A stretch of 64,000 nucleotides of DNA from Lophium mytilinum. Lineage: Eukaryota > Ascomycota > Dothideomycetes > Mytilinidiales > Mytilinidiaceae. The notes under the pieces were generated by a model that made no database searches, was not told the origin of the DNA, and was given only the letters and a program-made list of their open reading frames with translations. Position 1 is the stretch's first letter; the number at the start of each line of letters is the position of its first letter. This document shows, in pieces, positions 1 through 64,000 of the stretch. Both the position numbers and the translations under genes were made by a program. The stretch spans positions 269,334 to 333,333 of the forward strand of contig MU004185.1 of NCBI GenBank assembly GCA_010093605.1, written 5' to 3'.

Positions 1-63
1 TCAACACAGTAGTCATCTTTGGGTGCTGCCTCGTTCCAGAATCTTCATCCTTCAGCCCCCTCC

Positions 64-819
64 TCATTGTACTCCTCTCATAGCCTCCACCACATCTCTC
101 CACCACTGCTTCGCCTCGTCATCATACTTATCCTCATCCTCGCTGCACACATGGAACCGCATCTTTACCCCCTTCGTCTTGAACTCCCTCATTCTGTACC
201 TCTCTACAAACTTGCCTGGCTCCAGGCGCCTGGGCCCCAGCGTACTATGCCTCGCACTAACATTGATCTTGACATCCCTCAACCGCTCGAACTGCCCTAA
301 CAACGTCGACTCTCCCGGAAATCCTGACGCCGGGCGTCTCCAAAGCCATGACCAATCGATACCCAGATGGTGAATGTGCGCACGGCCGAAAGAACCGATG
401 TTAGAGGATAGGTTATGGAGCGCGGCGTAGGTTTTGAGGGTAAGAAAGAGATAAGACCTATAGATGAGGGAGGCGACTTCGAGACGTGTCCGGTGATTGA
501 TGGCTAGCAGTGCGAAGTGAGGTTCCGGAGGGTGAGGGACGAACACAGTGTCGAAGGATACGGGGCAGGGGATATAACGCCCCCGTGAGGACCTTGAGAA
601 GATGTTAGTATCACCGAGCCAGATCCAGTATTGGTGGCCTGCTAGACAGTGCGCGTAGATTAAGTTGCGGAGTTCGCCTGGGAGGTCGAGGAAGCGGAAT
701 GGCTGAGAGTTTGGAGACGCTGCTGAAGCTGATTGGGTAGTTAGCTCCTGCGTTGTTCCTGCAGACGCCTTTTGAAGAGGTTCGTTGAAATCGAGTTCGC
801 TTCGCATGAGAGGATTCAT
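64..819 (-). CDS. Uncharacterised fungal protein with an N-terminal LPxELRNLIY-type motif
   Basis: Intronless 251-residue reading frame. After a low-complexity, Ser/Thr/Ala-rich leader of about 40 residues comes the segment FRFLDLPGELRNLIYAHCL. This resembles the F-box-like or 2EXR-type opening (LPxELRxxIY) found in a large, lineage-expanded group of fungal proteins of unknown function. The central part (INHRTRLEVASLIYRSYLF) also fits that group, in which a short motif about ancestors and parents in the fold usually follows. No catalytic motif, signal peptide or membrane segment is seen. The C-terminus is charged. The function is unknown; a role in protein-protein interaction is only an analogy with F-box proteins. 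Confidence 0.6.
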   Translation of the reverse strand: MNPLMRSELDFNEPLQKASAGTTQELTTQSASAASPNSQPFRFLDLPGELRNLIYAHCLAGHQYWIWLGDTNIFSRSSRGRYIPCPVSFDTVFVPHPPEPHFALLAINHRTRLEVASLIYRSYLFLTLKTYAALHNLSSNIGSFGRAHIHHLGIDWSWLWRRPASGFPGESTLLGQFERLRDVKINVSARHSTLGPRRLEPGKFVERYRMREFKTKGVKMRFHVCSEDEDKYDDEAKQWWRDVVEAMRGVQ

Positions 820-1364
820 TTGCTCTCAATCTAACACCTTGACGGTGGTGATTGGAGGTTGGTGAGATGAATGGAGGCTCAAGTGAGGTCTAAAATATAT
901 GCAGCTAGTACTAGCGCGGATGACATAACCTGTCCCTGCATATCATCCTATGCACACGGGGGGGCATGAAAAAGCTGGCACTCTTATTTTGATGAAGAAG
1001 TGACGAACGTGCATGTACGCCACTGCTTGGGTTGGTTCAATGCGTTTCCAACAACGTAAATGAGATAGAAGGTCTTCACTTCCAGCTTCTTTAGGCACTT
1101 CAAGCCGCGGTGAATAGGTGTAACGCGAACTTTTACTTTGTTCATCTATGTGCTAAGCTACTAGACCTGACTCTCAGCAAATTGAATTATCATCGAGCAG
1201 GTCCATCGCATAGAACAAGGTGGGCGTCCTGTTCAAAACAACTGCCCCTTACTCCCCTCAATTCTGGCATATACCGTGATATCAAACTTTTCCCTCTGCA
1301 CTTTGACTCCTGCACCGAATAGACTTCTAGCGAGAAAAAGTCAACGCTTCTGCAGGACACTAAA
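820..1364. other. Intergenic region, no gene recognised
   Basis: About 545 bp between the start of the upstream minus-strand gene and the stop codon of the thiolase gene. It must hold the promoter of the first gene and the thiolase 3' end. I see no convincing coding sequence or repeat. Confidence 0.5.
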
Positions 1365-2807
<1,443 letters not shown>

Positions 2808-3180
2808 TTTAGAGTCTGTTTGTGTATATGTTTAGAAGGGTATATTCTGTGAAGCTGGAGGTGGTCAAACTCTTGTAGGTATTTGTAGACGGGTGACAAT
2901 TGCGGAGTCCGTTGAAGCTCACTCATCTAAAAAGCGCCCGCGATCTGCACTCCGTTGCTCGGACAGACAGGTACGACCCCATGGCCAATCACAGGGAACC
3001 TCCCTGCTCGCCCAAAACGTGCCCAGACCCACGATTACTTTAGCCACTCACCGCCGGTCTTTCTTTCTTCCACTCCGCTCACGTGCCGGCAGATTTCTTG
3101 GCTAACATCGCGAATTTCTGGAGCTCGAGCTTCACCTGTCGCGACGCCCCTCCCGTCATACCTACCCCTCCGCCGTCACC
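2808..3180. promoter_or_regulatory. Divergent promoter region between erg10 and snu114
   Basis: 373 bp separate the two divergently read start codons. A CCAAT box is present at 2985-2989. No other element was recognised. Confidence 0.5.
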
Positions 3181-6100
3181 ATGGATGATCTATATGACGA
3201 GTGAGTCGCGCGTTCTTCAGGCTAGTTTCGCATCGCTGATTCAAACAGGTTCGGAAACTTCATCGGCGAGGCCGAATCCGACGACGATGCATCATCCACC
3301 GGCCAGGCAGCCGACGCCTATGTCCTCGACGACGAGGCTGAAGATTCGGAAGTGGGTGCCAATGAGCAGCAGCTCATGGAAATTGACGATGACGGACCTT
3401 CCAACGCCGTGATCCTACACGAAGACAAGCAATACTACCCTAGCGCGTCCGATGTATATGGCCCCGATGTCGAGGTTCTGGTACAGGAGGAGGATACTCA
3501 GCTGCTCACCCAGCCCATCATCGACCCCGTAATCCAGAAGAAGTTTACCATACAAGAGGCGGACTTACCGCCTGTGCGCTTCGATCGCGATTTCCTTGCG
3601 GATCTGATGAACTTCCCGGAACAAATTCGAAACGTAGCGATAGCCGGACACCTACATCATGGAAAGACGGCATTCATGGATATGCTAGTGTTGGAGACAC
3701 ATGACGTCCAGGACCAGCTGGAGAAAAAGAAGGGCAAGAAGCGGGATGAGCAGCTACGGTACACGGACGTTCATGTTCTAGAGCGCGAGAGGGGACTCTC
3801 GATAAAAGCTGCTCCCATGAGCTTGGTCCTGCAGAGTACGAAGGGCAAATCGCATTTGTTCAATATCATTGATACCCCGGGGCATGTTAATTTCGTCGAT
3901 GAGGTGGCAGCGGCTGTACGGATCGCGGATGGTGTGGTTCTAGTGGTGGATGTGGTTGAAGGCGTCCAGATCAACACGGAGCAGGTCATTAAGCACGCCG
4001 TCCTTGAAGATCTACCGATGGTTTTGGTCGTCAACAAGATGGACAGACTCATTCTGGAGCTGAAACTTCCCCCGGCCGATGCTTACTTCAAGATCAAGCA
4101 CGTTATTGAGGAGGTCAACAAGGTCATTGAGGATACGCTACCAGGACAAGGCGAAAAGAGGCGGCTGAGTCCCGAAAAAGGCAATGTCGCATTTGCTTGC
4201 AGCAGCATGCGCTGGTGTTTCACCCTACAATCGTTCGCCAAGATGTACGCGGACAGCTACCCAGGTGTCGATGTGCAGGAATTTGCTCGTAGGCTATGGG
4301 GTGATATCTTCTTCAATCCACGAAGCCGGAAATTCACACGAAGACCTCAGGAGGATGGGGCCAAGCGAACATTCGTCAACTTTGTCCTGGAACCGATATA
4401 CAAGCTCTACTCGCACACTCTGAGTGAAAGCCCCAAAGATCTCAAAGCTACCCTTGCCAAACTCAATATCCATTTGAAGCCTTCACAGTACAAGACTGAC
4501 GCGAAAGAGCTTCTGAGACTGGTGTGCGAGCAATTCTTTGGTCCTGCAAATGGGTTTGTGGACATGATCGTCAAGCACATCCCTTCCCCCACCGAGGGCG
4601 CGAAGCGAATGCTAGAGCGATATTATACGGGCCCTCTCGACAGCAAGACTGCCACATCCATGGCATCTTGCAATCAGGACGGACCTCTCGTTATTCACGT
4701 TACAAAACTGTTCAACTCCAGTGACGCAAAGACTTTCAATGCGTTTGGACGGGTGTTGAGTGGCACAGCAAAACCTGTTCAGTCTGTGCGTGTTCTAGGA
4801 GAGGGCTACACGCTAGAAGACGAAGAGGACATGGTTGTGGCTACCGTTACAGACACCTGGATAGCAGAATCGCGATACAATGTCATCACCAGTGGCGTCC
4901 CAGCAGGAAACTGGGTACTTCTCGGCGGAGTCGACAACTCTATTGTGAAGAGCGCAACTTTGGTATCACAAAAGCTTTCCGATGACGAAGACGCATATAT
5001 CTTCCGGCCAGTCAAACACCTATTCGAATCTGTTTTCAAAGTCGCAGTAGAGCCCATCAACCCCTCCGAGCTCCCCAAGATGCTTGACGGTCTCCGCAAG
5101 ATCAACAAATCCTACCCTCTCGTCACCACCAAAGTCGAAGAATCTGGCGAGCACGTCGTACTTGGTACCGGCGAACTCTACATGGACTGCGTTCTGCATG
5201 ACCTCCGGCGTCTGTATGCCGACATGGAACTCAAAGTCTCCGATCCGGTCACTCGGTTCTGTGAAACTGTTGTGGAGACTTCTGCTATCAAATGCTACGC
5301 CCTCACACCCAACAAGAAGAACAAACTCACCATGGTCGCCGAACCCCTCGACCCAGGAATCGCAGAGGACATCGAATCTGGCGCGGTCAACATCAAAGAC
5401 CCGGTCCGTAAAGTCGGCAAGTTCTTTGAAGACAACTACGGCTACGATCTCCTCGCCTCCCGCAACATCTGGGCATTTGGCCCCGATGATATGGGCCCTA
5501 ACATTCTTCAAAACGACACACTTCCATCAGACGTCGACCAGAAGCTCCTCCGTGCCGTCCGCGACACTATTCGTCAAGGCTTCTCGTGGGCGACGCGTGA
5601 AGGCCCGCTCTGCGAAGAGCCGATCCGCAACGCCAAGTTCCGCGTCATGGATGTCAATCTAGCGCCTGAGGCTATCTTCCGTGGTGGTGGACAGATCATC
5701 CCAACAGCTAGACGCGCGTGCTATTCGAGTTTCTTGATGGCAAGCCCACGGCTGATGGAGCCAGTGTACAGTTGCAGTATGATAGGCCCGGCCGACGCGG
5801 TCGCCAGTTTATATACCGTCCTCGCGCGGCGGCGAGGCCATGTACTGCAGGATGGCCCCATTGCCGGAACCCCACTCTACAGTGTGAAAGGATTGCTCCC
5901 GGTCATCGACTCCTTCGGCTTCGAGACTGATCTACGCGTGAGTGTTGGCTAAGCCTCCTCTCTCATTAAATTTTATACAATACTGACTTTTCCCTCGCAG
6001 ATCCACACACAAGGTCAAGCAACCCTCTCCCTTGTCTTCGACCGCTGGAGTATCGTCCCCGGTGATCCACTCGATCGCGACATCAAACTCCGCCCCCTCG

Positions 6101-6243
6101 AGCCGGCTAGTGCGCAGGCGACCGCGAGGGACTTCGTCCTAAAGACTAGGCGCAGGAAGGGTTTGGCGGAAGACGTGACAATCAGCAAGTTCCTCGAGCC
6201 AGAACTGTTCAGGAGCTTGAAGGAGACGGGTATTTTGGATTGA
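3181..6243 (+). CDS. snu114: U5 snRNP GTPase Snu114 (EFTUD2/Cwf10 family)
   Basis: Elongation factor 2-like GTPase of the U5 snRNP. The family controls spliceosome activation and disassembly in the nucleus. Three exons (3181-3200, 3249-5937, 6001-6243) encode 983 residues, matching the roughly 970-residue animal and fission yeast proteins. The start MDDLYDEFGNFIGEAESDDD is the acidic N-terminal leader that separates this family from EF2. G-domain motifs are visible: GHLHHGKTAFMDML (P-loop), DTPGHVNFVDE and NKMDRLILELKLPP. The LHHGKT form of the P-loop and the ELKLPP after NKMDR are hallmarks of Snu114. EF2-like domains II-V follow, up to the conserved C-terminal SKFLEPELFRSLKETGILD. The 5' intron splits a codon after seven residues, so the true start precedes a very short first exon. 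Confidence 0.96.
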
Positions 6244-6440
6244 GCGAGGGGTGTATGATACTGGATGATGAAAATCTTGGTGTTTTGGGCGTGTATGATA
6301 TGGTTGGTTCTTGGGAGGAATTATGGCGGTTGAACCTGAATTGGAAGTATGTCCATGTCCCTCTGGGTGGGCACGTTGCGTGTCGAAATGCGACTGAAGA
6401 ACACCCTAGCTGACGTAAAATCATCAATCCACTTCGTAAG

Positions 6441-7060
6441 CGGTTCGATTCGTTACTTCTACTCCTGTTTGTGCATGAGATGGCCGTACGCCGCCGGGGT
6501 ACATAATGTGCTTAAGCCCTCTACTCGATGTCTGCTATGTCAGCCTTCACATGGTTCGATACACCTTCTCCCAAAAACGCAAGAGGTGGTCCGGGCAGGA
6601 AAGGCACACCGCCTAGAACACGCAGCGTGCTCACATCCAACCGGCGTCTAACAAAACATATCTTACGCAGTTCGATTCGATACTTTTACGCACTTTAGTG
6701 CAGGAATTGGCCCCCCTTTACGACAACACTGCATTCAAACACCCGGCGTTCTCAATACCACCCAGCGCTCAATGTTTCAAAAGTCGCGCGGTTAGATCCG
6801 ACACTTTTACTCACTTTCATGCAAGGAACAGCGCCCCCTCCAAGTCGCCACCGCGTTTAAATACCCAGCGTGGTCAAAGCCGCCCAGTGCCTACGATTCA
6901 AAGTCTCACGTGGTTAGATCCGATGCTTTTACTCACAATAACGCAGGGAAAGAGCCCCCTCCATGTTTCTACCGCGTCGGAACACCTGGCGTGGTCAAAA
7001 ACACCCAGTGCCTAACATTTCAAGTCTCACGCGGTTCGATCCGATGCTTTTACTCATATT
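6441..7060. repeat. Degenerate ~120-bp tandem repeat array, about six units
   Basis: A recurring core of the form GGTTCGATCCGATGCTTTTA occurs at 6441, 6552, 6668, 6789, 6911 and 7032, with spacings of 111, 116, 121, 122 and 121 bp. The last three units are the best conserved and share flanking text such as CCCAGTGCCTA and AAGTCTCACG. The array lies between the 3' end of snu114 and the promoter of the next gene. No protein is encoded. The core resembles the B box of RNA polymerase III genes. Confidence 0.8.
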
Positions 7061-7108
7061 TGTACCACAGAGGTATGACGGCCCTTGTAGGCTAGACGTG
7101 ATGGTTTA

Positions 7109-7192
7109 CAGGGTCGCCGTCACAAAAAGTGAGACTCTGGAGCACCGTGCGCCCCGCCAAGTAGAGTCTCACTTTTTGTGACGGTTGCCCTG
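7109..7192. repeat. Strong inverted repeat (hairpin-forming)
   Basis: Arms 7117-7138 and 7163-7184 are perfect 22-bp inverted copies around a 24-bp spacer. With three mismatches they extend to 7109-7138 and 7163-7192 (27 of 30 matching). The arm contains CACAAAAAGTGAGACTCT. It lies directly after the tandem array. It could be a relic of a small inverted-repeat element or a transcribed hairpin; no coding sequence is inside. Confidence 0.85.
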
Positions 7193-7673
7193 GTTTAAGA
7201 CAACGAAGATCTCTAGAAAATAGCCACTAGTAAGCCTGTTTTTAAGTCTGATTTCTCATTCTTTCCCCCACTCGTCACGTGATTAAACACACAACCTTGC
7301 CAACTACATAAGTCGATAACCCTTCAAGCTGTGGCCCAACGTCGTGTGCACCTGGCCCTGTTCATATTCAGTATTTTCCATCTAGTATCGGAGCTGCTTC
7401 GCGAATCTTTGAATTGAGACGGTCGTTTGATTTCCTAAAGCGGCTAATCTTATGCTCAAACCTCCATTAAGTCCGCTTACATCCGTCTGACAATCCTTCA
7501 ACGCATGGGCGCCAATCAGCAACGAAGGATTAAGGCCAGCCATTACCCTTGTACGACTACATAGACAGCTTCTCGCACACTCGGCACTCTGTTAGCATCA
7601 ACGCCGGTCACTATTTTCCTTCTACTACTTCCCGTCAACTATCTCCATACAAAGCCCATCCCAAAAACCCACA
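7193..7673. promoter_or_regulatory. Upstream region of the NAD(P)-binding protein gene
   Basis: About 480 bp without a recognised gene or repeat. It should contain the promoter and 5' leader of the following plus-strand gene. Confidence 0.4.
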
Positions 7674-8645
7674 ATGAAGCTTCTAGTCACCGGCGCGACT
7701 GGCCTCGTTGGTACTGAAGTTATCCGACAAGCGCTTGGCATCTCCTCCATCACGTCTGTTGTTGCGCTAGCTAGACGCGAGGTCAAGGTTCCGGAGCAGG
7801 TTGCATCGAATGCGGACACTACCAAATTGAAGACTGTGATTGTTGAGGATTGGGAGAAGTATACGCCCGAGGTGAAGGAGGCGATCAAGGGAGCAGATGC
7901 TTGTCTCTGGTGAGTTTTGGTCACGTGGAGTCTTCATCCTTTTCCAGTTTTTTTTTCAAAGTACGCTTTCAAGATATCGAATGAGATCGGGCGAACGAAG
8001 CTGTAGATTATGCTGGTTTCGAGCATTCCTCATGGACGAGACTAACATCTATCCATAGGCTCCTCGCCATCACCCCTGCAAAATCTAAAACCTATACCTT
8101 TGAAGAAGTCCGCAAAGTCTGTTCCGGCTACACCGTCGCTGGTATCCGTGAAATGAGTTCTGTAGCCAATAAGCCTTTCCGCTTCATCTACACCTCCGGA
8201 GCCATGACGGAGCGAGACCAGACGAAGAAATTGATGCTGCTAGGGGAATATCGGTTGATGAGGGTACGTGCTCACCGTCCGCTTCTTTCCACCGAATCCC
8301 TCTCCCCTTCTTTACCCTCCCCTTGAAACACCTTGTCTTACTCCCTTGTAGGGTGAGGTCGAGAACCAAATTCTCGCCTTCGCATCCCAATCTTCCGGCG
8401 CCGTCGAAGCTCAAGTCACCAAGCCCGGCGGCATCGACGGACCAGGCCGAGCCTTAATTGTGAGCGCTATTGCTGTTGCCAGCGCGGCGCTCGGTGTTAT
8501 GCCAAAGGTGCATGTGAGCGAGGTAGCGGCTGCGATGCTGCAACAGGCGGAGAAGGGGCTGGAGAAGGACACGCTGGAGAATGCGGACTTGGTGAGGTTA
8601 GGCCAGGGCGTCTTGGGAAGTGGGAACGAGGGATATGTGAAGTAG
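7674..8645 (+). CDS. NAD(P)-binding Rossmann-fold protein (NmrA/atypical SDR type)
   Basis: Three exons (7674-7909, 8059-8263, 8352-8645) encode 244 residues. The N-terminus MKLLVTGATGLVGTEVIRQA is a classic TGATGxxG dinucleotide-binding loop at the first beta-strand, as in NmrA-like and NAD-dependent epimerase-type atypical short-chain dehydrogenases. The middle contains FRFIYTSGAMTERDQTKK, equivalent to the strand ending with the active-site Ser/Thr of the fold. I see no clear YxxxK catalytic pair, so it may be a redox sensor or a reductase with an unusual active site. The length is close to other single-domain fungal members. The substrate is unknown. Confidence 0.75.
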
Positions 8646-9338
8646 GCCGATCTTTTGAAACAGCCCAGAGGGTGGAAGACATGTTCAGAAGCACATCGCT
8701 TTCTAATCAACTTTTGAATCCCTCGAGGCCCAAAGCTCCCCCTATCTTTTAGGGGTACTCCGGTGCTGCATATAGAGTCTCGAGATGGTCATTAACGAAT
8801 GTCGTTGTGGCACTTGGTGCAGGGCTAGCGCCTTAGGACCAGTAATATGTTAGCCAGCGTGTGACGGTTTGACATGTATGTACATTAAGAATCTTCCCAA
8901 GATTGATCTTACTTTTGGTTGAGAAGGTAAAACAGCTCTGAACACCCACATACCTGTGCTGCATTCTATCGGCACGATGATCTTGCTGCCCTTCAATAGA
9001 TGATTCATGCTTGCCGTCGGTATCGACAGCCCGATACATCATACTTGACTGTTGCCAACTCCAACACCATCTCGTTGACGTCGTACCCCCTCTTGCTAAT
9101 AGCCATTGAATCTTTCCGATGCTAGGAGGATGGGCTTCATAACTTCTTTCTGATCGGGCGTTGTTTTGTTCCAGTACTCCATTCCAAGAAGGATCAAATT
9201 CGGTGGCCGCCGGACCACGCTAGAACCGCCTAGGCAAGTCCTACCAATGTCTCTATCGCAACAACCCCTCGCGTTCATCATCACCACCTTTCCCTCGATC
9301 CTCAGCATCTGAGCAAAAAGCGCCTCGAACAATTCAAG
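8646..9338. other. Intergenic region, no gene recognised
   Basis: About 690 bp. It holds the 3' end of the preceding gene and the promoter of the aldehyde dehydrogenase gene. Short reading frames here show no recognisable motif. Confidence 0.45.
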
Positions 9339-11095
9339 ATGGCCATGGAGACATATAAGATGTGGGTAGGAGGAAATGAGCGCCTAGGAAAAGCGGGACT
9401 GTAAGATGATTCAACCCCTGCTGAAGCTCCCGCTGACATTGAGGTAGAATCGATGTAGAGGATCCAGCAACGGGAGAAATTTTTGCGAAGTAATTCTCTA
9501 TCACTACAAAACCGACTGGAGACTTTGCTAAGACCTCAGATGTTCGACTGCCTCCGCAGAGGATGTCGACCACGTCGTGAAACTCGCCAACGCTGCGTTC
9601 AAGTCAGGCAGCTGGTCAAGAGCACCTCGACATATCCGTGCCGATGTCTTAGAAAAGATTGCCGACCTCTTGATCAAGAATTTACCCCGGCTCATCGAAC
9701 TCGAGGTGCGCCAAACGGGAAGAGCAATCCGGGAAATGAATGCGCAGGTCCCGTCACTCGTCAAATGGTTCAAATACTACGCTGCAATTATTAGAACTGA
9801 AGAGCGCTCTGTTCTACCGACAATGGGATCGCTCCATAACTGGATCGATCGGAAACCGCTCGGTGTCGTGGCTCAGATCACTCCTTTTAACCATCCGCTT
9901 CTCATTGCGGTCAAAAAGATTGCGCCCGCTCTAGCGGCGGGTAACTCAATCGTGTTGAAGCCGTCGGAACTTACTCCTCTGACATCCATTGAGCTGGGCA
10001 AACTCATGAAAGAAGCCGGATTACCTGACGGCGTCTTTAACGTCCTCCCCGGCGACGGCCCAGTCACAGGAAAAGCTCTCGTCGCGCATCCGCTCATCAA
10101 GAAAGTTGATGTCACTGGAGGTACTCCTGCGGGCCGCGCGATTGGCGCCATTGCTGGTCAGAATCTAGCTAAATTTACAGCCGAGCTTGGAGGCAAGGCG
10201 CCGCTGGTCGTCTTTGACAGCGCCGATATCGATCTCGCGGTAAATGGAATTGTCTTCGGCTCCTTCATCGCATCCGGCCAAACCTGTGTTGCTGCTACCC
10301 GGATCATTGTCCACAACAGCATCTACAATACTGTCGTCGAAAAGTTAAAATTAAAGGCCGAGTCGATCACCCGTAGGATGGGCTCTCCGAAGAACGTGGA
10401 GTCGATGATGGGGCCGTTGATATCCGCGAAGCAGCTTGGAAATGTGATGACACTTGTTGACGATGCTATCAATTCGGATATTCGTGTTGCATCGGGCGGC
10501 CAGCGATTGACAACCAAGTCTGAGCTTGATGGAACCGACTTCTCGAAAGGATACTATTACCCGCCAACAGTTCTCTACGAGGCAGCTGAAAAAGTCACCC
10601 AGATGCGGATCTGGAAGGAAGAGGCGTTTGGTCCAGTCATCGTGGTCGTCGGCTTCGAGAGCGAGGAAGAAGCGCTTACACTGGCGAACGATTGCGAATT
10701 TGGACTCGGCGCAGCTGTCTGGACACAAGACTTATCTCAGGCATTTAGAGTATCGGAGGAGATTGAATCAGGTATCTGCTGGGGTAGGCTGCTCTCCGTT
10801 CATCTCCCAAACGTATGACTGCTTACTTTTCGTCAGTCAACACGCATCATCGCAACGACCCGAGCAGTCCATGGGGTGGAGTCAAAAACTCCGGCGTTGG
10901 TAGCGAGAACGGATTAGGTAATTTGAGCGGGCAGCTTCCTCGTAAGATGACTATATGCTGACCACATTTCCCAAAGATGCCTATCATGCGTACACGACGA
11001 CGAAAAGCACCATCATTAACTATGCAACAACGCAGCAAGGCCTCCAAAGCGACGACTGGTTTAAAGAAGGCGCAGGTGAAGTTAGATATGGCTAA
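9339..11095 (+). CDS. Aldehyde dehydrogenase family protein
   Basis: NAD(P)-dependent oxidation of an aldehyde to the acid; the substrate is unknown. Five exons read by eye: 9339-9400, 9448-9489, 9540-10783, 10837-10917 and 10977-11095, giving 515 residues, normal for the family. The two short 5' exons restore the expected N-terminus: YKMWVGGN, then DPATGEIFAKCSTASAEDVD. Family motifs are visible: TPFNHPLLIAVKKIAPALAAGNSIVLKPSE (read in two pieces), the general-base Glu in FTAELGGKAP, the nucleophile Cys in FIASGQTCVAATR, EEAFGPVIVV, and the C-terminal PWGGVKNSGVGSENG. The start ATG lies upstream of the first intron. Betaine or aminobutyraldehyde dehydrogenases are possible relatives, but specificity cannot be read from the sequence. 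Confidence 0.9.
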
Positions 11096-11166
11096 TGATA
11101 TAAAATGGGATAGAAATCAACGAAGTTCTGACGCTAAAATCACAAAGACAGCTCCAGCTCTGCGGC

Positions 11167-13122
11167 TCATGCATCTCCTCGGCGGTATGTAGACCATCTC
11201 TTTATCATACCTGGTGACCTTCGAGCCTTCCCGCTGGGCCCAAGATCCGCCATTTTTCTGAACTTCCCCGAAATACATTCCTTCACTCTCTCCACGCCCT
11301 TTTCATAATCCGCTGCATCCCACCACCCCTGTCTATCAATGAAATCAGCCCCCGAAGAGATCATGAGAGCAGTCTCCGTCGTTCCTTCAGAAGATTTGAA
11401 CGACTCCAAGTTGACCAGCTGTGCCAACTCGCTAGACATACGCGCGCGGTCAAGCAAAAATCGTGCCGTGTCTTTATGTTCGCAGTCCGGAGTTCTCTCG
11501 CCCCATTTGCAAGACCTGCAGCAGTTGTTCGTCTCTGAGAAGGGTCGAATATGCAGCCGCTCCATCGAACTGGAGTCGAACGCGAAGTAGTTACAGGAAT
11601 TCCCGGTATAGTAGAGGCTTGAATTCGCCTCCATGTGGCAAAGAGCGGATTGTCCGACAGAGAGGTACTTTGTCACAACTAAAAAGAATGGATGCACTGC
11701 TGCCTTCTCGACCTTCGAACGCCAGAGCCCGAGGCAGATGCCGTGATGGGTGTGGTTGGGCAGAGCATACGGGAGGCGGCCACGGATGATCCGATTGAAG
11801 TCTTGGCCCTCGAAGGCGTACCATTCAGCATCGAGTGGGATGATATCGTCTGGGCCTCTGTTTGCGCCATCAAGTACAATGTCTTCTATCGGAGTGTCGC
11901 GGATGTATGTCCAAGCCCAGAGAGGAATTCGCGTCTCGCCGGTTTTGCAGGCACAGATAAGCTCCGCAAGCGTGATCTTTTTCGGTGCGCTATTTCGGAT
12001 CAACACAAACGGTGGTTCTGGGTATTCTTTAAACTCGGCGAGTTTCGAAGGGGAACCATCTTTGGGTGCGGAAAGCCAGTATACGGATCGGATGAGCGCT
12101 GCTACTGCTTGCAAGGCCAGCCAAAGCAGCGCCGACTGGTTTGTTGCGTCTCTTAGAATTGAGTACTGGCAGATGTACGCCACGACCAAACAAAGAGCGG
12201 CCAGAAGCGCAATGATCCTTGTCGGCCACCCGTGAAGGAAGAGGGACTTGCCTTGGGCATGCAGCACATCGCCATGCCCAAGCCGGCACTGCAGCAACTC
12301 CATTGTCCGGACATCCGACTTCCACGCACTTAGGGCGTCCCACACAGGAATGGTGAGGCAAGTTCCCGGCCGCTGCGTTTTCCAGGTATACAACAGCGGC
12401 ATCGCGAAAAGTACGAGTAGCGACGCGTGCATCCCAACCATAGCGTGAATACGGACCCAGCTCCACGATGTCTGGACCACAATCAGCAACCACGAAGTTA
12501 TACCGGTGCATAGTATCCCGAAGAGCAAATGTAGGCAGATGCTCTGACCCCAACTCCCTTCTTTCGTCGGATTTCCCAAGTTCAGCGCGGTGAAGCCTGT
12601 CAGCCTCAGCCCGCCCCGCCCTGTTTGATCTGTTCCATACCTCGAAGCGACATCCAGTAGCGGATTCGACTCAGCATTGAAGAATCGCTTCCACTTCTTG
12701 ATTACCAAATCCCCGCCCTTTCGCCCTTTCGCTTTTGGCGCCTGCCCCTCGAACTCGACGCGCACAACATCACACTCCAGTATCAGCGCATTCGACTCTG
12801 CCTCTAGCGCCGTGTATCCAAAGATTCCGCGTAGAGATTCTAACCCAAACCCAGCGGCTTGGCAGCGATCGTTTCCGAGCGCAATCTTGAGCGCCGATTT
12901 CACCATGCCCAGCATTCCGAGTAACGAAAGTTGGGAGATGGAGAGGTTGCCTAGCCCGAGATGTGTCGCGATGGCGTTCCGCTCGACGGAGCCGGAGAAG
13001 AGAAGTGCAGAGAGGGCGGCGATGTCTTGAGTGCCCGATGCCATGGATTGCGCGAGGGTGTCCTGAGGGACGCAGTCGGGAGCCGCAGCAGCAGCTGCGG
13101 CCGCGGGGAGGATGGAAGACAT
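11167..13122 (-). CDS. Uncharacterised multi-spanning membrane protein
   Basis: Intronless frame of 651 residues. After an Ala-rich start there is a soluble N-terminal part of about 190 residues. Hydrophobic segments then follow near residues 195-222 (LLFGILCTGITSWLLIVVQT), 226-246, 300-322 (IIALLAALCLVVAYICQYSI) and 328-348. They suggest about four membrane spans, followed by a long soluble C-terminal part rich in Cys and Trp (NNCCRSCKWGERTPDCEH). I do not recognise the family. The stop lies only about 70 bp from the stop of the convergent aldehyde dehydrogenase gene. A fungus-specific membrane protein of unknown role is the safest description. Confidence 0.6.
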   Translation of the reverse strand: MSSILPAAAAAAAAPDCVPQDTLAQSMASGTQDIAALSALLFSGSVERNAIATHLGLGNLSISQLSLLGMLGMVKSALKIALGNDRCQAAGFGLESLRGIFGYTALEAESNALILECDVVRVEFEGQAPKAKGRKGGDLVIKKWKRFFNAESNPLLDVASRYGTDQTGRGGLRLTGFTALNLGNPTKEGSWGQSICLHLLFGILCTGITSWLLIVVQTSWSWVRIHAMVGMHASLLVLFAMPLLYTWKTQRPGTCLTIPVWDALSAWKSDVRTMELLQCRLGHGDVLHAQGKSLFLHGWPTRIIALLAALCLVVAYICQYSILRDATNQSALLWLALQAVAALIRSVYWLSAPKDGSPSKLAEFKEYPEPPFVLIRNSAPKKITLAELICACKTGETRIPLWAWTYIRDTPIEDIVLDGANRGPDDIIPLDAEWYAFEGQDFNRIIRGRLPYALPNHTHHGICLGLWRSKVEKAAVHPFFLVVTKYLSVGQSALCHMEANSSLYYTGNSCNYFAFDSSSMERLHIRPFSETNNCCRSCKWGERTPDCEHKDTARFLLDRARMSSELAQLVNLESFKSSEGTTETALMISSGADFIDRQGWWDAADYEKGVERVKECISGKFRKMADLGPSGKARRSPGMIKRWSTYRRGDA

Positions 13123-13462
13123 TTTTGGTAGATGTTCGATTGGTTCGAAGGGGGTTACAAAGATGTGAGTGAGACGTAGGCGGTAAGATCTCGAGGTAGG
13201 CAGCTGTGTTATATCTCAAAAGGCCGACGCATGATTCTCTCTCGGCCCCAGGGTAGGTGACTCCGCCACATGTTCACGTAGCGGAGCCATATCGTCGGAT
13301 TCTTCTTTGGGGTCCTTCCACGAGCTTGAGGCTGGGAGCGCCTTTACTTACGCTATAGAGAGGTGGTGTCAGCGGAACGTTCCTGGGCTTTTGCTACGCT
13401 CGGTAAGTGGGGGTGTCCAAAGGAAGCGTTGCGATAGGCTGCGCCACACGAGGCTGTGCACC

Positions 13463-13976
13463 GCCACACTCCCGACCCCTGACAAGCTGAGCGCCCCACT
13501 GGATTGGATTTCAAGTACAACTGTTCACCACTGCCTGAAGTGCCCTAACGAGTTTTCGCATGGTCCAAAAGGAAGACATATAAGTTTCTGAAAATGCATT
13601 GGAGGAACCCAAGCAGTGGCATCACGCGCCACACTCCCAAATACTGACGAGCTGAGCGCCCGTTGGGATCTTTTGGATTGGATGACTGTACAACTGCTCA
13701 CCACTGCTTGGAGTGCCCTCACAAGTTTTCACATGGTCTAAACCGAAGACATTTCAGTTTCTGAAAATGCATTGGAGCAACCCAAGCAGTGGCATCACGC
13801 GCCACACTCCCGACCCCTGACGAGCTGAGCGCCCCGTTGGGATCTTTTGGATTGGATTTCATGTACAACTGTTCACCACTGCTTGAAGTGCCCTAACGAG
13901 TTTTCACATGGTCCAAAGGGAAGTCACTTAAGTTTCTGAAAATGCATTGGAGGAACTCAAGCAGTGGCATCACGCG
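13463..13976. repeat. ~174-bp tandem repeat, three units, each with an internal inverted repeat
   Basis: Units begin near 13463, 13628 and 13801. The shared text GCCACACTCCC..CTGACGAGCTGAGCGCCC recurs at each unit start. AGTTTCTGAAAATGCATTGG recurs with its AAAATGC at 13591, 13764 and 13939. In the third unit CCACTGCTTGA (13876-13886) is an exact reverse complement of TCAAGCAGTGG (13957-13967), and similar pairs lie in the other units. No reading frame runs across the array. Confidence 0.85.
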
Positions 13977-14345
13977 TACACAACCATCGCGAGACGGTTA
14001 AAATATGAGTGCTGCTATTCCTATGCCCCGCAGGTATTGGTCACTCTTCTAGCTTCATCCTCAAACTCGTCCTCCATCCTTAAGTAACATATACCTACGC
14101 TCCGCGGCCCTTTCACTCCCATATCTCTCCCTCCGAGTCTCGTTTTGTTAGCATAGTGCGAATAACGAGCATTTCCGACACTTACCCGAACTTTCGTAGT
14201 CCTCGGTGTCATAACCCTTGAACACTGCGTAGCCACTATCCCTCCGCTCACCCCCATAACCGCCATATCCCCCCTCCACGTCCCAGTCCGCGTCCCGAGC
14301 CTGGGTACTGGCAATCAACTCATTGCTCAGCTTCTTTGCCCGAAA
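13977..14345. other. Region between tandem array and RNase H frame
   Basis: About 370 bp downstream of the RNase H stop codon. No gene or further repeat recognised. Confidence 0.4.
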
Positions 14346-15785
14346 TCAGTACTCCTCCTCCCACGCTCTCGACGCATCTTTCAACGCAAGCGGTAGGAGT
14401 CGGACTGGATCCACCGCCGCTTTCGGTGCTCTTGCTGCCAATCTCGCCGCTCGGTCTGCGCCTCGGTCTGCCGCTTGGTTGCCTTTTGCGCTCGAATGCC
14501 CATTCACCCAGCGAAGTGTGAGAGGCACCCCCATTGCGTGCAGCTGGTCGGCGGCGTCGTAGATGTCCTCGAGCGCCCACCGCGTCGACGTCAAGGGGCC
14601 TAAGTCGGTCGCTCTCCCGCTTTCAAGGGCAATAAGGCACGGAAGGAAGTCGGTGAAAATGACGACGGGTGCCCTCTTTCCAGCATATGCGTCGATAACG
14701 GCTAGGCCAAGCGCGGCGGCGATAGCGTAGACCTCGGCGTCGCCAGAAGAACCCACATTGCAGCCTATAGGGTACTCGGTCACGTCGAAAATGGTGGTTG
14801 TTGGGGCAAGACGCGCCACCGCAGCGCCCAGGAAAGAGTCGGTGCTATCAGGAGGGTGGTGGGCGGAGCCGTCTGTCCAGAAAGCGTTGTGGGTCCTATT
14901 ATGCGGCAATGCGTCCTCATATGTGATGGATGTTGCGACAGAAGCCCTGCGATCCTCGCGGACCACTTCGCCGGCGAAACTACGTTCTTTTCTGCCCTTT
15001 CTGCCCATTATGGCCTTGTGGAAGGCACTCATTCGGGCCCTGTGTGCGCTTCTGGCAGGTCCGGTCACTTTCCGAGAAGCACGCTTCTGGTCTTTGTGAG
15101 GGATCTCTGCACGCTTTGTGGGGGAGGCGGCGTGAAAGCCGGCTTGGTCTGCGTGTCGTCTTGCGAGTTTTAGCTCGCGGCGTTGCTTGTCGCGGCCTCT
15201 TTGGGCCTTCTTCTGGTCTTCGTCACGCGGGGTCGCCCTCGTCGCCTCTTCTCCGCGCGTTCGTCCACCAGGCGTGGGCGTGAAAAGCGGTAACAGCGGG
15301 TGAAGGACCGGAATAGGGGCGTTTTGGGCCGGATGTTGAGGAAGTTGGCGCCCGAGCGTATCGGGATGCGGAAGAAGAAGAGGCGGGAAGGTAAGAAGAG
15401 GGTGCGCGAGCGTGGTTGGATGTTGAGACAGAAGAGACGAGAAGGATGGGAGCGGTGCTTGTGTGACAAGAGATGGAAGAGGGTGAAGTTGAGCAGGAAG
15501 GGTCCGTGCGAACGACGACGAGAGGGTTGGGAATCCAGCGTGACCTACGGCGGCTGGTGAATTTTCCGCCAGCCTCTGAATCGGGGTGCTTGTGGGAGTC
15601 GGTGGGACGCCGAACGAGAATCCGGGCGCCGTCGCTGCGAAATTGACGGGCTTCTCGGCGACTCGAGCCAACCATGGCACCTTTGAGCTGTCCGTTGCGC
15701 CTCGCGCGTACTTCGCGAAGCCGACGAGAGAAGGCGCTGGGACGGCTGGTTCATCGGCGCCGGAGGGGTCTCTGTTGTCGTCCAT
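14346..15785 (-). CDS. RNase H domain protein, probably derived from a non-LTR retroelement
   Basis: Intronless frame of 479 residues. The first ~280 residues are Pro/Ser/Arg-rich and look disordered. The rest is an RNase H fold with an apparently complete acidic active site: FWTDGSAHH (Asp 1), GDAEVYAIAAAL (Glu), VVIFTDFLPCLIAL (Asp 2) and HSSAKGNQAADRGADRAAR (His and final Asp). This domain cleaves RNA in RNA-DNA hybrids and is the usual C-terminal domain of fungal LINE-type reverse transcriptases. No reverse transcriptase or endonuclease is next to it, so it is either a detached 3' fragment or a captured host gene. Repeats flank it on both sides. Confidence 0.7.
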   Translation of the reverse strand: MDDNRDPSGADEPAVPAPSLVGFAKYARGATDSSKVPWLARVAEKPVNFAATAPGFSFGVPPTPTSTPIQRLAENSPAAVGHAGFPTLSSSFARTLPAQLHPLPSLVTQAPLPSFSSLLSQHPTTLAHPLLTFPPLLLPHPDTLGRQLPQHPAQNAPIPVLHPLLPLFTPTPGGRTRGEEATRATPRDEDQKKAQRGRDKQRRELKLARRHADQAGFHAASPTKRAEIPHKDQKRASRKVTGPARSAHRARMSAFHKAIMGRKGRKERSFAGEVVREDRRASVATSITYEDALPHNRTHNAFWTDGSAHHPPDSTDSFLGAAVARLAPTTTIFDVTEYPIGCNVGSSGDAEVYAIAAALGLAVIDAYAGKRAPVVIFTDFLPCLIALESGRATDLGPLTSTRWALEDIYDAADQLHAMGVPLTLRWVNGHSSAKGNQAADRGADRAARLAARAPKAAVDPVRLLPLALKDASRAWEEEY

Positions 15786-16136
15786 CGTGGATTGTAGGTT
15801 GGTTGATGATTAGTGGTTGGAGAGTCAGTCTGCAGTAGGAGGAAGCTCAGACGGTGGCACGAAGGCTGCAAGACAATCGGCAACTGGTCACGATTGTAAT
15901 GCGAGCGCTGTCGAGGTTGGAGGTTGAAGGAGAAGTTGACGGTCGACGTCAATAGAAGAAAAGACACGTCCAAACTAGCGCCTTGGCGACAACACTCCCA
16001 CGTGCAGGTGAGGTGGAAGGGCTCGGTGAGGAGGAACAAGCTGCCGACGCCGGAAAATCAGTCCTTCCGAAGGCTAGATTTGTAGTCTTGTGATGCTGCG
16101 AGGTCTGGAAGCAGTAAATGGTGAAAGTTGTAAAGA

Positions 16137-16330
16137 GCACGCTTTGGCCGCATATAGTAACTTTTCTGTCATGAAAGGGGCACGTTTTGGGGGCTTTTAG
16201 TAATACTTTCGTAGTAGTAAGGCATATTCTAGCTACAAATTCGATTTTTTAGCACTAAGAGGGCACGCTTTCGGTACTAATAGTGCTACTTTCCACATAA
16301 GTAGGGCGCCCTTCGGGTACAAACAGTAGA
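16137..16330. repeat. ~42-bp degenerate tandem repeat, about five units, in AT-rich DNA
   Basis: A GGGCACGCTTT..GG motif followed by a TAGTAATACTTTC-like stretch recurs near 16139, 16181, 16223, 16264 and 16307, with spacings of 41-43 bp. The DNA after it (to about 16530) is rich in TTA, TAT and CTTCTT and contains no long frame. This composition could reflect repeat-induced point mutation of an old repeat, but I have not measured an index. Confidence 0.65.
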
Positions 16331-16554
16331 TCTTGTAACACCAATGCGTGGTATAAAATGCTACTTCTTCTCTTCTTATTAATATTTCTTCTTCTAGGAC
16401 CGAAAGCGTTACTTCTCCCTACTTGTAATATATTCGGCTTAAAGCAACTCTAAATTATCTTATATCTTAGGCTGCTTAAACCGCGCTACTTAGACGTTTA
16501 TTTTGCTAGGTTATATACCTATAGAAGACTCCCCACAAGGTACAAGACTTTTAG

Positions 16555-17037
16555 AAATGTGAATGTCACGTTCTAGACTCTTTAGATTAGGTCTCTAACA
16601 GGTAAATAGCTTTTAGACATGTCCGAAGGCTATGCACCTGCCAAAGACCTAATATAGGGTGTCCAGAACGTGACATTCACATTTTCCAAATTTGCAACGT
16701 CCAGGAGCGTCTGGAAGCGCTATCCAAACTGCCAAAATACGCGATCGAATGGCTCGATATTGTATGCGAGGGAAGTAAGACGTTAATTCTCTTACGTGCT
16801 AAATCAGGCTATGTTCGCGGATGTTTTGGAGGCTTTGATACCGCCTGAAGACACCCCTTGGCGTGGGACGTTTTAAAAATATGGATGTCACGTTCTAGAC
16901 ACCACAGATCAGAACCTTGCTTCTCGTGCGTGCGATATCAGGCTACGCGAACACCTGTTTTGGAGGCTTAGCTAGCGCTTGAAGACGCCCCTGGACGTTA
17001 CATATTTGAAAAATGTGAATGTCACGTTCTACACCCC
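16555..17037. repeat. Cluster of transposon-end-like repeats, including a 130-bp fold-back
   Basis: The sequence AATGTGAATGTCACGTTCT occurs at four places: 16555-16578 (+), 16661-16684 (reverse complement, 23 of 24), 16877-16900 (+, degenerate) and 17011-17034 (+). The first two form the ends of a fold-back whose interior is also palindromic (ATTAGGTCT against AGACCTAAT, CAGGTaaATAGC against GCTATgcACCTG). The blocks 16791-16903 and 16919-17037 are diverged direct copies sharing TTTTGGAGGCTT and GAAGAC. The sequence beyond 16684 is a third copy in reverse. This is the pattern of MITE-like elements or DNA-transposon termini. Confidence 0.75.
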
Positions 17038-17042
17038 GCAGA

Positions 17043-18527
17043 TTAGAGAGATCCCTTCATGTTTTCGACTTCCCTCTGCTTCGTCTTCCCTTTTCTCTCC
17101 TCAAACATACTTCTCACAACCCTCCTCGACCTCTCGCACAGAATTTGGAAAAGGGAATCGTCGACATCATCCTCTCCCTCTCCTCCCAGCATTCCTAGTA
17201 CCCAAACCCCACAATCCTCTTCCAGTACCCCTCGCCGAAAGTTCACCGCATAGTCTCGATTGACGCTGACGGTGCCGTCTAAAATTGACGTCATGCCAGC
17301 GAAGAGAGCGCCGTAGTCGTGGCGTTTATACCCTGTGGCGGGTACCACAAGATCGAATGGTTTTTCACTCGTTTGCCCGTGGCAGGTGGTTGAGAGGATG
17401 ATTTTGCCACCCACATCGCGGCGTGCGGCAGTGACTGTAGTAGAAGAGAGGAAGCGTGTCGCGGAGTTCCGAAGCTTGTTCTGTTTCGAGGGGATACGCT
17501 GGTTATACTGGGCTGCATATAGCGAATCTAATAGTGGCGAAGAGGCGGTAGGGTAGGTTGTACTCTCGTGTAGCACACTTCCTCTGATTAACTCTGGTGG
17601 GTATAGGGGGTGGGAAGTTTGCAGCGTTGTTGTCGTGCTGTCATTTATTAGCACTTCCTTTCAATCACTTGCTTTTTCTCCATTCTTTGAAGCGACAGAG
17701 ATGTTGGGGTAAGGAAAAAGAAAAGAGGATACCCACAAAGCAGTGTCTTCATCCGCTCGAAAGTGTTGTTCTTCCATCAGAACCGTAACTCGATACCTCG
17801 GATTCTTTCCGTTCAAATACTCCACAACCTCAGCAGCGTGCTGCCCACCCCCCACAACCGCGATTTCCCGTCCCCTCCACCCATCTTTCTCTCTCTTCTC
17901 TAGCTCCTCTCGAAACTCCGCCGCGTGAACCACAGCCACCTTTAAACTCTTCGATTTTAGAATAGCTGGGAAAGCGAGCTCGACGCCCATCGCACACACC
18001 ACCTTTCTCGCTCTCCATTCCCTCAATTCCCCTTTCTCTCCCTCTCTTGCGAAGACTCTAAAAGCTTCAACCTCCCCACTCCTCCCTTTAGCAGCTTCTA
18101 CACCCAGGACCTCGCACCCGAATCTGACCTCCGCCCCATCGCGAATAAATTCCTCCCCACACCACCGCAGATACGCGCGCACGAGCTCTCTACTCGGCTG
18201 CACGCGTCCGAGATTGGTGTAGTCGACGAGGAGGTTACGAGTATATAGGAAGTTTACGAAGGTGTATTTTGAGCGGGGTTCATTGGAGGTTACGAGGTCT
18301 GAGATGAAAGATGTGCTCATATGCGCTGCGGGGAGAGAGGGGCCGGGCGACCATGCTTTTTGGGGGTGTGCCTCCAGGTAGAGGGTCTTTAGAGCACTTT
18401 GAGGAATTGTGGAAGCCAGGTTTGCGGCGAGAGAGAGGGCAGTGGTGCCAAACCCGATTGTGAGGATGTCGTAGACTGGCAATGAATGATCTGAAGAAAC
18501 AGTGGGGCTGAGTTCTGAGGAAATCAT
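17043..18527 (-). CDS. SidA-like L-ornithine N5-monooxygenase family flavoprotein
   Basis: Family role: FAD- and NADPH-dependent N5-hydroxylation of ornithine, the first committed step of hydroxamate siderophore synthesis. Two exons (17733-18527 and 17043-17657) encode 469 residues. FAD loop: YDILTIGFGTTALSLAANL. The family segment ISDLVTSNEPRSKYTFVNFL matches the SidA-type DLxTxRDPRSxFTFLNYL. NADPH loop: IAVVGGGQHAAEVVEYL. The late motif is VPATGYKRHDY. Compared with the family pattern, several residues near the substrate pocket differ: PAAHMSTSF where PGxKMQxSF is usual, and TTYPTAS where TNYxVV is usual. It may be a divergent paralogue with another substrate. It is divergent from the acyl-CoA ligase gene, with iron-type GATA sites between. 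Confidence 0.8.
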
Positions 18528-19763
18528 TGCTGCTGAACGGTGTGAGGGAGTCCCCTGAGTTCCTCGAAAGATTGACTTGAAGGGTGAGAGCCTATAGCTT
18601 TGGAAATGCTACCGAAATCAAAATCCCGACTACACGGTTGTGAAACAGATGGCGGCCTCTTTCTCGACCATCTTACCAAAGCCGTATTGATATTCCGAGA
18701 GCTCTCATTTCATCACTTACCTTAAAACCTGGTATTAGACCACCTCGCTGCACTCGTCTGATCCACTCGCCGAAAAGCGATATGCAACCCTGCAATATCA
18801 CATTCGCAGGCCGCCCGACCTCGGCGTCATACCCACTTCGCTGGGCTAGAGTATTACCCGCCACCACACGAACGACGACCCCATCTTTGAAGCCCAAAAT
18901 TTCCCAAACGATGATGCCAGGCCCCGAGGCGCAAGGGTGACGTAGCCGAGCAGCAGTCTTGCCCGCCAGGTGGGATACAGTACCCCCTTTTCGCGCCAAA
19001 TACATACAATACAGATATGATATTATCGGGCCCTTGCCGTCGTGCCCTGCTCGCAACCCTCCAGCTGGACCTGGTGCACGGGAAGATTCCCAGTAATACA
19101 GTTCAAACTCACTACGTAAAAGGGTGGGATAGTCGCTGGATCGTCACCCCTCTTCCCCAATTTCCGCTCGCATACGCATATCCCACGGCGCCAAGGTGAG
19201 ACTCTTGGGATTTTGATCTGATAATTTTTCCCTGCACGCTGGGCAGGGATAGAGTTTACCGGGGGCGGACGTGGCGCGGCTGGGGCGCTGGGCGCTTTCT
19301 TAGGCGCCCGAGCTAAGGGCAGGTGGAGATGGGTCGGCGGATTCCGGGTGCGCCCCCATCTTATCTGATCCCCGCGGATCGGGAGAGTGAATGGAACTTG
19401 GTATTGTTCGGTGCCGTTGAGTCTAGCGGAGTCGATGGGGAAGGAGCAGCGATGATCGAACGATGTCATGATCTCGGTAGTAAGGAGATGACGGGATGGC
19501 TTCTTCTCCTGGGGAAAGGTTTTAGTATGGAGCTGGTTAGGGTGAATTGACCACCTGCGTGATGAAAGTTTCGCAGTTGCAGCAAAGAGCCGAGAGCACT
19601 GTTGTTCGGAAGACCTGGATGGGGAAGTCGACTAATTGGGGTCATGCAGCCCTGAGAATTCACTGCTGTAGTTTCATGTGCTAGGATCTGCTTAGATTTT
19701 GCAGCTTCTACATCTTATCAGATTTCTCCTATCCACTCTATCAATCTATTCGCACCTTTCAAA
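18528..19763. promoter_or_regulatory. Divergent promoter with three ATCWGATAA GATA sites
   Basis: 1.24 kb between the SidA-like and SidI-like start codons. Perfect ATCWGATAA sites lie at 19216-19224 (+), 19361-19369 (-) and 19715-19723 (-), the last only 41 bp before the SidI-like ATG. This is the known binding consensus of SreA-type iron-responsive GATA repressors. CCAAT pentamers, possible CBC/HapX sites, also occur nearby (about 19154, and an inverse copy near 19634). A 15-mer at 18922-18936 recurs at 23863 in the acyltransferase promoter. A 127-codon minus-strand frame (18673-19056) has no recognisable motif and is not called. Confidence 0.75.
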
Positions 19764-21692
19764 ATGATATCTGAAGCTCCATCCACTGACCCCCAGCCCT
19801 TATCCTTTCTCACAGGTCCGACCGACCCACCCCTCCTCTCCCTAACACTCGCTTCCCTCCTCGACCTCCAGGCTCTTCGGTTTGCATCTTCTGAGTTCCT
19901 TGTCTTCCCATGGACAGGCGCAAGATGGAGTTTCGAAAGACTACGAGCGGAGAGTGTGGCTCTCGCAAAAGGATTAGTAGCTCTGGGAGTGCGGAGAGGT
20001 GATCGAGTTGGTGTCATGGCTGGGGACTGTGAGGAGTTCGTCGCCTTAGTGTTTGCGTGCGGACGAATAGGAGCTATTCTGGTGTTGTTTGGAATGGGAG
20101 GGAAGGAGGCAGAGGTTAGGGCTGGCTTGGAGTTTGTTGGTGAGTTGATGCGCTTGGATACTGCACGCTTGCGAGCAGGTGGATTAGGTTGAGATTTTGA
20201 ACTGGGCTGATAGGTGTATAGAATGCAAACTCTTTCTCACCACGCAAAGCATCGGGAAGCATATCGATAATACGGAACTGCTACAGCTACTGCATAATGA
20301 TCCTCCCAAGGGACTTGAGGAAGTGATATTGCTACGCGGTCGTCTGCAGCCATTCCGCGACTATGGCCTGTTAATAGATGCTGGATTGGATATTTCGCTG
20401 GAGAAGATACTGGAGCTGAGTGCACTTGTGAAACCGGAAGAAGTCTGTAACCTGCAATTCACGAGTGGGACAACCGGACGGCCGAAGGCAGCTATGTTGA
20501 CGCATTAGTGCGTATTCCCCTTTCTTTGCAGTGCTCATGTCTCGAACTACATCCAGCACTGTAAAGAAGCAAATCTTTGGAGATATCACTGACGTGTCCC
20601 AGCTGTGTGACCAACAATGCCCGCTTCATTGGATCCCGCATGGCTTTTACTCCCTCCGATACCCTCTGCTGCCCACCGCCGCTATTCCACTGCTTCGGGC
20701 TTGTGCTAGGCATGCTCGCTGCCCTCTCCCACGGCACCAAAATCGTCTACCCTTCAGAAGTCTTCGACCCCTCTGCTTGCGTTGCCGCGCTCATAGAAGA
20801 AGACTGCACAGCACTCCACGGTGTACCCGCAATGTTCGACGCCATCTTTGACGTCCTCCCCGAAGGTTTCGCAAGCGGACGTCTACGAACGGGGATTGTA
20901 GCTGGCGCGCCGGTGCCGCGGGCAATTGTAGAGGGACTACTAGGGACCTTGGGAATGCGTGAGTTCACGAGCAGTTATGGCTTGACTGAAGCGTCTCCGA
21001 CATGCTTCAATGCGTTCTACGACGACCCACTGGCTCACAGGCTCAATACTGTTGGCACGTTGATGCCGCACGCGAAGGCGAAGATTGTGGATCATGATGG
21101 GAAGACAGTCCCTGTTGGTGTGCGCGGAGAACTCTGCATTGCTGGGTATCAGCTACAAGCGGGTTATTGGCGCGATCCAGAGAAGACAGCAGAGACTATG
21201 ATGCTTGACGAGGAAGGTGCGGTATGGCTACGGACCGGTGACGAGGCTGTGTTTGATGGGAGCGGCGGATGCAAGATTACTGGTCGATTCAAGGACATTA
21301 TCATCCGAGGTACGATTCGTCCTTTGCCAGCGTTGTCGAGTACTGACACCAATTCAGGTGGCGAGAACATCTACCCCATCGAAATCGAGGAGCGACTAGC
21401 TGCCCACCCCGCCATCGCCCGTGCGGTAGTAGTCGGCCTCAAGCACCGCAAGTATGGCGAAGTCGTGACCGCATTCCTGCAAGCTAGGGATAACGAGCGG
21501 CCTTCCGATGAGGCAATCAAGGAGTGGACTTTGATGAAGCTTGGTCGGCACAAGGCTCCGGCGCATGTCTTCTGGTTCGGACACGACGGGGTCCCGATTG
21601 AGATTCCGCTGACAGGGAGTGGAAAGGTGAGAAAATTCGAAATTGCCCAGATGGGGGAAGCTTTACTGGCGCGGAGACGTCCCAAGCTGTAA
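19764..21692 (+). CDS. Acyl-CoA ligase (AMP-forming), SidI-like
   Basis: ANL-superfamily enzyme that activates a carboxylic acid as its CoA thioester. In Aspergillus SidI makes mevalonyl-CoA for fusarinine-type siderophores. Four exons (19764-20139, 20222-20507, 20603-21309, 21358-21692) encode 567 residues, normal length. Adenylation motifs: LQFTSGTTGRPKAAMLTHY (ATP loop), SSYGLTEASP, LRTGDEAVFD, GRFKDIIIRGGENIYPIEIE (read across the last intron) and LTGSGKVRKFE, with the catalytic Lys. The third intron is 48 bp and in frame, so a naive translation inserts 16 residues into the A8 motif. The protein ends RRRPKL, a possible weak PTS1. The neighbours support a siderophore role; a generic fatty-acid or aromatic acid ligase is the alternative. 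Confidence 0.82.
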
Positions 21693-21964
21693 ATATATAG
21701 TCCGATTTGCGCCCTCCAGAACATTCTTTTCACCTTCTCGAGCGTCTCATACCTCCGAGGAGATCATCCACAGATATAGACTAGCGTATAATGTACGTCT
21801 ACATCGCTCAACTTCACACGTGCGGCAAAAGGATGCAACATCGCTAGTCACAAACCAACAATAAATCAAAAGACGACTGAACTGGAATGAGGTTCGACTA
21901 TTCAATACAATGCACAAACACAAATCGTTTCTCCCCTTTTGGACCCATAGCCCTCAAACTCCCT

Positions 21965-23401
21965 TCACAGCTTCGCAGGTAACCTAATACCCGTCCCACC
22001 AACCCATCCTCCCTGACTATCCAGTGGACAGAGCTGGAAAAACCTCTCCCGCCCACACCTCATGAATGCGCTCCGCTTATGTGGTAAATCCACAAATTTC
22101 TCGATGCTAAAGCCTGTCATGAGATCATACGCCAACACAGACGCATTCTCCAACTTCGGCTCACCCACGACGGCCATAGTCCGCGGATCGTCGAGGAACA
22201 GATAGTGGATCAGCGACGCCCACCAAGCCGTCGCCCGATGCCGACCCCGGAAATTTGCATTACCGACGAGTGAGTGCCGCCCACGATCGAAGTCGTGGGG
22301 TGTGTAGTGTGCACCTAGGTGATCCTCCTATTTCCACATTAGCTTACTATCCTCAATCGTCAATCCTCACATTAAGAGCCCGCCAATAGTAAAGTCAACA
22401 ACAGATAAAGAGTGTTAACATACCTTCACCCAATAAATCTCAAAATACGCAAAATAATTCTCCTCAAATCTCGCCAACACAGCCACCTGATGCTTATCCG
22501 CATCCATCTTCCTAAGATACTCCGTATGCTGCTCCACCGTCCCCTCCTCATTCCACCCAGCCGCGACCCGGGGATCGTTCTGCCACGTATGGAACAGGTT
22601 CACATGCTCGGCATCTCTATAATCCAGCGCCACCATGCTAAAGTTCTCGTCCAGATGCGGGATATATCTGCTATAGATCACGCTCCCGGGGGTGGGCTTG
22701 GCCGGGCGCCGAGGGTGCAGCGTGTGCACCCGCGTGGACGGGAAGAGGGTCGTGAGGGTGTAGGTGAGCGCGGCTTCGTTAGCGGAGAACCTCTGTCTTG
22801 AGCCATCGGCGGACGGTAGCCACGCGGAGCCAGCGCCGAAGGGGGCGCCCGCGCCTTGCCAGAAGGTAGCTCGCAGAAGTAGGAGCTCGTTGGTGGTTGG
22901 TTCTAGGGGCTCGTTGCGGAGGGGATCTTGCTCTGGGTGGGCAATACCAAGGGAGGTAGAGATTATTGCGCTGCTGAGAGCGCTGCTTGAGGGGCCATTG
23001 AGGGCGACGCGGACGCTTTCGAGCTCGGGGCGGAGGACGAAGATGGCGTAAGAGAGCAGCCAGAATTGAGCAGGGGTGGGGGCAACGCTGGAGCTCCAGG
23101 TTAGGTTTGTGGAAAGAGAGCGACGCGCGCGAGCCCAGGCGGAGTTATTCGACGAGGGAATTGCATCGGTGCCAGGTGTGGGCTGAAGAGGCGTGAAGTA
23201 GAGATCTGAGTTGTGCAATTGGAGTGGTGGGTCGGTCTCCTCTTTGCTCAGACCGTTTTTGGGAGAGCCTTTGCGGACTTGAAGCAATTGGGTGCCGCCG
23301 TCATGCTTCTCGGTTGCTGCGATGTGGTAGGTTGTGAGATATGGATGAGGAAGACAGAGCTTCGCCAGTACTGTCTTGTCTAGAATCTCAGGAGCTGTCA
23401 T
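21965..23401 (-). CDS. N5-hydroxyornithine acyltransferase (SidF/SidL type) with PTS1
   Basis: Transfers an acyl group (acetyl, anhydromevalonyl or similar) from CoA to N5-hydroxyornithine, forming the iron-binding hydroxamate. Two exons (22424-23401 and 21965-22327, intron 96 bp) encode 446 residues, near the size of Aspergillus SidF. The C-terminal half is the GNAT-like siderophore acyltransferase domain: [20 protein letters not shown], then [29 protein letters not shown] and the ending region [19 protein letters not shown]. The start MTAPEIL was chosen because it opens the conserved part; an upstream in-frame extension is hydrophobic and unlike the family. The last three residues are AKL, a canonical peroxisomal signal, as known for SidF. 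The gene is convergent with the SidI-like gene, 273 bp between stops. Confidence 0.88.
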
Positions 23402-24886
23402 TTTGAAGCTTGCTAGATAACTGGCGGTAGAATGTTGTGAAGATAGTAATGACAGTATTGGACGAAAGAGGAGCAAGGCCTGAAACCCCCAAACTACCTC
23501 CAACACTCACAGAAATTCTCGGTCAAGCTCGCCAAAGCTCAATCCATGGTGTCATCAGGGCGTACCCAACCCACCGGCAACAATTTCCTACCTCTAACCC
23601 ATACCGGCAGCCCGCCTCATCCGTCAGCCGTCCTTCGCTCACCTCCGCGTCTCCACCCAAGAAAAGCCACTGCGTAATTAGTTCTCGCCCTCGTATACAA
23701 CGGTCCCTCGGCAACCCTAAACAAATGGCGTGCTCCCAGGTATACTCCCAAGATCACCCCTCTCTTGGCCCCCTTCGCGTACAACGCAGATGATCTGATA
23801 AAACGACCCTCCGCACCGACAAATTTATGGGGCTGTTAGCCCGGCGCTAGCGTCCTACCAGTCCCCGAGGCGCAAGGAATGTGCGGATCTGATAACTTTA
23901 TTCGCGCCCATCCCGCCCCCAGTCCACGCTTCGCACGCGCCCCGACATCGGCGCGCCAGGCCGCGGTTCCAATAAAGTTATCTGATCCGCTGCTTGATAC
24001 CTTGGTGCTGTTGCTAGCGTCGGAGAGTCCTCCGCGCGCGAGGTCAGCGTTTTTATCAGATCAAATGCCGCGGATATTTGGGGGTGCTGCTGCAGGCTCA
24101 GACACGCTACAGCGACCTTCGAGCGTGTGACTATGTATCAATACTTGTGACGACGAAAACGGAGTATTGGCGCGGTCTTAGACCCCGTGAATGTTGGAAG
24201 GCGGGCTGGTGGTAATGTGGGCCTTTCATTGCATACGCAAGGGGATCAGCGGTACCAATACATACGAGTTATTATGGCGTTTGGTGGCTTATGTCGCTTC
24301 GCCACTGTGTCGGTGGCTGCATTGCAAGTTGCATGTGCCGAGAGTGGATTCTCCCAGCGGTCCGGGGCATCCTTCGCTTCGACTTTATTCCAGTCGCTGC
24401 ATTGCGGGTGTGGAGGAACACGACGTGGTTTCTCTTCTTCCTTAGCGCGGAATCCTCGAGAAATGAGGACACTTGGCTAGGTGACCAGCTAAGAGCGAAG
24501 TGCGCAGTGGCTTGCGTATTTTAGCCGTTGTATCCGAGCTTGCATAATGCACGTTTTTGCGAAGCGTGCAGGCGAAATGCGGAAGTGTACCAAGTTTCCA
24601 AGAGGTCTTGGTCCTTGTAAGACGTGATGTGGCCTCCGCGGGCACCAAGGCAATTTTGCAGTTTCTTGGTGTAAAGCGCTTTACGGTCACTGTGCTGGAC
24701 TGAATTTCAAGACGCAAAGCGAAAGTTTACTGTCTCCGATAGCTGCGTAGAGAGAAGAATTTCATCAGGCTTAGGTGTCGCCTCGGAGTTTTGTGAAGCG
24801 TAGAAGCGTTGGTGTAAAAGTAGTATTATAGGAGATATATGATTTGATGAATTCTTTTGTCCTTCAAGGATACATACTCACTCCGC
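23402..24886. promoter_or_regulatory. Upstream region of the acyltransferase with four ATCWGATAA sites
   Basis: About 1.5 kb without a recognised gene. Four perfect ATCWGATAA sites occur within 270 bp: 23793-23801 (+), 23887-23895 (+), 23978-23986 (-) and 24053-24061 (-). A CCAAT box (23969-23973) lies four bases before the third site. The two strand orientations alternate as two pairs. The distal part (24100-24886) should include the 3' end of the ABC transporter gene and otherwise looks empty. Confidence 0.75.
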
Positions 24887-27800
24887 TCAGTCCATCATCT
24901 GATGCAGCGCATTGACTCTATAGCTTTGGCTTCTCTCAACCAAATCTTCATGCCTCCCCTGGTCTACTACCGTGCCGCCCTCCACCAAGAAGATGACATC
25001 AGCTTCACGGATAGTGTGCAGCCGATGTGCGATAGCAATGACGGTGATATCTCTAGCAGCTTTTTCGAGCCCATCTTGAAGGAGTTTTTCGCTCTCCGCA
25101 TCTAGCGCACTCGTGCTCTCGTCAAGCAGGAGTAGTTTCGGCCTCCGCACCAGCGCACGCGCAATTGCGAGACGCTGTCGTTGACCACCAGAGAGCTGGG
25201 AGCCATTCGGGCCACACTCGGTTTCGTAGCCATCGGACATTGAAACAATCGTGTTGTGGATATTCGCAAGCTTGCATGCTTCTTCGATCTCAGCGTCGGT
25301 AGCCTCGTGATCCGGGTGTGCGCCGAGAGAGACATTGAAGCGGACACTGCCCTCGAAGAGAACGCTGTCTTGTGGAACTAACGCCATCTGAGATCGGAAC
25401 TCGGTACCTTGTCGTTTCGAGATGTCGATACCGTCAACCTCGACAGCGCCAGCAGTGGGCGCGTACATGCGCTCAATGAGAGCCATGACCGTGGATTTTC
25501 CAGCGCCTGAAGGACCGACGAGGGCGCAGAATTGGCCGGGTTGGATCGTGAACGAGATTTCTTTGAGGATTTGAATGTCGGGACGCGCTGGATATGAGAA
25601 TGAGACATCTTTAAAGCTAACACTCACGCCATTCCTTGAGTTGGGCTTCTCTCTGGAGCTCGCAAAGGCTTCTACATCCTTTTCGCTCGGTTCCGGTAGA
25701 TCCGGGTCTTGACGCTTTGGTTCTAACGTTTTTGAAGAACCAATGTCAATGAGACCTACGATCCTCGACAAAGCAGATTGGGCGCGCGAAACGTCAGGTG
25801 CAAGTGCGAACATCTGACCCCATAGCTGTGCACTCACGAGCATAGCTAGGACGACGATGAAGAACTGAGTTTGGTTGTACTCTCCAGCGATGATCTGTTT
25901 TGCTCCCCACCAGTATGCGAGAGCGTAGATGAAGTTTCCACAACTATTCGCAATAGCGAGCCACAAATTGGCATATGCGCTCGCGGCAACCATCTCCTTC
26001 CGTGGAGTTTGTAGTGAACGACGATACGTAGCTAATATCTCGTCTTCGAGAGATAAAGCGGACACCATTTTGATGGAGTTGATAGCCTCTACTGCCATAC
26101 CAACGGATGTTGAGAATGCTGTCGCGTGACGCTCGTGATACTTGGATAGCACGCGAAGCTGCATCACTCCAGAGCCAAGCAAAATTGGAACAGTAGTAAG
26201 ACACACGATTGCAATCTTCCACGCTACAATGTGGCAGAGGATGATTGCGGCGAAGAGATTGACAACAATGGAGAAGATGGTGCCCATGATTGATCCAGTA
26301 AAGCCAGCGAGGTCGCTACTATCTCTCGTAATGTAAGATAGGAGCATAGTAGGATTTCTGTCCAGAGATTGATGCCATTGCAGATCTTGCTCGAAAAGTG
26401 ACCGGAAAGATAAAATGCGTAAGAAGTAGAGCAGCTTCTCAGCGACGAATCCAAATGCCGACCAGCTGATGAAGTTTGCAAAAAACTCGATGACTCCCAG
26501 CAAGAAGAAGAGTAGCGCAAAAAGCTGTCCACGAGACCGAATGCGATCCGGCTCATTGCAGGGGCTGAGACTAGCAACTGTGTTTCCAAAGATGACCCCG
26601 GACGCGGAGTAAGAACCCCCAACAACGATAGAAGTAGAGAAGGCGAGGATCAAAAGCAGAAGATATGGCCGGAATATCCAAGCTGAATGTTTGAAGGACC
26701 AAGATGATTTGGTAGACTCAGACTTAGGCTCATCCGTATCTTTCGATGGGATGTCTTTCTGTGCATTGCCTAGCTTTGAACCATCGCTCAGCTTGCTCTC
26801 AGAATGCTTGATGCCAGATACGACGTCGTCCTTCTCATTTGTGATGTCATCAATTGAGACGTCCGTAAGGCTCTGTTTGTAGGATGTGTCGCCTTGAGAC
26901 TTTGAACTACTCTGTAGATGTATCATGTTCGCAAACGATCCGCCCATTTGCATCAACTCGTCGTAGTTGCCTTGTTCGAGAATTTGACCCTTTCCCATCA
27001 CTATGATATTGTCGGCATTTTTTATCGTTGAGAGACGATGCGCAATTGATACCAGCGTCCTCCCGCGTGCGATTGATTCGATCGATGCTTGAATTCGCTT
27101 TTCGCTCATTGAATCAAGGGAAGAGGTGGCTTCGTCAAGAACGAGGACTTTAGGATCACGAATAAGTGCCTGTGCTAGTGCAAGTCGTTGCCTCTGCCCT
27201 CCACTGACTAAATCTCCACTAGAGCCAACGACTGTTCCAAGGCCATACTGCAGACGAGAAATGAACTCTGTCGCGTCCGCTAGGCTGATAGCTCGTTGTA
27301 CCGCGTCTACAATGCTGGCAATCTGTGCACCTTGCGTTTTCGCGGCCTCCATAACGTCTTCTCCATTTCTTACGGCGGCCGCAACATTGGAAAGTTGAGG
27401 TCCTTGGAGTATCGGCCTCAGTTGAACATGTTCAGCGGAGTTGATCAGGCCAAGCGCAATATTCTCCAAGATTGATCGGTCAAGAAGTAGTGGCTCTTGC
27501 TGAACAAGTCCAATCACACTCCTCAGACCTCGGACGTTGAGGGCAGAAATATCCTTCCCGTCCAGGATTACTTGCCCTTTCGTAGGGTCGTAGAGCCTGA
27601 CAAGCAAACTTGCAAGTGTAGACTTGCCGCTTCCAGATAAACCAACAATTGCTGTATGATTTCCTGCCGGACAGGTCAAAGAGATGTCCTGCAGGACCTC
27701 TTGCTCTGGCCGCGATGGATAGCTGAACGATACATTGCGGAACTCAACCTGGCCAGGCCCTGTCAGAGGCGGCTCGTTTCCCTGGTCTATGGTGCCATCA

Positions 27801-29067
27801 ATTGCTGATACATGTTCGATGTCTTTCCGGAGTTTCGAAAACGCAGCAGAGGCAGAGCCAAATATTTGAAGGAGCGGGGCGATTTGACTGAGTATGAGAG
27901 AAGCTGAGAGGTTAGCATGGCTGAACTGAGCATAAGGACACATGTTCTTACCATCAACGAGGATGAAAATGACGGTGTAGGTCTTCCCTACACTGGAGTT
28001 CTCATCGTTCGAAGCAACAGCATTTGCAATCGTTCTACTGCCCTGCCAATATGCGACGGCATTCGCTGAGTATGCGATGAAGTACAACATGCCAGATTGT
28101 GCAGCCGCAGCAAGGGCCTTCTTGATACCAGACTTCTGGGCACTCATAAGATTACCAGCAAACTTGCTCTCCAGACGCGCATTAGCTCCAAATGCGTGTA
28201 CGACATAGACATGCGATAGAGCCTCGGAAGCGATAGAGGCAGCGGACGCAGCGTAATTGGTCATCTGCGTGGAATACTTCCCAACGAACTTGCCACCAAC
28301 CAAGGACATGAGTAGGAAAGCTGGAACTAGGGAAACTAGAATGCCGGCTAATCTAGCATCCTTGATGAAGGCGACGATGTAGGCGGTGACGAAGAATGAG
28401 CAGCTGGCCATGCAGATGCCAACTTTCTCGGACGTTCCAGTCTGAATGATGGTAATATCGCCATTCAAGCGGGATGATACTTCGCCAGCTTGGAGGTTGT
28501 CGAAGAAAGAAACCTGTTGCCGTAGTAGACTTTTGAAGTACTTTTCGCGGATCCGCTGGGCAAGTCGCTGGCCGATCAGACTCCAGGACAAAATGTAGAT
28601 GTAAATAGCAGCAAAGCCACCTATACTAATGTAGACGACTTGTAACACCTTGTCGTTGACAGCAGATTGATAGGCATCTGCGTCACCAATGCCTGCACTA
28701 CACGTCGCGGAGTTCAAATCATCGACTAATTGACCAAACAAGATGCCCATGAGGGGAAAGGGCACACCTGCTGCAATGGCTGAAATCCCGCCTACCGCTA
28801 GGAGAAGGATGTCTAGCCATGTCGGCTCAGCGTATACGAGGAGTTGGAGATAGCTGGAAAAATTCCGGAATGCCTTGAGTCACGGTTCAGGAGCAGTTCC
28901 ATGGGTTTATCAATAGATTGCATAACTGACCTGAAAGTGACCCTTCTTCTCCAACGGTTGGTGAGCTTCAGCGTCTGGGGTGGTCGAGGACGCGTCTGCC
29001 ATAGTTCTTCACGGCTTTCGAACGTGAAGTAGCGGCCGAGCATCTCGAATGTCAATGGGTCGCCCAT
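24887..29067 (-). CDS. ABC transporter, ABCB (MDR/P-glycoprotein) full type
   Basis: ATP-driven exporter with the order TMD1-NBD1-TMD2-NBD2. Exons 28931-29067, 27952-28853 and 24887-27903 give 1351 residues. The 48-bp second intron is in frame and easily missed. NBD1: GLSGSGKST (Walker A), VSGGQRQRLALAQAL (signature), VLVLDEATSSLD (Walker B). NBD2: GPSGAGKST, LSGGQRQRLAIARAL, LLLLDESTSALD. The first exon (MGDPLTFEMLGRYF..) supplies the cytosolic N-terminus and runs into TMD1 (AEPTWLDILLLAVGGISAIA). Aspergillus siderophore clusters carry a comparable ABC transporter (SitT), so a plasma-membrane role in siderophore or fragment efflux is plausible. Substrate choice cannot be read from the sequence. 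It is divergent from the MFS transporter. Confidence 0.92.
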
Positions 29068-29780
29068 GGCTGGTGACGGTGTGTCAGGTGACGGTGGGTA
29101 TAGTGGATACACGGGATTGAGTAGGGATAGGGATAGGGATGGCCTCGAGGCAGCGCTGGCGGCTGGGCGATGGGGTCGCAAGTCTTGGGATGGAAGTCTG
29201 AGTGCGAGGATGATCCCTCCGATGCCGGACCCGCGAGGTGGGAGCAAGGTTATCGAATCTGATTAGATTTGTCACTAAGGCCGCCTCTGCCGCCCCAAAA
29301 AGCCACCAGAAGCCCCCAAAGCGCCACAACCACGCGGGGCCTCGAACCGACATCACCCTGCATTATCACCACGTCCAAGGAGGCGGCACAGTGGGATGGC
29401 GCCGGACGTGAAAATTTTCATCTAATCAGATCAAATCAGATCACCTTCCTTCGGTCATTCCCGGGCCTGAGGCACGGGATAGTTCTACGCCGCGTTGCTA
29501 ACTTGCATCCTCGTCGCCAGGACGCCGTCCGCACGGCAGCATGCATCTAAGCAGCATTAGCCCCGACACTACTCAACTTGGCGTCTATTGGACAGGCTAC
29601 GGACTCCATTTCATTGCTCGAGTGTGCCAATCATGCCTTGATTCAGGCCGAGAGGGGTTGATCAAATATATTTGTCCACCTGCCGTATTTTACTTCCCAG
29701 CACCTCGTCTTCCATCTCTTTGTACCAGTGTATGTTGAGCAGGGGCACCGTCTTCAATCAACACCGCCTTTCAAACCATC
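29068..29780. promoter_or_regulatory. Divergent promoter between the ABC and MFS transporter genes
   Basis: 713 bp. No perfect ATCWGATAA site, but three one-mismatch copies lie here: ATCTGATTA at 29257-29265, and ATCAGATCA at 29425-29433 and 29435-29443 in tandem, 10 bp apart. They may be weaker GATA-factor sites shared by both transporters. Confidence 0.5.
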
Positions 29781-31631
29781 ATGCCTTCTCCCTTCGAGAA
29801 GGACACCGTCGCTGGTGATGGAGGCGCCAGCATCCACTCCCAGGGCCATTCGAATGCCAACAGTTCTAATGACAACAGCGATACCGAAGCCCTCTCGGCT
29901 GACGCCCAGCATGGTGTACAGGCTGCACAAGCTACCAACCAAGTCTGGAGCAAGAGTAGCTTGATCACGGCCTACCTGCTGTAAGTTGAGGAATAAGACA
30001 GATTGTGGAAGTTTCTCTAACATGTTTCTCAGCATCTGGCTGATCGCATTCGTCGATGCTATGCAGCAAGGCATGGCCAACGCCTTGACTCCGTATGTAA
30101 CGAGTGACTTTGCTCTGCACTCCTTGACCGCGACCACCGGTATCATGTCCAGTCTTATTGGGGGGCTGTCGAAGCTCACCCTTGCCAAAATTTTGGACAT
30201 TTTTGGTCGTCCTCAAGGTTTCCTCTTCATGGTCGTTCTCCTGACTCTGGGCCTCATCATGATGGCTGCCTGCAACAATGTTGAGACTTATGCTGCCGCT
30301 CAAGTGTTCTACTGGGTTGGGTATGTTAACCACCACGTCCACTCATGGCACTTGCCTAATCCTGCTGTAGTTACAACGGGCTCAACTTCACCACTGGAAT
30401 CTTCGTTGCCGATACCTCACATCTCAAGAACCGAGCTTTTATGTTTGCCTTCATTTCATCACCGTACATCGCTACCACTTGGATTGGCGGACCACTCGCC
30501 ACTGCTTTCTTGAAAGGACCTGGTTTCAGATGGGGCTTCGGCGTTTTCGCTATCGTCACCCCCATAGTCTGCATGCCCCTCTACTTCCTGTTCGCCTGGA
30601 ATTACGGCAAAGCCAAGAGGGCCGGCCTGGTACCCAAAACGGAAACAGGCAGGACTTTTTTCCAGTCTTTGAAATACTACCTCATTCAGTTCGACGCCAT
30701 GGGACTTCTTCTCATCACTGGAGGTCTAGCGCTTTTCCTCCTACCATTCAGTCTCTACTCGTACCAGAGAGATGGCTGGAGGTCTGCACTGGTCATCTCC
30801 ATGATCATAGTTGGCGGCCTTCTCATTATTGCCTTCGCTCTTTACGAGAAGTTTCTGGCGCCCGTCAAATTCATGCCTTTCGAATTGATGATGGACCGCA
30901 CTGTTCTCGGCGCTTGCATACTTTCCGCCACCATCTTCGTCAGCTTCTACGTCTGGGACAGCTACTTCTCCTCCTTCCTCCAAGTCGTCAACAACCTTTC
31001 AGTCACAGAAGCCAGCTATGTCGTCAACATCTACAGCATCGGATCATGCTTCTTCTCCCTGATAGTGGGTGTGGTCATCAGATGGACCGGCAAATTCAAG
31101 TGGCTTGCGCTCTACTTTGGCGTCCCGTTGACCATCCTTGGTGTGGCCCTCATGATTGCTTTCCGTCAGCCAGACGTCAACATCGGATACATCGTCATGT
31201 GCCAGATCTTCATCGCTTTCGCCGGTGGAACATTGGTCATCTGCGAGCAAATCGCCGTCATGGCTGCTGGCTCTCATCAACAAGTTGCCGTTCTCCTCGC
31301 TGTGGAAGGTATGTTCGCAAACGTCGGTGGCGCTATCGGCTCCACTGTCGCTGCAGCTATCTGGACTGGTGTTTTCCCAGTCAAGCTACTCAAGCACCTG
31401 CCAGAGGACGCCAAGGGCGATGTTGTGTCCATTTATTCGAGCATTGTCACTCAGCTATCCTACCCAGTCGGCTCTCCCGTCCGAACCGCAATCCAACAGG
31501 CTTACGGTGAAGCGCAAAGATACATGCTGATTGGCGGATCTACGGTATTGGTGCTCTCAATCGTCTCGGTCATAGTCTGGAGAGACATCCAAGTGAAAGA
31601 CTTCAAGCAAGTGAAGGGTCTGGTCGTCTAG
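29781..31631 (+). CDS. MFS siderophore-iron transporter (SIT family, MirB-like)
   Basis: Imports ferric siderophores across the plasma membrane by proton symport. Three exons (29781-29980, 30033-30320, 30371-31631) encode 582 residues, typical of the 14-span SIT family. After a ~60-residue polar N-terminus come many hydrophobic spans, starting LIWLIAFVDAMQQGMANALT, a form of the SIT first helix. Further SIT-like features are LTAKILDIFGRPQGF-type loop text (here LTLAKILDIFGRPQGF, the cytosolic loop 2-3), FVADTSHLKNRAFMFAF and the late YGEAQRYMLIGG segment. The location inside the siderophore block and opposite the ABC transporter fits uptake of the product. Which siderophore is carried cannot be said. 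Confidence 0.88.
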
Positions 31632-31856
31632 AAGCCGTCTTCTATGCGCGGTTCTTGGGGGATAACATCGTACTATTTCATAGCCTCCTCATGATCTAGA
31701 TGCCCATTCATCCAAGACGAAAAAAGCTTATAGACCGCCTCGCGTTAATCAAGAAAGACACCTCTCTCTCGCTCACCCTAGAACATCTTCACATCCTGAT
31801 TGCACCACTCTCGTAGCCATCCTTGCTTGTCTTCATGCTCCACTACTCTTCCTGTA

Positions 31857-32561
31857 TCACTGCTTACACCACTCCTCCCACCCGATCTCCAAACTCTTCG
31901 GCATCCTCACCATCAACGGCACCTCCACATCCTCCGCCTCCCCCACCAACTCCCCCCGATGCCTCACCCGTCCCACCTCCTCAAACCCCAGGCTCCTATA
32001 CAACCCCTCTCCCTCCACCGAACTCTCCAAATACACCGGCAGCCCCGCCTGCTCGCCAACCTCAATCCCCCACTGCATCAGCTTCCTCCCAATACCTCGC
32101 TTCTGATATTCAGGATGCACGGCGACTACATGACAATAGACATGCCGCTTCCCCCCAAAAAACCCTTCTTTCTTCCGCACCATCTCCCCCAGCAACTCCT
32201 CCGCCCGCTCCCTCTCCTTCCCTGCTAACCACTCCACCCCCTTCCACTTCCACTCCTCCTCAGTCCGTTCGGTGAGATGAATATCCCATAGCCCCATCCC
32301 GACGACCTCTCCGCTTGCCACATCGACGGCTTTGAAGGTGTACTGAAAGCCAGAGGCGGGGGAAGCGAGCCAGGCGAGCGTGTGGGCAGTGTGGGATTCG
32401 CGGAATTCGGCGGTGGGGACGGTGTCTGAGGCGGTGGGGTAGGCGGAGGGGAATAGGAGCCGGGGGAGGGCGGAGCCGGCGAAGGCGAGGAAGTAGATGT
32501 CGTAGACTTTTGGGGTGTCGGCGGGTTGGGCGGGAAGGACGAGGTGGGCGGAGGGTGGCAT
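31857..32561 (-). CDS. GNAT-family N-acetyltransferase
   Basis: Intronless frame of 234 residues. The acetyl-CoA binding motif A is clear: HVVAVHPEYQKRGIGRKLMQWG (V..HPxxQxxGxG), followed by LPVYLESSVEGEGLYRSLGFEEVGR, the typical motif B region. The N-terminal half (VYDIYFLAFAGSALPRLLFP) is common in fungal single-domain GNATs of unknown substrate. In Aspergillus fumigatus SidG, a small acetyltransferase, converts fusarinine C to triacetylfusarinine C. Position between the transporter and the NRPS makes a SidG-like role possible, but this family is large and I see no diagnostic residue. It is convergent with the MFS gene and divergent from the NRPS gene. Confidence 0.8.
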   Translation of the reverse strand: MPPSAHLVLPAQPADTPKVYDIYFLAFAGSALPRLLFPSAYPTASDTVPTAEFRESHTAHTLAWLASPASGFQYTFKAVDVASGEVVGMGLWDIHLTERTEEEWKWKGVEWLAGKERERAEELLGEMVRKKEGFFGGKRHVYCHVVAVHPEYQKRGIGRKLMQWGIEVGEQAGLPVYLESSVEGEGLYRSLGFEEVGRVRHRGELVGEAEDVEVPLMVRMPKSLEIGWEEWCKQ

Positions 32562-33630
32562 GGTGGATATGAGGGTTGGATTTGAAGGTATAAGCTAGAG
32601 TGGGAGAGGAAGTGTGGTTCGGAGTAGATCCCGTGAGTAAAAAACCAGGCGTTGATGAGAATTGAGCTCAGAGATTGAGATAGCTATGCAAAACGAGGAT
32701 GGACGTTTCAAGACCGAAATATGCCGGGATTGAAGTGAAGAAAATCGCGTTCGGCGCGTGAGAATGGCCGGAAGCTTGCAAATGGCGTGCAAAGCGTCCA
32801 GACTACTACATTCTCCGATCGGCATCATTCATCCCACATACGTGAAAAGTTACGTTGCATCTTACTGGAATCCGAAACACCGTATATGTCCCCGATCTCG
32901 GCCGCCCCCTCTCACCACCAAAGACCCACATAGCCCACACTGCTGATGACATGGGTGGCACCGCTCCACGTCCGGCAGGAGGAGACTTCGGATCAGATAA
33001 TTACCCGTCCGCGTCGCCGTGGGGGAGGCGGGTGGCGTTAGTCACTGCTCGGAGTGCCTTTTAGTCCTTGATTTTCCTCGCAGGTGACCCCATGTGTAAC
33101 AGACGCAGGTGGAGTCCCCTAGATCATAGCATCAGTGTTAAATGGCGCACGCCTCTAACGGTCATGCAGCCGAGGGTATCCATCGGAGCATGCCCTGACG
33201 TGGAGGCCCAGGGAGAAATCGGCTCTTGCGCGGAGAGCGTGTGAACGACATTCTAGCTTCGTCCGCTTGGTTTTAGGTTGAACTTAGTGCTAAGCGAGGT
33301 AGGAAGTGTGATGTGGATGCATGTAGCATGTGCCTGAAGTGACGGAGGTGGATGGGTTTCGACGGATGCGTGGGAAAGTGAAGCGGCCGTCGGAGGCCTT
33401 ACGTAGGAGGAAACATGGGAGGTAGTGTCTCCGAAAGGAAGGCGGATTACAGTTAATCAAGTTTGAATGTCAATTTCAGGGAATCATACCACAGTGGTAG
33501 CATAGGAGCGAGCTCGGCCGCCCGTCACCACGCACGCGGAGACGATCTTATGGAAACGCACCTCGACTTACCTCTCCTCTCTATCATTTGCTGCGCCATA
33601 TACCTCCACAGAATTCTTTCGTTGTCTATG
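32562..33630. promoter_or_regulatory. Divergent GNAT-NRPS promoter with one ATCWGATAA site
   Basis: 1.07 kb between the two start codons. A perfect ATCAGATAA lies at 32992-33000, 639 bp before the chosen NRPS start. In-frame sequence upstream of that start runs back to about 33463 and includes another ATG at 33550 in poor context; it probably belongs to the 5' leader. Confidence 0.65.
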
Positions 33631-36600
33631 ATGCATGATACTCTTTCCAGCGACGCAGAGTGTGCATTAGAAGCAACCGTGAACCAGGTACCTGGAGTGT
33701 TGGATGGCACCCAATCATCGGTGAGAGAAGAGACGGAGATTCCCAAAGAGCCCGAGGAACCCGAGGGCGAGGGGGTCATATCTGAAGGTCCAGCGGAAGG
33801 GGAGGTGCAGATCACTGAACCCTATGTCGACGTCAAACCTTTGGAAAAGAAGGAGGTACACACCTCGACGACAAGGTTTCCCTCAAAGCTTGAAATCGTA
33901 TCAGAAACCCCTGCAAAGGCAGAGGTAGATGTAAAAATCAATGAACCCCAACCCCGGATTGCCATCAAGCCCCCAGAAAGAAATGAAATTCATACCTCGG
34001 CCTCCTCGACACCATCACCGCTCAAATCCTCAAGTTCCAGCGTGGGCGAGGCAACAGCAGCGTCACCCACCCTTTCCGCGAATAGCTCAAGTGACGACCG
34101 GAACACTGCATTCTCCACAACCGCTTCGACTGCCGTATCTACCAAAGACGTCGATCTAAACAACGTCAGTGAGAAAGATCTCGATCAGATATGGCAGTGG
34201 AATGCTGCCGTCCCGCCGAATTTGACCACATGCATGCATGATATCATCTCCGAACAAGCGGCCAAGAATCCTGATAAGATTGCCATCACTTCCTGGGATG
34301 GGGAGCTCTCATATCGGCAGGTCGACGAGAAATCCACGAGCTTGGCACACCACTTGAGAAGCTTAGGCGTGGAAGTAGGGAGTCATGTCCCACTCTGCTT
34401 CGAGAAATCGATGTGGACCGTCGTGGCCGTCCTGGGTGTTATGAAAGCAGGTGGTGCGTTCGTGTTGACGGATCCGAGTCAGCCGGAGGAAAGATTAAAG
34501 AACATGGTTCACCAAACAGGCGCGAACGTAGTCGTAACATCGCCAACACAGAAAGAGCTAGGCCAGCGGATAGCACCCTTCGCAACTATAATCACCGTAT
34601 CCGCAGAGCTCTTTTCCGTTCTCAAGAAGGATTCGGGGAAAGCAGAACTCGACGCTCTTCCCCCAGTCCCACTATCCTCAACCCTCTACATCATCTTTAC
34701 CTCCGGCTCCACGGGGACACCTAAAGGCGTCGTAATCCCTCACGCCGCTTTCACATCTGGCGCCCTTCCCCGCGCGCACATCGTCGGTTACCGTTCCCAC
34801 TCACGCGTCCTCGACTTTGCTTCTTATGCCTTCGACGTCAGCATCGACTGCATGCTCTGCACACTCGCAGCGGGCGGTTGCATCTGCGTGCCATCGGATG
34901 CTTCCCGTCTGAACGACCTTAGTGGCGCTATCCGCTCCATGAACGTGAACATGGCGCATATGACGCCTTCCGTCGCTAGGGTGCTAGAGCCGGGGGTGTT
35001 AGAGTCGTTAGAGGTGTTGGGGCTGGGCGGCGAAAGCGTGTCGGCGAGCGATGCGTCGGAATGGGGGCGGAAAACGCGGGTTATTATCGCGTATGGTCCG
35101 AGTGAGTGTACCGTAGGGTGTACGATTAATGGCGATATTGAGATCGGAAAGGCTTATACGAGTATTGGAAAGGGGGTGGGCGGTGTCACGTGGATTGTAG
35201 ACGCCACGGATCACGACAAACTCGTGCTAGTTGGTGAAGTGGGTGAGCTGTTGATTGAAGGACCAATTGTGGGCGAGGGGTATCTAGGTGAGCCAGAGAA
35301 GAGTAAGGTGGTGTTCATTGAAGATCCCAAGTGGCTGCTTGCTGGCGGCCGGAATGTATCGGGCAGAAAAGGGAGGCTATATAAGACTGGCGACTTGGTG
35401 AAGTACGCTCCAGATGGGTCTGGGAGGATTGTGTTCGTGGGGCGTGGTGATCAGCAGGTAAAGCTGAGAGGTCAACGAATCGAGCTTGCGGAAGTCGAGT
35501 ACCATCTCCGAAACCACTTACCGTCAGGGACGAGCGTCGTAGCAGAGGTCATTATGCCGGGAGGCCACGGAGACCCGTCTCTTGTTGCTTTCGTCGTAGA
35601 AGCATTCAAAGAGGAAAGAGAGCATTTCGAGAATGCAGCGGTGTCGATATCTCCTGTGCTCGAGCGCGCTCTTGCAGAAATGGACCAGAGGCTTGCAGCG
35701 ACACTACCGATATACATGATTCCTTCGGCATACATTCCGCTTCCTCAGCTGCCATCTCTAGTCTCTGCAAAGATAGACCGTAAGAAGCTCCGCGCGATCG
35801 GGGCTGCAATATCGCGGCAGGACCTTGCAAAGTACCGCATAGCGCAGATGGACTCCCGGAAACCGGAAACGGAGATGGAACTCAGAATTCTGGGCCTCTG
35901 GAAACAGGTCTTGGGCTCACAACTCACAATCAGTGCCAACGATAGCTTCTTCGGGCTCGGAGGCGATTCTTTGAAAGCAATGAAGCTCGTGGCCGCCGCA
36001 AACTCAAACGGACTTGTCCTCACGGTCGCCAGCATCTTCAAACACCCTAAGCTAACCGATATGGCTCTTCAAGCCAGCTCCAAGAAAACGGACGAAGAGC
36101 TGGAGGTACCCGCATTCTCTCTGTTAGACGGGTGGGATGTAGACTCGGCGCGTCAAGAAGCAGCCGAGCTCTGCGTATTGGAAGCATCATCCATCGAAGA
36201 TATTTACCCTTGCACACCACTGCAAGAAGGTCTGATGGCTCTTTCAGTGAAGATAGAAGAAGCCTACGTCGCGCAGCGAGTCGTGAATCTGCCGAATATC
36301 GAGATAGCCAAGCGGCTGCAAGCCGCTTTCAACACCGCATCCATCGAATCCCCTATCCTACGAACTCGGATCGTCCAATTTCCTGGCCGTGGCCTGATGC
36401 AAATCGTCGTAAACGAGGAGGCCTTTTGGTACTCTCGTGCAAATCTAGAAGAATACCTCACTGAAGATCGAGAAAAGCCAATGGGCCTCGGTGTCCCCCT
36501 CGCACGGTACGGGCTCGTGACCCACGAAAAGACCAGCCGCGTCGATGTGGTCTTGACTATGCACCACGCTCTTTACGATGGATGGTCGATGCCATTAATC

Positions 36601-39381
36601 GCTGACCGCGTCAACCGAATTTACCAAGGGCTGAAGACTCAACAATCAGCACCATTCAAGAGCTTTATCAAACACCTTCATGGTACTAATCGAACGGGCT
36701 CGGAAACGCACTGGCGGGAGAACCTACACGGCGCCACTGGTCGTACTTTTCCCGAACTCCCCTGGACTGGATACCAAACACAAGCCGATTCTGTACTCGA
36801 GCGATACGTCCCTCTCCCCAGGCGCTCCACCTCGAGTACGACTATCGCGACCGCAATTCGCGGAGCATGGGCGTTGGTGTCAGGCATTTACTCTGGGTCC
36901 AAGGATATCGTGTTCGGAGAAACTCTGACTGGCCGGAACGCGCCTATTGCAGGCGTCGAAAGTATCGAAGGGCCTATGATTACCACAGTCCCTATCCGCG
37001 TTCGAATCGACGGCAGCACCACGGTCTCCGAATACCTGCAAGAGATCCACGACGATGCGGTCCTTCGCATGCCACACGAGCATCTGGGTCTGCAGAACAT
37101 TCGACGTCTAAGCGCCGATGCGCGCGAGGCTTGCGAATTGCGGACCGGTCTCGTCCTACATCCCAGCAATGCAGACGACGAGAGACCAGCGACTGATGAT
37201 AAGCCCGCAAACGGTTTTGTTCCCGCCGGCGACTCTGAGGCTGCACGAGAGGCTTTGAAGTTTAACACATATGCTCTCATGCTTGTCTGCGCTCTGGACG
37301 ATCATGGTTTCCTCATGATGGCGAGTTTCGATTCCAAAACGGTTGGTGTACCTCAAATGCAAGATGCTTTGGTTCATATGGAGCGTCTGGTGCAGCAGCT
37401 TTGCGAAGCGCCGAACAAGAGGGTTGGGGACTTGGAGTATACTACACAAATGGAACGAGAGGAGCTACGTCGACTCAGTCTTGTTGGTCCACATAGCAAA
37501 GTCGACAGGAATGTCCTTGGGGGTGCTACAGCAACGTGGATAGTCGACCGTACGAATGCTGAGGTTCTTCTGCCAATTGGTGGTTTAGGAGAGCTACTTA
37601 TCGAGAGCCCGACGGATCTCGCTCTACATTCTATCGAATTTCCAGCTTCGATCGATGCGATCTTTGCCGAACAGTCCGCACACGAGAAGATACTGTACCG
37701 GACCGGCCAGCTCGCGAGATACAACGCAGACGGGTCCATTGTTATCGTTGGCTCTGTAGAAGAGGAAGAGAAGTCGCAGTCCAACATTCCAAAGCCAACC
37801 CCAAAGGCTCGAGTATCCGCAGTCTCAGCGAAACAGCGAAAGCTCCTCCGAATCTGGAGCCGCACCCTCCAAATTGACGAAACCGAAATCGGACTCACTG
37901 ACAGCTTTTTTCAACTAGGCGGTGAGTCCATCGGAGCCATGAAGTTGGTATCTGAAGCGCGGCTCGAAGGTCTCGAACTGAGTGTTGCGCAAGTGTTCAA
38001 GGCGAGGACGCTGTACGAAATGGCGAATGTAGTCGAGGATTTCCAGGCGTCAGAGACAGTGGCGAAGCCGCATACACCTTTCGCGGCACTCGGTATTCCT
38101 GACGTGGAGTCTTTCTTGACCGAGTCAATCAAGCCGGCACTTGCAGATCCTTCCTGGACGGTCGTAGACATCTTACCAGCACGGCCACTCCAAGAAATCG
38201 CTGTGCAAGGAACCGTGAAGCTGCCTCGCTATTCCGTGCGGTATGAAGCCTTCTACCTTGACGCCGCCATCGACCGCGAGCTACTCTTTCGCAGCTGTCA
38301 AGAACTCGTCTCCCGCAACGAGATCCTCCGCACCATCTTCGTTGAAGCCGAAAGTAGCTGCTACGGAGTCGTTCTGCAGGACCTGCAAGTTGAAATCAAT
38401 GAGTATAATGTTGAAGGCGACGTGAAAGATTTTTGCCACAAATACTGCGAGCTAGACGTCCAAACACGCATGCCACTCGGAACCCCTTTCGTCAAGTTCA
38501 CGTTCGTGCAAGGCGAGGACGGGAACAGCGGTCTCATTTTCCGGATCTCCCACGCGCAATACGATGAGATCTGTCTTCCTATCATGCTGCGTCAGCTCTC
38601 AGCCATCTACCAGGGACAAGCCTCACCAGAAACATTACCGTTCTCTTCTTTCGTCAATCACGTAGTATGCGAGACAATTCCTGCGAGTATACCATACTGG
38701 CGCGAGCTGCTTCAAGGCTCCTCAATGTCCATACTACGCCCAGACATTCCACTCGAATCCAGAAACGCAGTATCATTCTACAAAACAGTAGACATCTCCG
38801 CGCGGTCTAAGGACATCACCATAGCCACCCTTCCCACCGCCGCATGGGCCCTCTGCTTAGCCCGCCGCCTCTTGACCTACGACGTCACATTTGGCGAGGT
38901 AGTCAGTGGGCGGAACATCGACCTCCCTAACGCTGACGCCGTCATCGGACCGTGCTGGCAGTACGTCCCCACTCGCGTGAAGTTCGAAGACGGCTGGACT
39001 GCGCTCGACCTCCTCAACCTCGTACAACGGCAGCACATAGCTAGTGCACCATTCGAGAGCATGGGGCTCAAAGAGATTGTCGAGAAGTGTACAAACTGGC
39101 CGAGCAGTGTCGACTGGTTCGATTCGGTCGTGCATCAGGACGTCGATCATGTCGAAAACTTAGCATTCTTATCCGCAAATAGCAAGATGGAGACGATTTA
39201 CCCGCATCTCGAGCCGTTGCGGGAGTGGAAGATACAGGCGTTCCCGCAAGGTGATACTTTGACGCTTGAGGTTGTAACATTTGAGTCGTGGGGAGAGTAT
39301 GCGCAGGGTTTGTTGGACGAGTTGGTGGAGATTATGGGGATGTTGGTGAACAGCTACGACTCTAAGATTGTATTGAATTGA
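33631..39381 (+). CDS. Nonribosomal peptide synthetase for an extracellular siderophore (NPS6/SidD type)
   Basis: Links N5-acyl-N5-hydroxyornithine units by ester or peptide bonds. Intronless, 1916 residues from the chosen ATG. After a ~190-residue charged leader, domain order is A1 (about 190-750), T1 (770), C1 (845-1270), degenerate A2 (1290-1385), T2 (1428), C2 (1490-1910). A1 motifs: FTSGSTGTPKGV, FDVSIDCMLCTLAAGG, YKTGDLVKYAPDGS, GRGDQQVKLRGQRIELAEVE. T1: FFGLGGDSLKAMKL. C1: MHHALYDGWSMP (HHxxxDG intact). A2 keeps only the A5-A7 tail (GGATATWIVD, YRTGQLARYNADGS). T2: FFQLGGESIGAMKL. C2 carries SHAQYDE instead of HHxxxDG. A-T-C-dA-T-C is the published layout of NPS6 and SidD. Start: 33631 has A at -3; in-frame ATGs also occur at 33628 and 33550. 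Confidence 0.9.
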   Translation: MHDTLSSDAECALEATVNQVPGVLDGTQSSVREETEIPKEPEEPEGEGVISEGPAEGEVQITEPYVDVKPLEKKEVHTSTTRFPSKLEIVSETPAKAEVDVKINEPQPRIAIKPPERNEIHTSASSTPSPLKSSSSSVGEATAASPTLSANSSSDDRNTAFSTTASTAVSTKDVDLNNVSEKDLDQIWQWNAAVPPNLTTCMHDIISEQAAKNPDKIAITSWDGELSYRQVDEKSTSLAHHLRSLGVEVGSHVPLCFEKSMWTVVAVLGVMKAGGAFVLTDPSQPEERLKNMVHQTGANVVVTSPTQKELGQRIAPFATIITVSAELFSVLKKDSGKAELDALPPVPLSSTLYIIFTSGSTGTPKGVVIPHAAFTSGALPRAHIVGYRSHSRVLDFASYAFDVSIDCMLCTLAAGGCICVPSDASRLNDLSGAIRSMNVNMAHMTPSVARVLEPGVLESLEVLGLGGESVSASDASEWGRKTRVIIAYGPSECTVGCTINGDIEIGKAYTSIGKGVGGVTWIVDATDHDKLVLVGEVGELLIEGPIVGEGYLGEPEKSKVVFIEDPKWLLAGGRNVSGRKGRLYKTGDLVKYAPDGSGRIVFVGRGDQQVKLRGQRIELAEVEYHLRNHLPSGTSVVAEVIMPGGHGDPSLVAFVVEAFKEEREHFENAAVSISPVLERALAEMDQRLAATLPIYMIPSAYIPLPQLPSLVSAKIDRKKLRAIGAAISRQDLAKYRIAQMDSRKPETEMELRILGLWKQVLGSQLTISANDSFFGLGGDSLKAMKLVAAANSNGLVLTVASIFKHPKLTDMALQASSKKTDEELEVPAFSLLDGWDVDSARQEAAELCVLEASSIEDIYPCTPLQEGLMALSVKIEEAYVAQRVVNLPNIEIAKRLQAAFNTASIESPILRTRIVQFPGRGLMQIVVNEEAFWYSRANLEEYLTEDREKPMGLGVPLARYGLVTHEKTSRVDVVLTMHHALYDGWSMPLIADRVNRIYQGLKTQQSAPFKSFIKHLHGTNRTGSETHWRENLHGATGRTFPELPWTGYQTQADSVLERYVPLPRRSTSSTTIATAIRGAWALVSGIYSGSKDIVFGETLTGRNAPIAGVESIEGPMITTVPIRVRIDGSTTVSEYLQEIHDDAVLRMPHEHLGLQNIRRLSADAREACELRTGLVLHPSNADDERPATDDKPANGFVPAGDSEAAREALKFNTYALMLVCALDDHGFLMMASFDSKTVGVPQMQDALVHMERLVQQLCEAPNKRVGDLEYTTQMEREELRRLSLVGPHSKVDRNVLGGATATWIVDRTNAEVLLPIGGLGELLIESPTDLALHSIEFPASIDAIFAEQSAHEKILYRTGQLARYNADGSIVIVGSVEEEEKSQSNIPKPTPKARVSAVSAKQRKLLRIWSRTLQIDETEIGLTDSFFQLGGESIGAMKLVSEARLEGLELSVAQVFKARTLYEMANVVEDFQASETVAKPHTPFAALGIPDVESFLTESIKPALADPSWTVVDILPARPLQEIAVQGTVKLPRYSVRYEAFYLDAAIDRELLFRSCQELVSRNEILRTIFVEAESSCYGVVLQDLQVEINEYNVEGDVKDFCHKYCELDVQTRMPLGTPFVKFTFVQGEDGNSGLIFRISHAQYDEICLPIMLRQLSAIYQGQASPETLPFSSFVNHVVCETIPASIPYWRELLQGSSMSILRPDIPLESRNAVSFYKTVDISARSKDITIATLPTAAWALCLARRLLTYDVTFGEVVSGRNIDLPNADAVIGPCWQYVPTRVKFEDGWTALDLLNLVQRQHIASAPFESMGLKEIVEKCTNWPSSVDWFDSVVHQDVDHVENLAFLSANSKMETIYPHLEPLREWKIQAFPQGDTLTLEVVTFESWGEYAQGLLDELVEIMGMLVNSYDSKIVLN

Positions 39382-39643
39382 GAAAAAGGATACTTGGTAG
39401 TGAGTACTAGGCATTAATTTCTTTACTGTACTGCATATACCGATACCTACTTCTTTGGGGATCGGTAAGCGTTTTGGTTTTTTGGACGGAGGTTGATCTT
39501 GGAAATATGCGTCTCTCGGATGATACTTTTACTTCCGTAGGTTTGAGCAGTTCCATTGAACGTCTGTAGCGTGTGAAGTGTTCCTCAAATCCAAGCTTCG
39601 CCCTTGGTCGACTTCCGCCATTCTGACCAATCTGCTTTTCCTA

Positions 39644-39880
39644 GATGCGCTCTAGCAAATTTCTAGCTATCAACTGCAGGACTAGACGTCACATCTTTGA
39701 TATCCGCCGGAGCAGATATATTTGCTTCACAAGAGCTGAGACTTGTCGAATGCAAGAAATCCCACAACGCAGCATCAGCCTTCATGTCGCGGTTGGCGCT
39801 CCCTCAACATCAAGCGTGCTCGCTCCTCTCAGGTGCCCCATACCTGAACGATCGAAAGATCCTTCGCAGATTACCCGTTG
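39644..39880 (-). pseudogene. Decayed duplicate of the 3' end of the adjacent UPF0261 gene
   Basis: This stretch aligns with the end of the neighbouring minus-strand gene at a constant offset of about 339-343 bp. Matching blocks are GATGcGCTCTAGCAA (39644) with GATGaGCTCTAGCAA (39987), GATATCCG (39699 with 40038), CACAAcGCAGCATC (39763 with 40102) and ACCTGAAC (39842 with 40183). It corresponds to roughly the last 80 codons. Substitutions and small gaps have destroyed the frame. It lies directly 3' of the intact copy, as expected for a partial tandem duplication. Confidence 0.7.
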
Positions 39881-39959
39881 TTCATTTATAGTTACAACTC
39901 GTAAGAGTGGTCCTCGATAATGATCAACAAAATACCTACCAGTAGTTGTCTGGATCTGA

Positions 39960-41240
39960 TCAATCAGGCGCTGATCGTCTCTTCCTGATGAGCTCTAGCA
40001 ATCTGTCTGCAATCCCAGATGCAAATCGCTCATCGTTGATATCCGTCGGCCAGCTACTGGTCGTGATGTCTGACCCATTCATCTCCTGTTTCAGTGATCT
40101 CCACAAAGCAGCATCGGCATTGTGATCATAGAAGGGCGCGCCTTCAACATCAATCACGCTGACTCCATTGAATGGCATCCAAACCTGAACCATTGAAGGG
40201 TCTTTCACAGACTCCTTCAGTCTCTTCCCAATCCAAGAACCCACCTGTTCGCACTCCTCTTCGCTCGTTCGCATAAGAGTCACCATCGAGTTGTGAACCA
40301 GCAGGTTTCGGTCATTGAACTTCTCCGGCACCGTGTCTCTTGGCCCAAAGTTGACCATGTCGCAAGCCCCTAGGGAAACGATATAGGGGATTCCTCGCTC
40401 AGCAGCAGCCCGCAGTCGATTTGGGCCAGCACTCATATTTCCACCAAACAGGTGATCGCACACTTCCGTCGTCGTGATATCCAGAACGGCATCCAACGCG
40501 CCCTCCCTCACTAGCCGCTCCATCGCTCGTCCCCCATGCCCTGTAGCATGAAAAACATAGACCTCACAGCCATTTTCTTCCAACCTCTTTCTCGCAACGT
40601 CCACACACGGAGTCGTAACCCCGAACATCGTTATCCCCACCTGTATCTTCTTCTCTACCTCCTCCTTCGCCCTCTCTTCCTCCCTCCGCTTATACGCCGC
40701 TGCCATCCCGGCAATCGCACCAGCCGCGTTATCCAGCACACTCCTCAGCACGCTATTCAGCCCCGCAACATCCACGATGCTGTACATCAGGCATATATCC
40801 GCCTCGCCGACCACCGGTCCCACATCCCCGCTCGCGACGGTTGAGACAAGTACTTTCGGCAACCCAACCGGGCACGCCTGCATGACCGCCGCTACGACAG
40901 ACGTGCCCCCGCTCCCGCCAGCTGCAACAACGCCGTGTATTGAGTCCCTTCTGAGGAGACCGAGGACGCACGCGGTTGCGAGCTTAGATATTCTGTCCAG
41001 TAGGTCGCCGCGGGGGAGGTTCTGCAGGTCTTTCGCGTTAAGACGCGTCGAGGAGGAAGATTGGTGTTCGAGGAGCTGGGACTGGGATATTGTGACGGCG
41101 GGATCGGAAGATGGCGTGCGGCCGACGTCTATGAGGGTGATGCGGGCGGATGGGGACTGGGCTAGGATGCGGGTGCGGAGGTAGAGGAGCTCGGGCAGTT
41201 TGGTGTCGCAGGTGCCGAGGAGGAGGATGTGGGAAGTCAT
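39960..41240 (-). CDS. Tm-1-like N-terminal domain protein (UPF0261 family)
   Basis: Intronless, 426 residues. MTSHILLLGTCDTKLPELLYLR opens the Rossmann-like UPF0261 fold (GTxDTK motif). Further conserved text: VVAAGGSGGTSVVAAVMQ, VLVSTVASGDVGPVVGEADICLM, MFGVTTPCVDVARKRLEENG, FHATGHGGRAMERLV, LDITTTEVCDHLFGGNMSAG and YDHNADAALWRSLK near the end. In the tomato Tm-1 protein this domain is fused in front of a TIM barrel; here the barrel is a separate divergent gene. The tomato domain binds a viral replicase and ATP, but the ancestral enzymatic role is unknown, and a hydrolase or transferase function is only suspected. Confidence 0.88.
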   Translation of the reverse strand: MTSHILLLGTCDTKLPELLYLRTRILAQSPSARITLIDVGRTPSSDPAVTISQSQLLEHQSSSSTRLNAKDLQNLPRGDLLDRISKLATACVLGLLRRDSIHGVVAAGGSGGTSVVAAVMQACPVGLPKVLVSTVASGDVGPVVGEADICLMYSIVDVAGLNSVLRSVLDNAAGAIAGMAAAYKRREEERAKEEVEKKIQVGITMFGVTTPCVDVARKRLEENGCEVYVFHATGHGGRAMERLVREGALDAVLDITTTEVCDHLFGGNMSAGPNRLRAAAERGIPYIVSLGACDMVNFGPRDTVPEKFNDRNLLVHNSMVTLMRTSEEECEQVGSWIGKRLKESVKDPSMVQVWMPFNGVSVIDVEGAPFYDHNADAALWRSLKQEMNGSDITTSSWPTDINDERFASGIADRLLELIRKRRSAPD

Positions 41241-41637
41241 GTTGGGGACTGGCTAGCGGACTTATTGACTAGGAGAGGGTGGTTTGAGAAGCATTGATAG
41301 AGTCGTGATGATGGATGATGAAAGGAGAGAGCTTGAAGCTTGAGCTCGGGGATTTGATGACGCTGGAAACGCGGGGGATCTGCGCCGGGTTTGGAGGAAC
41401 CCTTAAGAGCTCATTAGTCTTTAGTTTATATCATTTTACTGCCTACAGCTTAATTGAAAGTCAGTAGAATCTCTGATCGCTATCAAACATCACGCCAACA
41501 GGGCTTTCGGGTTTCCAGTTCAGGACATCCGAAGAAACCGCCGAATCCACGTCATCAAATCGCTCAGAGACTTTCTTCTGTTAAGCTTGAAGCTGAGCAA
41601 TAACATAGACATTTGATATAAGTCAGTAACAGAAGTC
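41241..41637. promoter_or_regulatory. Divergent promoter of the UPF0261/TIM-barrel pair
   Basis: 397 bp between the two start codons, consistent with joint regulation. No known motif recognised. Confidence 0.45.
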
Positions 41638-42753
41638 ATGCCTCCTCCAACAGACCGTGCAGAAATCATGGCGCGTCTGCGCAAGCAGGTGGCGGAGGGA
41701 AAAGCTATCGTAGGCGCTGGAGCGGGTAGGCATACCTAGATTCTCATATTGTTGTTATGGTGCTCAATTCGAATTGAGTCTTCAATATCACTGCAAAACC
41801 CATCAAATACTCAACTTCTTCTCCTCAATACGACTTGATCATTTCTTCATCCATCTCTGAACCAACCTCATCCTAACCACCCCCAGGCATCGGCCTCACA
41901 GCCAAGTCCGTCGAAGCCGGAGGCGGCGACCTCATCGTCATCTACAACTCGGGCCGCTACCGCATGAACGGCCGCGGGTCTCTCGCCGGCCTGATGCCTT
42001 ACGGCAACGCAAACGACATCGTTCTCGAAATGGTATCTCCCTCTCCCTACTTCAACTCCACCATCTCCCCCCTTGCGGTATCCTCTTTTCTCCTCCCTCA
42101 AGCGACTTCTCACACGCCCCCAGGCCAACGAAACCCTCCCCCTCCTAACCACCACCCCCCTCCTCTGTGGCGTCTGCGCTACCGACCCCACCCGCCCCCT
42201 CCCCCCCTTCCTCCGCCAGCTGCAAGCCCTCGGCATCGCCGGCATCCAGAACTTCCCCACCGTCGGGCTAATAGACGGCACATTCCGCCAAGCGCTCGAA
42301 GCCACGGGGATGTCTTACGCCGCTGAAGTATCCCTGATCGCGCTCGCGCACGGCATGGGGTTCTTGACAACGCCCTACGTATTCGACGCTGCTCAAGCGA
42401 AGGACATGGCGGAAGCGGGGGCGGATGTTGTGGTTGCGCATATGGGGCTGACGACGGGTGGCACTATCGGTTTAGGGAAGGAAGGCATGGGAGCGAAGAC
42501 GTTGGACGAGTGTGTGAGTTTGTGTAAGGAGATTTTGGCGGCGGTGAGGGGGGTGCAGGGGGAGAGCGCGATGGTCATTGTGCACGGGGGCCCGGTAGAG
42601 GGAGCGGAGGAGGCGCAGTATGTGCTAGAGCGTGTGCCGGGGCTGTGTGGGTTCTATGGGGCGAGTAGTGTGGAGAGGATACCGGTGGAGAAGGCGATTC
42701 GGGGGACGGTGGAGGGGTTGAAGGCTGTTGGGATTAGGAAGTTTGAGGTTTAA
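41638..42753 (+). CDS. TIM-barrel protein, Tm-1 C-terminal / PEP hydrolase-like domain
   Basis: Three exons (41638-41725, 41887-42032, 42124-42753) encode 287 residues. The start [42 protein letters not shown] and [17 protein letters not shown] (given in parts) match the barrel domain that follows UPF0261 in plant Tm-1 and in bacterial homologues annotated as phosphoenolpyruvate hydrolase-like. Later conserved parts are [49 protein letters not shown] and [17 protein letters not shown], with [14 protein letters not shown] at the end. The gene is divergent from the UPF0261 gene, so the two likely act together, perhaps as a complex. The reaction is unknown. Confidence 0.88.
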
Positions 42754-43182
42754 GGAGACGGTTGAAATATGATGGTGGTGTCACATATATGGAGGGGAGG
42801 GAGTAAGCCTTTTTTTGGACGTGAGAAGACATCGCAATTTTAGTTTGACAGTCCAGCCCGCCCCCCTCCGTGCGCGAATTACACAGGCTGAATACTGTCC
42901 CATGGTAGTATGTGGCTTGACCATGCAGAGCTGACCCATTTCTCCGCACCTTTAAGGTTAGGCGAAATCCGCTATTGCATATCAATCTGTCGTAGGTGCC
43001 ATCGATACCGGAATTCCGCTTCTAAGAGGCGGAGAGTAGAGGGGAGGAACCTACTATGCACCACATTTTAACACTGGCGGGGGCTTTTCCCCGTACGTTC
43101 TTTGAGTCGACAGAAGAATCCATCGCAGCCACCCATGTATTTTCCACTAACCTCCCTTATCGGTTGGTACTTTGAACTGCTC
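42754..43182. other. Intergenic region, no gene recognised
   Basis: About 430 bp between convergent 3' ends of the TIM-barrel gene and the F-box pseudogene. Nothing further recognised. Confidence 0.45.
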
Positions 43183-44667
43183 TCATCCCCTTCCCGCCGT
43201 GCAATTCGCCTTGTTGGCTTCGAGAATCACTTTGAGTCGGTCATACGCCTCTTGATCATCCCCGTTCAGAAACTCGGTAGTCGCACTGTCGTCGCAAACA
43301 TAGAAGGAATTACGAAAGAGACCGAACCGGAAATTCCCATATGGGAAAACTGCTCGTTCGGGGTCACTCTCGAGAGTCTCGTGAGCTAGACTTCGGTTTT
43401 CAACAAGGGATAGCACTGGCCGCGTCGGCCCGTTTCTTGTGATATGTTGAAATGACGTTGCTTGCCAGGGACGAATCTCCAGGCGTTCGAGACGCTTCGG
43501 CCGAGAATCTGAGATGCGGTCGAAAATACGATGCCAAGCACAAAGCCCAGTTGTATTCTTGCTGTAACGATTTGTGACTGTGCCGTAGCAATCTTGGAAT
43601 TGAAGCTCTTCAAGAGAATCAGTACGAGCAAGTAGGAAAGTACCGAGTTCGCCAGTGATGAATATTTGCTCAAGGTAGAGAAACTTAAGATGCGGTAGAT
43701 GACTCGTGTTCAGCGTCAGAGGACCACCATCTTTATGACCAAGCCTCCCGGATTCAGGTGCGATGATGTTCAGAGTCTCAGCATATTCTAGATGGTCGAA
43801 GAAGTACTCCGAAAGATTTTCGCAAAACCGAATATATCCCCGACAAAAGGCGATAGAATCGGGATCTGATTGGCCATGGCTAAATCATTCACGATAGCCG
43901 CCTTGGATTTCGATTGTGCAAGTTTTTACGGGCTTCAAAAACTCGTGAAACTCAGGGCTACTGAAAGACTCTATCTCGAATGGGACCAGTTGAAGATGAA
44001 GCGATTTGATGGAGTGGTTTGTGTTCTTGGAGATGGCGGCGTAGATTTCTGACATTAGTGCTCTCTGCGACAAGAAGCAGTCTCACCGGGTATATTTCTT
44101 GTCGTCGGCGTTATTATCGAAGCCCTTGTCTGAGTAGGCGCAGAGCCCATCTAATAGATCAATGATATCAGTCCATGGGTCTCCCGGCCAATGACCCAAT
44201 TCAAACCCGACGGTCAACGTGTGAAGGTTAGGGAAGAGTGTCAGATTTCCGAGGACTTCGTAAAGTTGACGAGGAATGATTTTCTTGAGATGGTCATCGT
44301 CCAGTACCATCTTTGCGACGTTCTTGATAGTGCAATTTCGATACTCGTCATGATCCACAGCGAAGTCGAGCTCGGCCAAAGTGCCTACAAAGGTCAATCT
44401 GCTGACAAGTTGCGCATGCTGGCTCTTCGATACCGCAAGGACCGATGTAGCGCTCGTGACCGTATTCTTCAGCGTTATGGTACGGAAAACCGTCGGGGCA
44501 AGCAGCGACCGATACCTCCTGCAAGTACTGCTTAGGTTGATTAGCGCGTCATTGTCATCATCGCTGAGCTCATGGACGATCATCATTTGGAGTTCGTCTG
44601 GGAGGTCAAACAGCGGGCACGCCATGCTGGCCTTCGCCGTATTGTAGGCGTGTTGTGAGGAAGGCAT
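43183..44667 (-). pseudogene. F-box protein pseudogene with two in-frame TGA stops
   Basis: One continuous frame of 495 codons, interrupted only by TGA at 44083-44085 (codon 195) and 43885-43887 (codon 261), before a final stop at 43183. It is a paralogue of the intact gene at 54213-55682. Shared text includes ACPLFDLPDELQMMIVHEL with TCPLTGLPDELQIWIIENI, RYRSLLAPTVF, KNTNHSIKSLHLQLVP with RNTNHSITALHLRLIP, QDCYG, and KRLERLEIRPW with TRLQRLEIRPF. Neither stop can be removed by a plausible intron: the GT..AG pairs around them are under 40 bp, and those near the first stop also break the frame. The start may be the ATG at 44625, which aligns with the paralogue. Either a young pseudogene or a truncated 194-residue F-box protein. 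Confidence 0.75.
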
Positions 44668-45182
44668 GAGAGGGAGTTGGACCGGTGATGTTGTACTCGG
44701 CTAGGTGCGCTAGGCTGTGTCGGGCTCCTCGGGCTTCCTCTCTAGCAGGCTTACTCAGCATCTGGTGTATATCCTTCCTCCTTCTGCTCAATAGCTAGCT
44801 TCCTGACCATCATCAATACAACGGCCTTTGGCCCCAAATCTGGTCTTGATTGCTTTTCCATCTTACTGCCGTTCAGCTGTCTTGGGGTGCGCTAGCGTCC
44901 CACTGCGAAGCCACTGCAGTGGTGGCCGCTGCCCCGTAGGTAGGTTCTCGGTCGTTCAATCATGTCCCTGCGCAATGATTTCAAATCAATCGGTGATTGA
45001 TTTGAAATCGTGGTCAGGTAATCATACTTTAGCTGTACAACGGGGATTAAATTTGGGTGTAGCTTTATTTAAGTAAGTTGACTTTCTGCTTAGAGTAGCG
45101 TATCTGCTTCCGGCTCTTATCACTCACGTTGAGACCTGTCCCTTCCAGCCTGGATATCTCGAGTGCCCCAGACGTGGTCAAC
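44668..45182. other. Intergenic region holding a perfect 15-bp palindrome
   Basis: About 515 bp. It contains the inverted repeat 44977-45009 (listed separately). No gene recognised. Confidence 0.5.
44977..45009. repeat. Perfect 15-bp inverted repeat with a 3-bp loop
   Basis: GATTTCAAATCAATC (44977-44991) is followed after GGT by its exact reverse complement (44995-45009). It lies between the promoter of the F-box pseudogene and the 3' end of the monooxygenase gene. It could be a hairpin terminator-like structure, a dimeric protein site, or chance. Confidence 0.9.
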
Positions 45183-47282
45183 TTATATGTTCAGATAATA
45201 GACAAGATCCCCCAAACCATGTAGATCCGTCAAGCCTTCACCGTTCCCAAGATAACGGAATCGATTGCTCGAGTTCCATCGGACATCGAAGTGCTCAGCT
45301 CCCATGTTCTCAAGAGAATTTTTGAAGTGAGCCATCGAACCGGCATAAACACCTGTCAGTTGGCCCTTCTCTTTCCCGTTTTTATACCAGCTTCGGCATT
45401 CATCCGCCCAGGTCATACGCTTGAGGAATTCCTGAGACCAGACGTTGAAATCGTCTACCGCTTCCCTCTTCACGTCGATTGACCTAGTGCTAAATTAGAG
45501 CTGCAGTATCCACGGAGCTCGCACTTTCTGGCAATGTCACCAGTACTTACTTGATGTCCTCAGTCGCAATCTTCTTCGCCCAGTTCAAGATGTAATCGCA
45601 GGTCCACGAAACCTGCCTCAATACTGATCCGTGAGATATCACGGCATTCGGGCCGTTGAACATGAAGTAGTTCGGCAAGCCGTCTACCTGGACGCTGAAG
45701 AACGCTTCTGGATCGCCACCCTTCCACCTGTCGTCTAGGGTTACACCGTTTCGACCAGCCAATTTCCATGCCGGGACCCAGGACGTATCAAAGCCGGACG
45801 CGCAGACAATCAAGTCGAATTCCTCTTCACCCGCGGTAGTCTTTATGCCGGTTTCGGTGAACTTTTCGATCGCGTCCCAGCACATTGTAGCGTTAGCTTC
45901 TTCAAAGACTTCAAGGTATCCGTCTCCGGGCGTGAGACGACGACAACCGGGAAGCCATGTAGGTATCATCTTGCTGGCAAGCTCTGGCTGGTTTTTCATC
46001 CGCTCAGCCATTTGCGACTTAACAATCGCGGTAAGACCTTGCGCAGCTGGATGATCTCGGTACATCCCAAAGAAGAAATTGTTCACACTAGGAAACGCAA
46101 TTGTCAGTAAATCGAAAGACTTAGCTCGAAGAACATAACGCCGGTACTCACCTAGCTTCAAGCTCTTTGCCATGCTCAAATAGTGCCTTTGGGTCTTCTC
46201 TGAATTGCTTCTTCTGCTCCTCGGTATATTTGAAGTTGTGGCCGTCGATCGCCTTGTCTCCAGCAATGTTGACAGAGATCCACGTAGGGTTTCGAACGAA
46301 ATTGACAAGCTTCTGGACCTTGGGCGCTAGGGCTGCTACAGTTTGGATACCTGAAGATCCATTCCCGATGACGGCAACTCTCTTTCCGGTGAAATCGTAT
46401 GTGTCGTCCCTGCTCGTAAGTCAGTCATTGTCCTACACGAGATCGTGAACGGATATTCACTTACCAATTGGCTGTGTGGAGCAGCTTTCCCTTGAAGTCG
46501 AACAGGCCGTCAATCTTTGGCCACTTCCATTTGCTACCACCAAGTAAGTAGGCGTAGTAAGGGCAGCATGCCAGAAGGCTTACTTCAAGAACCCTCCTGC
46601 ATTCACAAGAATATCGGCTTCATCCTTCTTCGAGGCGCCATTCTGGTCAACGGTAATTTTCCACTTCCCCGCTTCTTCATCCCAAATCGCTTCCGTCACT
46701 TTGGAATTGAACTGGATTGGCTCATCTAGCTTATATTTCCGCACCGTTCGTTTGATGTAACTTTCGATTTCTGGGCCAGGACAGTAGAATTGAGACCAAT
46801 CTGGATTTGGCTCGAAGACAAACGAGTATGCATCTATTTCTTCTGTCAGTTTTTCATTAGAGAAACCCTCTGGAACACTCACGAGCCGGAATATCACTTC
46901 AAACTGCTGTCAGCGATACCATTCATCAAGGGGAGGACCGCAAACATACCAAGCAACTCCAGGATATCGATTTTCGTACCTGTTCGCCAACAGTCAGTAA
47001 TCCTCGCTTCCGTACAGCAAATCGGATTTACCAAGTTCCTCCAACCTCCGGATTCTTCTCGTAGATGACCAAGTCGATGACATCCGTCAGTTTGAGCTCG
47101 TGTTTGATCTTATGCGCAAGCGTCAAGCCAGAGTATCCGGCGCCCACACAAATGATTTTGAGCTTCCTTCGCGAAAAGAGAGGCTCTTCCTTGATCGGGA
47201 CCCAATTCGCTGGCTTTCCTCCCAGAGCTACCTGAGCTGCATGGCTCAAACCAGTTCCATTGGTTTGCTCCGCGGACGCCAT
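45183..47282 (-). CDS. Baeyer-Villiger type flavin monooxygenase
   Basis: FAD- and NADPH-dependent oxygen insertion next to a carbonyl, or a related oxidation. Eight exons: 47032-47282, 46950-46979, 46883-46896, 46584-46833, 46465-46533, 46152-46409, 45551-46087 and 45183-45483, giving 569 residues. FAD loop: IICVGAGYSGLTLAHKI. Then YENRYPGVACDIPAHAY, typical of the group, read across two very short exons of 30 and 14 bp. The Baeyer-Villiger fingerprint FxGxxxHxxxW is exact in FKGKLLHTANW. NADPH loop: VAVIGNGSSGIQTV. Later CASGFDTSW. The start MASAEQTNG was chosen as the nearest ATG to the conserved part; an ATG 57 bp upstream is also in frame. Substrate unknown; such enzymes are common in secondary metabolism and steroid or ketone breakdown. 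Confidence 0.9.
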
Positions 47283-48874
47283 GTTATTCGGGGGTACAGT
47301 TGATGCGAGAGGCACGTCAGGATATGAACTAAGAAGCACTTCCAGCCTCTATCGGGATCCTGGTGAATAGCGCGTGTGGTGAGTGCAAGCAAAGGGGATT
47401 TAAGGTTTGACGAAAAATTGATCCCACTTATAGGTGTGGTGCCTATATCTCTCTCTAAGGCCTCGTTCAGAGGGAAATGCCGTTACCCTCGTGCGAAGCG
47501 AGTCAGGAGACAGACACACGACTCATTGCAATCAACGTATTTGGGAGGGGCTTGATACATAAAAGCACCAGCGTCAAACGAGCAAACCCGGACGTATCCA
47601 GTTCTAGAAGTCTTGCCCAGCCGGCCATTGCGTTACTGCAGTGCCGAATGGTCGGTCACGGTAAATGTCTGCACCTTGTCTTGTAGGAGTGGGGCTCAAT
47701 GCACATACCACCACGTTAGCAGCAATAGTACCAAACGAGGCCAATCAACGCTCCTGACAGTGTGGCGAGCCGCGTTCTCTCCTTGCTGGTCCAAGACACT
47801 TGTGGAGCAAAGACAGGTTGGCACCACCCATGGAGGCATAAGATCAACATAATGCTGGACCTGTCATCGCCGATGCGGTATAGGCGCTGGCTTTGGACTC
47901 TATCGACCGTTTTTGATCCCTGCACGGGGGAACGGGGAACGGGGAAGCGGGTTGCGCCGCACCCTCCCTCCCGTTTGCCGATGGCGACGACCAACGCCGA
48001 ATGCGTCTTCAGGCGTCAAGTTACCACTGTCATGGGCGCGGAGAGCACCTGCATACGGTAAGTACCTCGCTTTACGAGTGGAGCAACTTACTCCTATCAC
48101 TAGCATATACGAGCCTGCAACATGAAACTTCCGAGGCCTAGAATCCTGGAGCTATCGATAAGAAGAATCTTCACAGAACAATTCAGCTTTGTCTCGTTCA
48201 TGTTTCTAGTTCATGTGGTCACAATTGACGTTGTTTTGGAATCTTAAGTTGCGGTGTTCAGACAGCTGGGGATGCAATATAACCAGACTTTCATTAGGTC
48301 GAAAGGCAAGTAGAGGGATTTGCATGATTGCAACGTCGAGCCCACCGCCAGTTCAACTTCCAAAAGCTTGTACGTAGCAGATTTACATACCCTGCCCCAC
48401 GGGGCGACAGCAACGTTCCTCTAACACGGCCATCGGTTGTTGACCCGGGTTCGTACCCCTTGCTAGCCCGACACAGAGGTTGTCCCGTGAACTGCCGAAC
48501 CGTTTCCAGACGACAACTTCTAGCCGAACTCCTCAAGCGTTTTGCAGAAGACCCGCCGCTTACTATGTACGGGCCCTGATCTTCCAAGACCTTTCCTAAG
48601 TGACGTTGCATGAACCGTGGCCTGGTACCTGACCCCAAAACTTTGGTCGCTTGTACGCATGTGGCACCGTAGCAGAGCTCCTCCCTTTTCATCAACCCTA
48701 GTCTCCAGGCCTTGAATATCACAATGGCCACTCGCTGCTTGCTTACCATGGTTCAATCGTTTGGTTGATTTCTTAACTGGCTCCATTTGACACACGTCTC
48801 TCCCGGCTCGGCCACTTCCATTATTCTCTGCTTCTTGTTTCCCGTCGCTGCTTCGTAGCGGCACTACAATCGCG
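47283..48874. other. Long intergenic region with a G-quadruplex motif
   Basis: About 1.6 kb of divergent promoter space between the monooxygenase and the PTH11-like gene. The only feature found is the G-rich motif at 47926-47951. Short frames here have no recognisable motif. Confidence 0.5.
47926..47951 (+). other. Potential G-quadruplex
   Basis: Four G-tracts (5, 4, 4 and 3 Gs) separated by AAC, AAC and AAGC. This satisfies the usual G3+N1-7 rule on the plus strand. Confidence 0.7.
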
Positions 48875-50319
48875 ATGGCCGACCCCAAGCTTGGAGACTT
48901 TGGGCCCGCGCCCCCTGGTATGAATCTCGCCGATAACCAAAATGGCGTGACTTATGGTGCCGTTATCACGCTGATGATTATCGGCACTGTTTCTGTGGTT
49001 TTGCGGTTCATGGCGAGAATGAAGCCAGGACAGGTGCAGCTGGCAATGGATGACTGGCTTATTGTAGGCGCCTTAGTAAGTTGTACTATTTCTCGTGGTG
49101 GTCCGCGGGTATAGAATGCTGATTGTTTAGTAGATTTTCGCATGGGGAACAGGAATATGTTCGTTACTAAGTGAGTACTGAAGCAACTTAGTAGTGAGAG
49201 TAAAGAAAGCTAACCAAACTTTTGCAGGCATCAACTACGGCGGCGGGAAACATCTTTGGGCCCTGAAGACCTCCGAATTCACCCAAGTTTGGAAAGTATG
49301 CCGCGCAATCCATCCGTCGCCGACTTCTCATAACCTCGTTCTTCTAACTGGTCTACTAGCTCCTATTCGGATATGTCATGATTTACGCAACCGCCGTCAC
49401 TCTCACTAAAGTCTCCATTCTGGTCTTCTACCGCCGCATCTTTGGCATTACCTACTCCTTTTACGTGTGCATGTTCCTCGCCATCGGGTACTGGATTACC
49501 ATTATCGTAGTTGACAATGTAGGGTGCCAGCCGCTGTCGTTCTTCTGGACGCAGTATACGGATCCGACGGCGATCGGGACTTGCATCAACTTCCCAAAGT
49601 TCTTTTTCGGGAACGGGATCGCAGCGATGCTGATTGACGTGATCATTTTGGGCGTGCCAGTACCAATCGTGTGGGGCTTGCAGATGGCGAGGAGTCAGAA
49701 GGTGGCAGTTGTTAGTATCTTACTATTAGGAAGTTTGTAGGTCTTCCCCTTCTCCCCCTCGGATTTCATTTCGACGTGTTTCTTTATCTTTATTTGAGCT
49801 GACTTGTACCGCAGTGTTTGTGTTGCCAGCATCGTCCGCATCGTAATGCTCCAGCGCAACACCTCCTCCTCCGACCCCACCTGGACCATCTCCCCCGTCT
49901 TCGTCTGGTCGTGCGTCGAGCCCTTCATTGGCATCCTCTGTGCCTGCCTCCCCACCTTCGCGCCCTTCTTCCGTCGCTGGTGGGGTGTCATCCGCACACG
50001 CGGCACCTCCGAAGGGAAATACTCAAAGTCCGGCGGCATAGATTCCAAGGGCTTCGACACTCCTGCGGACGGTGGGAGCAAGCAGCTTTCTAGCGCGGGG
50101 GGTGCTGCAGGGTTTAGGCTTAGTAGGAGCAAGGGGAGGAGCAAAGGACCTAGGGCGGAGTGGATGGAGTTGGAGAGTGGGATGCGGGATGACGAGATTG
50201 CGTTGACGAATAAGATTACGGGGGGTAAGGGGGCTACGGGGAGTGTCGAGAGTATGCCAGGGATTATGGTGCGTGAAGATGTGGAGTGGACGAGCAGTAA
50301 GAAGAGCGCTGCGAGTTGA
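48875..50319 (+). CDS. PTH11-like / fungal rhodopsin-domain integral membrane protein
   Basis: Five exons (48875-49075, 49134-49170, 49228-49295, 49360-49736, 49815-50319) encode 395 residues. About seven hydrophobic spans: VTYGAVITLMIIGTVSVVLRF, then DDWLIVGALIFAWGTGICSLL, YVMIYATAVTLTKVSILVFY, FYVCMFLAIGYWITIIVV, GIAAMLIDVIILGVPVPIVW, ILLLGSFVCVASIVRIVML and VFVWSCVEPFIGILCACLP. The DDW after helix 2, the LTKxSILxFYRRIF segment and the ExFxGILCACLPT segment are hallmarks of the large fungal rhodopsin-domain (SAT4-related, PTH11-like) family. No CFEM domain precedes it. The cytosolic tail is Ser/Gly/Lys-rich. Ligand and partners are unknown. Confidence 0.88.
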
Positions 50320-50702
50320 GGATGTGGTTTGAAGGAATACTAAAGAAAATTGGGAGAGGAGTCCCTGGAGAAGTTGCTAAAGGAGCGGGTGCGGTGGATG
50401 ATGAATCCTCCATGTAGAACAGAGTTAAGGCGACTTTTGGCTTCTAGGAGTTGCTATGCTATTACGCGATAAACCAGGCGTATTAGGAAATGAATATTTG
50501 CTGGCCATGCCAGCCTTATTAAGTTCGTTTAAAATGATATGGACTTTTCAAAATCTTGACTGAAGCTTTATATGAATCAAAGCAATAGAATATTGAGGAG
50601 AGGGAGGAGTTGATACGGTTTGAAATATTCTACTCATTCAAAATGACATTCTTGTAGTAGCTGTCAAACTGAGCTGTAGATAGAATGGTATACAATGTCC
50701 AA
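50320..50702. other. Intergenic region, no gene recognised
   Basis: About 380 bp of AT-rich DNA between convergent 3' ends. Nothing recognised. Confidence 0.45.
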
Positions 50703-52424
50703 TCATGACTGGTTCATGACTTGCCGCGCCTCGAGGAGCTGGAGATAAACACCTGCAGCATTCCACCGAGAATCAATGCTCCTAAATGTCTCTTTGAGGA
50801 TTGCCACAAGCTCTGGGATTCCTTGACCATAGCGAATATGTGCCCCACACAGGTGATAGGCAAAAAAGAGACCCCATGGCGAGACTGATTCGGGATCGCG
50901 ACCTATGAAGCATTTCTGCTCAACGAGGTTCGTACTCACCGTCTCATTAATCTGTTGAATAACAACTCTTGCGCGCTGAGAGCGATTCGTGTCATCGGCA
51001 GCATAGAAAGAAGGCATATACAAAGCAACAAGAGCGCTTTGTCCAGATAGTCAGAAAGATTCGATACTGGGAGAGAGCGCTTACCTGTAAATGAACGTAA
51101 TTTGATCATAATCTGGCTCGTCCATGTCAAGCGAGGCCGCAAGCATAGAGTGAAGGGTTCGATCTAGTTGCATCCAGACGTCATCTTGAATCGCCGATTT
51201 ACTGGAGACATGGCGGAGGACCTGGCCAAGCAACCTCGCGGCTTGGCATAATAGGGCGAATTTGCTCATGTGGGCAGTCATTGGCGACGATAAATTGAAG
51301 GAATCTTCTGATCTAACAATCTGAAGAGGTCGTAAGCACGGTGAGGACCGCACAGAGTATTGGGACTTACGCCTCGGTCCCAAGCAGCGTCGTCGGCCGG
51401 CAACAGGTCACTCAAGCTGGGATCCGCGGTCGCAAAGGGTCTCCCGGGGCTACCTACACTCACATGGCTATGATGAGGATCAGAATCAAACCAAGAGTTG
51501 TGGTTAGACAAGAACTATAAGGGGGAAGGGACCAGGAAGTGGAAACGAACCGGTCTAAAATCACAATCGCCCACCAAACTCTCCTTCTCTCTTCAGCCTC
51601 GACTAAAGTGACAACTCGTCTTGTATTCAACGTCCCAACGACATTGATACCATGAGCGTGTGCATATCGAGCACAGGCACCAATAGACAGGTAGGCTGAA
51701 GGGTATATAGCATGCCCAAGTTCGTAGAGAGCGATGAGCACCCCGGCCTGTAGAATTGGAATGGAAAAGATGCTAGAGCCTTCAATTTCAAGATAGAAAT
51801 GCTTCGCGGTATAGTATAATGAGGTCCGAGGATTCCGCGGGCTTCTAGGAGGGAGTGTTGTGATAAGCTTGAGAGACAGTAGAAGGAGAGCAATGTCTGG
51901 CTGAGTTTGAAAAGATTGTAGGTGGAGTTCATAGAAACGTTTCTTAGAGATGAACGGCATCCACAAATGTATATGTTCGAAGAACTTGGATGCCGCGGCA
52001 CGAATTTCATCCATGTCTCCGAGTACTTGTAGAATGGGAGCTGGAACGGGAGCAGCGGCACAGGGAATTGAAACCTGTCCATGTTGTAGGATGCCCGGAT
52101 CTAAGAATAACATAGTCGGAAAGTCAAGAGATTGCACGTCCGCTCGATCATTACCGGTGACGATACCATGCCACGGTTGGTCGGGTGTAGATGTGGAGTT
52201 GCGGCTTTGCTCCGGCGTCAAGTATTCACACTTCAAGCTCCTCCTGTTTTCATTATCATGAGCCAACACGTTATGTAAAGGGATTCACTGTCGGTAGTAT
52301 GAACTCACTTAATACATGGCGAACACTCCGGAAGTGCTTTGTCGCATTTCCTCTTCCGTGCTTTACATGAGGTGCACACCTGCTGTGCCTGATCAAGGCT
52401 AGAATCACTGCTGGGGGTACGCAT
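50703..52424 (-). CDS. Zn2Cys6 transcription factor
   Basis: Five exons (52309-52424, 51551-52243, 51371-51467, 51085-51320, 50703-51036) encode 491 residues. The binuclear zinc cluster starts at residue 15 and is exact when the first intron is removed: CTSCKARKRKCDKALPECSPC, then six residues and the last Cys (C-x2-C-x6-C-x6-C-x2-C-x6-C). The middle-homology region of fungal regulators follows: FFEHIHLWMPFISKKRFYE, ARYAHAHGINVVG, EAEERRRVWWAIVILDRHVSVGSPGRPFATADPSLSDLLP (in parts). The stretch joining LDR to GRPF confirms the second intron. It is nuclear and DNA-binding by family. Target genes are unknown; it is divergent from the short-chain dehydrogenase gene, 433 bp away. Confidence 0.9.
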
Positions 52425-52857
52425 GGTGTGCGAGGGCTTCCTATGTCACTTGTTAAGACTTGAACGTGCACGGCGCCATGCGTTGATGTTCGGTTGGAGG
52501 TACGTGAAGCGCAGTGGGTAGGCCGCAGTAGCGGCCGCGACAAAGGAATTCTGCGGACAAGTAGCGGCCGGATGGCGGCCGCCGATCGGCCGCTGATGAC
52601 CAATGAATTTAGCGAACCAATCCGACAGGCTGGAGTGGGACTACGATGTTCTTTGGGTATGTACGGCCCCGTGAATGATCCGTCTTAGTTTTAGTGAGTG
52701 GACCTAAGGTGCTCTAGGATTCAGTAGTAATTTTGGTAGCAATTCGCATATAAATTCACTACTCCCGTCAGCTTTCAACCTTCAACCTCATCAGATCAAT
52801 CATTAGGAGCTAAACGATCTGGTCACTTTTCTTCTCATTTTCCAAGCGTCAATCAAC
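52425..52857. promoter_or_regulatory. Divergent promoter of the Zn2Cys6 regulator and the SDR gene
   Basis: 433 bp. It contains CGG-rich text such as GTAGCGGCCGCGAC and GGCGGCCGCCGATCGGCCGC near 52530-52595, with inverted CGG/CCG pairs of the kind bound by Zn2Cys6 dimers. A self-regulated or SDR-controlling site is possible. Confidence 0.45.
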
Positions 52858-53865
52858 ATGAGCCCATACGCTGCCGCTCACGCCAATCCCCAAGGCGCTG
52901 GAGATGCCCGTCCAACAGCCCTCCAAATCATCCGCGATGAATCCCTCGAAGGCAAACTCGTCGGCAAAGTAATAGTCATCACCGGTCCCACTGCCGGGAT
53001 CGGAATTGAAACTGCGCGAGCACTCTCTGCTACGGGCGCCACCTTGATTCTGACAGCCCGGGATATGAAGAAGGCCGAGACTGTTCTTGGTGGAATCCTG
53101 GAACCGAGTCGTTTCTCCCTGGTAGAGATGGACAACGCCTCCTTCGCCAGCATTCGAGCCGCAGCAGCAACCATACTTGCGAAATCAAACAATCAGGTCA
53201 ATATCCTCATCAACAACGCGGGTGTTATGGGACTCGAGGAGCTCAAGCTTACCGAGGACGGCCACGAGATGCACTTCGCGACCAACCACCTCGGTCATTT
53301 CCTCCTCTTCCAACTCCTCAAGCCTGCATTGCTTGCCAGCTCGACTCCCGATTTCCACTCCAGAGTGGTTGTCGTCGCGTCTTCAGCCCATCGCGCGTGC
53401 GACCTCAACGAAAGCGACAACTACGACTTCCAGAAGGGAGGCTATCATTACGGGCTCGCCTATGCGACCTCGAAGCTTGCAAATGTCTACATGGCCAACG
53501 AGTTAGATCGTCGCTACGCCGACAAAGGGCTGCATGCGACTAGTCTCCATCCTGGTGCAATCAATACCGACCTGGCCAGACACATGAGTAGCGAACATGT
53601 AGAGCAAATTTTGAACGATGAGAATGTTCGCAAGATTATGAAGACCCCCGAGCAGGGAGCTGCTACAACGGTCCTTGCTGCAATTGGGAAAGAATGGGAG
53701 GATAAAGGAGGGAAGTATCTGGAGGATTGCGGGGAAGCGAAACGTGGCAAAGACGATAAGGAGGTCTTTGGGGTTGGATACGTTCGACAGACCTATGACC
53801 CGAAGAATGAGGACAGGCTGTGGAAAGACTCGCTGAAAATTGTGGGAATGAACGACGATGTGTAG
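52858..53865 (+). CDS. Short-chain dehydrogenase/reductase (retinol dehydrogenase-like)
   Basis: Intronless, 335 residues. Cofactor loop ITGPTAGIGIETARAL (TGxxxGIG form), followed by LILTARDMKKAE; the Arg suggests NADPH preference. NNAGVMG is the structural motif. The catalytic triad is visible as VVVVASSAHRACD (Ser) and YGLAYATSKLANVYM (Tyr and Lys in YxxxK). The long C-terminal part (HPGAINTDLARHM) is typical of the WW-domain oxidoreductase and retinol dehydrogenase-like group in fungi. No signal peptide. Substrate unknown. It is divergent from a Zn2Cys6 regulator that could control it. Confidence 0.9.
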   Translation: MSPYAAAHANPQGAGDARPTALQIIRDESLEGKLVGKVIVITGPTAGIGIETARALSATGATLILTARDMKKAETVLGGILEPSRFSLVEMDNASFASIRAAAATILAKSNNQVNILINNAGVMGLEELKLTEDGHEMHFATNHLGHFLLFQLLKPALLASSTPDFHSRVVVVASSAHRACDLNESDNYDFQKGGYHYGLAYATSKLANVYMANELDRRYADKGLHATSLHPGAINTDLARHMSSEHVEQILNDENVRKIMKTPEQGAATTVLAAIGKEWEDKGGKYLEDCGEAKRGKDDKEVFGVGYVRQTYDPKNEDRLWKDSLKIVGMNDDV

Positions 53866-54212
53866 CACATTTAAAGCCTAGAGTCGTGAAGTATAGTCGA
53901 CCGGGATCGTTATAGACTGCTTATGGTGCTTGAAATTGGCTACTTTAGCAGAACATTCTACAGGAGCAAGATATTGGATAGAGTACAAGCGACCCGCCAA
54001 TATGTTTCTGCAAAACCACTACTTTGTCAATGGACGACTGAAAAGTCGATGCGATCCCCCGAAACCCTTACCCTTCAGATTTCACTCGAATCTGGCCATC
54101 TAAACAAGGTCAACAACATTGCGAGACAGTTATGCATAGAGACTAGAGCCCTCTTGCTTTGGACCATAAGTTCAGCTGCTGGAGAGACCTGATCTCTCTG
54201 CTCTTTGAAGTT
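53866..54212. other. Intergenic region, no gene recognised
   Basis: About 350 bp between convergent 3' ends of the SDR and the F-box gene. Nothing recognised. Confidence 0.45.
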
Positions 54213-55682
54213 CTAGACCTGTGAGCGGGTTGCTCGGTTGGCTTCTACAATGGCGAGTAGTCGATAGTAAGACTTTAAATCGTCGCCGTGAATGGAGGCC
54301 ACAGCATAATCATAATCTGCTATTTCGATGATCCCGTCTTCATCAAACCATGCGTAAGAAAAGGCCGGTAGATGGGGGTCGTTCGCAAGGAGAGATTCCG
54401 CCACATCTAGATCAAGGGCGTCGATACGTGAACCTGGCCGAGGCAAAGAGCTATCACGGCTTTTCAAGAAAACTGGCTCTTCAAAAGGTCGAATCTCTAG
54501 CCGCTGGAGTCGCGTAGGGCCGGCATCGGAAAGATGGTCGAGCAGACGACCCCAGCTACACCCCCCCGTATCATTGCCATAGCAATCCTGAAAGACAATG
54601 TCCTCCAAGAAGTCTCTGTGAGCAGCTAGGAAATGTCCAAGCTGATGGCATACATATACTCGCTCAAGATAGAGGGATCTGAGCTTCGGCATCTGATGCT
54701 TTGCGAGCGAGCATAGCGTATCGTGCCAGAGCGGACCAGAGTCGGGGGCGATAATCCGCAAATCTGTAACGGAGTCCAGGTGGTCGAAAAAAAGCTGGGA
54801 GAGCTTGGAGACGAAGTACCGATACCCTATGGTATCGCCCACAGGATACCCGTAAGTGGCGCTAGTAGATGGTGGCTCCCCACAGTCCTCGCAGAAGCTG
54901 CCCTGGGGGCAGCAGTTGTAGTTCCCGCGAATGTGAATTCTAGCATTGAATTGACCTTTAATTGTGAACGTGCATTTCTCGATGGGCTTCAAGAATTCGA
55001 ACCACCCCAGGCTACTGTAAGCTGCGAGCACAACCGGAATCAGACGCAAGTGGAGAGCTGTGATTGAGTGGTTTGTGTTTCTAGACAGAGCGACGAATGT
55101 TCTTGACATCAAAGCTTTATATGGCTCTTTCTGCTCCAGCAATTCTACCCGGGTGTTCTCGTTTATGTGTTCCAGGTCGTCCAACATGGAGAAGTTACTC
55201 CGCGCATAGCCCCACCAGGAGTCTGAATCAAAGCGAACCGTGAGCATGGTCAATTGGGGAAACAGGCGTAGGTCGGATAGAATATCGGAAACGACGGTTG
55301 GAAACACTTCTTCGGCATCCAAATCGTCCATATACACCCATTTTGCATCTTTTGAATCCTCTAACAGGCAATATAGTTCTTCGTTTCCGCCGCAAGGATC
55401 CGCGATGAAGTCGATCTGAGCCAGCGTGCCTACGAAGTCTAGGTGCTTGACATGGTGTTTAAGGGAGTCATTATTCGCAACCGCAAGGACCGATTCAGCG
55501 CTTCTGGCGGTGTTCTTGAGGTTGATTGTGTGGAAGACTATAGGAGCGAGAAGCGACCGATATCGATAGCAAGTGCTGCTAAGGTTGAGGAGGGTATTAA
55601 AGCCGTCTTTGCCGGAGTTCTGGATATTCTCGATGATCCATATTTGGAGCTCGTCAGGCAGGCCCGTCAACGGGCAGGTCAT
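54213..55682 (-). CDS. F-box domain protein (intact paralogue)
   Basis: Intronless, 489 residues. The N-terminal MTCPLTGLPDELQIWIIENI with LLNLSSTCYRYRSLLAPIVF is an F-box, the Skp1-binding module of SCF ubiquitin ligases. The rest is Leu-rich without clear repeats: DFVGTLAQIDF, LTMLTVRFDSD, RNTNHSITALHLRLIP, DSVTDLRIIAPDSG and TRLQRLEIRPF. A Cys-rich insert (NYNCCPQGSFCEDCGEP) near residue 255 is missing from the broken copy at 43183-44667, the only other family member seen here. Such families are expanded in filamentous ascomycetes and their substrates are unknown. Confidence 0.75.
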   Translation of the reverse strand: MTCPLTGLPDELQIWIIENIQNSGKDGFNTLLNLSSTCYRYRSLLAPIVFHTINLKNTARSAESVLAVANNDSLKHHVKHLDFVGTLAQIDFIADPCGGNEELYCLLEDSKDAKWVYMDDLDAEEVFPTVVSDILSDLRLFPQLTMLTVRFDSDSWWGYARSNFSMLDDLEHINENTRVELLEQKEPYKALMSRTFVALSRNTNHSITALHLRLIPVVLAAYSSLGWFEFLKPIEKCTFTIKGQFNARIHIRGNYNCCPQGSFCEDCGEPPSTSATYGYPVGDTIGYRYFVSKLSQLFFDHLDSVTDLRIIAPDSGPLWHDTLCSLAKHQMPKLRSLYLERVYVCHQLGHFLAAHRDFLEDIVFQDCYGNDTGGCSWGRLLDHLSDAGPTRLQRLEIRPFEEPVFLKSRDSSLPRPGSRIDALDLDVAESLLANDPHLPAFSYAWFDEDGIIEIADYDYAVASIHGDDLKSYYRLLAIVEANRATRSQV

Positions 55683-57130
55683 GGTTGCGGTCGATCTGCA
55701 GACACTGTATTGGATGGTGACAAGAGAAGAGTGCGGAGGAGCACGCCGAGAAGGTTCACGCGTCGACGCTAGTCCTATAACGCGAGCTCCTCCTTGTTTT
55801 CACGTGCAAAAAGGCATTACGAACTCGATCGCTATCAACTGCAGCAATGCGTGATGATATCTCTCGCATAATTCGATAGGTACTTATTACATTGACCAAA
55901 GCTTGCGGGATTCCGTTGCCACCACTCATCTCTCATATGAAGCCGCCCTAGACTGAAGCACGTGACCTATTTGCAACTTTGCCAATCTCCATCTATGAAA
56001 CCATCTCTATTTTCTGAAATTCTCTTGCTTGTTTGTGCAGGAGCAATCTTCGGAGTAGCTAAGGATAGTGGTAGGGAGCATAAAAGCAAGGAGAGGGTTA
56101 GATAACCGCAAATCCATACTAGGCCATTTGCGCTTAGTGGAATCATGGTCTGCAAGGCTCTATGGAATTGCGTGGACGTCAGGTTGCATTTCCCTGTAGT
56201 CACTCCGGCGTGAGTTGGTTGCTTGTTGTGGAATCAGAGTTCATACAGTCAGAAAACCCCCTCTAAAAGATCGTTAGTCCTCGTCATAAGCTGAACACAC
56301 GAATGACCCGTAGAAGGAAAGCCCCAGGCACAGTTGAGTTCAGAATAGAAGAAAGTAATTTTCGGGGCCGTTGAGTTCATGCTGAGAAGAAATGATATGC
56401 TCAATTGACGTGAACGGAAACCGATCAATCAAACCTCACCATCCATGTGTCTATCGGCCAAGCTGCACCATCGCCAGAGCAGGAGCCTACCCCACAAGAG
56501 TACTTAACACAGAATCAGACTAGCTCGAAACCTTGCCTTCAGACACACCTCTCCAAGGTTCACATCACGAGCAATCTCATCCAAGCTTCAATGACACTCG
56601 AAGACCAGCACATGTTGATCCCTTCTACCCCCTCGGCATCCGCCAAACGCATATCCATTCTACTCACCTTCCTCGTATGTCGACGCTCCGGACCTCCATA
56701 ATTCGGGGACTTTACTGCCAGTTCGTCCGGGGTTGCCGTACCTGGAGAACCTGGGGAAGTCCAAAGCCCGTGTCCGCGGGGATATTCCCTGAAGCAGAGG
56801 AACGCCCGGTAGTCGATCGCACTGCCTAGGCATCTCGTGAATTGGGCTACGCACAGCCCTGCCAGGTACCTGCATTGCCATGTGAAGAGCAGGCGGGGCC
56901 TTGTAGAGTGACTGTCATGTTGTGGGAGGTGGAAGAGATGGGAGTACTTAAGGGGCGATGGTGAGCTGTTGTGGGTTGAGATGCCCCACGTTTGAGCTCC
57001 GAGCTTCGAGCTTCCATCTCAACTCCGTCCATCAACCTTCAACAACACCTGTCTTCTTTCCTCCCATTTTTTCGCGTCTGATACCCTTGTTATTATCCCT
57101 TATACCCTAGTTCGATAGAAATACACCAAC
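55683..57130. other. Long intergenic region, no gene recognised
   Basis: About 1.45 kb between divergent genes. Short frames (for example 56447-56701) lack recognisable motifs or good coding character. I see no repeat. Confidence 0.4.
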
Positions 57131-57785
57131 ATGGCCGCCCCCGCAACCGCAACCGTCAGAGACCTCAGCGGCTCATGGCACATGGTACCCCTCTTCTACC
57201 TCCCCTTAACTACAGCCATCCCACTCATACCTCTCACAGAACAAGAAATACTGCGGCGACACCGACGGCGTCCTTGCCCTCCAAGGCATCGGCTGGCTCA
57301 CCCGTAAAGGCATCGGCATGGCAAGCGTCACCCAAGTCACGACCTCCTACCCCGACGCCGACGACCCCTCTAAAACACACATCGACTTCACCCAAGTCGT
57401 GACGGGCGGCATAAAAGGCACGACTGAACTGCGTACTCTAGACTGGAAGTGGCGGGCACACACGGACCATCTCTTCGGCGACTTGAAGGGGCGCTCGCAG
57501 TTCACCAAACTCGCTAAGCTAGAGGAGGCTGTTAAAGAAGTGAAGGGGGGAGTTGCGGAGGACGCGAAGTTCATGGCGGAGGGATGGGATGAGGCAACAA
57601 AGGAGGGCGAGGTAGTGGAAGCGTACGTGGAGAATGAGAAGGGTGGGTGGGTTGCCTGGCAGATTTGGGGGTTTGTAGATTGGGAGGCTGATGGGAAGAA
57701 GGAGAGGAGGCATGTGCGGAGGGTCGTGGTGCGGAAGGGAAAGGAGGTTAAGAGGATCTTGTTGGTGTTTGATTGGGTGGTTTAG
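57131..57785 (+). CDS. Small conserved fungal protein, possibly a lipocalin-like barrel
   Basis: Two exons (57131-57184, 57240-57785) encode 199 residues. The text DLSGSWHMNKKYCGDTDGVLALQGIGWLTRKGIG is reminiscent of the GxW opening of lipocalin or fatty-acid-binding barrels. The body alternates short hydrophobic and polar stretches (THIDFTQVVTGGIKGTTELR, RTLDWKWRAHTDHLFGDLKG) as expected for beta strands. I recall similar uncharacterised proteins in many ascomycetes, but no function. No signal peptide or membrane span. The barrel fold is inference only. Confidence 0.65.
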
Positions 57786-58333
57786 AGATGGAATACCCGG
57801 TTTGTATGCAAGGTAAGGCAGTGGTGTAGTATGAAGGGATGGGAGTAGGAACACGTAATATATGTACCTAGATGCTTATGATAAATCGCAGGTCTTCTTG
57901 AATCTCGGAATGGACTGTGTGATCTAGCTTCAGCTTCACGTGTAGATACAGCTAGGGCATCTACAGGTGCTATTATCGAGGCATGTCCTAGTATGTTGTG
58001 AAAAAGCATGTCGCTTCCTAGTCAACATTTCTAGGCTTTTGCTTTGGCAGCTGAAGAAATCGCATGGATTGAACTCTCAGCCTGCAAAGGTTCATCATGC
58101 TTGCTGCAAGGCTGCACCTCGTTATTGGACGACGTTTATGGGAGGCTGAGGTCGGACACCAGTCTGCCTCTCGCTGTGCCCCGCAGGCTGTGCTTCCACC
58201 TCAACTCATCCACATCCACCGTCACCCCGACTTCCAATATATCATCTCTCAAATGGCGATGATTCTGCCTAAACAATCTAAAAGCAACCTGTCCTCCTTC
58301 TACTTGCTTTATTGAAGTTCTTCCAACCTCGCG
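57786..58333. other. Intergenic region upstream of the NACHT gene
   Basis: About 550 bp, nothing recognised beyond expected promoter space. Confidence 0.4.
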
Positions 58334-61258
58334 ATGGAGCCTCTCTCCGCTCTCAGCCTTGCTACGAGCGTCGTACAGTTCGTCGATTTTAGCAGCAAGT
58401 TCATTTGCGGCAGTATGGAGATTTATAACTCGAAAGGTGGACAGACTGATAAGCTCAACGACCTTGAAGAAGTCACGAAAAGTCTAGCGGAAATAGCTTC
58501 GGAGCTGGAAGAGTCGGACTCTTCAGACCTCAGCTCAAGCTCAAAAAACGCAAACGAGATCGTCAAGATTGCTACAGAATGTCGCGGAGCTGCAACGCAG
58601 TTGTGCAATGTTCTATCGAAGCTCAAACTGCAGAAAGTCACCAAACGAGAAAGCATTTTAGTCACTCTGAAGAGTTTATGGGGCCGTGAGAAAGTCGAGG
58701 ACCTGCGAAACCGGCTTGATGGGTATAGACAACAACTGATCATCCTCCTCCTTGTAGCTATGCGGGAAGACCTACAAGATAAACTACGACCAAAGTCGGA
58801 AGATAGCACACAAGTCAAACAAGAGAACAAAAAAGAGGATAGGTTCATCGGAAAGGCGTTCCTTGATAAATTCGAAGGAGCTGGGAGGGACAAGTGGCGA
58901 GCAGATCTCCTCGATGCCATCAGATATAGCCACGAATGTGGTACTTCCGTGGAAACTATTTCCGAATCTGCAAAAGAGGGCTTCCTAAAGGCGTTTCATA
59001 GCAGCACAGTGACAGACCCATGGTTCGTCAAGCAAGTGCTTCAGAAACTACGCTTTCGGGAGATGCCTGATCGGCAAGAAAGAATCGTCACGCGGCACCC
59101 GGAGACATACGAGTGGATTTTTCATGAAAACTCGGAGAACACTCCTTGGGATAGCTTCATAGACTGGCTGAAAGGCCCCTCCAGCACTTACTGGCTAAGT
59201 GGGAAACCGGGCTCTGGAAAGTCAACCTTGATGAAATTCATTCTCAAAGACTCACGCACACAAGAAATGCTTAAGTCAGACGATGTCTCACCATCATACA
59301 AACTCGTCATGACTGGTTTCTTCTTCTGGAACTCCGGGGCGCCGATGCAGATGTCACAGGAGGGGCTAATTCGAACCCTACTGCACGACTGTTTACATGA
59401 GCGCCATGACCTCATACCCTATGTGTTTCCCGTTTTGGAGGAAGAATACGAGCTTTTTGGTACACTAATTTTGGGATCGTGGAAATGGCTCGATGTCATC
59501 CGAGCATTTCGAAAGCTGCTTGAAGCACCTAGCACTAGATTCTGCTTCTTCATAGACGGCCTCGACGAATACTCCGGTAACCCTGCAGACTTGATCGACC
59601 TATTGAACTCGGTATCAAACACCCCGAATACTAAATGGTGCATCTCCAGTCGACCTTGGCCAATATTTGAAGACGCTTTCAGCTACCATACACCTTGCCT
59701 CCGCCTTCAGGATCTTACTTATCCGGACATGTTGAAGTACACCTCGGATCGACTTAATTGGAATCCTGGCTTCCGCGACTTCACTCAATTGGAACCTGAG
59801 TACACTTCACGTCTTGTGGATAACATCGCAAACAAATCCTCCGGTGTTTTCCTCTGGGTGACGGTCGTGGTAGCATCACTTCTTCATGGACTCACCAACG
59901 GGGATCGAATGGGAGATCTTCAAGCCCGGCTAGATGCGCTGCCTCCTGATCTAGAAGCGTTGTTTTTCCGAATCCTTGACAGCATCGAGCCTTCGCACAA
60001 GAGCCAAGCTTGCAAACTCTTTCAAGTTGTGTATACAGCCAAGACGCGGTTGACGCTTCTCCAGATATCCTATGTCGATAGGTATGACTGCGAACAAGTG
60101 ATAAGTTCTCCTTTTGGCCCTGTAGAGATCCTGCAAGAAGATGCGGAGCTTAAATGGATGAAGAGAAGGCTGGGCGCTATTAGCAAGGGCCTTCTGGAGA
60201 TCGCCAACAGAAGGAACAAAGCTGACTCCACGGTTGAATACCTGCATCGAACTGTAAAGGACTTCATAGAGAAACCCGACGTACAGATCAGAATTGCCGC
60301 AAACATTACTATACCATTCGACGCTCACCTCTCCTTGGCAGCTACATCACTACTAGAGCTGAAACGATTTCGAGGCCAGCTTGATGAATCTGACCTTCGC
60401 CTGATCAGCTTTCGTTGTATGGATTACGCAGATCTCGTCGCTCATACGCCAACGCCCGATATCAGTCTTCTGGTGCGACTCATTGATGAGTTACATTCAA
60501 CCGCGACTATACATATCGAAAACGAGGGCGGTCTGATTCGAACATTCCCAGACTCTATGGCGAAGACTTGGGACAACGCTCCTAATTCCCGCCCGGCGCT
60601 TCTAAACCTCTCGAAAGATCTATCTTCATCCTGCCAAGTCGAAGCAGAGGTGGGGATGTGGAAATTAATACTCTGGCCTCATCGACCTCTTCATTTGGCT
60701 ATTAGTTTCAACTTGATTTGGTACGCGAGAATGACATTGAAGGACCGGAAGCTACCGGAAAGCAACTCAAGACTACTTTGCGCCGCTCTAAGGACTAATA
60801 CACGTGAAGCTTTCAATGGCTTTCGAGCTACCGGAAAGTTTTCTGAAGATAGAGTTTGGGACCTATCGAAACCTGGTATCATGCCAGACCCTGCGATGGT
60901 TGGAGTCCTACTGGAAGCTGGCTTAAACCCCAATTTTCGACACGGCGGACTCATTGGTCACGGTTGGAACAAGTCGGCTTGGGAAGTTCTCCTCGAAAAC
61001 CCAAAGTTCGAAAGAGTAAAGACAGCGGATGACAAGTTGATGGAACTGGCAGCAGTCTTTATTCGATACGGCGCGAAATCGAAAGCCTCGAAAAAACGGG
61101 ATCTTGATAGACAGATTAACAATGAATTGGAAAGACGCGGCTGGAAACTGAATAGCAGAAAGACCCCCAACGAGCACGTCTCTCGCTTTGGAAATGTCTT
61201 CAGAAGAAACCGAACTAAGGGAGCATCAAATCCACCCTCTCAATCTCTGCCAGCTTAG
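58334..61258 (+). CDS. NACHT-domain STAND NTPase (fungal NLR-like protein)
   Basis: Intronless, 974 residues. The N-terminus MEPLSALSLATSVVQFVDFSSKFI with a Ser-rich helical region is the common fungal STAND N-terminal domain. NACHT follows at about 285-440: Walker A YWLSGKPGSGKSTLMKFIL, Walker B FCFFIDGLDEYSG, and WCISSRPWPIFEDAF as the sensor region. Next comes a winged-helix-like part with the YLHRTVKDFIE motif near residue 636 that is typical of this NACHT subfamily. The C-terminus has no WD40, ankyrin or TPR repeats that I can see. Family members act in non-self recognition and regulated cell death, by oligomerising on ligand binding. The ligand and outcome are unknown here. Confidence 0.88.
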   Translation: MEPLSALSLATSVVQFVDFSSKFICGSMEIYNSKGGQTDKLNDLEEVTKSLAEIASELEESDSSDLSSSSKNANEIVKIATECRGAATQLCNVLSKLKLQKVTKRESILVTLKSLWGREKVEDLRNRLDGYRQQLIILLLVAMREDLQDKLRPKSEDSTQVKQENKKEDRFIGKAFLDKFEGAGRDKWRADLLDAIRYSHECGTSVETISESAKEGFLKAFHSSTVTDPWFVKQVLQKLRFREMPDRQERIVTRHPETYEWIFHENSENTPWDSFIDWLKGPSSTYWLSGKPGSGKSTLMKFILKDSRTQEMLKSDDVSPSYKLVMTGFFFWNSGAPMQMSQEGLIRTLLHDCLHERHDLIPYVFPVLEEEYELFGTLILGSWKWLDVIRAFRKLLEAPSTRFCFFIDGLDEYSGNPADLIDLLNSVSNTPNTKWCISSRPWPIFEDAFSYHTPCLRLQDLTYPDMLKYTSDRLNWNPGFRDFTQLEPEYTSRLVDNIANKSSGVFLWVTVVVASLLHGLTNGDRMGDLQARLDALPPDLEALFFRILDSIEPSHKSQACKLFQVVYTAKTRLTLLQISYVDRYDCEQVISSPFGPVEILQEDAELKWMKRRLGAISKGLLEIANRRNKADSTVEYLHRTVKDFIEKPDVQIRIAANITIPFDAHLSLAATSLLELKRFRGQLDESDLRLISFRCMDYADLVAHTPTPDISLLVRLIDELHSTATIHIENEGGLIRTFPDSMAKTWDNAPNSRPALLNLSKDLSSSCQVEAEVGMWKLILWPHRPLHLAISFNLIWYARMTLKDRKLPESNSRLLCAALRTNTREAFNGFRATGKFSEDRVWDLSKPGIMPDPAMVGVLLEAGLNPNFRHGGLIGHGWNKSAWEVLLENPKFERVKTADDKLMELAAVFIRYGAKSKASKKRDLDRQINNELERRGWKLNSRKTPNEHVSRFGNVFRRNRTKGASNPPSQSLPA

Positions 61259-62572
61259 TCTCATGTCGAAGAAGGGACTTACACCACTTGCGAAGACACT
61301 TGCATCCGCGGTATGCCTTCATGGCTAAACCTTGCGAAAGCCGATACCGGATCGTCCATGTTGACCAGAAACATCAAAGCTTCTGTATGCACTTCCGAGC
61401 CGCTTTGTTCTACCACTCTCAGTTTGGTTGCCGCTGCGCATCGAGGAAACATATGGTTTTGCTCCAGGTGAATCTTCAGATCTCTTTACCAATGGCAGAT
61501 CTGGCTAAGTCGGCAAAAAATCCTCCTAGGGACCAGCACATCCCGCCTTGCTTGGTGCTCCGACAAGCCTTATTCGCCTAGTCACCAAGTCGTTACTATC
61601 GTGATCTATAGAGACTCGTTTCTATAGTCTCTCTGCACGTTTAGCACCGCTTGTCATGTTCTCCAAAACTCAGCCCGGAGCGTACGAGTAGCATCAGCAG
61701 AACTCTTCCACGACCGACAACCAGTCCGCCTTTGTATGCAACACCAAAGATAGTCTTTGCGCCTTTTCTAAGCAGGGAATGTTGATTTCTACTTATCGGG
61801 ACCTGATCCAGATGTTCTTTTCCCGTTTCGAAGTTGCCTTCCGATCATTTCCTAGATCTTGCGAAATTGCCGGAATTTAGTCATACGTGTAAAAGGTAGC
61901 ATAATACGCGAGAGGAGGTCCCAGCAGCAAGCAACCCGGGAGCATTCAGCTTGGAGGTCCATAGAGTGCCATGTACAAACATCTCTTATGTCATTGAGAC
62001 GGCCTTGCCTACCACCTTATCTCCTCTTTCGTATTCTCCTCATCCACGCCCGTGTGATTCTGTTTGGTCGTCCCCGGCCTCTACCACCTACTCAATCGGG
62101 GTACCTAGTATGCCTAGTATCAGTATAACGTTACCAAAATTACTTCATCCACTCGCTCAGATGGCTTCAAGCCTCCTCTCATACAGTTTTGCCCTCCCAA
62201 AGGGGATCCGCGAATAACTCCGCTCCCGATTCCTAGCCCGCAATGTACCAACACTCCCTACCACCAAGCAAGCTCTGATCCTTAGTTCGACGGCCTCCCG
62301 AGAGGGTCTAAAGCTATATAGAGGCCGGAAGTCTGTCATGAAATGGGGCATGGGAAGCACGTAAACTTAGCGGAGCGCGCGTGGAGATGGAGAGGGTAAA
62401 GTGTAAAGTTATCGTGGAAGAATACTGATCTCGATCGCAATTCACGAGTTCTGATGTCTGACTTGTGAGAATTGCGCTATGGTCCCACTATCTCTCTGCC
62501 TCATCTATTCCACTCCACCATCCAGATCCCACTACTCTCTAGAACCCCAGCATCTACCCTCTACAACACTCT
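61259..62572. other. Long intergenic region, no gene recognised
   Basis: About 1.3 kb between convergent 3' ends of the NACHT gene and the urea transporter gene. Short frames present have no motif. No repeat seen. Confidence 0.4.
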
Positions 62573-64000
62573 TTACAACCCACCCCTCCCCCTCCTCTTC
62601 TTACTCCCCCTCAAATCCTGCCCAATCTCCGTAAACAACTCCACAAAGAACCCCCTCACCTCCCAAATCGGCAAAATCGTACTCACGAAACTCGAGCAAA
62701 ACACCCAGATAAACGAGATAACCACCCACGCCGTGAAAAAGCCCTTACTAAAAATATAGTGGCTGAAGAACATCGGCATCGGAATCAAAAAGTCCATGAT
62801 AAACGTCAGCACAAAGGACGATATGCACGCGAGTTTGAACGCCGCGCGGAGTTTGTGCGGCTCGTCAGGCGGGGCGATCTCGACGTGGAGATTTGGCGAA
62901 GTGGCTGTAGTAGTGGTAGTGGGAACCGTGTCGACCTTCTCTTCCTCTTTCTCTGAGTCGGAGAGGTTGGGCGAGGATTCGGGGGGCGTGGAGGCCGTGG
63001 GTGCGCTGTCAATGACAGCGACGTTGATGGCGCGCGTGATTTCCCAGTCGAAGTTGTCCATTTTGATGCTTGACACTGCGACGCTGAGGATGAGGCCGGT
63101 CATTATTGCGGCGAGGTTGCCGGCGAGGGTTGGGTAGGATAGGCCGGTGGTGTGGACGGAGAGCTCGCCGTAATAGTGCTTTGCGGTGGTCAGCCATGCG
63201 ATGAGCCCGGCTGATAGTCCACCGAGACAGCCTGTAATGGCGCCGGCTTTGGTTTGGCCTTTCCAGGTGATGGCGAAGGCGGCGGGGAAGACGGCGCCGC
63301 CGATGAGAAGGCCCATGACTAGGAAGAGCCATCCGAGATCGATGCCGATGGCGTTCCAGATGCAGGCGAAGACGGCCATGGTGAGGCCGAAGACGCATAT
63401 CATGGCGTGGGAGACGAAGATGAGCTGGGAAGGTGAGGCGAGCGGCTTGATGTAGCACTTGTAGACGTCGAAGGTCAGGATGGAGGAGACAGCTATGAGC
63501 TCCGCGGAGGCGCAGGATGTAACGGCCATGAAAAGCACGATGAGCAACGCTACAGCGCCCCCTTTCCCGAGCATCGCGGAGGCGGCGTATGCAGCTGTCA
63601 GACCAGACGAGATCTCCGCAGATGTAGGCGGGTTGGGGTACGTAGGGAATCGAGGATTATCCGTCAGTGCGACGGCAGCGAGGCCAAGGGTCGTGGCGAA
63701 GCCGAACGGGATCGCAAACCAAGCTAAGCCCCCCATAATATATGCCCGGACGGCAGTAGTTGGGCGAGAGGCGATGGCGCGCTGCCAGTATGCTTGATCG
63801 AGGAAAACGGTGCCGCTGCCAGAGCAAAGTTGGATGACGCCAAAGACGAGAGCGTAGTTGGACTTTAGTGTGAGATAGGAGCCTTCGTGGTTACCTTCGA
63901 CGGGGCGCTTGATGGCGGCTTCTTTGAGGAGGTCATACATCTCGCCGGGCGAACCGATGAGGGAGCTGACTGAGTAGGCGTTGAACATGAAGTATAGAAT
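62573..64000 (-). CDS. dur3: Urea/polyamine active transporter (DUR3 type), 3' part, runs off the window
   Basis: Sodium:solute symporter family member that imports urea (and polyamines in yeast) across the plasma membrane. The frame is open to the window edge, so the 5' part is missing; about 475 residues are visible. Hallmarks: FLDQAYWQRAIASRP, GGLAWFAIPFGFATTLGLAAVAL, MLGKGGAVALLIVLFMAVTSCASAELIAVSSILTFDVYK (in parts) and GLLIGGAVFPAAFAITWKGQTKAGAITG. Many membrane spans are evident. A cytosolic insert rich in Ser, Glu and Thr precedes the last spans. The internal text SYPTLAGNLAAIMTGL is also typical. Fungal DUR3 proteins are about 650-700 residues. Confidence 0.85.
   Translation of the reverse strand: MLYFMFNAYSVSSLIGSPGEMYDLLKEAAIKRPVEGNHEGSYLTLKSNYALVFGVIQLCSGSGTVFLDQAYWQRAIASRPTTAVRAYIMGGLAWFAIPFGFATTLGLAAVALTDNPRFPTYPNPPTSAEISSGLTAAYAASAMLGKGGAVALLIVLFMAVTSCASAELIAVSSILTFDVYKCYIKPLASPSQLIFVSHAMICVFGLTMAVFACIWNAIGIDLGWLFLVMGLLIGGAVFPAAFAITWKGQTKAGAITGCLGGLSAGLIAWLTTAKHYYGELSVHTTGLSYPTLAGNLAAIMTGLILSVAVSSIKMDNFDWEITRAINVAVIDSAPTASTPPESSPNLSDSEKEEEKVDTVPTTTTTATSPNLHVEIAPPDEPHKLRAAFKLACISSFVLTFIMDFLIPMPMFFSHYIFSKGFFTAWVVISFIWVFCSSFVSTILPIWEVRGFFVELFTEIGQDLRGSKKRRGRGGL

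Follow-up and report, generated by a model that had tools for sequence, protein, structure and literature searches.

A siderophore gene cluster of Lophium mytilinum with a SidA paralogue that probably no longer fits ornithine

The window, that is, the whole stretch of DNA analyzed here, comprises 64,000 nucleotides of the Lophium mytilinum genome (C5:269334-333333); searches were extended to the entire genome (43.18 Mb in 24 contigs), and comparisons with other fungi were drawn from published papers or the PDB. As a sequence-only reading of the window had proposed, positions 17043 to 39381 hold seven adjacent genes, and all seven proved intact, with reading frames, splice sites and Pfam family matches supporting each of them. 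The genes and the regions between them, with their copies of the motif ATCWGATAA, are as follows:

17043..18527, minus strand: SidA-like flavin N-monooxygenase paralogue ('SidA2'), 461 aa, one intron (17638-17736), PF13434
18528..19763, no strand: divergent promoter of SidA2 and SidI, three ATCWGATAA sites (19216, 19361, 19715)
19764..21692, plus strand: SidI-like acyl-CoA ligase, 567 aa, three introns, C-terminus PKL, AMP-binding domain
21965..23401, minus strand: SidF orthologue (N5-hydroxyornithine:anhydromevalonyl-CoA transacylase), 446 aa, intron 22328-22423, C-terminus AKL, matching 7qf6 and PF13523
23402..24886, no strand: region upstream of SidF, four ATCWGATAA sites (23793, 23887, 23978, 24053)
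24887..29067, minus strand: full-length ABCB-type (P-glycoprotein-like) ABC transporter, 1367 aa, intron 28854-28930, matching ABCB1 structures and Pfam
29068..29780, no strand: divergent promoter of the ABC and MFS genes, no ATCWGATAA site, two ATCWGATWA variants
29781..31631, plus strand: MFS transporter, probably a siderophore-iron transporter (SIT), 582 aa, introns 29981-30032 and 30321-30370, MFS_1 and TRI12
31857..32561, minus strand: GNAT acetyltransferase, 234 aa, single exon, PF00583, PF13508 and PF13673
32562..33627, no strand: divergent promoter of the GNAT and NRPS genes, one ATCWGATAA site (32992)
33628..39381, plus strand: NPS6/SidD-type NRPS, 1917 aa, single exon, A-T-C-(A remnant)-T-C by Pfam and motifs

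On either side of these genes, Pfam matches in 10 of the 25 flanking ORFs, those that were checked, revealed nothing of siderophore type. The NRPS is directly adjoined by a divergent pair of UPF0261 and PEP_hydrolase-like genes (39960-42753), which has no ATCWGATAA site and therefore probably lies outside the cluster. Further to the right, 58316-61258 encodes an NACHT/NPHP3-type NTPase with a SesA N-terminal domain (Pfam), which we take to be of the NLR-like kind tied to fungal incompatibility. To the left lie repeats and an ORF that weakly matches RNase H; beside this ORF stands a 147-nt repeat in three copies about 174 bp apart (13462-14009 and 14346-15809), and together they are likely the remains of a retroelement at the left edge of the cluster. 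The zone from 16100 to 17042 is AT-rich and repetitive, with RIP-like indices of 1.39 and 0.87, and a 134-bp repeat copy (D2) reaches position 17047, across the stop codon of the SidA-like gene. A relative of the repeat zone (16100-17047) was found at C18:892223-892374, with 85% identity over 152 bp.

The reading of these genes as a siderophore cluster also stood, given the SidF orthologue, the NPS6-type NRPS, the peroxisomal signals and the SreA-type sites. The SidF protein matched the structure of Aspergillus fumigatus SidF (7qf6) over residues 8-429 (E 2.9e-124, 418.6 bits) and PF13523 with 164 bits, and it ends in the PTS1 tripeptide AKL, as A. fumigatus SidF is reported to do (PMC3709128). 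Having been left as 'SidF/SidL-type' by the sequence-only reading, this protein can now be assigned to SidF and not to SidL, a separate SidL-like gene with a PF13523 domain being present on contig C12 (no ATCWGATAA in 10 kb). The PKL tail of the ligase is described as a functional variant of PTS1, and the same source assigns to SidI a PTS1 in Sordariomycetes and a PTS2 in other Ascomycetes; judged by their sequence, the AKL and PKL tails would fit the peroxisomal scheme laid out there (PMC3709128). The ligase matched AMP-binding with 267 bits and its top PDB matches are generic acyl-CoA ligases, its presumed place as SidI coming from context and characteristic motifs. Its closest paralogue in the genome, C13:1098906-1100034, has two exons with 45% and 55% identity and no ATCWGATAA in 10 kb.

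In the NRPS, Pfam recognized a single AMP-binding stretch and two each of Condensation and PP-binding, and the motifs of the protein (LGGDS at 777, HHALYDG at 979, an A-domain remnant at 1321 and 1357, LGGES at 1430, and a terminal C domain) give a full A-T-C module followed by a module without a working A domain; a SidD homologue has been described as one full module plus one that lacks adenylation (PMC8656255). A second NPS6 was sought in the genome and rejected, as no other NRPS is comparably identical, the next best one being multimodular and aligning in pieces of 27-39% identity. A second large multimodular NRPS, at C3:444509-460595, has adenylation pieces 36-39% identical to the window's NRPS, which places it closer than the genome's SidC-like NRPS (27-32%), and it has no ATCWGATAA in the 40 kb around it. 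The ABC protein matched ABCB1 structures (best E 2e-206) and has two ABC_membrane and two ABC_tran domains, hence two TMDs and two NBDs. The MFS protein matched MFS_1 (68.5 bits) and TRI12 in Pfam and nothing in the PDB; we consider it a probable SIT, its subfamily being taken from context and characteristic motifs. A simple hydropathy analysis suggested 11 TM segments in this protein, which we count against the assignment, the siderophore transporters of Cladophialophora carrionii being described with 13-14 (PMC10382037). The GNAT protein matched generic families only (43 bits in Pfam, weak PDB matches); it and the MFS protein are thus assigned at family level, and the GNAT protein is not callable as SidG from its sequence here.

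Three of the seven genes (GNAT, MFS and acyl-CoA ligase) belong to large families and are recognized here by family, not by orthology, and so one may ask whether the seven are a chance neighborhood and no co-regulated pathway. Against this stand published clusters with largely the same gene set (PMC2275787, PMC10382037, PMC5932178) and the promoters. ATCWGATAA is the published SreA motif (PMC2610380) and nearly the same as the Histoplasma consensus, RATCWGATAA (PMC2275787). It occurs eight times in the window, against 1.00 expected (sd 1.01; maximum of 5 in 100 shuffles), and all eight copies sit in cluster promoters, three, four and one of them in three of the four regions, though these regions make up 4,500 of the 64,000 bases (binomial 6e-10 under uniform placement). 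With these data we regard a chance neighborhood as extremely improbable, and the enrichment supports a shared regulation of the cluster, as far as binding motifs can indicate it.

Two features of the promoters were counted against this view: the ABC/MFS region has no exact site and only the two ATCWGATWA variants, and the three sites between the SidA-like gene and the ligase are closer to the ligase, lying 548, 403 and 49 bp from its start and 689, 834 and 1188 bp from that of the SidA-like gene. The relaxed motif RATCWGATAW with one mismatch showed no enrichment (28 matches in the window, 24.8 expected), and HGATAR, with 17 of 152 copies in cluster promoters (P 0.04), was uninformative; counts of ATCWGAT were set aside, since this motif is its own reverse complement and each copy is counted twice. 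Twelve further stretches of the genome (114 kb) had no ATCWGATAA in nine cases and four, two and one copies in the other three, and since they were picked for their siderophore-like genes they are no neutral background. The four copies are on C3, three between a sidA gene and its neighboring NRPS and one within that NRPS; two lie upstream of an MFS gene at C3:1788063, and the single copy is close to another MFS gene, at C2:2627613. At C14:517272-517850, a pair of GATA zinc fingers separated by about 500 bp may, by their sequence, represent a candidate SreA.

That the cluster covers almost the whole path, as had been claimed, is an overstatement, for SidH is absent from it and its SidA-like protein lacks the four ornithine contacts of SidA. 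The best candidate for SidH, C19:1126812-1127596, ends in SKL and matches 23 of 41 residues of a published SidH C-terminus; it ranked first among the 14 loci that were compared from a total of 21 PF00378 matches, and the lack of ATCWGATAA in the flanks examined speaks mildly against it. Two other loci with the motif upstream were rejected as SidH, their best frames matching 5 of 14 residues (C15:179995, which ends in HKL) and 11 of 34 (C3:1122409), versus the 23 of 41 on C19. A canonical SidA is encoded at C3:1636308-1637500, next to the SidC-like NRPS. It scored 266.7 bits in a genome profile search with PF13434, shares 57.9% identity with A. fumigatus SidA and retains K107, N293, N323, S469, Q102 and S257 (residues are numbered here as in A. 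fumigatus SidA). Position 279 is Lys, as is reported for P. brasiliensis (PMC7359926). The adjacent NRPS has four adenylation regions, counted across ORFs, three Condensation and two PP-binding stretches, and a last ORF without adenylation, an architecture that suits SidC/NPS2.

The same profile search recovered two real N-monooxygenase loci, the second being the cluster's SidA-like protein (176.7 bits, and 210 bits in Pfam), and the best match elsewhere reached 38.2 bits. This protein is 30.2% identical to A. fumigatus SidA (4b63) and 27.6% to PvdA (3s5w), and it retains the Lys_Orn_oxgnase domain and the FAD/NADPH motif residues G46, G48, G253, G255, Q256, A258, A259 and E260. The ornithine-binding residues of L-ornithine N5-monooxygenases of the SidA/PvdA kind are gone: all four ornithine contacts are replaced (K107S, N293T, N323T, S469Q), as are the cofactor-side positions Q102, S257 and R279 (Q102S, S257H, R279E), such that it keeps none of the six residues K107, N293, N323, S469, Q102 and S257. 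These six were invariant in 80 of 80 bacterial relatives, the best 80 of at least 549 confirmed, a set that leans to Pseudomonas and in which S257 was partly preselected, as one of the two search patterns took only S or H at this position. The K, N, N and S contacts are thus common to the C3 SidA, A. fumigatus SidA, PvdA and all 80 bacterial loci. In SidA, mutation of K107 to alanine is reported to abolish hydroxylation, and N293A, N323A and S469A to weaken ornithine binding (PMC7347517).

Given these replacements, an ornithine hydroxylase activity of the SidA-like protein is very unlikely, as judged from its residues. It could still be proposed that it is a second ornithine N5-hydroxylase dedicated to the cluster, which would hold ornithine by other residues and provide the cluster with its own supply of hydroxyornithine. 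Its membership in PF13434 agrees with this proposal, as do two precedents: the in-cluster sidA2 of C. carrionii is called an ornithine monooxygenase orthologue (PMC10382037), and SID1 of the Histoplasma cluster, which is divergent from the ligase gene SID4, is described as a true hydroxylase (PMC2275787). We nevertheless find it distinctly unlikely, as the four replaced contacts include K107, whose alanine mutant is inactive (PMC7347517), all six positions that are invariant in the best 80 of at least 549 bacterial relatives have changed, and a canonical SidA is present on C3. In the portions of the open-access PMC literature that were available, we found no paper on a fungal cluster SidA paralogue with replaced ornithine contacts.

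The divergence of the SidA-like protein is not confined to these positions. Of the columns invariant in 83 other sequences it keeps 30 and loses 12 (of 42), T405 and G406 being among those kept besides the glycine and cofactor motif residues, and of the 87 columns with a conservation of at least 95%, 49 are kept and 38 lost. This loss shows that the divergence is broader than the substrate pocket, and it would also suit general decay. A tree was built from 34 sequences, namely PvdA, A. fumigatus SidA, the C3 SidA, the SidA-like protein and a selection of 30 from the 80 bacterial loci in which Pseudomonas was thinned. The SidA-like protein had the longest end branch in it, 7.89, and so its exact placement is unsure. 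A recent transfer of the gene from bacteria was rejected, as its intron (17638-17736; GTGGGT..ACAG, with a CTAAT branch site) matches that of the C3 sidA in position and phase, splitting the same Phe codon; the best tree also opposes a transfer, placing the protein on one side with both fungal SidAs, without significance (support 58/93). Ten introns that keep the frame are possible in this gene, and this one was chosen for its branch site and for the match with C3; N293T depends on the choice, and K107S, N323T and S469Q fall outside the intron.

The long branch and the 38 lost columns could also be the marks of a decaying relic, that is, of a once functional cluster sidA, redundant with the C3 copy, that eroded beside the RIP-affected repeat. 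The D2 copy over its stop codon and the indices of the adjoining zone (1.39 and 0.87) agree with such a history, and the RIP-like indices rise at the gene's repeat-rich 3' edge (the gene has 0.82 and 1.05, whereas the ligase has 0.67 and 1.27 and the NRPS 0.65 and 1.11). RIP was rejected as the source of the active-site changes: the replacement of Lys by Ser, of Asn by Thr and of Gln by Ser requires transversions, the codons being, by the genetic code, unreachable from those of Lys, Asn and Gln by C-to-T or G-to-A changes. Moreover, despite its great divergence the gene retains its splice signals and a frame open over 461 codons (the chance of 461 random codons being free of stops is 2.4e-10), and 30 of the 42 invariant columns are kept, and hence we deem a relic unlikely. 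The simplest reading of these residues and of the intron is that the protein represents a SidA paralogue of old fungal origin whose substrate pocket has been rebuilt.

As for what such a paralogue might do, two directions are considered. Q102 is lost besides the ornithine contacts, and so oxygenation itself may have been lost. The protein would then keep its cofactors without oxygenating, and might either reduce flavin or ferric siderophores with NADH or assist the true SidA as a regulatory partner. Consistent with this, Q102 and R279, which are described as belonging to an NADPH/FAD contact triad (PMC7359926), have both changed while the cofactor-motif residues were kept, and the R279E mutant of SidA is reported to prefer NADH (PMC7347517). 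We hold this option to be doubtful, as no positive sequence evidence points to a reductase and the literature, in the parts available, offered no precedent. Most likely, the SidA-like protein would still be an oxygenase dependent on FAD and NAD(P)H and acting on another substrate, the nature of which is a matter of speculation. One tentative idea, to which we give a low probability, is that of a neofunctionalized N-oxygenase that would add an extra N-O to a siderophore already assembled in part or in full, the alpha-amine of a coprogen or fusarinine being one conceivable site; in the fungal siderophore literature, as far as its texts were available, we found no gene assigned to such a tailoring step.

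Taken together, we consider it likely, on the strength of homology and motifs, that this locus is an iron-repressed siderophore cluster whose SidA paralogue has ceased to fit ornithine. The product would be an extracellular anhydromevalonyl-hydroxamate siderophore of the coprogen or fusarinine type. In the pathway we propose, the SidA encoded on C3 would hydroxylate ornithine at N5, and the ligase, directed to the peroxisome by PKL, would make mevalonyl-CoA, which a hydratase encoded elsewhere (the C19 candidate with its SKL end, presumably SidH) would dehydrate. SidF, bearing AKL, would then move the acyl group onto hydroxyornithine, and the NPS6-type NRPS would link the units. The ABC protein would export the product and the MFS protein re-import its ferric form, both directions being presumed; the GNAT protein may acetylate a free amine, and the SidA-like protein may oxidize another nitrogen, for instance in a later intermediate or in the finished siderophore. 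When iron is plentiful, SreA would presumably repress the cluster via ATCWGATAA.

SidA is discussed as an antifungal target. Surveys name such paralogues ornithine monooxygenases (PMC10382037, PMC6941272), and if the replacements seen here hold in other fungi with a sidA2, functional SidA enzymes have been overcounted and a well-studied iron-uptake pathway contains an enzyme step without an assignment. If the tailoring idea is true, in-cluster SidA paralogues annotated as second ornithine hydroxylases might be misannotated. The replaced active site is the part of this locus that deserves the attention of specialists; the cluster is otherwise an ordinary one, of the known NPS6/SidD type for extracellular hydroxamate siderophores, with a layout that is already published.

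The sequence-only reading had placed its emphasis elsewhere, holding the linkage of an ornithine hydroxylase to the rest of the genes to be remarkable. It was right that sidA is unclustered in Aspergillus (PMC5932178, PMC8656255). The weight put on the linked hydroxylase was misplaced, because none of the four ornithine contacts survives in the linked gene, the canonical SidA is encoded on C3 by the SidC-like NRPS, and a linkage of sidA to the sidD/NPS6 cluster is in print for Histoplasma (PMC2275787) and C. carrionii (PMC10382037).

The SidA-like protein shares the family and the cofactor motifs with A. fumigatus SidA (4b63) and PvdA (3s5w) and differs from them at the four ornithine contacts and at Q102, S257 and R279. 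Diamine N-hydroxylases of the SsDesB type are likewise reported without K107, N293 and S469 of SidA, which would fit a substrate without an amino-acid carboxylate (PMC10696468); the SidA-like protein scores about 148 bits with PvdA and SidA and 44.5 bits with the putrescine hydroxylase 7us3, to which it is less close. A sidA gene adjoining sidC, as on C3, is also described in T. reesei and C. higginsianum (PMC5932178) and in Metarhizium (PMC8656255), and a lysine/ornithine monooxygenase gene near nps2 in Alternaria (PMC7046739). Sclerotinia is reported to have three ornithine-monooxygenase genes, none of them in the NPS6 cluster (PMC6941272). Scedosporium apiospermum would resemble L. mytilinum, with its SidI-like ligase and its SidH candidate on C19, in having sidA by sidC, sidD with sidF, sidI and transporters, and sidH in another region, and differs from it in that a single sidA is listed, outside the sidD cluster, and that sidL lies within that cluster (PMC5932178).

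The closest likenesses are to the two fungi with linked genes. In C. carrionii, a sidD-sidF-sidH-sidI-sidA2-ABC-MirD cluster is described apart from a sidA1-sidC locus, and C. bantiana is said by the same account to have the same two loci (PMC10382037). As in L. mytilinum, there are two SidA-type genes, one by sidC and one in the sidD/NPS6 cluster beside sidF, sidI (putative in L. mytilinum) and ABC and MFS transporters; in contrast, sidH lies within the C. carrionii cluster and sidA2 shares its promoter with the MFS gene, whereas here sidH is absent from the cluster and the SidA-like gene is paired with the ligase (PMC10382037). Expression of sidA1 and sidI was tested there, and ferricrocin was found while the product of the SidF-SidD branch was not; a search of the paper's available text for five active-site terms returned nothing on SidA residues (PMC10382037). 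The cluster of Histoplasma capsulatum, SID1-SID4-SID3-NPS1-ABC1-MFS1, has largely the same gene set, the same divergent pair of a SidA-type gene and a ligase (SID1/SID4) and the motif RATCWGATAA, and it differs in that its SID1 is a functional ornithine hydroxylase, the disruption of which is reported to have abolished hydroxamate siderophores (PMC2275787).
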